From: Salinimicrobium profundisediminis
GTDB taxonomy: Bacteria > Bacteroidota > Bacteroidia > Flavobacteriales > Flavobacteriaceae
Length of the DNA stretch: 38,593 nt
Assembly: GCF_026241755.1 (NCBI RefSeq)
Contig: NZ_JAPJDA010000033.1
Coordinates: 1-38,593, forward strand
Direction: 5' to 3'
The notes below the pieces were generated by a model. The model was not told the DNA's origin. It was given only the letters and a program-made list of their open reading frames with translations, and did not search any database. This document shows, piece by piece, positions 1 through 38,593 of the stretch. Numbering within the stretch: position 1 is the first letter of the stretch; every line of letters starts with the position of its first letter. A program made the position numbers and the translations under genes.

Positions 1-820
1 TAAATTTTAAAGCGACCCAGTCTTCCCGTTCTTTATAATCATTGTATTCCATCCCGTACTTTTCACATTCCTTTTTGATCACGGGAATATCTTTTGAATA
101 GAATCCGCTGAGATAGAGTTCCCCGCCCTCATTAAGGCTGTTATTGTAGGTTTCCATATCCTCCAGCAAAATATTCCTGTTAATATTGGCAATGATCACG
201 TCATAGTGACGACCCTGCAGTAGCTCTGCCCCGCCTTCAAAAGTTTCGATTTTGTGGCAGTCATTACGCTCCACATTCTCCAGCGTATTTTGGTAACACC
301 AGTTGTCTATATCAATGGCATCAAGCTGAGAGGCACCCCGTTTTTCGGCTACAATAGCCAATACTCCGGTGCCGCAACCCATATCCAAAACTTTTTTTCC
401 CTGCAGGTCCTGCTCTAGAAGAAACTCTATCATCATGTGAGTAGTAGCATGATGCCCGGTACCAAATGACATTTTTGGCTCAATCACAATGTCATACTTC
501 ACATCTGGCTTGGGGTGAAACGGAGCTCTTACCCCACATTGGTCATTAACAACAATGGGGTGAAAATTCTTTTCCCACTCAATATTCCAGTTTACCTGTT
601 CAATTTCTGTCTGGGTAAAGGAAATATCAAATTCATTAGACTGGAGTATGTGTATTCCCGCCATTGACTCTGCATCATATTCCTCTTTGGGAATGTAAGC
701 AGTAATTCCGTCTTCATTCTCTACAAAGCTTTCAAAGCCTGCCATGCCCAGTTCGGCAATAAGGATCTCTGATGCCGGCTGTAGAGGTTCAATTAAAAAT
801 TTAAACTCCAGATAATTCAT
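1..820 (-). CDS. prmA: Ribosomal protein L11 methyltransferase (3' end cut by window edge)
   Basis: PrmA uses S-adenosylmethionine to methylate ribosomal protein L11 in the cytoplasm. Translated from the ATG at 820-818, the protein begins MNYLEFKFLIEP and has the class I methyltransferase glycine motif VLDMGCGTGVLAI, followed by DAIDIDN and IIANINRNIL, the family's catalytic/binding segment. It reads DWVALKF up to the window edge with no stop, so only a few C-terminal codons are probably missing; the 273 visible residues match the usual 275-280. The start lies 12 nt after the tpiA stop, so the two genes are probably one transcript. Confidence 0.93.
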   Translation of the reverse strand, partial: MNYLEFKFLIEPLQPASEILIAELGMAGFESFVENEDGITAYIPKEEYDAESMAGIHILQSNEFDISFTQTEIEQVNWNIEWEKNFHPIVVNDQCGVRAPFHPKPDVKYDIVIEPKMSFGTGHHATTHMMIEFLLEQDLQGKKVLDMGCGTGVLAIVAEKRGASQLDAIDIDNWCYQNTLENVERNDCHKIETFEGGAELLQGRHYDVIIANINRNILLEDMETYNNSLNEGGELYLSGFYSKDIPVIKKECEKYGMEYNDYKEREDWVALKF

Positions 821-832
821 ACTATTCTCTTA

Positions 833-1585
833 TTAAAAAGCCTCTACAATCGCTAAGAAGTCTTCGGCTTTAAGGCTCGCACCTCCAATTAGGCCACCGT
901 CCACATCTTCTTTAGCAAATATCTCCTGCGCATTTCCGGGCTTTACGCTGCCTCCATAAAGAATTGCAACATTATTAGCCAGTTCACTTCCAAACTTTTC
1001 AGCAATGGTTTTTCTGATAAAAGCATGCATTTCCTGTGCTTGTTCTGGAGAAGCAGTTTCTCCGGTTCCAATTGCCCAAACAGGTTCGTAGGCGATCACT
1101 ATCTTGTTCCACTGCCCTTCAGAAACATGAAAAATGCCTTTTTCCAACTGACTTTTCACAACGTCAAAATGTTTTTCAGCTTTACGTTCATTCAGTTCCT
1201 CTCCGCAGCAAAAGATCACTTCCATATCATTTTCAAGAGCGGCATCAACTTTCTTTGCAAGTAGTGCATCTGTTTCTTTAAAAATGGCACGACGCTCGCT
1301 ATGACCAAGAATAACGGTTTTCACACCTATACTGGTAAGCATAGACGCAGATACCTCGCCGGTATAAGCCCCATCACTATTCTCATTCATGTTTTGTGCA
1401 GCAACATCTATAGACGAATCTCTCAAAGATTCAAATGCGTGGTGTAGATTTGTGAAAGAAGGCGCCACGATAACGCGCACGTCCTGATCTTTTTTATATG
1501 ATTTTTTGATGTTTGACAGCAAATCTTCGGTTTGCGCCAAATCATTGTTCATTTTCCAGTTTCCGGCAACTATTTTGTCTCTCAT
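833..1585 (-). CDS. tpiA: Triosephosphate isomerase
   Basis: This cytoplasmic glycolytic enzyme interconverts dihydroxyacetone phosphate and glyceraldehyde 3-phosphate. At 250 residues it has the normal family length. The catalytic set is complete: Lys11 in AGNWKMN, His95 in GHSERR and Glu167 in AYEPVWAIGTG, plus the phosphate loop GGSVKP and GGLIGGASL near the C-terminus. A perfect TAnnTTTG element lies about 80 nt upstream of the ATG, and prmA follows after 12 nt. The 265-bp gap before the BT_3928-type gene carries two copies of the window's palindromic repeat, so tpiA probably has its own promoter. Confidence 0.98.
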   Translation of the reverse strand: MRDKIVAGNWKMNNDLAQTEDLLSNIKKSYKKDQDVRVIVAPSFTNLHHAFESLRDSSIDVAAQNMNENSDGAYTGEVSASMLTSIGVKTVILGHSERRAIFKETDALLAKKVDAALENDMEVIFCCGEELNERKAEKHFDVVKSQLEKGIFHVSEGQWNKIVIAYEPVWAIGTGETASPEQAQEMHAFIRKTIAEKFGSELANNVAILYGGSVKPGNAQEIFAKEDVDGGLIGGASLKAEDFLAIVEAF

Positions 1586-1663
1586 AATGGTTGTTTTAGG
1601 GGTAAATAAGTATTTGTAATTAATAGATTGGCCGAAATTTTTCTCATTGCCCGGCCTGAACTA

Positions 1664-1671
1664 CAAATATA
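1664..1671 (-). promoter_or_regulatory. Probable tpiA promoter (-7 element TATATTTG)
   Basis: On the minus strand this reads TATATTTG, a perfect match to the Bacteroidota TAnnTTTG -7 consensus. A TTC with an 18-nt spacer is a possible weak -33 element. The predicted transcript would have a 5' leader of about 70 nt before the tpiA ATG. Confidence 0.55.
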
Positions 1672-1728
1672 ACATTGCCACGGCTAAGAACCTGCGGAAA
1701 AACGAGAAAAAGCATAAAAATAAGGTGT

Positions 1729-1745
1729 CAAAAATGCCTTTTTTA
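1729..1745. repeat. Palindromic repeat, degenerate copy A
   Basis: The left half CAAAAATGCC is intact, but the right half reads TTTTTTA instead of ATTTTTG. It sits in the tpiA/BT_3928 gap, about 80 bp from the perfect copy B, and looks like a decayed copy of the same repeat. Confidence 0.5.
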
Positions 1746-1826
1746 GCCCTCTTTTTTCTTCGGAAACAATTCGGAATATTTCGAATGAACTAACTTCGGA
1801 AAATAAATACTTCAGAAAATACCCTT

Positions 1827-1843
1827 CAAAAATGCCATTTTTG
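1827..1843. repeat. Palindromic repeat CAAAAATG-C-CATTTTTG, copy B
   Basis: This is a perfect 8-bp-arm inverted repeat around a single C. It starts 7 nt downstream of the stop codon of the BT_3928-type gene (minus strand). It is enclosed by a second pair of arms, TTCAG at 1811-1815 and CTGAA at 1857-1861; the latter lies within the last codons of that gene. Confidence 0.8.
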
Positions 1844-1850
1844 GAACCCT

Positions 1851-2945
1851 CTAAAACTGAAGTTTTTCAGCATCACTCCAGTGCAGCTTTTCTACAATAG
1901 TTCCTTTGTGAAGCTTCACCAGGCCGGGATTGCTCCGGATTATTGTTTTAAGTGCAGTTTCATCGCTGAAATACCAGTCAAGATCAAGATTGTATTTCTC
2001 ATTTATTTGCTCCTTGAGCTCCTCCCCTGAAGCCGAAAGGCCTATCACCCTGTAGCCATTGCTGCGGGCACGCTCTACTACTGCATCGAGCTGCTGTAAG
2101 CCGGGGGCTTCGCTGCGCCTAAGACTGTAAGCCACAACCATAAGCAGTTTATCTTCAGCCAGAAGGGAAGAAATATGGTTTTCGCCGTCTTTTTCAATAG
2201 AAAAATCGTGAATTGGCGGCTCATAACCTTTTTGCACGAGCTGGGTTTCTACCTCGAGAAACTCCCCGTCCACATTGGGATAAGATCCCTGAGTTGTAAA
2301 AACCTTCTCTTCGCCGTTTACGCGGAACTTCCAGTTATAATCATAAACCGCCTGGGGCGCACCCTGCGGTACGGTCATGGCCTGGGCAATATTTGTACCT
2401 TCCTTATAAGCCCTGAAATCCAAGACTGGCAGGTGCATCAAAACATAATAGGCAAAAATGAAACACAGCATAAAACTCAAAAACACGATCCATCTATGAG
2501 ATGCCCGGGCAAAATAGTGTGTAAGGTACTTCCTGTTGAAAAACAGGATAAGAATAAGCACCAGCAGTATCATATCCTTATAAAATGACTGCCAGGGCGT
2601 GAGAGGAATTGCATCGCCAAAGCAACCACAATCGGTCACCTTATTGTAGTAGGCGGAGTAAAAAGTGAGAAAGCCAAAGAAGATCACCATAAGCAGCAGT
2701 GCCCAGGTAGTAAATTTTGGCAGGTAGCCAATGAGCAGCATAATGCCCAGTACAAGTTCAAATACCACCACCAGAATGGCGATGATAAGTGCAAAGGGCG
2801 CTAAAAATTCAAGATCGAGTACCGAAGGGCTAAAATACTCTTCCAGTTTGAATGAAAAACCTATAGGGTCATTCAGCTTTACAAATCCGGAGAAAATGAA
2901 CAAGAGTCCGACTATCCAACGGGAAACCTCTACCAGAATTTTCAT
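1851..2945 (-). CDS. BT_3928-type DoxX/MauE membrane protein with thioredoxin-like C-terminus
   Basis: The N-terminal half (about residues 1-170) has four to five hydrophobic segments and resembles the DoxX/MauE fold: VSRWIVGLLFIFSGFVKLND at the start and a cysteine pair in TDCGCFGD near residue 105. The soluble C-terminal half (about 200-364) looks like a thioredoxin-fold domain, but the expected CxxC position reads AYSLRRSEAPG, so it has no redox pair. The family is conserved in Bacteroidota and annotated as BT_3928; its biochemical role is not established as far as I know. It lies 10 nt after the DUF1599 gene, so they are probably one operon. A redox or folding role is inference from the DoxX/MauE similarity. 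Confidence 0.8.
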   Translation of the reverse strand: MKILVEVSRWIVGLLFIFSGFVKLNDPIGFSFKLEEYFSPSVLDLEFLAPFALIIAILVVVFELVLGIMLLIGYLPKFTTWALLLMVIFFGFLTFYSAYYNKVTDCGCFGDAIPLTPWQSFYKDMILLVLILILFFNRKYLTHYFARASHRWIVFLSFMLCFIFAYYVLMHLPVLDFRAYKEGTNIAQAMTVPQGAPQAVYDYNWKFRVNGEEKVFTTQGSYPNVDGEFLEVETQLVQKGYEPPIHDFSIEKDGENHISSLLAEDKLLMVVAYSLRRSEAPGLQQLDAVVERARSNGYRVIGLSASGEELKEQINEKYNLDLDWYFSDETALKTIIRSNPGLVKLHKGTIVEKLHWSDAEKLQF

Positions 2946-2955
2946 AGTATATTGC

Positions 2956-3513
2956 TTAAGTTTGGCTTAATTCGCTTTTTTCATGAATGTGTATAAGGGC
3001 AAAAACTGCGTAGTTGATCATGTCTTCATAATTTGCTGCTATGCCTTCGCTCACGAGTGTTTTACCTTTATTATCTTCAATTTGTTTAATGCGAAGCACT
3101 TTTTGAAGAATAAGATCGGTAAAAGAACTTACCCGCATATCGCGCCAGGCTTCGCCATAATCGTGATTTTTATTTTCCATGAGCTGCTTTGTACGGGCGG
3201 TAGTGCGCACATAAAGCTCCTCGACCTCCTCATTTGAAAGATCGGGCTGGAGGGCAACTCCTTTTTCAAGCTGAATCAAAGCCATCACCGAATAATTGAT
3301 GATGCCAATAAACTCTGGCACCTCACCTTCATCTACTTTACGCACTTCATTTTCCTGAAGCCCCCGAATTCGCTGTGCTTTTATAAAAATTTGATCTGTA
3401 AGGGAAGGAAGCCTTAAAATACGCCATGCACAGCCATAATCTTTCATTTTTTTAAGGAAGAGACTGCGGCATTCGGCGATCACAGCATCATATTGGGCGG
3501 AAGTATCCTTCAT
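2956..3513 (-). CDS. DUF1599 (Nmad1-type) protein with two tandem modules
   Basis: This soluble 185-residue protein belongs to DUF1599, called nucleotide modification associated domain 1. It is built from two similar modules about 93 residues apart. The first has KDYGCAWR (24-31) and EFIGIINYSVMALI (67-80); the second has HDYGEAWRDMR (117-127) and NYEDMINYAVFALI (161-174). Both retain the DYGxAWR signature and the Asn-Tyr helix. No signal peptide or membrane segment is visible. It leads the minus-strand DUF1599/BT_3928 pair and is divergent from folP with an 86-bp gap. The family name suggests nucleotide chemistry, but the reaction is not evident from the sequence. Confidence 0.85.
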   Translation of the reverse strand: MKDTSAQYDAVIAECRSLFLKKMKDYGCAWRILRLPSLTDQIFIKAQRIRGLQENEVRKVDEGEVPEFIGIINYSVMALIQLEKGVALQPDLSNEEVEELYVRTTARTKQLMENKNHDYGEAWRDMRVSSFTDLILQKVLRIKQIEDNKGKTLVSEGIAANYEDMINYAVFALIHIHEKSELSQT

Positions 3514-3599
3514 AGAAACGGGTAATTTGTGTAAATTTCGCTGATTTTATTCTATTCGTCAAAGTTAATTTTTCCAACCAAAAAACAGCAATTTTTAAG

Positions 3600-4424
3600 A
3601 TGTATATCAACTGTAAAGGCCGCCTTATAGATCTCTCTGTTCCAAAAGTTATGGGAATCCTCAACATTACTCCCGATTCGTTCTATGATGGAGGACGCCG
3701 CACAAGCCTCGAGGAACACCTGGCACAGACAGAGAAAATGCTGCTTGAGGGAGCCGATTTCATAGATATAGGTTCCTATAGCAGCAGGCCCGGCGCCGAA
3801 GATATTTCGGAGGAAGAAGAACTTCAGCGAATACTTCCGGTAGTAGAAGCCCTGGTAGAGAAATTTCCAGACATTATTATTTCTATAGATACCTTCCGAA
3901 GTGAAGTGGCTCGACAAAGTGTTGAAGCCGGAGCAGCCATTATCAACGATATTTCCGCAGGAAACCTTGACGATAAAATGATGGAAACGGTAGCGCAACT
4001 ACAGGTACCTTATATCATGATGCACATGAGAGGTAATCCTAAAACCATGAAAGACCTGAACCAGTACGAAGATCTTACTCAGGACGTTCTCTCATATTTT
4101 TCTGAAAAAATTGACCTGGCGAGACAGCTGGGCATCAATGACCTAATTATAGATCCGGGGTTCGGATTTTCTAAGAATGTAACACAGAATTTTGAATTAC
4201 TGTCTCATCTGGAATTATTCGAAAACCTGAATTTGCCGCTTTTATCTGGCCTCTCCCGGAAATCACTTATCTACAAAACTTTTAATACCACACCCCAAGA
4301 AGCCCTTAACGGCACTACTGTTCTCAACACAGTATCTTTGATGAAAGGAGCTCACATTCTTAGGGTGCATGACGTAAAAGAAGCGGTAGAATGTGTGAAA
4401 TTGATTGAGCGGCTGAAAAACTAG
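3600..4424 (+). CDS. folP: Dihydropteroate synthase
   Basis: FolP condenses p-aminobenzoate with dihydropterin pyrophosphate in folate synthesis, and it is the sulfonamide target. The 274-residue protein has the usual signatures in order: MGILNITPDSFYDGG near the N-terminus (pterin/diphosphate loop), DIGSYSSRPGA, SIDTF, NDISAG, IDPGFGFSK and LSGLSRKS. The ATG at 3600 begins MYINCKGRLIDLS; the first family motif follows about 17 residues later, so this start is sensible. A TAATTTTT sequence at 3566-3573 could be its -7 element, one base off consensus. The cdaA gene follows after 37 nt on the same strand. Confidence 0.96.
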   Translation: MYINCKGRLIDLSVPKVMGILNITPDSFYDGGRRTSLEEHLAQTEKMLLEGADFIDIGSYSSRPGAEDISEEEELQRILPVVEALVEKFPDIIISIDTFRSEVARQSVEAGAAIINDISAGNLDDKMMETVAQLQVPYIMMHMRGNPKTMKDLNQYEDLTQDVLSYFSEKIDLARQLGINDLIIDPGFGFSKNVTQNFELLSHLELFENLNLPLLSGLSRKSLIYKTFNTTPQEALNGTTVLNTVSLMKGAHILRVHDVKEAVECVKLIERLKN

Positions 4425-4461
4425 TTTATAATTTTTTACATTTACCAAAAAGCACGCCCAC

Positions 4462-5235
4462 TTGGACTTTCTCGATCTACGTATTCTCGATATTGTTGAT
4501 ATCATTTTTATTGCAGCCTTGCTGTACTACATCTACAAGTTGGTTAAGGGCACGGTAGCCGTCAATATTTTTATTGGAATTGTGATCATTTACTTTGTTG
4601 GCAAACTCACCCAATTGCTGCGCATGGAAATGCTTAGCAGTGTATTGGGGGAATTTATCGGCGTGGGAATGTTTGCCCTTATCGTGGTTTTTCAGCAGGA
4701 GATCAGGAAATTCCTGCTCATGATTGGCTCTACAAACTTTGCCAGAAGAAGGCGCTTTTTACAAACTTTAAAGCTGATCAAGGACGACCTCGAAACGCCC
4801 AATGATGTTGAGGCAATTGTAAAAGCCTGTGAAAACATGGGAAAAACAAACACCGGGGCTCTAATTGTGATACAGAGAAATACCAGCCTGGACTTTATAA
4901 AACAAAGCGGGGACCCCATGAAGATCCTGGTCAACCAGCCCATAATTGAATCTATTTTTTACAAGAATAGTATTCTACATGACGGGGCTTTGGTCATTGA
5001 AGACAATTACATTACCGCTACAAGGGTGATTCTACCCGTTTCAAATGACCGCACCATACCACTACGATTCGGATTAAGACACCGAGCAGCTGTTGGTATT
5101 ACTGAAAAAACAGATGCCCTGGCCCTGGTAGTAAGTGAAGAAACAGGACAGATCTCTTATATCAAGGATGGTGAGTTTGTGATGTACGAAGATCGCGAAG
5201 ACCTCATCCAGAAATTAAAGGCAGACCTTGTTTAA
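4462..5235 (+). CDS. cdaA: Diadenylate cyclase (CdaA/DacA type)
   Basis: The enzyme makes the second messenger c-di-AMP from two ATP. Three hydrophobic segments (about residues 8-28, 33-50 and 60-78) anchor it in the inner membrane, followed by the cytosolic DAC domain. The active-site signatures are present: DGA at 174-176 in ILHDGALVI and RHR at 206-208 in GLRHRAAVG. The start is a TTG at 4462, giving MDFLDLRILDIVDI, the usual N-terminus of flavobacterial members; no in-frame ATG would preserve the first membrane helix. It follows folP by 37 nt. Its stop overlaps by 4 nt the stop of the convergent ABC gene. Confidence 0.93.
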   Translation: MDFLDLRILDIVDIIFIAALLYYIYKLVKGTVAVNIFIGIVIIYFVGKLTQLLRMEMLSSVLGEFIGVGMFALIVVFQQEIRKFLLMIGSTNFARRRRFLQTLKLIKDDLETPNDVEAIVKACENMGKTNTGALIVIQRNTSLDFIKQSGDPMKILVNQPIIESIFYKNSILHDGALVIEDNYITATRVILPVSNDRTIPLRFGLRHRAAVGITEKTDALALVVSEETGQISYIKDGEFVMYEDREDLIQKLKADLV

Positions 5236-7004
5236 AGGCTTTGTTCTTCCTGCATAAATTGCACCTCATACAGGTTCTTGTAGTATCCATTTTCTTTCTT
5301 TAACAGTTGAGCATGAGTGCCCATCTCCACTATTTTCCCGGCATCCATTACCAGGATCTTATCGGCTTTTTTCACTGTAGCCAGCCTGTGGGCAATCACG
5401 ATGGAAGTACGGCCCTGGGTGATCTTTAACGTAGCATCCTGTATGAGTTGTTCGCTATAAGAATCGACTGAAGAAGTAGCCTCATCCAGCACCAGAATAC
5501 TCGGGTTGCTCACGTAGGCTCTCAAAAATGCGATTAATTGACGTTGACCTGAAGAGAGCATTACCCCGCGCTCCTTCACATTATAATCATACCCCCCCGG
5601 AAGACTGGCAATAAAATTGTCGACACCAATATCTTTGGCTGCCTGTATTACCGTTTCCTTTGTAATATTGGGATCGTTTAGGGTGATATTGTTAAGGATG
5701 GTATCAGCAAAAAGAAAAACATCCTGCAGTACAATCGCGATTTCCCCTCTAAGGGATTTCAGGGTCATATCCTTAACATCTATACCATCGATAAGAATGT
5801 GCCCGCTGGAAATTTCGTAGGAACGATTCAGCAGGTTAATTATAGTAGATTTTCCAGCCCCTGTAGCTCCTACAATTGCAACTGTTTCACCGGTTTCTGC
5901 CTTAAAAGAGACTCCTTTTAGCACCTCTTCATCACCCACGTAGCTAAATCTAACATCTTTAAATTCAATTTCTCCTTTTAAATGATTTACAGCAATTTTA
6001 CCGTTATCGGGAATAGAAGATTGAGTATCGAGCACGCCAAAAACCCTGTTTGCGGCTACCATTCCCATTTGAAGGGTATTGAACTTATCGGCAATTTGTC
6101 TCAAAGGTCTAAAAAGCATTTGGCTTAACTCAACGAAGGCCACTATTACCCCCAGGGTAATAGCTTCACTGCCTTCAACAACTCTTAGCCCTCCATACCA
6201 CACAATTAAACCTATGGTGATAGAAGTGGCCATTTCGGCAATGGGAAAGAATATGGAGTTATACCACACAGTTTTAACCCAGCCTTTACGGTGTTTATCG
6301 TTGATCTCTTTAAAATTCTCGTATTCTTTTTCCTCCCGGGTAAAGAGCTGCACGATCTTCATTCCTGTAATTCGCTCCTGCACAAAAGTGTTAAGGTTTG
6401 CTACCTGCGTACGCACTTCTTCAAAAGCCAGCTTCATCTTCTTTTGAAAAACCCTTGTCGCATAGAGGATAAATGGCAGTACCACAAGTACCAAAAGTGT
6501 GAGCCTCCAGCTTTGATAGAACATAAAAGCCAGGATAACTGTCATTTTTAAGAGGTCACTAATAATCATGAACAGCCCTTCACTAAAGATGCTCGCGATA
6601 GTCTCGATATCGCTCACCGCCCTGGTTACAAGACGCCCCACAGCAGAGTTGTCAAAATACTTCATCTTAAACTGAAGCATGTGCTTAAAGAGGTTCACCC
6701 TTAGATCGCGAATTACCTCCTGCCCCAGCCAGTTGGCGAAATAAATAAAACAAAACTGGAAAAGTACCTCGAGCACCAGCACTCCCAGCATGAGACTTAT
6801 ATAAAAGAAAAGCTGATCATTATCTTGTGGCACTATAGAATTATCTATAGTAAGCTGCAATAAATAAGGCCGCATCACCCCCAGGAAGGAGAGCAAAATA
6901 GCGGCTATAGCTACAAAATAGAAGGCGCCTTTGTAGGCGAAGGCATAATTAAGCAATCGCTTAAATAATCTAAAATCGAAAGCATTTCCTGTTGTTGCTG
7001 CCAT
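5232..7004 (-). CDS. ABC transporter, fused permease and ATPase (MsbA-like)
   Basis: This 590-residue half-transporter has an N-terminal exporter-type membrane domain (about 1-330, six hydrophobic segments) and a C-terminal ATPase. The ATPase shows Walker A GATGAGKST, signature LSSGQRQ (LSSGQ instead of canonical LSGGQ), Walker B ILVLDEATSSVD and the H-loop IAHRLATV. It would act as a homodimer or heterodimer in the inner membrane. MsbA-like lipid or drug export is the closest broad class, but the substrate cannot be read from the sequence. Its ATG overlaps the truA stop by one base, so translation is probably coupled. Its 3' end overlaps cdaA by 4 nt tail to tail. Confidence 0.92.
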   Translation of the reverse strand: MAATTGNAFDFRLFKRLLNYAFAYKGAFYFVAIAAILLSFLGVMRPYLLQLTIDNSIVPQDNDQLFFYISLMLGVLVLEVLFQFCFIYFANWLGQEVIRDLRVNLFKHMLQFKMKYFDNSAVGRLVTRAVSDIETIASIFSEGLFMIISDLLKMTVILAFMFYQSWRLTLLVLVVLPFILYATRVFQKKMKLAFEEVRTQVANLNTFVQERITGMKIVQLFTREEKEYENFKEINDKHRKGWVKTVWYNSIFFPIAEMATSITIGLIVWYGGLRVVEGSEAITLGVIVAFVELSQMLFRPLRQIADKFNTLQMGMVAANRVFGVLDTQSSIPDNGKIAVNHLKGEIEFKDVRFSYVGDEEVLKGVSFKAETGETVAIVGATGAGKSTIINLLNRSYEISSGHILIDGIDVKDMTLKSLRGEIAIVLQDVFLFADTILNNITLNDPNITKETVIQAAKDIGVDNFIASLPGGYDYNVKERGVMLSSGQRQLIAFLRAYVSNPSILVLDEATSSVDSYSEQLIQDATLKITQGRTSIVIAHRLATVKKADKILVMDAGKIVEMGTHAQLLKKENGYYKNLYEVQFMQEEQSL

Positions 7005-7744
7005 TAAATCAAAATACTTTCAGGATACACGATCCTGGTTAAATATAATCCGTGCGCAGGCACCGAAGCTCCGGCCTTGCTTCTGTTTTCACTTTTAATT
7101 ACCTGATGCATATCTTCTATTTCGCGTTTGGCCAATCCTATCTCTACCAGAGTACCTACAATAGCCCTCACCATATTCCGAAGAAAACGATCTGCAGTAA
7201 TATGAAATATCAACAGGTTATCCCGTTGTTCCCACTCTGCTCTTGTTATCGTGCAGTTGTAGGTAAAAACATCGGTCCTGGACCTGGAAAAACACTTAAA
7301 ATTTGTGTACTCCAATAATATCTGCGCAGCTGCATTCATATCTTCCACATTAAGTTCTTTCTGTAAAAAATACGCTGTCTCTCTTTCAAACACATTCTTT
7401 TTGGTGGTAACATGATATTCATAAGAACGGGCTACAGCATCAAAGCGCGCATGAGCATCGGGGCGTACAGCAACGAGATCTCTAACCGCAATATCGTTTG
7501 GCAACAGCGAATTAATCCTGAAGATGAATTCCTGCCCCAGGATAGCTTCGGTATCAAAATGTGCAAAGATTTGCTTTGCATGCACTCCCGCATCTGTTCT
7601 TCCGGCACCCAGCACTTCAATTTTTTCCTGAAGCAGGGTGCTTAAGGAATTTTCTATTACCTCCTGCACGGTTATCGCCGTAGGCTGTCGTTGCCAGCCG
7701 TGGTAGGCTTTTCCGAAGAATTCCAGCTCCAAAAAATATCTCAA
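7004..7744 (-). CDS. truA: tRNA pseudouridine synthase A
   Basis: TruA converts uridines 38-40 of the tRNA anticodon stem-loop to pseudouridine. The 246-residue protein has the catalytic Asp51 in GAGRTDAGVHA, the N-terminal FGKAYHGWQRQP segment and the C-terminal FLRNMVRAIVGTLVEIG helix typical of the family. It is the first gene of a two-gene unit with the ABC exporter. A perfect TAnnTTTG element on the minus strand at 7776-7783 lies about 30 nt upstream of the start codon. Confidence 0.96.
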   Translation of the reverse strand: MRYFLELEFFGKAYHGWQRQPTAITVQEVIENSLSTLLQEKIEVLGAGRTDAGVHAKQIFAHFDTEAILGQEFIFRINSLLPNDIAVRDLVAVRPDAHARFDAVARSYEYHVTTKKNVFERETAYFLQKELNVEDMNAAAQILLEYTNFKCFSRSRTDVFTYNCTITRAEWEQRDNLLIFHITADRFLRNMVRAIVGTLVEIGLAKREIEDMHQVIKSENRSKAGASVPAHGLYLTRIVYPESILI

Positions 7745-7775
7745 CCTAAATTTTTACTTTTGCAAATTAAAGAAA

Positions 7776-7783
7776 CAAAGATA
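7776..7783 (-). promoter_or_regulatory. Probable truA promoter (-7 element TATCTTTG)
   Basis: The minus strand reads TATCTTTG, matching TAnnTTTG perfectly, with a leader of about 25 nt to the truA ATG. No good -33 TTG is visible at the right distance. A plus-strand TACTTTTG at 7755-7762 overlaps the same spot. Confidence 0.55.
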
Positions 7784-7849
7784 AGCCATTAAAGGCAACT
7801 GCTCATTCTTCCCGGCGGTAGATTATTAATCTTGTTATAATTATTCCCT

Positions 7850-8362
7850 ATGAAAAAGATCTTACTACTAAGTGACACCCATGGTTATCTTGATGACCGC
7901 ATCCTGAAATATGCTGCTGAAGCTGATGAGTTGTGGCATGCAGGAGATATTGGCACACTGCAGGTAAGCGATTCTCTAAAAAAAGTAAAACCACTAAAAG
8001 CCGTATACGGGAATATAGATGGCGGGGGCATAAGAAAGGAATTCCCCCTAAACAACCGGTTTATATGTGAAGAAGTAGATGTGTGGATTACGCATATTGG
8101 GGGCTACCCCGGCCGTTACTCCCCTGCAGTTAAAGAAGAGATCAAAGCCAACCCACCCCGGATCTTTATCAGCGGGCATTCCCATATTTTAAAAGTGATG
8201 AACGACAAGAAGCTCGGTTTACTTCACATGAACCCCGGCGCAGCAGGAAAACAGGGTTTTCACCAGGTAAGAACAATGCTAAGATTCAAGATTGACGGGA
8301 AGGATATCAAAGATCTTGAGGTGATTGAACTGGGGAAAAAAGTAGTGAGCAGTGATCGGTGA
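7850..8362 (+). CDS. YfcE/MJ0936-type metallophosphoesterase
   Basis: This small single-domain calcineurin-like phosphoesterase has 170 residues, a typical length. The metal-binding motifs are all visible: SDTHG (8-12), HAGDIG, GNIDG (in place of GNCD), HIGGYPG and SGHSHI near residue 125, with NPGAAG after it. The family hydrolyses phosphodiesters in the cytoplasm; the natural substrate is unknown here. It is divergent from truA and not in an operon. Its last codons (VVSSDR, stop TGA) fall inside a degenerate heptamer repeat (8342-8397), so the C-terminus may have been reshaped by the repeat. Confidence 0.9.
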   Translation: MKKILLLSDTHGYLDDRILKYAAEADELWHAGDIGTLQVSDSLKKVKPLKAVYGNIDGGGIRKEFPLNNRFICEEVDVWITHIGGYPGRYSPAVKEEIKANPPRIFISGHSHILKVMNDKKLGLLHMNPGAAGKQGFHQVRTMLRFKIDGKDIKDLEVIELGKKVVSSDR

Positions 8363-8397
8363 TCAGCAGCTAATAGTTATTGATTAGTAGTTGATAG
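8342..8397 (+). repeat. Degenerate tandem heptamer repeat across a stop codon
   Basis: Eight consecutive 7-mers can be laid out: GTAGTGA, GCAGTGA, TCGGTGA, TCAGCAG, CTAATAG, TTATTGA, TTAGTAG, TTGATAG. The shared pattern is a pyrimidine-rich start and a TGA or TAG/CAG end. The third unit contains the stop codon of the phosphoesterase gene at 8360-8362. Confidence 0.55.
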
Positions 8398-8434
8398 ATC
8401 TGTTAATTGAGAATACTGCTTCAGGAATACCTGC

Positions 8435-8451
8435 CAAAAATGCCATTTTTG
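8435..8451. repeat. Palindromic repeat CAAAAATG-C-CATTTTTG, copy C
   Basis: This is a perfect copy, 72 nt downstream of the phosphoesterase stop. It is enclosed by TTCAGG (8420-8425) and CCTGAA (8471-8476), with GAATA/TATTC (8425-8429, 8460-8464) nested between. The left flank resembles those of copies B and D. Confidence 0.8.
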
Positions 8452-8480
8452 GAATCTTATATTCTTTAAGCCTGAAACCA

Positions 8481-8510
8481 AAAAACCCGGAGCTTTCACT
8501 CCGGGTTTTT
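8481..8510. terminator. Bidirectional intrinsic terminator
   Basis: AAAAACCCGGAG and CTCCGGGTTTTT form a GC-rich stem with a short loop and have A and T tracts on either side. It lies between the convergent phosphoesterase (plus) and DUF4293 (minus) genes and can serve both. Confidence 0.85.
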
Positions 8511-8538
8511 ACGCACTAATACTACTAAGATGAAAGGT

Positions 8539-8949
8539 TTATCGCAGTCGGTCTACAGATTTTACAAGATCTTCATCCTTTTTTATAGCCTTATTGGCCA
8601 GCACTAAAAAAACGATAGAAAATACAGGAGTCAGCATCCCAATACCTTTCTCTGAAACCGAAGTTTCTCCAGATACAGTTAGAGACCAATAGACAAATAA
8701 TCCTAGTAAAATTAAGTTTAATAAGATATTGACACGCCCCAGCACAAACTGAAGCTTTCTATTTTTAAACAAAAAGATCGTAATTATTGAAAGTAAAGCC
8801 GAAAAGAGTGTTAACCCTAAAGCCGAATAAACATCCTCGATGTATACCGGATTTCCAGCCAAATCATTCCACAGTTCAAATATAAAAATAAAACCTGCAT
8901 TGAAAAGGGCGGCAATTAATAAATAAACTGTCTGAATTCTTTGTAACAT
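8539..8949 (-). CDS. DUF4293 family membrane protein
   Basis: This 136-residue protein has four hydrophobic segments (about residues 7-25, 40-60, 68-88 and 100-118) and the start MLQRIQTVYLLIAALF, which is characteristic of the Bacteroidota DUF4293 family. It ends in a short charged tail (KKDEDLVKSVDRLR) that should be cytoplasmic. No catalytic motif is visible and the family's function is unknown to me. It stands alone on the minus strand, divergent from rho with a 192-bp gap, and ends at the bidirectional terminator. Confidence 0.85.
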   Translation of the reverse strand: MLQRIQTVYLLIAALFNAGFIFIFELWNDLAGNPVYIEDVYSALGLTLFSALLSIITIFLFKNRKLQFVLGRVNILLNLILLGLFVYWSLTVSGETSVSEKGIGMLTPVFSIVFLVLANKAIKKDEDLVKSVDRLR

Positions 8950-9021
8950 TTATCTTCAATAGAGGCACAAAAATAAAAGATTCTTTTTAGAAACCATATT
9001 TATAATCTGAAAATAATATCG

Positions 9022-9029
9022 TATAATTG
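9022..9029 (+). promoter_or_regulatory. Possible rho promoter (-7 like TATAATTG)
   Basis: TATAATTG is one base off TAnnTTTG. It would give rho a leader of just over 100 nt, containing a small CTTC/GAAG hairpin at 9090-9102. A long leader would fit autogenous control, as known for E. coli rho, but that is inference. Confidence 0.35.
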
Positions 9030-9141
9030 CAGTATCAATTCGTAACCAATTCAATAAAGGTTACTTAGACTCCAAAAATTTTTTCGATTCTTCCTCGAGA
9101 AGGTTAATTAAACCAAAGACCAATTTTATTTAAGAACATTC

Positions 9142-10878
9142 ATGTTTGAAATTTCAGAATTAAAGGCTAAGAAGCTGCCTGAACTTCAGGAAATAGCCAA
9201 AACGCTACAGGTACCAAAATACCGTACGCAGAAAAAGCTTGACCTGGTATACAAAATCCTTGATTATCAGGCGGCCAATCCGCAAAAAGTTCAGGAGGTA
9301 CTGACAGATGAAGAGGGAAAACCTCAATCCCAGGAAGACCAAAATACTGCCAGGAAACAGCGAAAAACCCGCCCCAGAAAAGAAAAATCCAGTACTGCAA
9401 AAAATCCAGCAGACCAACGACCGGTCTCTGAGAAAAAAGCAGATCACAAAGGAGAACAAAAAGAAAAGTCACAGGAAGCAAAACCTTCATCTGACAACAG
9501 GAATGAGCAGAAAGGAAAGAAAGAAGATTCTTCCCGCCAGCAAACTTCTAAAGATTCTTCTTCGCGAAATCAACAAAAAGACCGCAAAGATACCAGGCAG
9601 AAAGATGCACGGGATAACCGCAACCAAAATCGTGACAATACCCGCGACAATAGCAACCGCGACAACAACGGGAACAGAGACAACTCAGGCAACCGCGACA
9701 GCGGGAACAGAGATACAGGAAACCGCGATAACAGAAATCGTTATAAAGAACCCGATTACGAGTTTGATGCAATTATAGAAAGTGAAGGAGTACTTGATAT
9801 CATGCAGGACGGATATGGCTTCCTTAGGTCATCAGACTACATGTACCTCTCTTCTCCAGATGATATTTATGTTTCTCAATCCCAGATAAGATTGTTTGGA
9901 CTTAAGACCGGTGATACCGTTCTTGGCCAGGTAAGACCTCCAAAAGAGGGAGAGAAATATTTTCCGCTTATCAAGATTAGCAAGATCAATGGTCTTGATC
10001 CACAAGTAGTGAGAGACAGGGTTTCTTTTGAACACCTTACTCCACTTTTCCCTCAGGAAAAATTCAACATTGCCGAAAGACAAAGCACAGTTTCTACCAG
10101 GGTTATTGACATGTTCTCTCCTATAGGAAAAGGACAAAGAGGAATGATCGTTTCCCAGCCAAAAACAGGTAAAACCATGCTCCTAAAGGATATTGCAAAT
10201 GCAATTGCCGCAAATCATCCTGAAGTATATCAAATTATCCTGCTTATTGATGAACGTCCTGAAGAGGTAACCGATATGCAGCGTAATGTAAAAGGAGAAG
10301 TAATCGCTTCAACTTTTGACAAGGAAGCTCACGAACACGTACGTGTTGCGAACATTGTACTTGAAAAAGCCAAGAGAATGGTAGAATGTGGCCATGATGT
10401 AGTGATCCTTCTGGATTCCATCACCCGTTTAGCCAGAGCATACAATACGGTGCAACCTGCCAGCGGAAAAGTACTTTCTGGAGGTGTTGATGCAAATGCG
10501 CTTCACAAGCCTAAGAGATTCTTTGGGGCAGCACGAAATATTGAAGGAGGCGGATCTCTTTCAATAATCGCCACAGCACTTACCGAAACAGGTTCTAAAA
10601 TGGACGAGGTGATCTTTGAAGAATTTAAAGGTACCGGTAACATGGAACTTCAATTAGACAGGAAAATTGCCAATAGAAGAATTTTTCCAGCCATTGACCT
10701 TACCTCTTCCAGTACAAGGAGAGATGACATCCTGCTTGACGAGAACACACTTCAAAGAATGTGGGTAATGCGCAAGTATCTGGCCGACATGAACCCTGTG
10801 GAAGCCATGGAATTTATCAATGGCCGTATTACACAAACAAAGAACAACGAGGAGTTTTTAATCTCCATGAACGGTTAA
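9142..10878 (+). CDS. rho: Transcription termination factor Rho with disordered insert
   Basis: Rho is a hexameric RNA-translocating ATPase that ends transcription. The 578-residue protein has an N-terminal Rho-N helix bundle (about 1-50), a low-complexity segment rich in Lys, Arg, Asp, Asn, Gln and Ser (about 55-202), an RNA-binding cold-shock-like domain with GYGFLR near 224-229, and the ATPase core. The core has Walker A SQPKTGKT near 338-345, [12 protein letters not shown], Walker B VVILLDS, and the Q/R-loop region [22 protein letters not shown]. coli Rho has 419 residues; the excess is almost all the insert. Such inserts are common in Bacteroidota, and in Bacteroides thetaiotaomicron the Rho disordered region is reported to drive condensate formation. 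A strong terminator follows. Confidence 0.97.
9598..9741 (+). repeat. Asn-Arg-Asp coding repeats within the rho insert
   Basis: Degenerate in-frame repeats encode runs such as [13 protein letters not shown] and [20 protein letters not shown]. The near-identical units (aaccgcgac, gggaacagagac) suggest expansion by replication slippage; the repeat number probably varies between strains. Confidence 0.6.
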
Positions 10879-10901
10879 GGATCATACCTTCCTAAAATGA
10901 C

Positions 10902-10937
10902 AAAATCCGGACATCTTTTGATGCTCCGGATTTTTTT
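10902..10937 (+). terminator. rho terminator
   Basis: AAAATCCGGACATC pairs with GATG-C-TCCGGATTTT (one bulged C) over a TTTT loop and runs into a T tract. It starts 23 nt after the rho stop codon. Confidence 0.85.
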
Positions 10938-11251
10938 ATGGGCTTTGATACCTTGTTGCTACAACTTCTTAGAAAGAACATTTCTCTCCGCTTATAAACA
11001 CTCCTCCTTACGCAGGAAGAAAATAACATGTCCATGCACTACCATCTCCCTTAACCTATCTTAGAACAGAGGTACAAATGCTTCAGCAGTATCCTTTAAT
11101 TGAATACCAAAGCTTTCAGAAGTCAATTTAGAGGAGTGAAAAATGTAGAATTTTTCCTGTACAGATTAACTACATTATTTAGCTAGTCCACAACTATTGT
11201 TCTTGATCCCAGAAAATGTTTTTGATCCCTTATCATCTCATTTTAAAAAAT
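10938..11251. other. Gene-free stretch between the rho and rpsT terminators
   Basis: About 310 bp bounded by the rho terminator on the left and the rpsT terminator on the right. I see no credible coding region, RNA gene or copy of the palindromic repeat here. Confidence 0.5.
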
Positions 11252-11287
11252 AAAAAATGCCTTTCGTCTTGACGAAAGGCATTTTTT
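11252..11287 (-). terminator. rpsT terminator
   Basis: A perfect 17-bp inverted repeat (AAAAAATGCCTTTCGTC and its complement, two bases apart) lies 23 nt beyond the rpsT stop. On the minus strand the stem ends in a T6 run followed by more Ts. Its AAAAATGCC ends resemble the window's palindromic repeat, but the stem core differs. Confidence 0.85.
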
Positions 11288-11310
11288 ATATAAATTGAAC
11301 ACTATCTTAA

Positions 11311-11559
11311 TTAAAGCGCAGCTACGTGCTTAGCTAATCTTGATTTAAGATTAGAGGCTTTATTATCATGAATAATGTTTTTCTTCGCTAATTTGTCAAT
11401 CATAGAAGCTACAGTAGGGTACAAAGTCTCTGCCTCCTCTTTTCCTGCCTCACGTAACTTTTTGATGGCATTCCTGGTAGTTTTATGCTGGTAGCGATTT
11501 CTAAGACGTTTTGTCTCGTTGCTACGGATCCTCTTTAACGATGACTTATGATTTGCCAT
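11311..11559 (-). CDS. rpsT: 30S ribosomal protein S20
   Basis: S20 binds 16S rRNA in the small subunit. The 82-residue basic protein begins [21 protein letters not shown], typical of S20, and ends in an Ala/Lys-rich helix ([12 protein letters not shown]). It starts 30 nt after a tRNA-Glu gene on the same strand. No separate TAnnTTTG element was seen in that gap, so the mRNA is probably processed from a tRNA-tRNA-rpsT transcript. A strong hairpin terminator follows. Confidence 0.97.
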
Positions 11560-11589
11560 TATACTCTTATTAAATTAATTCTTTTTCTG

Positions 11590-11661
11590 TAGTCCGTAGG
11601 GGAATCGAACCCCTGTTACCAGGATGAAAACCTGGCGTCCTAACCCCTAGACGAACGGACC
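11590..11661 (-). tRNA. tRNA-Glu (anticodon TTC), copy 1
   Basis: On the minus strand the gene starts GGTCCGTTCGTCTAGGGG and folds into a cloverleaf. The 7-bp acceptor stem ends in a G-T pair, the anticodon loop is TTTTCAT (anticodon TTC), and the T arm is AGGGGTTCGATTCCCCT. The 72-base length includes the discriminator A; CCA is not encoded. It is identical in sequence to the copy at 11706-11777. Confidence 0.95.
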
Positions 11662-11705
11662 AATTTACTATTTCAAAGATGGTTTACACGACTTGTAAAC
11701 CTTTG

Positions 11706-11777
11706 TAGTCCGTAGGGGAATCGAACCCCTGTTACCAGGATGAAAACCTGGCGTCCTAACCCCTAGACGAACGGACC
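11706..11777 (-). tRNA. tRNA-Glu (anticodon TTC), copy 2
   Basis: Identical to the copy at 11590-11661 over the whole gene, with a 44-nt spacer between them. It is the promoter-proximal copy: a consensus promoter lies immediately upstream, with the predicted transcription start about 15 nt before the mature 5' end. Confidence 0.95.
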
Positions 11778-11798
11778 ATTTATTTTCAAATGCGGATG

Positions 11799-11829
11799 CA
11801 AAAATACAACTATTTTTGAATGCCGCAAA
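11799..11829 (-). promoter_or_regulatory. Promoter of the tRNA-Glu/tRNA-Glu/rpsT unit
   Basis: On the minus strand, TTTG (11826-11829) and TATTTTTG (11799-11806) are separated by 19 nt, a textbook Bacteroidota -33/-7 pair. It lies between the proS stop and the first tRNA. Confidence 0.75.
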
Positions 11830-11854
11830 TGTTGAGGAATTTTTTTTAAAAAAA

Positions 11855-13333
11855 TTAATAAGCCTTTGCAAATAGCACCCTCCCCACCGATGGTTTCCCG
11901 GTGAAAACACAAACGCCTTCCTCTTTTTCATTATCAAAAGGGATTAAACGGATGGTAGCCTTTGTAAGTTCTTTGATCCTATTTTCTGTCTCTGCAGTGC
12001 CATCCCAATGCGCTGAAATAAACCCTCCCTTTTCCTTAAGCACTTTCTTGAACTCTTCAAAATCGTTAACCTCTGTAATATGTTCGTTACGAAAGGCCTT
12101 TGCTTTATTGTGAAGATTCTCCTGAATCTCGGTCATAAGCCCTTTTACCCGCTCTACTACCTCGTTTTGCTGAACAAACTCTTTACTCAGCGTATCTCTT
12201 CTTGCTAACTCCACAGAACCCTTTTCAAGATCTTTAGGGCCAATAGCTATTCTTACAGGAACCCCCTGCAGTTCATACTGTGCAAATTTCCAACCTGGCT
12301 TTTGAGTATCGCGATCATCGTATTTTACCGAAATTCCCTGGGCCCTAAGATCGGCAGTAAGCTTATTGGCAACTTCCGAAATTTGATCTAATTGCTCCTG
12401 CCCTTTGTAAATTGGCACAATTACAACCTGTATTGGCGCCAGGTTTGGAGGCAGCACTAACCCATTATCATCACTATGCGTCATAATCAACGCTCCCATC
12501 AATCTTGTAGACACTCCCCATGAAGTAGCCCAAACATGCTCCAGCCCCCCTTCTTTTGTAGCAAATTTCACATCAAATGCCTTAGCGAAGTTCTGCCCCA
12601 AGAAGTGAGAAGTCCCGGCTTGTAAGGCTTTTCCATCCTGCATCATTGCTTCTATACAGTAAGTTTCTACAGCCCCTGCAAAACGCTCACTCTCTGTTTT
12701 TCTACCCTTTATCACAGGCATTGCCATGAAATTTTCGGCAAATTCTGCATAGATATTATTCATTTGTTCTGTCTCGGCCAATGCCTCAGCCTTAGTGGCG
12801 TGTGCGGTGTGACCTTCCTGCCATAAAAATTCGGCTGTACGCAGAAAAAGCCTGGTACGCATCTCCCAGCGCACTACATTGGCCCATTGGTTAACCAGGA
12901 TGGGCAAATCGCGGTACGACTGTATCCAGCCTTTATAAGTATTCCAGATAATAGCTTCAGATGTTGGCCTTACTACCAGCTCTTCTTCCAGCTTTGCATC
13001 AGGATCTACTATTAATTTTCCGGCATTATCGGGATCGTTCTTTAATCGATAATGAGTAACTATAGCACATTCTTTAGCAAAACCTTCAGCATTCTTTTCT
13101 TCAGCTTCAAACAGGCTTTTAGGAACAAAGAGCGGGAAATAAGCATTTTGATGTCCTGTTTCCTTAAACATTTTATCAAGTTGTGCCTGCATTTTTTCCC
13201 AAATTGCATAACCGTAAGGTTTAATAACCATACAGCCTCTCACGGCAGAATTTTCTGCCAGGTCGGCCTTCACAACCAGTTCGTTATACCATTTTGAGTA
13301 ATCTTCTTTTCGGGTAGTTAGGTTCTTTGCCAT
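11855..13333 (-). CDS. proS: Prolyl-tRNA synthetase (short archaeal/eukaryote-like form)
   Basis: ProS charges tRNA-Pro with proline. At 492 residues it is the shorter ProS type without the bacterial editing insertion. Class II features are visible: the N-terminal motif 1 region ([18 protein letters not shown]), motif 2 around [37 protein letters not shown], and motif 3 around [15 protein letters not shown]. An anticodon-binding domain follows (VVIVPIYKG onward), with a C-terminal zinc-type domain region ending VLFAKAY. The ATG at 13333 gives [20 protein letters not shown], a standard start. The stop lies in an A/T-rich palindrome (11839-11857) just before the tRNA promoter. Confidence 0.97.
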
Positions 13334-13401
13334 CTCCAGTCTTTTGGCACAAATGTTGTACCTTGTTAGTGAAATAAAGTTAGCGCAAAACTAACTATTT
13401 T

Positions 13402-13409
13402 TATCTTTG
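13402..13409 (+). promoter_or_regulatory. Promoter of the low-complexity lipoprotein gene (TATCTTTG)
   Basis: TATCTTTG matches TAnnTTTG perfectly. It overlaps an upstream in-frame TTG, which argues against that TTG as a start and for the ATG at 13431. The predicted leader is only about 15 nt. Confidence 0.6.
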
Positions 13410-13430
13410 TTCAATAAATTATTCAACGTC

Positions 13431-14516
13431 ATGAAACGATACTACAAGCTTTTAAACGTGAGAAGCCTTTTTACAGCACTAGGCGCTCTGTTTTTTTTAG
13501 CTTCCTGTAGTTCTTATCAGTATGCCGGCTATGACAACGACGGCATTTACAACTCCTCAGATAATGAAGAGGCGTATACTGCTAATGATTACGAGGAATC
13601 TTACGAAGACGCCCTTTATTATAAAAACCTCTTTGGAGAAAAAGCCGCACAGTTTGAAGCTGTTCCTGAAAATGGAGCAATTTTTACTGATGTAGAAACA
13701 TATTCATCGGGTCAATATGATGAAAATATGTTTGGAGCCGAAGGTTTGGAATATGAACCCGGACGTGCCGCATGGGGAACTGACCCCGATGAGATCGCAG
13801 TAAACATTTACAACAACTATCCGTTTTACAGCCCATACCACTATGGTTACGGATTTGGTTATCCGCATTATGCCGGATTATATGATCCATTCTGGGGACC
13901 CCGTTACTATCGCTACGGCTTTTATGATCCATTTTACTTCGGACATTCTTACGCCTACCCCTCATGGAGATGGAACATTGGCTGGGGTTACGGCTGGGGT
14001 GGATATTATGGTTACGGCCACAGATACTCCCCATACTATCCTTACGGCGGATATTATAACCACTACCGTTCTTATAACACACGTGAAGTGGCTTATAATG
14101 CAGGGCGCAGAGACAGCTATTCTAATCGCTACCGGAATACCGAAGCCTCAGAAAGCCGTGTTTCCAGAATTCAGGGATATTCCAACACCCGTAACGTGAG
14201 AGCTGCCGCAACGAGATCTAATAATGACAGAACTTATCAAACCCGTTCTACCAGAACAAGATCTACAGTAAGTCGTAGCAGCGATTCATCTGAAAGAAGC
14301 TATAGAAGTGCAACCCAACGCAGGTCTACACCTGCTGTAAGAAGTAACACTTCATCAGATTCAAGACCTGCAGTGAGAACAAGTCGTTCTTCAAGAAGCA
14401 ACAACAGTTCTTACCGGTCTTCTACGCCATCAGTAAGATCTTCTTCAACAGTAAGATCCTCTTCGGCACCTCGAGCCAGTTCATCATCAAGCAGGTCACG
14501 TGGCGGCGGTAGATAA
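13431..14516 (+). CDS. Low-complexity lipoprotein, three-part composition
   Basis: A basic N-terminus, hydrophobic stretch and lipobox (LGALFFLASC) predict an envelope lipoprotein. From the ATG at 13431 it has 361 residues in three zones: an acidic, Tyr-rich zone (about 30-130); a Tyr/Gly/Phe/Pro/His-rich zone (about 130-215) with segments such as YHYGYGFGYPHYAGLYDPFW; and an Arg/Ser tail ending RSRGGGR. I recognise no enzymatic domain; similar Bacteroidota proteins are given uninformative or misleading names. It is probably cotranscribed with the FadL-like gene 21 nt downstream. An extracellular or periplasmic adhesive or assembly role is only a guess. Confidence 0.8.
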   Translation: MKRYYKLLNVRSLFTALGALFFLASCSSYQYAGYDNDGIYNSSDNEEAYTANDYEESYEDALYYKNLFGEKAAQFEAVPENGAIFTDVETYSSGQYDENMFGAEGLEYEPGRAAWGTDPDEIAVNIYNNYPFYSPYHYGYGFGYPHYAGLYDPFWGPRYYRYGFYDPFYFGHSYAYPSWRWNIGWGYGWGGYYGYGHRYSPYYPYGGYYNHYRSYNTREVAYNAGRRDSYSNRYRNTEASESRVSRIQGYSNTRNVRAAATRSNNDRTYQTRSTRTRSTVSRSSDSSERSYRSATQRRSTPAVRSNTSSDSRPAVRTSRSSRSNNSSYRSSTPSVRSSSTVRSSSAPRASSSSSRSRGGGR

Positions 14517-14537
14517 TTCCCCTAAAACACTTCATAA

Positions 14538-16049
14538 ATGAAAAGATTAATTTTTGCCTTCACAGCCATGATTTCCATGACTGTGGAGGCTCAAAATATA
14601 ACAGATGCTGTAAGATATTCTACAACAGATCTTAACGGAACAGCACGATATCGGGCCATGAGTGGTGCTTTTGGCGCCCTGGGAGGCGATCTCTCCTCTC
14701 TTAATCTGAATCCTGCCGGTTCAGCAGTATTCCTCTCAAGTTTCGCCTCGATTAGTCTCAACGTAGAGAACAGCAACAATGACGTAAGCTTTATGAACGG
14801 CTATAATTCCAGTTCCGATTCTAATGTTGATCTTGGGCAGGCCGGAGCCGTTTTTATCTTTAACAATAGAAATGAGAACGCAAACTGGAAAAAGTTTTCC
14901 CTCGGTTTTAATTTCAATAAATCTTCAAGTTTCAATAACACCTATTCGGCCAGGGGAAATAACCCCCATTCAATAGACCAGTACTTTCTGGCTTATGCCA
15001 ATGGCACTCCCGTTGAATACCTTATCCCTTACAGAAATGAATCTGACGGCGAGGCATATGCCAGGCTGGGAGAGACTTTAGGGTTTGGAGCTCAACAGGC
15101 CTATTTAGGCCTTTGGGGCGGAGTGATTGGCGTAGATAACCCAAACAACCTTCCAGAATCAGATCCTGCTTTTCTGGAACTCGACTCTTACAGCAGTATC
15201 TTATCTCCGGGAACATACGATCAAATTTACAACTATACCGCAACGGGACTAAATGGGAAACTGAGCTTCAATTTCGCTTCTCAATACCAGGATTTTCTGT
15301 ACCTGGGAATTAACCTGAACTCCCACTTCATCAACTATGAAAGAATGACTTCTATTGATGAAGAAAATCTACAGGCACCCGATGAGTATGTATATTTCGA
15401 AGATCAATTAAATACATTAGGATCTGGCTTTAGCCTGCAATTAGGGGCTCTCGCCAAGATAGGAAACAATGTAAGGGCCGGATTAGCCTATGAATCTCCT
15501 ACCTGGTACACAATTTCTGAAGAAACAAGCCAGTATATCGAGACCGACATTGATTATGTAGAACCTAATATCGTCAACATTTACCCCGATTATAAGTTGC
15601 AAACTCCTGCCAGCTACACGGGAAGTTTGGCTTATCTTTTTGGTGCATCGGCACTTATTAGTTTTGATTACACCTATAAGGACTACTCTACCACAAAATT
15701 CAAACCTACAGATGACCCTGCTTTTATGGAACAAAACAATATCATCTCCAATGAATTGGGAGGGGCTTCAAAATTTAGACTTGGAGGTGAGTACAGAATT
15801 CAGAATTGGAGCCTTAGAGGCGGATACAGGTTTGAAGAAACTCCTTATGCAAATGAACTACCCATGGGAGACCTTGAAGGTTATTCGGCCGGGATTGGAT
15901 ACAGCTTTGGAAGTATCAAAATTGACTTCGCTTACGATCATTCTTCACGCAAAACAAACCCAAAATTATATCAGGCAGGATTAACAGACAGAATGGGAAT
16001 TTCAAGAGACAATTCAAATTATGTGCTCACCATAGGTTTTGGCTTGTAG
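14538..16049 (+). CDS. FadL/OmpP1-like outer membrane protein
   Basis: A signal peptide (MKRLIFAFTAMISMTVEAQ) is followed by NITDAVRYSTTDLNGTARYRAM and SGAFGALGGDLSSLNLNPAG, the N-terminal hatch-like signature of the OmpP1/FadL/TodX group. The rest alternates short amphipathic strands and ends with an outer-membrane C-terminus (YVLTIGFGL, last residue Leu). The 503-residue length fits a 14-strand barrel. FadL proteins pass hydrophobic compounds through the outer membrane; the ligand here is unknown, and Bacteroidota members are often mislabelled hemin receptors. It lies 21 nt after the lipoprotein gene and ends at a UUCG-loop terminator. Confidence 0.85.
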   Translation: MKRLIFAFTAMISMTVEAQNITDAVRYSTTDLNGTARYRAMSGAFGALGGDLSSLNLNPAGSAVFLSSFASISLNVENSNNDVSFMNGYNSSSDSNVDLGQAGAVFIFNNRNENANWKKFSLGFNFNKSSSFNNTYSARGNNPHSIDQYFLAYANGTPVEYLIPYRNESDGEAYARLGETLGFGAQQAYLGLWGGVIGVDNPNNLPESDPAFLELDSYSSILSPGTYDQIYNYTATGLNGKLSFNFASQYQDFLYLGINLNSHFINYERMTSIDEENLQAPDEYVYFEDQLNTLGSGFSLQLGALAKIGNNVRAGLAYESPTWYTISEETSQYIETDIDYVEPNIVNIYPDYKLQTPASYTGSLAYLFGASALISFDYTYKDYSTTKFKPTDDPAFMEQNNIISNELGGASKFRLGGEYRIQNWSLRGGYRFEETPYANELPMGDLEGYSAGIGYSFGSIKIDFAYDHSSRKTNPKLYQAGLTDRMGISRDNSNYVLTIGFGL

Positions 16050-16069
16050 CACATAGGTTTTTAATATAG

Positions 16070-16099
16070 AAAACAGCCTTCGGGCTGTTTTTATTTTTT
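16070..16099 (+). terminator. Terminator after the FadL-like gene
   Basis: AAAACAGCC and GGCTGTTTT enclose a TTCG tetraloop, followed by a T-rich tract. It starts about 20 nt after the stop codon. Confidence 0.88.
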
Positions 16100-16157
16100 A
16101 TACTATTTCAGCCATTGAACTTGCTGCAACAGACTTCCAAAAAAGGGTTTAAATATG

Positions 16158-16165
16158 TATCTTTG
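16158..16165 (+). promoter_or_regulatory. folE promoter (TATCTTTG)
   Basis: A perfect TAnnTTTG within AAATATGTATCTTTG. It lies inside an upstream in-frame extension of folE that begins with TTG at 16115, so it supports the ATG at 16211 as the start. Confidence 0.65.
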
Positions 16166-16210
16166 CAAGCTTACTTACCAAGTGTTTTAGACGCTACTTT
16201 ATATAGAATT

Positions 16211-16888
16211 ATGAAAAAAGACAATATAGACGAGGCTATTGATGAAATGGGAGATGCTTTTGTAAGCCCCAATACAGACACTCCCATGCGTAAAGATGCC
16301 TTTGAAATAAGTGATGAGGAAAAGATTGAACGCATCCAAAAAGACGTACAGAGCATCCTGGACACCCTGGGCCTTGATCTTACCGATGATAGCCTTAAAG
16401 GAACTCCAAAAAGGGTAGCCAAGATGTTTGTTAAAGAAGTATTTGGCGGGTTGCACCCTCAATTGAAACCAAAGGCTTCAACCTTTCAAAACAAGTATAA
16501 ATACGGGGAGATGTTGGTAGAAAAGAACATCACCCTCTACTCTACCTGTGAGCACCACCTGCTGCCAATAGTAGGACGAGCACACGTAGGATATATTTCC
16601 AACGGTACCGTTGTAGGGCTTTCAAAAATGAACCGCATTGTAGATTATTACGCCAAGCGCCCACAGGTACAGGAGAGATTGACCATGCAAATTGTAAAGG
16701 AGCTCCAGGAAGTATTGGGCACCGAAGATGTTGCCTGCGTGATTGATGCCAAGCACCTTTGTGTAAACAGCCGCGGAATCAGGGATATCGAAAGCAGTAC
16801 CGTTACCAGCGAATACGGCGGAAGATTCAAAGATCCCGAAGCAAGACGCGACTTTTTAGACTACATCAATCTGGAAACCGAATTCTAA
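16211..16888 (+). CDS. folE: GTP cyclohydrolase I
   Basis: FolE converts GTP to dihydroneopterin triphosphate, the first step to folate and also to queuosine precursors. From the ATG at 16211 the protein has 225 residues, the family norm. Zinc ligands are present: Cys113 and His116 in STCEHHLLPI and Cys184 in KHLCVNSRG. PKRVAKMF and GLSKMNRIVDYYAKRPQVQE are family signatures. An upstream in-frame TTG would add 32 residues (with the sequence LLQQTSKKGFKY) that do not resemble FolE and that contain the promoter, so it is rejected. cysS follows after 15 nt, suggesting an operon of folE, cysS and yidD. Confidence 0.97.
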   Translation: MKKDNIDEAIDEMGDAFVSPNTDTPMRKDAFEISDEEKIERIQKDVQSILDTLGLDLTDDSLKGTPKRVAKMFVKEVFGGLHPQLKPKASTFQNKYKYGEMLVEKNITLYSTCEHHLLPIVGRAHVGYISNGTVVGLSKMNRIVDYYAKRPQVQERLTMQIVKELQEVLGTEDVACVIDAKHLCVNSRGIRDIESSTVTSEYGGRFKDPEARRDFLDYINLETEF

Positions 16889-16903
16889 ATCTGTACATTT
16901 TTT

Positions 16904-18391
16904 ATGGCACTTTACCAGCAGCAGGAATTAAAGATCTACAACTCAATATCGGGAGAAAAAGAAGTTTTTAAACCTATCAATGAAGGTACCGTGGGCATGT
17001 ATGTTTGCGGCCCTACGGTTTACAGCAATGTGCATCTTGGCAATTGCCGCACATTTATCTCCTTTGATCTTGTTTTTAGATACCTAAAACACCTGGGCTA
17101 CAAAGTGCGGTATGTACGAAATATTACCGATGCCGGGCATTTAGAAAATGACGCCGACTCAGGGGAAGACAGGATCGCTAAAAAAGCACGCCTTGAGCAA
17201 ATTGAGCCTATGGAAGTTGTGCAGCGATACACTGTAGATTTTCACAATATTCTGCAGAAGTTCAACAACCTCCCACCAAGCATTGAGCCTACCGCAACCG
17301 GCCATATTGTTGAGCAGATAGAGATTATCAAGGAGATCCTTGAAAAAGGCTATGCATACGAAGCTAACGGTTCTGTTTACTTTGATGTCATCAAATTCAA
17401 CGAATCTCATGACTATGGCAAATTAAGCGGAAGAAAGCTGGAAGACATGATCCCCAATACCCGGGAGCTGGCTGCACAAAGCGATAAAAGGAATCCGCAG
17501 GATTTTGCGCTCTGGAAAAAAGCCGAACCTCAACACATCATGCGCTGGCCTTCGCCATGGAGCGATGGTTTCCCAGGCTGGCACCTGGAATGTACCGTGA
17601 TGAGCTCAAAATATCTGGGAGAGGAGTTTGACATTCACGGCGGCGGAATGGATCTGAAATTTCCGCATCATGAATGTGAGATTGCACAGGGAGAAGCCGC
17701 TACAGGAAAGACCCCGGTAAATTACTGGATGCATGCCAATATGCTTACCCTTAACGGGAAGAAAATGGCTAAAAGCACAGGTAATAACATCCTTCCCAAT
17801 GAGATCTTTACAGGAGACAATCCCAATCTCGAAAAAGGATTTGCACCTACAGTAGCACGGTTCTTTATGTTGCAGGCAAACTACCGCAGCATACTCGATT
17901 TCTCAAACGAAGCTCTTGTGGCCAGTGAAAAAGGTTTTCAGCGATTGATGGATGCCTATCATGCACTTGATCATCTGGAAACCGCAGCAACTTCCGACTT
18001 TGATGTAGCTGAATGGAGACAGAAGTGTTATGATGCTATGAATGACGATTTTAATAGTCCCATTCTCATTGCGCAACTTTTTGAAGCTGTAAAGCAGATC
18101 AACATCATTAAAGACGGAAAAGCTAAGATTACAGCTGAAGACCTCGAGGTGCTAAAAAAGACAATATCCGACTTCATTTTTGACGTTCTCGGACTTGTAG
18201 ATACTGCTGAAGCTGCCGATAATGACTTCGGAAATAAACTTTCAGGCACAGTAGAACTGCTCATTAAATTAAGAGCAGAGGCCAGAGCTAACAAAGATTT
18301 TGCTACCAGCGATAAGATAAGGGATGAACTCCTGGAGATTGGGATTCAGCTGAAGGATGGCAAAGACGGCACCAGCTTTACCATAGAATAA
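16904..18391 (+). CDS. cysS: Cysteinyl-tRNA synthetase
   Basis: CysS charges tRNA-Cys. The 495-residue protein has the class I signatures HLGN (the HIGH motif, in [17 protein letters not shown]) and KMAKS (in [11 protein letters not shown]). It also has the zinc-binding residues expected of CysRS: Cys in [10 protein letters not shown], Cys in WHLECTVMS, and His/Glu in [10 protein letters not shown]. The [15 protein letters not shown] block is diagnostic. The ATG lies 15 nt after the folE stop, and yidD starts 11 nt after its own stop. Confidence 0.97.
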
Positions 18392-18402
18392 CAAAAATTC
18401 TT

Positions 18403-18645
18403 GTGAGAAAGTGGCTTACATATCCGCTTATAGGTTTGGTGAGGACCTACCAAAGATTCATCTCGCCACTCACGCCTGCAAGCTGTCGCTACACGCCTAC
18501 CTGTTCCCAGTATACTGTTGAAGCCCTGCAACAGCACGGTGCTCTAAAAGGAAGCTGGCTCTCCATAAAACGAATTGCCAGTTGCAATCCGTGGGGAGGA
18601 CAGGGATATGATCCTGTTCCAAAGAAACTTCAGGAGGAAAAATAA
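18403..18645 (+). CDS. yidD: YidD membrane protein insertion efficiency factor
   Basis: YidD is a small peripheral membrane protein that assists YidC-dependent insertion. The 80-residue protein has the conserved cysteines and motifs [19 protein letters not shown] and [17 protein letters not shown], and the N-terminal amphipathic helix [20 protein letters not shown]. The start is a GTG at 18403, 11 nt after cysS; it gives the normal N-terminus MRKWLTYPL. lgt follows after 52 nt with its own -7-like element in between. Confidence 0.93.
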
Positions 18646-18666
18646 TCAGGAAAGGCGCCAAATATG

Positions 18667-18674
18667 TATCTTTA
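18667..18674 (+). promoter_or_regulatory. Probable lgt promoter (TATCTTTA)
   Basis: One base off TAnnTTTG. The surrounding AAATATGTATCTTT (18660-18673) is identical over 14 nt to the folE promoter region (16151-16164). The predicted leader is about 17 nt. Confidence 0.5.
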
Positions 18675-18697
18675 CCTTCCAACAATAAAACAATTTC

Positions 18698-19522
18698 ATG
18701 CTTTTCAATAAAATCTACTGGAATCCTTCCGAAGGAATTGATCTGGGATTTTTCGTCATTCACTACTACAGTTTAATGTTCGTTGTTGCCTTCACCATAG
18801 GCTGGTACCTTATGAAGAGCATTTACGAAAGAGAAGGAATTGCTATTGAAAAACTGGATTCACTTTTTATTTACACCGTACTTGCCACTCTTATTGGCGC
18901 CAGGCTGGGACATGTTATTTTCTATGACTGGGACTATTTTCAAAACCACCTTCTTGAAATATTTCTACCCGTAAGATTTGAACCTGAGTTTGAATTCACC
19001 GGTTTTAGAGGGCTTGCAAGTCACGGGGCGGCAATAGGTATCATCACCGCCATGTACCTGTACTGCCGCAATATATTGCATAAGCCGGTTCTTTGGATCC
19101 TTGACAGGATTGTTATTCCTGTAGCTTGTGGAGGTATTTTTGTACGGATTGGTAACTTCATGAATTCTGAAATTATAGGAAAACCTACAAACAGCGATTT
19201 TGGAGTGGTTTTCACAAAACTGGGTGAGGATTTTGCAAGGCATCCAGCCCAGCTTTACGAAGCAGCCTGCTACCTTGTGGTGTTTCTCATACTTTGGTTC
19301 ACTTACTGGAAAACCCTTAAAAGGGAAAAACTGGGTTATATTTTTGGACTTTTCTTAGTACTGCTATGGTCTGTCCGATTCTTTGTAGAATTCGTGAAAG
19401 AACCGCAAGTAGGCGAAAGGGTGAACTGGGTATTGAATACAGGTCAATGGCTGAGCGTTCCGTTTATCATTGCCGGTTTCTACTTCATGTACAGACCCTC
19501 GACTAAAAGTCGCGTAAAATGA
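18698..19522 (+). CDS. lgt: Prolipoprotein diacylglyceryl transferase
   Basis: Lgt transfers diacylglycerol from phosphatidylglycerol to the lipobox cysteine of prelipoproteins at the inner membrane. The 274-residue protein has about seven hydrophobic segments. Family motifs are present: HYYSLMFVVAF near the N-terminus, ARLGHVIFYDW, RGLASHGAAIGI (the HGG-type catalytic region, here HGA), and GNFMNSEIIGKPT with RHPAQLYEA. Its stop overlaps by 4 nt the start of a DUF192 lipoprotein, itself a predicted Lgt substrate. Several predicted lipoproteins in this window (13431, 19519, 29598, 31747, 36483) depend on this step. Confidence 0.95.
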   Translation: MLFNKIYWNPSEGIDLGFFVIHYYSLMFVVAFTIGWYLMKSIYEREGIAIEKLDSLFIYTVLATLIGARLGHVIFYDWDYFQNHLLEIFLPVRFEPEFEFTGFRGLASHGAAIGIITAMYLYCRNILHKPVLWILDRIVIPVACGGIFVRIGNFMNSEIIGKPTNSDFGVVFTKLGEDFARHPAQLYEAACYLVVFLILWFTYWKTLKREKLGYIFGLFLVLLWSVRFFVEFVKEPQVGERVNWVLNTGQWLSVPFIIAGFYFMYRPSTKSRVK

Positions 19523-20010
19523 TAAGGAAAAGCACTTTTTTCAGCATTTTTCTTGCTACAAGCGTGTTGCTGAGCTGCAAGGACAACAAAGAACCCGTAC
19601 AGCAGGATATCGCCGAACCTATTACTTTTACGAAAGAGGCTGAAGCTTACCTCACAAAAGAAACAGGTGACACCATCCAGCACTTGCAATTGGAAATCGC
19701 CGATGACGATTACCAGCGGGAAACCGGTCTCATGTACCGCACCTCTATGGAAGACGACCAGGGAATGATCTTTATCTTTGAAGATGAAGCCCCACGTGGA
19801 TTTTATATGAAAAACACGAATATTCCGCTCGATCTTATCTTTCTCGATGCAAATAATAAAGTGGTAAGCATTCAGAAGAATGCCCAACCAAAAAGCCTGA
19901 AGACAATCCCTTCAGAAAAGCCGGCCCAATACGTCCTAGAAGTCAACGCAGGGCTTTCAGACCAATGGAACCTGGCTGTAGGCGACAGTCTTATCTTAAA
20001 CAGAGATTAA
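19519..20010 (+). CDS. DUF192 family lipoprotein
   Basis: A 163-residue protein with a lipoprotein signal (FFSIFLATSVLLSC) and then a DUF192 domain from about residue 50: QLEIADDDYQRETGLMYRT, GMIFIFEDEAPRGFYMKNT, IPLDLIFLDANNKVV and an ALEVNAG-like end (YVLEVNAGLSDQ). The domain is a small beta barrel; its function is not defined. The ATG overlaps the lgt stop (ATGA), so translation is probably coupled. A long perfect hairpin that includes a copy of the window's palindromic repeat begins 7 nt after the stop and probably terminates the operon. Confidence 0.9.
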   Translation: MIRKSTFFSIFLATSVLLSCKDNKEPVQQDIAEPITFTKEAEAYLTKETGDTIQHLQLEIADDDYQRETGLMYRTSMEDDQGMIFIFEDEAPRGFYMKNTNIPLDLIFLDANNKVVSIQKNAQPKSLKTIPSEKPAQYVLEVNAGLSDQWNLAVGDSLILNRD

Positions 20011-20017
20011 CCTCAGA

Positions 20018-20059
20018 AATACTCTTCAAAAATGGCATTTTTGAAGAGTATTTTTTTTT
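20018..20059 (+). terminator. Terminator formed from palindromic repeat copy D
   Basis: AATACTCTTCAAAAATG and its exact complement form 17-bp perfect arms around one G (20018-20034, 20036-20052), followed by a T9 run that overlaps the stem end. It starts 7 nt after the DUF192 gene stop. The core 20027-20043 is the CAAAAATG-G-CATTTTTG repeat. Confidence 0.8.
20027..20043. repeat. Palindromic repeat CAAAAATG-G-CATTTTTG, copy D
   Basis: A perfect copy with G at the centre. The left flank CTCAGAAATACTCTT matches the flanks of copies B and C, linking all three as one longer element. Confidence 0.8.
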
Positions 20060-20168
20060 ACCCTATCCAATCCCCGGCTCAATTTATTTTCCTCCTTTTT
20101 ATCCCCGACTCACCCCAGAGCAAAAAAGAGGACGGAAATCATCTTTATTCCCTGATTTTACCGGTAGT

Positions 20169-20185
20169 CAAAAATGACATTTTTG
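20169..20185. repeat. Palindromic repeat CAAAAATG-A-CATTTTTG, copy E
   Basis: A perfect copy with A at the centre, in non-coding DNA 158 nt past the DUF192 gene stop. Short GGTAGT/GGTAGT direct repeats flank it (20163-20168, 20186-20190 partly). Confidence 0.75.
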
Positions 20186-20222
20186 GGTAGTCCATAGACA
20201 AGAAATTCATCCCTGCTTCACT

Positions 20223-20283
20223 TCACCTTCAGCAACAGAATTAATGCTTTACTCTCACCTTCAGCAACAGAATTATGGCTTTA
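20223..20283. repeat. 32-bp-period tandem duplication
   Basis: Two 29-base copies (20223-20251 and 20255-20283) begin with the same 21 bases, TCACCTTCAGCAACAGAATTA in total, and differ at two positions near the end. Confidence 0.75.
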
Positions 20284-20474
20284 GGAGCGCCTTTTCAGCA
20301 TAAAATAATATCGGTAACACCCTTTAGCTTTTACTTCAGCAGGAGTATTTAATTTATCTGAGAGAAAAAGGCTTTTCAGTGACATCAGCGAAAGCGTGTA
20401 ACTTCTTTGAACCTTCAGAAGAAAAGATATTTTAAAAAGCATGAGAAAAACCTGAACAACTATACCCACCCTCT

Positions 20475-20491
20475 CAAAAATGGCAAAAAAA
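20475..20491. repeat. Half copy of the palindromic repeat (copy I)
   Basis: CTCAAAAATGGCA is intact, but the right arm is replaced by an A run that belongs to the secDF terminator stem. It may be a copy partly overwritten by, or merged with, the terminator. Confidence 0.45.
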
Positions 20492-20519
20492 AGAGCCTTT
20501 CCGAAGAAAGGCTCTTTTT
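20488..20519 (-). terminator. secDF terminator
   Basis: AAAAAGAGCCTTTC and GAAAGGCTCTTTTT form a 14-bp stem with a CGAA loop, 20 nt beyond the secDF stop. The minus strand ends in a T run. Confidence 0.88.
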
Positions 20520-20539
20520 ATATAATATGCTTGTGGCTC

Positions 20540-23536
20540 TTACTCCACCGTTTCTTTTTGTTTAAGCTTTCTTTTCTTAGTCTCCTTATTAAAGGTATCG
20601 TAAGTAATAGGAGTTGCAATAAAGATAGAAGAGTATGTACCCACTATCACACCTACAATAAGAGCAAACATGAATCCTCTAATGCTTTCCCCTCCAAAGA
20701 TGAAGATCGCAAGAAGTACTACAAGTGTAGTTAAAGAGGTGTTTATTGTACGACTAACCGTACTGTTGATCGCTGCATTGATTGCATCTTTCTTGGTCCA
20801 GGAAGGATGTTCATTGAAGAACTCCCTGATCCTGTCAAAGATTACCACGGTATCGTTAAGCGAGTAACCTACCACCGTAAGGATCGCAGCAATAAACGCC
20901 TGGTCGATCTCCATGTTGAAAGGCATGAACTTATAAGTAAGGGAGAATACACCCAATACTATCAGGACATCGTGAATAACTGCAACCACAGCCCCCAAAG
21001 AGAACTGATATTTTCTAAACCTCAAGAGGATGTACAGGAAGATCACTAAAAGAGATCCTAGTACCGCCCAAATAGAGGCCTGCTTAATATCATCTGCTAT
21101 AGAAGGACCTACTTTAATAGACTGCATGATACCAATCTCTCTTTCCCCTTCACCTCCAACGGTAAAGTCTTCATAAGTTGTTCCTTCAGGAAGGTAAGAC
21201 TGCACAGCAGCAAAAAGCTTTTGAGTAATTTCTTCATCTACCTCACTGCCTTCTTCTTCTACCTTATATTTTGTTGTGATCTTGATCTGGTTTGCTGCTC
21301 CAAATGTCTTGGCGCTGGCACTTCCAAATTCGGTCACAAGCTCATCCTCAAGTTCGGTTGGATTTACAGCCTTATCAAATCTTACTGTATAACTTCTTCC
21401 TCCAACAAAATCAACACCCTGGTTCAATCCCTGAGTGAAAAGAGAACCTAAACTCACAAGAAGGAATATTCCTGAAACCACATAGAAGGTTTTTCTCTTT
21501 TGCAGGAACTTAATGCTCAAGCCAGAGAAAAGGTTTTTAGTAACCCCTGTAGAGAATTCAAGACTCTTATTTGGATTCTTGGCATAGTTGTCAATGAACA
21601 ATCTTGTAATAAAGATCGCTGTGAAAAGTGAAGTTGCAATACCTATTAATAAAGTTGTGGCGAAACCTTTGATAGGTCCTGTTCCAAGAACCAATAGGAT
21701 CAATGCCGTAAGACCGGTTGTAATGTTCGCATCAAGAATTGAAGAAAGTGCATTGCTAAAACCATCTCTAATGGCATCTTTTTGAACCTTCCCTTTCGCA
21801 TATTCTTCCCGAATACGTTCAAAGATAAGCACATTCGCATCTACCGACATACCAATGGTAAGCACGATACCGGCAATACCAGGTAATGTAAGTACCGCTC
21901 CAAGGCCTGCAAGTACACCAAAAATGAACAGGATGTTTACTACAAGAGCGATATCGGCGAAGATACCGGCTTTTCCGTAGTAGAAGACCATCCATAACAA
22001 TACCAAAATTAATGCAATAGCGAAAGACATGATACCGCTATCAATAGCTTCCTGCCCAAGTGACGGACCTACGATCTCACTCTGTACAATATCTGCGGAA
22101 GCAGGCAGTTTACCCGCACGCAATACGTTTGCTAAATCCTGCCCTTCAGTAATAGAAAAATCTCCTGTGATCTCACTTCTACCACCTGAAATTGGTCCGG
22201 TTGAAACTCCCGGAGCCGAATATACAACGTTGTCAAGAACGATAGCGATTTGACTTTGGTTCTCAAAAGCGTAACCTGTCATTTCTTCCCAGGTCTTGGC
22301 TCCTTTTCCGTTCATTTGCATAGTTACTGCAACTCTACCTACCTGATCGTAAGCCTGGGTAGCATCGGTAATCACACTTCCCGAAAGTGGCGGCTCATTT
22401 TGCCTGTTTCCTTTCAAGGCATAAAGACCGGCAACTGCATCATCCTCATCGGTGATTCCCCATACAAACTTTGTGTACCGCTGCTCGCCTTCAAGAAGGT
22501 TGCGCACCTGCGGCATATTAAGATACTGTCTTACTTTTGCAGTATCTGCGATATTAAATGTAGCCAGTACCGGCCCTCCTTGGAAACCAGGAGAAGCCAT
22601 TAAGTCAAATAAAGGATTGTTTTGTTCAGCTACCTGTGCAGTATCACTAGCCGATTCTAAAAGAGCATCGATCTCATCCTGCCCGGCCTGTGCAGTATCT
22701 ACATCGGCTTCTGCAGTCTCTGCAGTTTCCTCAACTTCGATTTGCTTAAGCAGGTTATTTGCCTGCACAAAGAAGTTTTGGAATTCATTGCTCTTATAAA
22801 CATGCCAGAACTCTAACTGAGCTGTACTCTGTAAAAGGTCCTGTACACGTTGAATTTCTTTAGCTCCCGGTAATTCAACAAGAATTCTTCCTGAAGATCC
22901 AAGACGCTGAATATTGGGTTGAGTAACCCCGAATTTATCGATACGTTTTCTAAGCACTTCAAACGCCGAAACAATAGACTCATCAATTTTTCTTCTAATT
23001 ATAGGCTTTACTTCCTCATTAGTCATTTCAAAATTGATCTCATCGCTAAGATTTCTATTTGCAAAAATATCGGGAGAAGCAAGGCGTGCATCCGGAATCT
23101 CTTCAAAAGCTTCAAAGAAAAGGTCAAGATAGTTCTCCTGACTTGTTTTTTGAGCTTCGTCTGCTCTTAACAGCGCCTGGTTAAAAGCAGGATCTTTACT
23201 GTTATTGGCTAATTCCCGAAGGATATCTTTAACCGAAATTTGGAGAATTACGTTAATACCTCCTTTTAAGTCAAGCCCTTTGTTAAGCTCTTTTTCCTTA
23301 GCCGAATTGTAGGTGATTCCAAGAAAAACCTCTTCATTCCCAATGGAATCAAGATACCTTTGTTCTGCTCTTTCCCGCGCTGTAATGTAACCATCTACAC
23401 TCTCGGGGACTTCCTGCTGTGCAAATTCTTCGGCATCTCCCTCAATGTTGCCAGCAATAAAGGTGAAAGACAACTGGTAGATACATACCAGGGCAAACAA
23501 AATTGCAAATACCTTGATTATTCCCTTGTTCTGCAT
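20540..23536 (-). CDS. secDF: SecDF fused protein translocase subunit
   Basis: SecD and SecF use proton motive force to help SecYEG export proteins. Here they are one 998-residue polypeptide, as is usual in Bacteroidota. The SecD half has an N-terminal membrane helix, LNKGLDLKGGINVILQI, the periplasmic P1 region with a Glu/Ala/Asp-rich insert (about 260-300), SEITGDFSITEGQDLANVLRAG, and five more helices with AGIVLTIGMSVDANVLIFERIREE. The SecF half starts near residue 680 and has GVDFVGGRSYTVRF, TVVGYSLNDTVVIFDRIRE and a C-terminal helix set. A consensus promoter lies just upstream, and its own terminator follows. Confidence 0.97.
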   Translation of the reverse strand: MQNKGIIKVFAILFALVCIYQLSFTFIAGNIEGDAEEFAQQEVPESVDGYITARERAEQRYLDSIGNEEVFLGITYNSAKEKELNKGLDLKGGINVILQISVKDILRELANNSKDPAFNQALLRADEAQKTSQENYLDLFFEAFEEIPDARLASPDIFANRNLSDEINFEMTNEEVKPIIRRKIDESIVSAFEVLRKRIDKFGVTQPNIQRLGSSGRILVELPGAKEIQRVQDLLQSTAQLEFWHVYKSNEFQNFFVQANNLLKQIEVEETAETAEADVDTAQAGQDEIDALLESASDTAQVAEQNNPLFDLMASPGFQGGPVLATFNIADTAKVRQYLNMPQVRNLLEGEQRYTKFVWGITDEDDAVAGLYALKGNRQNEPPLSGSVITDATQAYDQVGRVAVTMQMNGKGAKTWEEMTGYAFENQSQIAIVLDNVVYSAPGVSTGPISGGRSEITGDFSITEGQDLANVLRAGKLPASADIVQSEIVGPSLGQEAIDSGIMSFAIALILVLLWMVFYYGKAGIFADIALVVNILFIFGVLAGLGAVLTLPGIAGIVLTIGMSVDANVLIFERIREEYAKGKVQKDAIRDGFSNALSSILDANITTGLTALILLVLGTGPIKGFATTLLIGIATSLFTAIFITRLFIDNYAKNPNKSLEFSTGVTKNLFSGLSIKFLQKRKTFYVVSGIFLLVSLGSLFTQGLNQGVDFVGGRSYTVRFDKAVNPTELEDELVTEFGSASAKTFGAANQIKITTKYKVEEEGSEVDEEITQKLFAAVQSYLPEGTTYEDFTVGGEGEREIGIMQSIKVGPSIADDIKQASIWAVLGSLLVIFLYILLRFRKYQFSLGAVVAVIHDVLIVLGVFSLTYKFMPFNMEIDQAFIAAILTVVGYSLNDTVVIFDRIREFFNEHPSWTKKDAINAAINSTVSRTINTSLTTLVVLLAIFIFGGESIRGFMFALIVGVIVGTYSSIFIATPITYDTFNKETKKRKLKQKETVE

Positions 23537-23571
23537 TATTCTTTAATTTATGTTCATTTTTTAAAAACGGA

Positions 23572-23602
23572 CAAATATAGGTTTTCAAGATAGAAATCCC
23601 AA
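23572..23602 (-). promoter_or_regulatory. secDF promoter
   Basis: On the minus strand TTG (23600-23602), a 20-nt spacer and TATATTTG (23572-23579) give a perfect Bacteroidota promoter, with a leader of about 30 nt to the secDF ATG. Confidence 0.75.
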
Positions 23603-23635
23603 TTATATTTTTTGAAAAAATTAACTTTTAAAACC

Positions 23636-23743
23636 AAAAAAAGAAGCTTCCCAAGAGCACCTTACAATGGGAGGTTTCATCACGCCAATTCACTGTTGCG
23701 ATGAAAGTTCCCCTCAAAAATGGCACTTTTGAGAAGCTTCTTT
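23636..23743 (-). terminator. Multi-hairpin element downstream of mdh, probable terminator
   Basis: The 11-bp outer arms AAAGAAGCTTC (23640-23650) and its complement (23733-23743) enclose an imperfect long hairpin (23669-23712) and palindromic repeat copy F (23713-23733). On the minus strand the outer stem ends in a T7 tract. It starts 22 nt after the mdh stop. Confidence 0.6.
23715..23731. repeat. Palindromic repeat copy F (one mismatch)
   Basis: CAAAAATG-G-CACTTTTG: the right arm has C for T at one position. With flanking CT and AG it extends to a longer imperfect palindrome at 23713-23733. Confidence 0.65.
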
Positions 23744-23764
23744 AAAAAATTTATTTGATCCTGA

Positions 23765-24694
23765 TTATTTCACCTCAAGAAGATCGTTGGTTTTTGAAAC
23801 CCCTGAAGCACTTTCTTTAAGTTTAGCTTTTTCTGCCTCGTCAAGTTCTACTTCAACAATTTTCTCGATCCCATCTTTACCAAGAATCACAGGTACTCCA
23901 ATACAAAGATCGTTAAGCCCATATTCCCCTTCTAAAAGGGCAGAACAAGGGAACATTTTCTTCTGGTCACAGGCAATTGCCTGTACAAGTGAAGAAACAG
24001 CAGCTCCTGGTGCATACCAGGCACTGGTGCCAAGCATTTTAGTAAGAGTTGCTCCTCCTACCTTAGTATCTTCAGAAATCTGGTTGATGCGATCTTCAGA
24101 AAGGAATTCTGACACAGGTACAGAGTTACGGGTGGCAAGTCTTGTTAAAGGCACCATTCCGGTATCACTGTGACCTCCAATTACCATCCCGTCAACATCT
24201 GACGAAGGGCAGTCAAGAGCTTCACTAATTCTGTATTTGAAACGGGCGCTATCTAAAGCTCCACCCATTCCTATAATTTTGTTCTTCGGAAGTTTAGTGG
24301 TTTTGTGCACCAGGTAAGTCATGGTATCCATAGGATTACTCACCACGATCAAAGTCACATTAGGAGAATGCTCTAAAAGGCTTTCAGATACCGATTTTAC
24401 GATATCGGCATTGATCCCAATCAATTCTTCGCGGGTCATCCCAGGTTTACGTGGCACTCCACTGGTAATTACAGCAATGTCTGAATTTGCTGTTTTAGAA
24501 TAGTCATTTGTACTTCCGGTAATTTTAGTATCGAATCCAAGAAGGGAAGCAGTTTGCATGAGATCCATGGCCTTACCTTCGGCATAATCTTCTTTAATAT
24601 CAATTAGAACTACTTCGGAAGCAAAATTTTTAATGGCGATATATTCCGCGCAGCTGGCTCCAACAGCTCCGGCACCTACTATAGTAACTTTCAT
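23765..24694 (-). CDS. mdh: Malate dehydrogenase (LDH-like type)
   Basis: The enzyme oxidises malate to oxaloacetate with NAD in the TCA cycle. The 309-residue protein has the Rossmann motif GAGAVGASCAEY (7-18) and the acidic residue VLIDIKEDYAEGKAMD that selects NAD. It also has GVPRKPGMTREEL (mobile loop with substrate-binding arginines), VVSNPMDTMTYL and the catalytic His in GGHSDTG. The sequence resembles the lactate-dehydrogenase-like malate dehydrogenases rather than the E. coli type. A TACTTTAG element at 24722-24729 is a likely promoter, and the structured element at 23636-23743 a likely end. Confidence 0.95.
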   Translation of the reverse strand: MKVTIVGAGAVGASCAEYIAIKNFASEVVLIDIKEDYAEGKAMDLMQTASLLGFDTKITGSTNDYSKTANSDIAVITSGVPRKPGMTREELIGINADIVKSVSESLLEHSPNVTLIVVSNPMDTMTYLVHKTTKLPKNKIIGMGGALDSARFKYRISEALDCPSSDVDGMVIGGHSDTGMVPLTRLATRNSVPVSEFLSEDRINQISEDTKVGGATLTKMLGTSAWYAPGAAVSSLVQAIACDQKKMFPCSALLEGEYGLNDLCIGVPVILGKDGIEKIVEVELDEAEKAKLKESASGVSKTNDLLEVK

Positions 24695-24721
24695 TGTGAG
24701 TTAGTTTGATTAATAGTCCTG

Positions 24722-24729
24722 CTAAAGTA
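24722..24729 (-). promoter_or_regulatory. Possible mdh promoter (TACTTTAG)
   Basis: One base off TAnnTTTG on the minus strand, with a leader of about 25 nt before the mdh ATG. A TTTG exists 23 nt further up, slightly too far for the usual spacing. Confidence 0.4.
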
Positions 24730-24777
24730 CGAATTTCACAGGATTTTTCCCTCAAAAAAAGCCGTAAAAAGCTGTGA

Positions 24778-25773
24778 TTATATACCTACCGAAAGACCTA
24801 AATTAGCATTGAAAAATTCTCCTGCCGTCATCATTGCACTCAGTCTAAACCGGCTAAAATAAAGATTCAAACCAAGATCACCTTTAAACTGGGTTTGCCC
24901 TCCTTCTATCCCTCCAAGTTCCTGGTTTACACGAGGCAACGCAATGCCGTCTCCTCCCATTTCATAATCAAAATTGGAATTCATCACTCCTGCTGCAGCA
25001 AAAACTTCTAAATTATTCCATCTTTTGGAACCTATAACTTCAGCCAAAAAAAGATTAGCATCTACAACAATATGGTTCATCGTTAAGAAATTCTGAACCG
25101 AAATGGGATCAAATTCATAATCTACATTTAACTTGCTGTAAGAAGCCCCTACAGCTAGCTGAAAACCTTCGGCATATGTATTTCTGAAATACTGACTAAG
25201 ACTATGCTTTGCACCTATACCGTAAGTACTGGCAGAAACACCATCAATGGTAACTTCAGGCATTGCACGTACGGTAATTTCTGTACCTGCAGACACTCCT
25301 ACAGATGCCTGTAAAAAAGCATGAGGCACATAATCTCTGTTGATCCCATCAATTCCTTTGAACCGAACCGCTTCAGTAAGCACTCCACCTGTAAGCGGGT
25401 TTTCAAAAGTGACATCTCCAACAAAATATTCTGATGTACTACCTCCAAAAGCTGTAGGAAAAGTAGCTGAAGTGATCCCTTCCATTTCAAGCAATTCAAG
25501 ATCGCTATTACTAAGGTTGAACGATTTTTTATCATTGGGCACAAAAAGGGCATTTCCATGCACCGACACTCTAAAATCCCATTTTTCAAGGGCAGCAGCC
25601 GAACTAAACCACCCGGCCCCGGCCTGGTAGGAAGCTCCATCGGCAGCAGGTTGTGCAAAATTTTGGGCCAGCACAAGCATATCGTTAATAAACAGCTGAG
25701 AATTATCTTCAGTTTGAGCAACTAAGGCAGATGGCAGAAGAAAAAGGAGAAAGAGATAGGAAAGTTTTTTCAC
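24778..25773 (-). CDS. DUF6588-like exported protein
   Basis: The predicted mature start is a GTG at 25773, giving a signal peptide VKKLSYLFLLFLLPSALVAQ and a protein of 331 residues. A longer frame runs back through the gyrB terminator and into gyrB, which cannot be right. After the signal the protein reads like an outer-membrane beta-rich protein: repeated amphipathic strands, FYSRFRLSAMMTAGEF-type endings and a C-terminus GLSVGI. I assign it to the DUF6588 family from general resemblance; the function is unknown. It sits between gyrB and mdh, with its own weak promoter at 25796-25803. Confidence 0.72.
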   Translation of the reverse strand: MKKLSYLFLLFLLPSALVAQTEDNSQLFINDMLVLAQNFAQPAADGASYQAGAGWFSSAAALEKWDFRVSVHGNALFVPNDKKSFNLSNSDLELLEMEGITSATFPTAFGGSTSEYFVGDVTFENPLTGGVLTEAVRFKGIDGINRDYVPHAFLQASVGVSAGTEITVRAMPEVTIDGVSASTYGIGAKHSLSQYFRNTYAEGFQLAVGASYSKLNVDYEFDPISVQNFLTMNHIVVDANLFLAEVIGSKRWNNLEVFAAAGVMNSNFDYEMGGDGIALPRVNQELGGIEGGQTQFKGDLGLNLYFSRFRLSAMMTAGEFFNANLGLSVGI

Positions 25774-25795
25774 AATATTGGATTTTGTAATCAGG

Positions 25796-25803
25796 TAAAA
25801 ATA
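25796..25803 (-). promoter_or_regulatory. Possible promoter of the DUF6588-like gene (TATTTTTA)
   Basis: The minus strand reads TATTTTTA, one base off TAnnTTTG, about 22 nt upstream of the GTG at 25773. It lies after the gyrB terminator, where a new promoter is needed. Confidence 0.4.
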
Positions 25804-25842
25804 GTAAAAAAAGTATAGCTTGTTCAGCAGATTGCACCAAAC

Positions 25843-25872
25843 AAAAAACCCTGCTAAAAAGCAGGGTTTTTT
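25843..25872 (-). terminator. gyrB terminator
   Basis: AAAAAACCCTGC and GCAGGGTTTTTT form a 12-bp stem with a TAAAAA loop, 19 nt after the gyrB stop, with a T run on the minus strand. Confidence 0.9.
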
Positions 25873-25891
25873 AAAATTATTTAAAGCTTGT

Positions 25892-27928
<2,037 letters not shown>

Positions 27929-28105
27929 TTATCAACAATTTATGTGGAAAAATCCTCTCTTGTAGCGGTTTGGAGAAGAGAGGCCTCAAACACTTCCCTC
28001 CCTTATTTTTACATTCAAAATTCCGGATGAAAGTGTTTTCCGGCAATTTACCCCTGAACCAAATTTTACAGATTTATTCACAATTGTAGCACACCCTTAT
28101 ACACG
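27929..28105. other. Cluster of DnaA-box-like 9-mers upstream of gyrB
   Basis: Four sites resemble TTATNCACA: TTATCAACA at 27929-27937 (one mismatch), TTTTCCACA on the minus strand at 27943-27951 (one mismatch), TTATTCACA at 28074-28082 (perfect) and TTATACACG at 28097-28105 (one mismatch). They lie in an A/T-rich 407-bp gap between divergent gyrB and the DUF2911 gene. They could be an origin or a DnaA-regulated promoter region, or chance in A/T-rich DNA. Confidence 0.35.
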
Positions 28106-28207
28106 ACAAAATTACGAAGCCTAAAAAGCCAGAAATGAGTATTTTAATTTCTCATCTTTTTAACCCGATTTAAAGAAAACCTTAACTAATTATTATTCAG
28201 CATGGTT

Positions 28208-28215
28208 TATATTTA
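28208..28215 (+). promoter_or_regulatory. Possible promoter of the DUF2911 gene (TATATTTA)
   Basis: One base off TAnnTTTG, with a leader of about 17-20 nt to the ATG at 28240. No -33 TTG is visible at the usual distance. Confidence 0.4.
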
Positions 28216-28239
28216 ACCCATAATTCAAAAACACAGGAA

Positions 28240-28815
28240 ATGAAGAAATATTTTATAATGTTCGCAGTTATGGCGGGGTCACTCACCACGCAATTATATG
28301 CTCAGGACACTACGGAAACTTTAAAAGATAATGACGGGCCCAACTTTTCAAAACTTGATGTGAGCCCTATGGATGTAGCTTTATTTAGAGGAGAAAACAA
28401 CGAACCTATGGCCAGAGTTCTTTACAGCCGGCCTCAAACCCGTGATCGTGAAGTCTTCGGAAAATTGGTTCCTTTTGGCGAAGTTTGGAGAACAGGTGCC
28501 AATGAAGCCACCGAAATCACGCTTTACCAGGACCTCATGGTAGCTAACAAAACCATCAAAAAAGGAACTTACACGCTTTTTACCATTCCAAAAGAAAACG
28601 AATGGACAATCATTCTTAATAACAGCACAAATATTTGGGGAGCATACGACTATCATGTAGAAAAAGATGTTGCCCGTATCACTGTACCTGTAAGAAAATC
28701 ACCTGTGCCCATTGAAGCACTGTCAATGAGCTTTGCAGAATCCAACGATGGCGCAAACTTGTTTATTGGCTGGGATGACCGCTATGTACAAATCCCCTTC
28801 AAGCAACCAAAATAA
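28240..28815 (+). CDS. DUF2911 family exported protein
   Basis: A signal peptide (MKKYFIMFAVMAGSLTTQLYAQ) leads a 191-residue protein with the DUF2911 block: ARVLYSRPQTRDREVFGKLV, PFGEVWRTGANEATEITLYQ, KKGTYTLFTIPKENEWTIIL and the last part WGAYDYHVEKDVARITVPV. The family is common in Bacteroidota, probably a periplasmic beta-rich domain; its role is unknown. It is a single gene, divergent from gyrB, and it shares a bidirectional terminator with convergent queE. Confidence 0.88.
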   Translation: MKKYFIMFAVMAGSLTTQLYAQDTTETLKDNDGPNFSKLDVSPMDVALFRGENNEPMARVLYSRPQTRDREVFGKLVPFGEVWRTGANEATEITLYQDLMVANKTIKKGTYTLFTIPKENEWTIILNNSTNIWGAYDYHVEKDVARITVPVRKSPVPIEALSMSFAESNDGANLFIGWDDRYVQIPFKQPK

Positions 28816-28844
28816 GAAGTAACAATACAGGAAAAATATAATCT

Positions 28845-28875
28845 AAAAACGCCCTTTTTGAAAGGGCGTTTTTTT
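28845..28875. terminator. Bidirectional terminator between the DUF2911 gene and queE
   Basis: AAAAACGCCCTT and AAGGGCGTTTTT form a stem over a short T/G/A loop with a T7 run. The T run overlaps the queE stop codon at 28874-28876. Confidence 0.85.
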
Positions 28876-29506
28876 ATGGGATGTTCAGGTATTTATGTGT
28901 TTGCAGCGACACCTTCCATTTTGGGTTCTGCATTACGTATTCTACAATTAAAGGCATCATCTTTTCACGGTTACTCCATTCGGGTTGTAGATAAAGGATA
29001 CAATTTTCATTCACCTGCGCCGCCTGTTCCTCGGCAAACTGGAAATCGTGTTTATTAAATATTATCACCTTCAGCTCATTTGCAATTTGGTAGATCTCTG
29101 GAGTGGGTAGCTTGATTTTCTTCGGGGAAAGGCAAATCCAGTCCCATGTTCCTGTCACCGGGTATGCTCCCGAAGTCTCAATGTGGATCTTTGCTCCTTT
29201 TTCCTTTAAACTACTGGTGAGCGGCTCCATATTCCAGGTAAGAGGTTCTCCTCCAGTGACCACTACAGTTTTACTATGTTTCACAGCATTGCCAACAATA
29301 GTTTCAACACCTGTTGGAGGGTGCAGCTTCGCATTCCAGCTTTCTTTAACATCACACCAGTGACAGCCAACATCGCAGCCGCCCACACGTATAAAGTAAG
29401 CAGCAGTCCCCTTGTGAAAACCTTCTCCCTGAATGGTATAAAATTCTTCCATTAGCGGCAGCATCTTTCCCTGCTCCACCAGCTCGTTCATTTCCTGTTC
29501 TTTCAT
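28874..29506 (-). CDS. queE: 7-carboxy-7-deazaguanine synthase
   Basis: QueE is a radical SAM enzyme that makes 7-carboxy-7-deazaguanine in queuosine and deazapurine synthesis. From the ATG at 29506 the protein has 210 residues. The cluster cysteines are Cys44, Cys48 and Cys51 in GGCDVGCHWCDV (CxxxCxxC), preceded by EEFYTIQGEG. VVVTGGEPLTWN and HIETSGAYPV follow, then QPEWSN near the C-terminus. A frame extension of 24 codons exists upstream but contains a perfect TAnnTTTG element, so the shorter start is preferred. It follows the amidase/M14 gene with a spacing of about 90 nt from the chosen start. Its precursor comes from FolE, also in this window. Confidence 0.93.
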   Translation of the reverse strand: MKEQEMNELVEQGKMLPLMEEFYTIQGEGFHKGTAAYFIRVGGCDVGCHWCDVKESWNAKLHPPTGVETIVGNAVKHSKTVVVTGGEPLTWNMEPLTSSLKEKGAKIHIETSGAYPVTGTWDWICLSPKKIKLPTPEIYQIANELKVIIFNKHDFQFAEEQAAQVNENCILYLQPEWSNREKMMPLIVEYVMQNPKWKVSLQTHKYLNIP

Positions 29507-29512
29507 AAGCGG

Positions 29513-29520
29513 CAAAGGTA
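29513..29520 (-). promoter_or_regulatory. queE promoter (TACCTTTG)
   Basis: A perfect TAnnTTTG on the minus strand, only 6 nt upstream of the ATG at 29506, so the leader would be nearly absent. Alternatively transcription comes from the amidase/M14 gene upstream. Confidence 0.5.
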
Positions 29521-29597
29521 CATAAAAACAGGATTTAGCAACCGGCATTATATAACCAAATTCAATCAATTCCGGCAACCGATTTATTCTTTAAAAC

Positions 29598-31682
29598 CTA
29601 ATTCCGAATAATGAACCCATTCTTAAAATTGGAAGCCTCTCCATCAAGAGGAACAACAAATCCGTTTATGACAGCATAATATGGTTTTCCTGCTTTTGTC
29701 AAGAAGAAAGTTGGGTTCATTCCCACCTTTATTTCTTCTGAAACTTTAAAATTTTGGCCTACCACTACAATGGGATAATTAAAATATCTTCTGTCTTTTG
29801 GCAGGTTTTGAACCCTTACATAAGCTACGCCTTTTGAATGAAGATCTGAAAAATTCAATTTTTCCACAGCATCGAGGTTGGGCAAAACTTCGGCATGGAT
29901 TTTCCCAGCTTCAAAATCAAATCCTGAAGCATCCAGGGTATTATACCCGAAATTTGTGGAGAGATCTCCCTGATCTGCAATGTAGCTTCTGTAAAAGAGT
30001 TGCTTTTCATTTTGCGAGTAAACTTCAGAATGGTTTATTCCTAAGTCAAGAATGTATTGCTCTCCAAAAAGGGCATATTGCAAGCCCTTTATTTTAAGAT
30101 CATAAAGTTTGCTGTCATTTTCAGGAATTTTGCTGTAATCGGCAATAGCCATAGACTCATATTCTTCTTCAGCAATAGAAAAGATGGCTGATAGAATTGT
30201 TAGAAAGTTCAATTTTCTAATTTCCTGTTTTTCCGGGTCTCCCGGGAAGCCGCCCGATTCTATCAACACAGTGCTGGTGCCCCATTTCTGAATATTATCT
30301 CCAAATGCCCGTGGTTCAAAATCATCATTGTACCTGCCTACATTTCCCGGAGCATATTCCTGCAGAAGTTGATTCATTTGAACAATAAGTTTCATAGCGT
30401 TTCCACGAACATCATTAATAGATTTCTCATAGTTATAAGCAGGTGCCAAAAATGAGATTGTAGCCGGGTTTTCTGAACCCTGTGTGTTGTAATACCTGCT
30501 TTGATCGTGAAGATTAAACCCAAAGTCGGCTTCAAGGCTATCTCTAACCCGTTTTAAGGTCTTTGCTTCAGGTGACTGCAAACGCAAAGCATCGCGATTA
30601 ACATCAATACCTAAAGAGTTTCTACGCTGAAATACCTCAGCCCCATCGGGATTGAGCATTGGCAGAAAATGTAATTTTACCTTCTTCAACATTGCTTCTT
30701 TTTCCTTCTGAAAGGAATCATGGGCGAGAAAATTGAGAATGTCAAAAACGGCCATAGTTGCCGTAGATTCATCGCCGTGCATCTGAGACCATAAAAAAAC
30801 ATCAGTTTCACCTGAACCGATACTTATTAAATAAAGCTCCCTGTTTTCTATTGATTTTCCTACCTGGTTTACCTCAAACAGGTTGTTTTTTTGCCATTTT
30901 TGAATGACAGGCTTAATATCATTATGCTTAAAACGCCTTTCTTCAAAACCTGGTTCTTTATAATCCTGGTAATGACCTACAATTTCACGAACCAGAGAAA
31001 AGGTTTTATCAAGTACAGGTGCGGGAACCGGTTTAAAAGCAAGATCGGCAGTAGCGGCCCTGACCTTTTCCATAAAATCATCTCCCGGATCTGATTTCTT
31101 AGTTCTGTAACCCGCATCTTTTTCAAGCCACAATTCGTGATCTTCAAACCTTGTGTACTCGTGATGACCAACTACGTACTCAATATCATATTTTGTTTTC
31201 AGGTACCTTACCAGCCAGATGTTTGCTTCCAGTTGAGCTTGAGTTAGGGGCGTCCCGGGAGTGCCTCCTACATTTTCCACTCCTATTGCTGTATGGTTTA
31301 ATCCTATTACATGTCGCCCCATTATCGTTTCGGGCATTAGACGATAGATCGTTCCATCCCTGTCGACCAGAAAATGGGTGGAAACATTTAAGTCACTCGC
31401 CCCGGAAATTGCTGTTCTGCTGCCGGGAAGGTAAGGGTCTTTAAAGGCTGCAAAAGATCTTTGGAGGGTAGGAATAGCTGTCCAGTGAAGTACTACCATT
31501 TTAGGCACAATAGTGGGATCTTCTTTTTCAAGACCATATCTATCTTTCATATAAGCCAAACTTAGCTCCTCCCGTTCTTCATTGAAAACAATGGGTTTAT
31601 CTATTATCCGGGAAGTATTAGTACCGGCAGTACCACAGGAAAGCAGTAAAAGGGAAATAAAAAGAACGAACGGGTGTCTCAT
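29598..31682 (-). CDS. Lipoprotein fusion of N-acetylmuramoyl-L-alanine amidase and M14 carboxypeptidase
   Basis: The 694-residue protein has a lipoprotein signal (FVLFISLLLLSC) and two catalytic domains. An Amidase_2 domain (about 55-205) shows VVLHWTAI with His66, STHFLVDRDG, His173 in VGHHEYTRF and Asp198 in KKSDPG, matching the AmpD zinc ligands. An M14 zinc carboxypeptidase domain (about 250-510) has HGDE (His302, Glu305), NPDG (344-347), NRDALRLQSPE, His392 in FNLHDQ and catalytic Glu475 in LIESGGFPGD. A beta-rich tail (about 560-694) has no recognised domain. An amidase cuts glycan from stem peptide, and an M14 enzyme could trim the peptide. It lies between susD and queE on the same strand. 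Confidence 0.87.
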   Translation of the reverse strand: MRHPFVLFISLLLLSCGTAGTNTSRIIDKPIVFNEEREELSLAYMKDRYGLEKEDPTIVPKMVVLHWTAIPTLQRSFAAFKDPYLPGSRTAISGASDLNVSTHFLVDRDGTIYRLMPETIMGRHVIGLNHTAIGVENVGGTPGTPLTQAQLEANIWLVRYLKTKYDIEYVVGHHEYTRFEDHELWLEKDAGYRTKKSDPGDDFMEKVRAATADLAFKPVPAPVLDKTFSLVREIVGHYQDYKEPGFEERRFKHNDIKPVIQKWQKNNLFEVNQVGKSIENRELYLISIGSGETDVFLWSQMHGDESTATMAVFDILNFLAHDSFQKEKEAMLKKVKLHFLPMLNPDGAEVFQRRNSLGIDVNRDALRLQSPEAKTLKRVRDSLEADFGFNLHDQSRYYNTQGSENPATISFLAPAYNYEKSINDVRGNAMKLIVQMNQLLQEYAPGNVGRYNDDFEPRAFGDNIQKWGTSTVLIESGGFPGDPEKQEIRKLNFLTILSAIFSIAEEEYESMAIADYSKIPENDSKLYDLKIKGLQYALFGEQYILDLGINHSEVYSQNEKQLFYRSYIADQGDLSTNFGYNTLDASGFDFEAGKIHAEVLPNLDAVEKLNFSDLHSKGVAYVRVQNLPKDRRYFNYPIVVVGQNFKVSEEIKVGMNPTFFLTKAGKPYYAVINGFVVPLDGEASNFKNGFIIRN

Positions 31683-31696
31683 AATATGTAGAAAAT

Positions 31697-31725
31697 AAAA
31701 TCTCCCGACAATATCGGGAGATTTT
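31697..31725 (-). terminator. susCD terminator
   Basis: AAAATCTCCCGA and TCGGGAGATTTT form a 12-bp stem with a CAATA loop, about 20 nt beyond the susD stop. On the minus strand it runs into a T-rich stretch just before the amidase gene start, so that gene may be read by partial read-through. Confidence 0.82.
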
Positions 31726-31746
31726 AAGAATTATGGGAATGGATTT

Positions 31747-33138
31747 TTATTCATCCCACCATACAGTACCATAAATAGAATCTTCCCCTCCAAATTGTCT
31801 TTCTACAGCCTCATTAAAATTATCGGCGTTGTTGAAATCTTCGGTATCGGGGTAAGCAAGTCGGGTTGGCACCGGGCGTCCTTCGGGCTGAACAAAATCA
31901 TTGGGAAATCCTGTTCTTCTCCACTCACTCCACGCTTCGTAGCCATTCATAAATAAATGGATCCAACGTTGTTCTGAAATTCTCTCTAATGCATTTGCAG
32001 GATCAAAAGCAACTTCTGGCTGACTTATAAACTCATCTACACCTTCAGTTGAACCTGTCCACTGAAGAACAGACTTTTCTATTGCCAAATTGTAATAAGT
32101 TTCAGCATCTTCGGTTACCCAGTCTCTTTCCGCAGCTTCAGCAATAGCGAACAACACCTGAGGGTAGGTTACCAAATAAACAGGAGCATCCTGAGCGGTA
32201 ATGTCAGAACCCAGCAATGAATATTCTTCAGTCCCTATAGCTTCGGTTTCTCCATAGGGCATACCAATAAACTCACCGCTTTCACGCGCAGGATTTGCAT
32301 ACACCTCTAAACGCGGATCATCAACCGGCTTCATCTCTTCAACTAAATTAACTGTGAGAGCCCACCACTCCCGATTGCTTTCTACTACCTGATCATACCA
32401 GTAGTTTTGATTGTTAGCATCGGCTAAGTGCTGAAAGACCAGGCTATCATCATTAGTGTTCATCACCCCATCGGCCATTGCAGCATTAAACTCATCTTGC
32501 GCCCATTGAGGATCTACTTCAGAAAGACGAAGAGCCATTAAAAGTCTGAGCGAATTACCCAGCTTTTTCCATTTCTCCATATTGCCACCATAGACCAGGT
32601 CATTATCAATATCACCTGCAACTATTTGACTATTGGCCTCTTTTAACAGCGCAAACAAATTTGAATAGATTGACTCCTGGGTGTCATATGCGGGGGTGAA
32701 ATTTTTATTCCCCTGCAAAGCTTCAGTGTAAGGCACATCACCCCACCTATCGGTTAAATTCCAGTAAAAATAAGCCTTCAAAATTTTTGCCACAGCTAGC
32801 TGGTTGGCAACCGGACCTTCAGCAGCATTTAAATCTTCTTCAGAATTTAAAACGGTCTCAAGGTTCATAAGCGGCCCTTCATAGAACCAGTAAAAGTTTG
32901 TAGAACCTTCGGGGTATAAAGATACCCCCACGTATTGGGTCTCGGCTAAGTACTGGGCCAGAAATTCTCCCTGTGGGGAAGAGCTTAAAGATGGAAGATA
33001 TAATTGTGCGTTGGCAATTAATTGTGTTCCCGATGCTTCACCAGGTATATTTGGGTTCACATTAATATCTTCGTCAAATTCGCTACATCCCAGCAAGCTA
33101 AGATTGCAAAATAATAAGATGATAATATATTTTTTCAT
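31747..33138 (-). CDS. SusD/RagB-family outer membrane lipoprotein (SusD-like_2 type)
   Basis: SusD-type proteins sit over the SusC channel and bind the nutrient on the cell surface. The 463-residue protein has a lipoprotein signal (KKYIIILLFCNLSLLGC, Cys18) and the start SEFDEDINVNPNIPGEA typical of the SusD-like_2 group. It is followed by helical repeats (QLAVAKILKAYFYWNLTDRWGDVPYTEAL) and the C-terminal ISEQRWIHLFMNGYEAWSEWRRTGFP. It starts 10 nt after the susC stop, forming the usual pair. The ligand is not evident; no glycoside hydrolase is nearby, and the adjacent enzyme is a peptidase/amidase. Confidence 0.93.
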   Translation of the reverse strand: MKKYIIILLFCNLSLLGCSEFDEDINVNPNIPGEASGTQLIANAQLYLPSLSSSPQGEFLAQYLAETQYVGVSLYPEGSTNFYWFYEGPLMNLETVLNSEEDLNAAEGPVANQLAVAKILKAYFYWNLTDRWGDVPYTEALQGNKNFTPAYDTQESIYSNLFALLKEANSQIVAGDIDNDLVYGGNMEKWKKLGNSLRLLMALRLSEVDPQWAQDEFNAAMADGVMNTNDDSLVFQHLADANNQNYWYDQVVESNREWWALTVNLVEEMKPVDDPRLEVYANPARESGEFIGMPYGETEAIGTEEYSLLGSDITAQDAPVYLVTYPQVLFAIAEAAERDWVTEDAETYYNLAIEKSVLQWTGSTEGVDEFISQPEVAFDPANALERISEQRWIHLFMNGYEAWSEWRRTGFPNDFVQPEGRPVPTRLAYPDTEDFNNADNFNEAVERQFGGEDSIYGTVWWDE

Positions 33139-33148
33139 AATTGTTTTT

Positions 33149-36100
33149 TTAGAAAGTAATGTTTACGTCTACCCCAATTGATCGCACTGACGGTAATTGA
33201 CCTGATTCGTACCAGCTAATTGACTGGGCTCCCGTAGAAATCGCAGAAGGATCAATACCTTCTGGCGCTTCCTGCCAAATCATAAACGGATTTTGGGCAA
33301 TCACAGCTAATTGCACACTCTCTACAGGAAAATTGCCCAGGATCTCTTTGGTAAGATTATAACCCAGCCTTAATTCTTTCATTTTTATGTAAGAAGCGTC
33401 AAAAAGCCACTCTTCGTAGATTCGCCTTCCCAATACATTCCTGTAATAGCTTCGGGCATTGACATAAGCACTTACCGGTTCACCTGTCTCAGCAGAAATT
33501 CCCTCTACCTTTACACCACCACCCTGGTCTAAGGGATCCCTTACATTTGCCCCTCTATCGTTCATTGCAACGGTTACGGGGTCCTGTCCGGTTCTTACCG
33601 CTAACATTTTAGACCGGCTAAAGAACTGCCCGCCGCCCTGAAACTCGATCATCCCTGAAAGTCTCCAGTTTCCATAACTAAATGTATTGGAGAAGCCTCC
33701 CGTAAAATCTGGAAGCACACTTCCAAAATTATGGGTTTCATCTGTGTAAAGCGGCATATTGTCGTCACCTAAAAGTATTTGCCCTGTCGCTTCATCTCTT
33801 TGATAAGCTGTACCTACAAGACTTCCAAAGGGCTTCCCTTCATAAGAGTTGAGAAAGCTCGTCACACTGGAGTAAGTTGTGGAAGAGTAAGTATACACAT
33901 CAATACCGGGAGCCAGCTCTACTACCATACTTTCGTTACTCGCGAAATTAAGATTGGTGTCCCAAAAGAATTTTCCAGTTTCAATAGGCCTGGCATTTAT
34001 AGCCACCTCAATACCTTTATTTTCAATTAAACCTGCATTGATTGTAGTGGAGCCATAACCACTGGCCCCTGAAACATCAAGGTTAATAATCTGGTTCTTG
34101 TTCTTTTGTTCATAATAAGTAAAATCAAATCCCAGCCTGCTGTCAAAAAATCTTAAATCGAGCCCAAGCTCGTATGAATGAGCAAATGACGGCTCAATAT
34201 TTGGATTATTCAGGTTATCTGGAACAAACAAAGTATTGGTACCTTCATACACTGTTCCCACTCCAAAGCCCATTGTTGTTTCATAGGGAGAAAGATCAGA
34301 TCCTGCCTGTGCATAACTGGCTCTAGCCTTTGCAAAGCTTAAAGGATCCCAATCTAAAAATTCGCTAAAAATCACACTTCCCGAGATGGAAGGATACCAG
34401 TAAGAATTATTATCATCAGGAAGGGCCGAAGAATTGTCATTTCTCAAGGATGCATCTACAAAAAAAGTATCTGCGTATCCTAAAGAAACAAGACCAAACA
34501 AACTCCTCACCTGTTTTCTTAGCAGATAATTAGATGTTTCAGGACGGTCAATCGAAGCATCAATATTATAAAAACCCGGTGAAGAAAGCCCACCTACGGT
34601 TGCCATGGTTAAATAGGTGTAGTTCCTATTCCAGATATTTCCTCCCAAACTGGCATTAAGCGATAAATCTCCCCACTCTTCATCAAACTGAGCAAGAAAT
34701 TCATAGTTAAATTCTTTGTTCTGAAATTTTCCGATATAAAAAGATGGAAGGCTTTTACCTCCAAAGGCAGTACGCTCCTGAATATTTTGAGTATAAAGAT
34801 CCCCTCTTATGTGTCCACTCAAACTAAGGTTCTCCAAAACCTGAAAGGTTATTCCCACATCTCCAAAAAACCTATCCCGGTTATCCTGACTAAGGTTCTC
34901 GTAGGCATTAAAGAATGGATTATTCCAGTACAAAGGATCAAAATCAGTAACTTCTCCTGTTTCAGAACTTGGCCTGCTAAGATTCCAGTGAAGGTAAGTT
35001 CCATCTTCATATTGATAGTCCCGCAATCTATTCATATCCACATTACGCTGAAACCATTGTACGAGATAATTAGCCCCAAACTCTGATCCCTGTCCCGGGC
35101 GCTGCGCGTCATTCCGGGCAAATGTAAAATTGGTTGAAACATTTATTTTGTCAACTACATCGGCATCGGCATGAACAGTAAGGTTGTTTCTATCTAAATG
35201 TGTATTTGGCTCTACACCTTCTATTTTTGTATCATTCAGACTAATTCTGAAGTTGATCTTTTCTCCCCCACCGGCAACCGATACAGTATTATTAAAAGTG
35301 TAACCGGTTTCATAGAAATCCTTAATATTATCTGGATGGGGCACAAAAGGAGTTAATTGCCCATAGGTAGGGTCTTGAGGGTAAAAACTAAAGACCTGCC
35401 TTACCATTGTCCCATCCATTCTAGGACCCCAACTTTCATCAACAGATATATCTACGTAGGGATCTCCATTAGGAAGTGTTCTAAAATCTAAACTAGACCC
35501 TCCTCCATACATGTTCTGTAAGGGCATAAAATCATAAGTTGACTGCACTGAAAAAGTGGAATTAGCCTGCACCGTAAACTTTTCGGCCGCTCCCTTTTTT
35601 GTGGTGATCATAATAACGCCATACTGCCCACGAATTCCGTATAAAGCTGAAGCTGCAGGACCCTTTAACACATTCACAGATTCAATATCGGCAGGGTTCA
35701 CATCCTGCCCCAGGTTTCCATAATCGGCACCTGCACTCCCCGCAAAATTGGCATTTGAAATTGGTGTACCATCTATCACTATTAAAGGCTGGTCTCCTCC
35801 TCCTATGGAATTTACTCCCCTAATTTTGATTTTTTGAGTCCCCCCCATACTTGCTCCCGATGATCCGGTAACCTGTACTCCAGCAACTCTCCCCCCCAGG
35901 GCTCCAATAACATTTTGGTCTTTGGCAACTGTTAGATCTTCCCCATCTACTTCCTGTGTGGCATATCCAAGGGATTTCTTATCCCTTGAAATCCCCAGGG
36001 CTGTTACCACCACCTCATCGAGGGCCTGGAGATCGGCTTCCAGTTGTACATTAATCTGGTCGTTTGAGCCCACAGTACGTTTCACAGTTTTGTAACCAAT

Positions 36101-36328
36101 AGAAGAGAAGCTAAGCACATCTCCGGTTTCTGCTTTAATAGAAAAATTCCCATCAAAGTCGGTCACAGTACCTTTATTGGTACCTTCAATAATAACGTTT
36201 ACTCCGGGAATCGGCATACTCTTTTGAGCACTGATTACCGTACCCGAAATCACCCTTTCCTGGGCCTGCACATTCATGAACTGCACAAGAGCGATCAGGA
36301 ATGAAAACAGTGTAATTTTGTTTCTCAT
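33149..36328 (-). CDS. SusC/RagA-family TonB-dependent transporter
   Basis: SusC proteins are TonB-dependent outer membrane channels. From the ATG at 36328 this protein has 1059 residues and begins with a signal peptide (MRNKITLFSFLIALVQFMNVQAQ). It then has a carboxypeptidase-like domain (RVISGTVISAQKSMPIPGVN), the TonB-interacting region ALDEVVVTALGISRDKKSLGYA, a plug domain with IRGVNSIGGGDQPLIVIDGTP and a long barrel ending VDVNITF. A GTG at 36379 would add 17 residues, but the -7 element at 36358-36365 lies within it. It is cotranscribed with susD. Confidence 0.94.
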   Translation of the reverse strand: MRNKITLFSFLIALVQFMNVQAQERVISGTVISAQKSMPIPGVNVIIEGTNKGTVTDFDGNFSIKAETGDVLSFSSIGYKTVKRTVGSNDQINVQLEADLQALDEVVVTALGISRDKKSLGYATQEVDGEDLTVAKDQNVIGALGGRVAGVQVTGSSGASMGGTQKIKIRGVNSIGGGDQPLIVIDGTPISNANFAGSAGADYGNLGQDVNPADIESVNVLKGPAASALYGIRGQYGVIMITTKKGAAEKFTVQANSTFSVQSTYDFMPLQNMYGGGSSLDFRTLPNGDPYVDISVDESWGPRMDGTMVRQVFSFYPQDPTYGQLTPFVPHPDNIKDFYETGYTFNNTVSVAGGGEKINFRISLNDTKIEGVEPNTHLDRNNLTVHADADVVDKINVSTNFTFARNDAQRPGQGSEFGANYLVQWFQRNVDMNRLRDYQYEDGTYLHWNLSRPSSETGEVTDFDPLYWNNPFFNAYENLSQDNRDRFFGDVGITFQVLENLSLSGHIRGDLYTQNIQERTAFGGKSLPSFYIGKFQNKEFNYEFLAQFDEEWGDLSLNASLGGNIWNRNYTYLTMATVGGLSSPGFYNIDASIDRPETSNYLLRKQVRSLFGLVSLGYADTFFVDASLRNDNSSALPDDNNSYWYPSISGSVIFSEFLDWDPLSFAKARASYAQAGSDLSPYETTMGFGVGTVYEGTNTLFVPDNLNNPNIEPSFAHSYELGLDLRFFDSRLGFDFTYYEQKNKNQIINLDVSGASGYGSTTINAGLIENKGIEVAINARPIETGKFFWDTNLNFASNESMVVELAPGIDVYTYSSTTYSSVTSFLNSYEGKPFGSLVGTAYQRDEATGQILLGDDNMPLYTDETHNFGSVLPDFTGGFSNTFSYGNWRLSGMIEFQGGGQFFSRSKMLAVRTGQDPVTVAMNDRGANVRDPLDQGGGVKVEGISAETGEPVSAYVNARSYYRNVLGRRIYEEWLFDASYIKMKELRLGYNLTKEILGNFPVESVQLAVIAQNPFMIWQEAPEGIDPSAISTGAQSISWYESGQLPSVRSIGVDVNITF

Positions 36329-36357
36329 TTGTTTGGTTTTTGAGTTAAAAATTGATG

Positions 36358-36386
36358 AAAAGCTATTAAATTTTTTCACGTTTCAA
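36358..36386 (-). promoter_or_regulatory. susCD promoter
   Basis: On the minus strand TTG (36384-36386), an 18-nt spacer and TAGCTTTT (36358-36365, one base off TAnnTTTG). The leader to the ATG at 36328 is about 22 nt. Confidence 0.6.
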
Positions 36387-36477
36387 TCTTTTCTTCTTAA
36401 AAACCTTTAGATAAGAAAAAAAAGCTAACTTGAATTTTCTTTTTAAAATCCCGTACAAGTGAGAAAAAACAATCATT

Positions 36478-36494
36478 CAAAAATGTCATTTTTG
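36478..36494. repeat. Palindromic repeat CAAAAATG-T-CATTTTTG, copy G
   Basis: A perfect copy with T at the centre, extended by TT/AA to 36476-36496. It lies at the 5' end of the DD-carboxypeptidase gene, and its ATG (36483-36485) is a probable start codon. Confidence 0.8.
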
Positions 36495-37802
36495 AAGCTT
36501 GTTCTTCAAATTATTCTGATAGTTTTAATCTTCAGCTCCTGCTCCTCCTCGCGTAAGCTCACTATGGAAGCACAAAATACATTGCAGGAATATCCGGCTT
36601 TTAAAACAGGATTTTCCGGAATATATATTTATGATCCGGCTGAGAAAAAAGTCGTTTTTGAACACAACTCCGAAAAATATTTCACCCCGGCCTCAAACAC
36701 TAAACTTTTTACTTTCTATGCAGGTTTAAAAATTTTAGGGGATTCCGCTGTAGGCCTTGAGTATATTGTAAAGGAAGATTCCCTGATTTTTAGAGGGACA
36801 GGCGATCCTTCTTTTTTGTACGATAAACTGCAATCTACTGCCGTTTATGATTTTTTAAAAGAAAGAAATGAAACCCTTTATTACGTGCCGCCCATACATG
36901 AGGAAAAACATTTTGGCCCCGGCTGGTCGTGGGATGATTACAGCTACTACTATTCTGTAGAACGGGCAGCTATGCCCCTCTTCGGAAATTATGCCACCTT
37001 CACATCTTCAGCTGAAGATACAGTTCCCGTTGCCAAACCTGCGTATTTCAATCGTTACCTCGTAAAAGATTCCCCTGACTCAGGAAGCAGCTTTACAGTT
37101 GTGAGAAATCACGACCAAAACAAATTCCTTTATCAGCAGCCCGCCGAAGCAGAAAACAGAAGCCGAATTGTCCCTTTTATTCATTCCCCACATCTGGTTA
37201 CCGCGCTACTGGCCGACACCCTTCAGAAACCGGTAAAAATACTGGATCCTAAAAAAGTAGACTTCAGCAATAGCAAACTACTGTATAGTATTCCTACAGA
37301 CAGCCTTTACAAGCGAATGCTGCAGGTTAGTGACAACTTTATTGCCGAGCAGCTGCTGCTTATGAGTTCCAGAGAAATATCTGATACCCTTAAAACGGAT
37401 ATAGCCATTAATTATATAAAGAAAAATCACCTTCAGGATCTATCTCAGGAGATTAACTGGGTAGATGGCTCTGGTTTGTCCATCTACAATAAATTCACTC
37501 CTAAAACAGTGGTAGAGCTCCTGGAAAAGATCTCTAAAGAGGTGCCTCAAAAAAGGCTTTTTGAACTGCTCCCTGCCGGAGGTGAATCTGGCACCATCAA
37601 AAACTTTTATAAAGCCAAAGAGCCTTATATCTATGCCAAAACCGGGACAATTAGCAACGTACATGCTTTAAGCGGCTATTTAAAAACCAAAAACGGCAAA
37701 GTACTCATCTTCAGCTTTATGAATAACAACTACATGGTTCCTTCCGCAGAAATAAAAGCAGGTATGGAGATCATTCTGCGTGATATCCATTTAAATTATT
37801 AG
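36483..37802 (+). CDS. D-alanyl-D-alanine carboxypeptidase/endopeptidase, PBP4 (S13) type
   Basis: PBP4-type enzymes cut D-Ala-D-Ala or cross-links in peptidoglycan in the periplasm. Starting at the ATG at 36483 the protein has 439 residues, with a lipoprotein signal (LKLVLQIILIVLIFSSC, Cys20). The penicillin-binding motifs are SNTK (71-74), SDN (283-285) and KTG (386-388), with SVERAAMPLFGNYAT between, as in the S13 family. A GTG at 36459 would add eight residues (MRKNNHSK) and is a plausible alternative. The gene is divergent from susC, and an S66 LD-carboxypeptidase starts 40 nt downstream. Confidence 0.9.
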   Translation: MSFLKLVLQIILIVLIFSSCSSSRKLTMEAQNTLQEYPAFKTGFSGIYIYDPAEKKVVFEHNSEKYFTPASNTKLFTFYAGLKILGDSAVGLEYIVKEDSLIFRGTGDPSFLYDKLQSTAVYDFLKERNETLYYVPPIHEEKHFGPGWSWDDYSYYYSVERAAMPLFGNYATFTSSAEDTVPVAKPAYFNRYLVKDSPDSGSSFTVVRNHDQNKFLYQQPAEAENRSRIVPFIHSPHLVTALLADTLQKPVKILDPKKVDFSNSKLLYSIPTDSLYKRMLQVSDNFIAEQLLLMSSREISDTLKTDIAINYIKKNHLQDLSQEINWVDGSGLSIYNKFTPKTVVELLEKISKEVPQKRLFELLPAGGESGTIKNFYKAKEPYIYAKTGTISNVHALSGYLKTKNGKVLIFSFMNNNYMVPSAEIKAGMEIILRDIHLNY

Positions 37803-37815
37803 TTTTATGGAGGCT

Positions 37816-37832
37816 CAAAAATGCCATTTTTA
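37816..37832. repeat. Palindromic repeat copy H (last base changed)
   Basis: CAAAAATG-C-CATTTTTA, 13 nt after the PBP4 gene stop and 10 nt before the ATG of the S66 peptidase gene. Only the last base deviates. Confidence 0.7.
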
Positions 37833-37842
37833 AACCAAAATT

Positions 37843-38593
37843 ATGCAGAGACGAAATTTTCTTCGCAATGTGGGCCTTGGCAGCCTTGCAATTCCGCTTC
37901 ATAGTTTAGCCAGTTCATTTCCTGTCACAGGTTCTTTACAGGATGTTTCTAAACCAAAACGCCTAGCTGTAGGTGATACCATTGGCATAGTGAGCCCTGC
38001 GGGGGCCATATATGAGTCTGAACCTTATGAGATTGCTATTGAATCTATGCAGGCCATGGGCCTTAAAGTGAAGTTGGGAGAGTTTGTGCGCACCCGCCAT
38101 GGTCATCTTGCAGGAACTGATGAACAAAGGGCTACCGAATTTAATGACATGTGGCGGGATCCTGAAGTTAATGCGATAATTTGCCTTAGAGGTGGCTCGG
38201 GGGCGGCGAGAATTCTGCCACTGCTCGATTATGAGGAAATCAAAAAATATCCGAAGATATTTATAGGTTACAGCGACATTACTGCATTGCACCTGGCTAT
38301 TTATAAAAAAACCGGACTTGTCACCTTTCACGGGCCTTTGGCAACCTCAACATGGAATTCTTTTGCTGTAGATCATTTTAAAGACCTTCTATTTAATGCA
38401 GAAGCTATTCCCTACTCAAACCCAAATGAGAAAGGCGGAATGCTTGCCCAAACCAGAAACAGGATAAGAACCATAACTCCGGGAACCGCAACGGGAGAAC
38501 TCCTGGGCGGAAATCTTTCTGTACTTACCAATATTATGGGCACCCCTTATTTTCCTACCGACTGGCAAAATAAAATTCTCTACCTCGAAGATG
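37843..38593 (+). CDS. LD-carboxypeptidase, peptidase S66 family (3' end cut by window edge)
   Basis: S66 enzymes release the terminal D-Ala from tetrapeptide stems during peptidoglycan recycling. The frame from the ATG at 37843 stays open to the window end (250 codons). It starts MQRRNFLRNVGLGSLAIP, a twin-arginine-type signal, so this copy is probably exported by Tat rather than cytoplasmic. The S66 blocks are visible: IGIVSPAGAIYES, HLAGTDEQRATEFNDMW, ICLRGGSGAARILPLLDY and IGYSDITALH with catalytic Ser144, then GELLGGNLSVLTNIMGTPYF. The distal Glu/His part follows near ILYLED at the edge. It is 40 nt downstream of the PBP4 gene with copy H between. Confidence 0.92.
   Translation, partial: MQRRNFLRNVGLGSLAIPLHSLASSFPVTGSLQDVSKPKRLAVGDTIGIVSPAGAIYESEPYEIAIESMQAMGLKVKLGEFVRTRHGHLAGTDEQRATEFNDMWRDPEVNAIICLRGGSGAARILPLLDYEEIKKYPKIFIGYSDITALHLAIYKKTGLVTFHGPLATSTWNSFAVDHFKDLLFNAEAIPYSNPNEKGGMLAQTRNRIRTITPGTATGELLGGNLSVLTNIMGTPYFPTDWQNKILYLED

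Follow-up and report, generated by a model that had tools for sequence, protein, structure and literature searches.

A palindromic word dispersed in Salinimicrobium genomes is a candidate DNA recognition signal

A 17-bp palindrome, CAAAAATG-N-CATTTTTG, recurs in the 38,593-nucleotide contig of Salinimicrobium profundisediminis analysed here (the window, 38.6 kb), which raises the question of whether it serves as a site for a symmetric protein, is a dispersed mobile element, or forms the stem of an RNA 3′ end.

Copies in the window and across the genome

All five perfect copies named in the original prediction are present in the window (Table 1), and permitting up to three mismatches gives 13 matches, compared with a mean of 0.81 in shuffled sequences (largest 3; 0 of 100 shuffles reach 13). 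The predicted total of nine becomes eight copies and one half-site, because the sequence at 20475 (CAAAAATGGCAAAAAAA) retains the left half only and is absent from the matches with up to three mismatches. A placement mostly 3′ of genes, also predicted, holds for the perfect copies at 1827, 8435 and 20027 but not for those at 20169 and 36478.

Table 1 Copies of the palindrome in the window, with their surroundings
Coordinates	Strand	Feature	Surroundings
1729..1745	.	Degraded copy, 2 mismatches (CAAAAATGCCTTTTTTA)	
1827..1843	.	Perfect copy	7 nt past stop of MauE/DoxX-family gene (1851-2945, minus); core retained at same place in G009
8435..8451	.	Perfect copy	Convergent gap, 72 nt past stop of phosphoesterase gene (7850-8362, plus)
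20018..20052	.	Perfect 35-nt palindrome, AATACTCTT-core-AAGAGTATT, with perfect copy (20027-20043) at apex	16 nt after stop of DUF192 gene; T run next; terminator-like; conserved in G009, where centre base differs
20169..20185	.	Perfect copy	About 158 nt past stop of DUF192 gene, convergent gap before secDF
20475..20491	.	Left half-site only (CAAAAATGGC, then A run)	Adjoins ordinary hairpin with UUCG-type loop
23715..23731	.	1-mismatch copy	33 nt past stop of malate/lactate dehydrogenase gene (23765-24694, minus); identical variant at same place in G009
36478..36494	.	Perfect copy	Overlaps likely ATG (36483-36485) of S13 D-Ala-D-Ala carboxypeptidase gene; encodes MSFL
37816..37832	.	1-mismatch copy (CAAAAATGCCATTTTTA)	13 nt past stop of S13 gene; identical in G009

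Across the 4.04-Mb genome the perfect palindrome occurs 192 times and its reversed control not once; chance, which had been discounted from the window, is therefore rejected as the source of the repeat. We also considered the half-site as the repeating unit and rejected it, as its excess is only weak once palindromes are masked (192 versus 126 expected, with a graded flank signal). In a 1.24-Mb sample taken from genomes G000 and G009, which holds 91 perfect copies, 64 lie in gaps and 27 in open reading frames, where 80.8 would be expected by length; an excess over the whole genome and an enrichment in intergenic DNA had been put forward as the check on the repeat, and both are found. Convergent gaps are the densest (22 of the 91 copies versus 1.9 expected) and divergent promoter gaps hold six, while no more than 100 nt separate 46 of the 64 intergenic copies from a stop and 18 from a start. 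Copies turn up wherever the chromosome was sampled. Spacing in G009 is random (coefficient of variation, CV, 1.03; random 0.99), and when the distance between origin and terminus is cut into four equal bins, these hold, in that order, 19, 32, 40 and 44 of 135 sites, a count that leaves out five further sites near the origin; the distribution thus rises mildly toward the terminus and is neither terminus-limited nor terminus-excluded in the manner of MatP or Noc sites. Of two stretches inspected within a site-poor region of G009 (0.2-1.0 Mb), one has metal-efflux and multicopper oxidase genes and the other mixed genes.

Conservation of the word and formation of hairpins

Comparison of G000 with G009 indicated that third codon positions within the core are 96.2% identical (n = 104), as against 70.4% in the near flanks (n = 547) and 69.0% in the background, and an ortholog with no more than one mismatch exists for 32 of 37 sites. 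At first codon positions the near flanks fall below background in conservation (0.882 versus 0.938), from which it follows that the sites sit in permissive places. Each half bears the same degenerate flank in gaps and genes alike, and the flanks of in-gene copies do not pair; the full signal spans up to about 41 bp and reads roughly AAAA-WW-RSSTYY-CAAAAATG-N-CATTTTTG-RRASSY-WW-TTTT. Judged from these alignments, the repeat is a constrained DNA word, silent positions included, and the symmetric protein-binding site that was among the functions first suggested for it is supported by the core identity and by the symmetric, unpaired flanks within genes.

A second suggestion, a dispersed mobile palindrome of the REP/RAYT, MITE or Rickettsia-palindromic-element type that spread by insertion, would suit the high, genus-limited copy number, which ranges from 0 to 192 between species. 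However, when in-gene copies were set against relatives, 38 of the 43 comparisons ran over 41 bp without a gap (four of the five gapped ones involve G002), and related sequences hold versions that match the word in part; on these grounds a mobile element is rejected for the in-gene copies. Copies between genes gave gaps in 16 of 25 comparisons, although alignments of intergenic DNA are poor as a rule, and no empty site missing exactly the element was seen among the alignments shown. The REP-like proposal is thus unsupported, and we regard spread by insertion as exceedingly improbable.

The density of copies in convergent gaps and just behind stop codons would also be expected if the word were primarily a 3′-end RNA hairpin that favours one apex sequence and either acts as a bidirectional intrinsic terminator or stabilises mRNA. 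Indeed, 19 of the 64 intergenic perfect copies extend into 6-16 uninterrupted extra pairs, with T runs outside the extended arms. None of the 27 in-gene copies does so, however, and no more than three uninterrupted extra pairs are found in 45 of the 64 intergenic copies and in all 27 in-gene copies. The core alone folds at -0.9 kcal/mol; with 12 nt added on each side, 36% of the 64 intergenic and 11% of the 27 in-gene copies fold at -12 kcal/mol or below. Among 98 two-mismatch copies none is compensated (about 4.6 expected) and 62 carry both mismatches in one half (about 43 expected), and in-gene flanks hold the consensus without pairing. A stem as the general function is rejected on account of the missing compensation and of these unpaired flanks, and the predicted 3′-end RNA stem fits only the extended intergenic subset. 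A separate hairpin word, TTTCTTCGGAA, which fits a UUCG loop, is common in the same genomes, a further point against a primarily RNA role, which we consider unlikely.

Taxonomic range, competence genes and a possible role in DNA uptake

The repeat is a feature of Salinimicrobium: ten of the 11 other genomes of the genus carry 1-140 copies, and among 393 other genomes of the family 11 carry a single copy and 382 none. As to a phage origin, a scan of viral contigs returned 21 single matches, and no dyads like the word were found in Flavobacterium glycines, Galbibacter or Flagellimonas (80 kb of each). The chromosome sample of G002, two stretches of which were picked because they hold a perfect copy, contains 2, 0, 7 and 15 copies at 0, 1, 2 and 3 mismatches (0, 0, 0 and 3.0 in block shuffles), and no dialect of the word was found in G002. 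The chromosome sample of G003 is at chance level (0, 0, 1 and 6 copies versus 0, 0, 0.4 and 2.8 in block shuffles), and the single perfect copy of this genome lies on a cassette-array contig. A dialect in G003 was considered and rejected, the sole strong dyad there being an attC-like repeat of contig C31.

Among the 12 genomes of the genus examined, comEC and dprA are open in ten, which carry 6-192 copies; one of these, G002, has both genes open yet only 6 perfect copies. In G003 (99% complete) comEC survives only as fragments with in-frame stops, and dprA is damaged. Neither gene was convincingly found in G001, which has 0 copies and, being 74% complete, proves nothing. G003 is among the most divergent members of the genus (SecDF 80% identical) and would equally lack the word if the word had arisen late; the link between loss of the word and decay of comEC and dprA therefore comes from one loss and is confounded by phylogeny.

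The reading that we favour, with confidence a little short of even, is that the word is a palindromic DNA uptake or self-recognition signal for natural transformation. It would constitute a genus-specific, two-fold symmetric recognition signal spread over the whole chromosome and read by a protein, presumably one belonging to the uptake machinery; fragments bearing the word would be taken up preferentially, and this bias would maintain it. New copies would arise by mutation, spread by recombination and, because of the proposed preference in uptake, be retained wherever genes tolerate them, and some of those behind genes may have been co-opted as transcription terminators. In its favour stand the excess of the word and its spread through genes and gaps of the whole chromosome, the conservation of the core at permissive sites, the hairpin subset, and the finding that comEC and dprA are open in the ten genomes with 6-192 copies and decayed in G003; the word resembles in this the uptake signals of Neisseria and Haemophilus. 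To our knowledge no uptake signal is palindromic. The uptake reading is weakened by a density below that of known uptake signals and by many one-mismatch copies: whereas DUS and USS would lead one to expect mostly perfect copies at one per 1-1.5 kb, perfect copies occur about once per 21 kb (about once per 4.5 kb with up to two mismatches), and an 824-kb portion of G000 holds 55 perfect, 71 one-mismatch and 56 two-mismatch copies, the one-mismatch form being about as frequent as the perfect one. For kingDUS the count grew by only 21% when one mismatch was permitted. The DUS density given in the excerpted parts of PMC2397512 is about 1 per 1.1-1.5 kb.

The main rival is that the word is the site of an abundant chromosomal protein outside uptake, either nucleoid-structuring or a global regulator, a dimer of which would read the palindrome with its A-tract flanks while ordinary selection kept each site. 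The two-fold symmetry with symmetric flanks in gaps and genes, the base-level conservation, and the modest copy number with graded degenerate copies are a direct fit to a DNA-binding protein. However, the bins of G009 reveal no MatP- or Noc-like restriction to terminus or origin, the few sites in divergent promoter gaps argue against a classical regulator, and such a protein by itself leaves unexplained why loss of the word and decay of comEC and dprA coincide in G003. We regard this rival as a serious possibility that is nonetheless probably wrong; were it right, marine flavobacteria would be expected to have a DNA-binding protein, acting across the chromosome, that has yet to be described.

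Returning to uptake, we tentatively suggest, while thinking the full claim more apt to fail than to hold, that the word may be the first DNA uptake signal in Bacteroidota and also the first that is palindromic. It would then be a symmetrically read signal of up to 41 bp that was gained in one genus, disappeared from one species along with its transformation machinery, was co-opted in terminators and is present also in integron-like cassette recombination sites. A palindromic uptake signal, if true, would alter expectations about uptake receptors. Some flavobacteria (Riemerella) are, in the excerpts of PMC7965970, naturally competent and self-DNA-preferring, among them R. columbina, which prefers its own DNA through a signal given there as unknown, and the word offers a directly testable candidate in Bacteroidota.

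Comparison with known systems

That the repeat belongs to no recognised named family agrees with our literature searches: a text search of the papers available found neither the letters of the perfect core nor AAAATGNCATTTT, and none of the top matches listed on uptake sequences in Bacteroidetes names the word. The sites of MatP (matS), Noc and SlmA are short, symmetric and scattered on the chromosome, and are terminus-limited or terminus-depleted; the Salinimicrobium word, unlike these, has hundreds of copies and only the mild rise toward the terminus. In the USS of Pasteurellaceae a core is flanked by A/T-rich sequence. The word resembles USS in this arrangement and in terminator use (excerpts of PMC1852404), but USS lacks palindromic symmetry and usually numbers 1000 copies or more.

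Cyanobacterial HIP1, as portrayed in the excerpts of PMC4390886, is likewise a palindrome iterated across the genes and gaps of one lineage, and methylation of DNA or a bias in its repair could similarly maintain the word. HIP1, however, is 8 bp long and linked to methyltransferases (same excerpts), whereas the word has 16 fixed bases plus flanks. One methylase, or a bias in mismatch repair, could scarcely give rise to so long a word, and we consider a HIP1-like origin very improbable.

Unlike the DUS of Neisseriaceae, the word is palindromic with a free centre and has 16 fixed bases plus flanks (10-12 in DUS), and it is 10-20 times sparser, has many one-mismatch copies, belongs to another phylum and is known from sequence alone. 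Like DUS, in the excerpts of PMC2397512, PMC1852404 and PMC3630211, it is a lineage-limited word over-represented in genes and gaps, with a core conserved far above its surroundings at permissive positions; for neisserial DUS the excerpted figures are about 97% identity versus about 85% around them, in permissive parts of the core genome (Treangen et al., PMC2397512). A subset of USS and DUS sits in terminator-like hairpins (excerpts of PMC1852404), and the hairpin subset of the word, whose termination is predicted from its letters, suggests the same co-option.

Copies of the word and where they lie

The original prediction of nine copies of the 17-bp palindrome (the word) in the window holds for eight: five are perfect, two have one mismatch and one has two. 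The ninth turned out to be a half-site. Across the source genome (G000; 4.04 Mb) we found 192 perfect copies, with both arms intact, versus none of the reversed word counted as a control, and within 824 kb of this genome (40 stretches, four further stretches and the window) 55 copies were perfect, 71 had one mismatch and 56 had two. The core of the word is also the strongest dyad of half-length six in another Salinimicrobium genome, G009 (72 seen versus 0.56 expected). We note that a second word, TTTCTTCGGAA, is over-represented in G000 (77 versus 9.2 expected); it occurs genome-wide in both genomes and is consistent with ordinary UUCG-loop hairpins.

Placement was scored in 1,244,312 bp of G000 and G009 holding 91 perfect copies, with open reading frames (ORFs) taken from a simple script. 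Inside ORFs lie 27 copies versus 80.8 expected, and in convergent gaps 22 versus 1.9 expected; the others fall in tandem gaps (33), divergent gaps (6) or gaps cut by the end of a stretch (3). Perfect and one-mismatch copies taken together use all three reading frames within genes (respectively 10 and 19 in frame 2, 4 and 14 in frame 1, and 0 and 5 in frame 0), and in a few genes the word provides the start codon (encoding MTFL, MPFL and similar). Spacing between copies along G009 is random, and density climbs mildly towards the terminus (starting at the origin, equal bins hold 19, 32, 40 and 44 of 135 sites, a count that leaves out five origin-side sites).

Coordinates of features in the window and in related genomes
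Record	Position	Strand	Feature
Window	11588-11665	minus	tRNA gene, 99% identical to the adjoining one
Window	11704-11781	minus	tRNA gene, the adjoining one
Window	20223-20283		29-nt sequence in two tandem copies, 93% identical
Window	20475		TTTCTTCGGAA beside this position
G009	415		dnaA, start of the record
G009	0.2-1.0 Mb		Thin in palindromes; sampled part (L258) with metal-efflux and multicopper oxidase genes
G002 L237 (contig C15)	1-15124		Integron-like cassette array, attC-like sites of about 130 nt
G002 L236 (contig C8)			Integron-like cassette array, attC-like sites of about 130 nt
G003 L234 (contig C31)	994-4546		Another attC-like array
Gillisia limnaea L266	5719-12784		Cluster of other inverted repeats
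Gillisia limnaea L273	5309-13784		Cluster of other inverted repeats

Conservation, flanks and pairing

Comparison of G000 with G009 over 289 kb of aligned sequence (86.5% identical) gave 37 comparable copies with at most one mismatch, and for 32 of these there is an ortholog that likewise deviates from the word by no more than one base. The requirement that 120 of 137 bases be aligned may slightly favour conserved sites. At third codon positions within genes the core is 96.2% identical (n = 104), the near flanks 70.4% (n = 547) and the background 69.0%; at first codon positions the near flanks (0.882) fall below background (0.938). Identity in gaps is 96.1% for the core (n = 304), 80.5% for the near flanks and 85.4% for the background. 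Conservation of the twelve bases flanking the word on either side does not exceed that of their surroundings (0.845 and 0.807), and control 17-mers rich in A/T show 86.4% identity. Over all relatives, the 41 bp compared at each copy contained a gap in 5 of 43 in-gene comparisons, four of them with G002, and 16 of 25 intergenic comparisons were gapped; in alignments with more distant relatives the word shades into partial versions.

The flank consensus of perfect copies (strands averaged) is AAAA at -9 to -12, A/G at -6, G/C at -5 and -4, T at -3 and C/T at -1, a pattern common to in-gene (85) and intergenic (114) copies with at most one mismatch. Flanks pair above shuffled partners in gaps only, not around in-gene copies, and the extra pairing is bimodal: 6-16 further uninterrupted pairs in 19 of 64 intergenic perfect copies and at most three in the other 45, with more than three in none of the 27 in-gene perfect copies. 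Among 98 two-mismatch copies we found no compensated pairs versus about 4.6 expected, and 62 with both mismatches in the same half versus about 43 expected. Taken together, the lack of compensation, the same-half mismatches and the limitation of pairing to gaps, and there to a subset, indicate at the level of sequence that it is the DNA of the word that is read, with each half recognised in its own right, and that some copies have secondarily been turned into terminator-like hairpins.

Distribution and transformation genes

Salinimicrobium accounts for 33 of the 80 loci listed in a scan of named genomes for the word. Ten of the 11 other genomes of the genus that were checked carry it (1, 6, 22, 37, 54, 55, 62, 65, 73 and 140 copies), with no copies in one that is 74% complete. 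It was absent from all 48 other genomes of the order that were checked and, in a family sample of 397 genomes (four being Salinimicrobium), was found as one copy in 11 of the 393 others and in none of the remaining 382. Gillisia limnaea has four copies, two within a duplicated segment of >1.3 kb; the inverted-repeat clusters of this species include GAGGTCTCATGACCTC, GAAGTCTCCTGACTTC and AAAGTC-NNNN-GACTTT, with CTTCCTTCGTTGTACTCAGGAAG occurring five times.

The transformation genes comEC (648-690 aa) and dprA (339-393 aa) are open in the same ten genomes of the genus, which carry between 6 and 192 copies. G003 (99% complete, one copy) retains comEC as fragments only, with in-frame stops (30-69% identity), and its dprA domain lies in a frame of 281 aa, where stops precede the domain and a frame change follows it; the decay of comEC and damage to dprA (loci L291 and L296) suggest a loss of natural transformation. 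The word is at chance level in the G003 chromosome sample, the sole perfect copy lying on small contig C31. No match to dprA turned up in G001 (74% complete), whose comEC fragment lacks tblastn support. Speaking against an association of genes and word, G002 has both genes open, yet its perfect copies number only 6; four of these share near-identical attC-like contexts and are perhaps contig-end duplicates. Furthermore, SecDF identity marks G003 (80%) and G001 (72%) as the most divergent genomes of the genus, and the word may therefore simply have arisen later.

We note that the G002 stretches hold 36 copies with at most two mismatches, 27 of them on C15 and C8. Many of these 27 are within attC-like sites, and copies there have the same AAAGGTAGT-type flank. 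The palindrome in the array on C31, TGATTGTCC-NNN-GGACAATCA, is a different one and is the sole strong dyad of the G003 sample.

Comparison with neisserial uptake sequences

In the portions of the papers drawn on here, neisserial uptake sequences (DUS) are about 97% identical versus about 85% around them and sit in permissive places of the core genome (PMC2397512), use as terminators is described (PMC1852404), and tolerating one mismatch enlarges the kingDUS count by just 21% (PMC3630211). Against these accounts, the word differs in being palindromic, in its low density and in its many one-mismatch copies. The chief rival to the reading favoured below is that the word is a site for an abundant chromosomal protein, which we consider somewhat less probable. 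The word resembles neisserial DUS, as described in those portions, in its conserved core, permissive sites and terminator-like subset (PMC2397512, PMC1852404). We do not file it as a member of that class, but this shared pattern, despite the differences, leads us to favour, tentatively, the reading that its evolution is like that of an uptake signal and that it may also function as such a signal.
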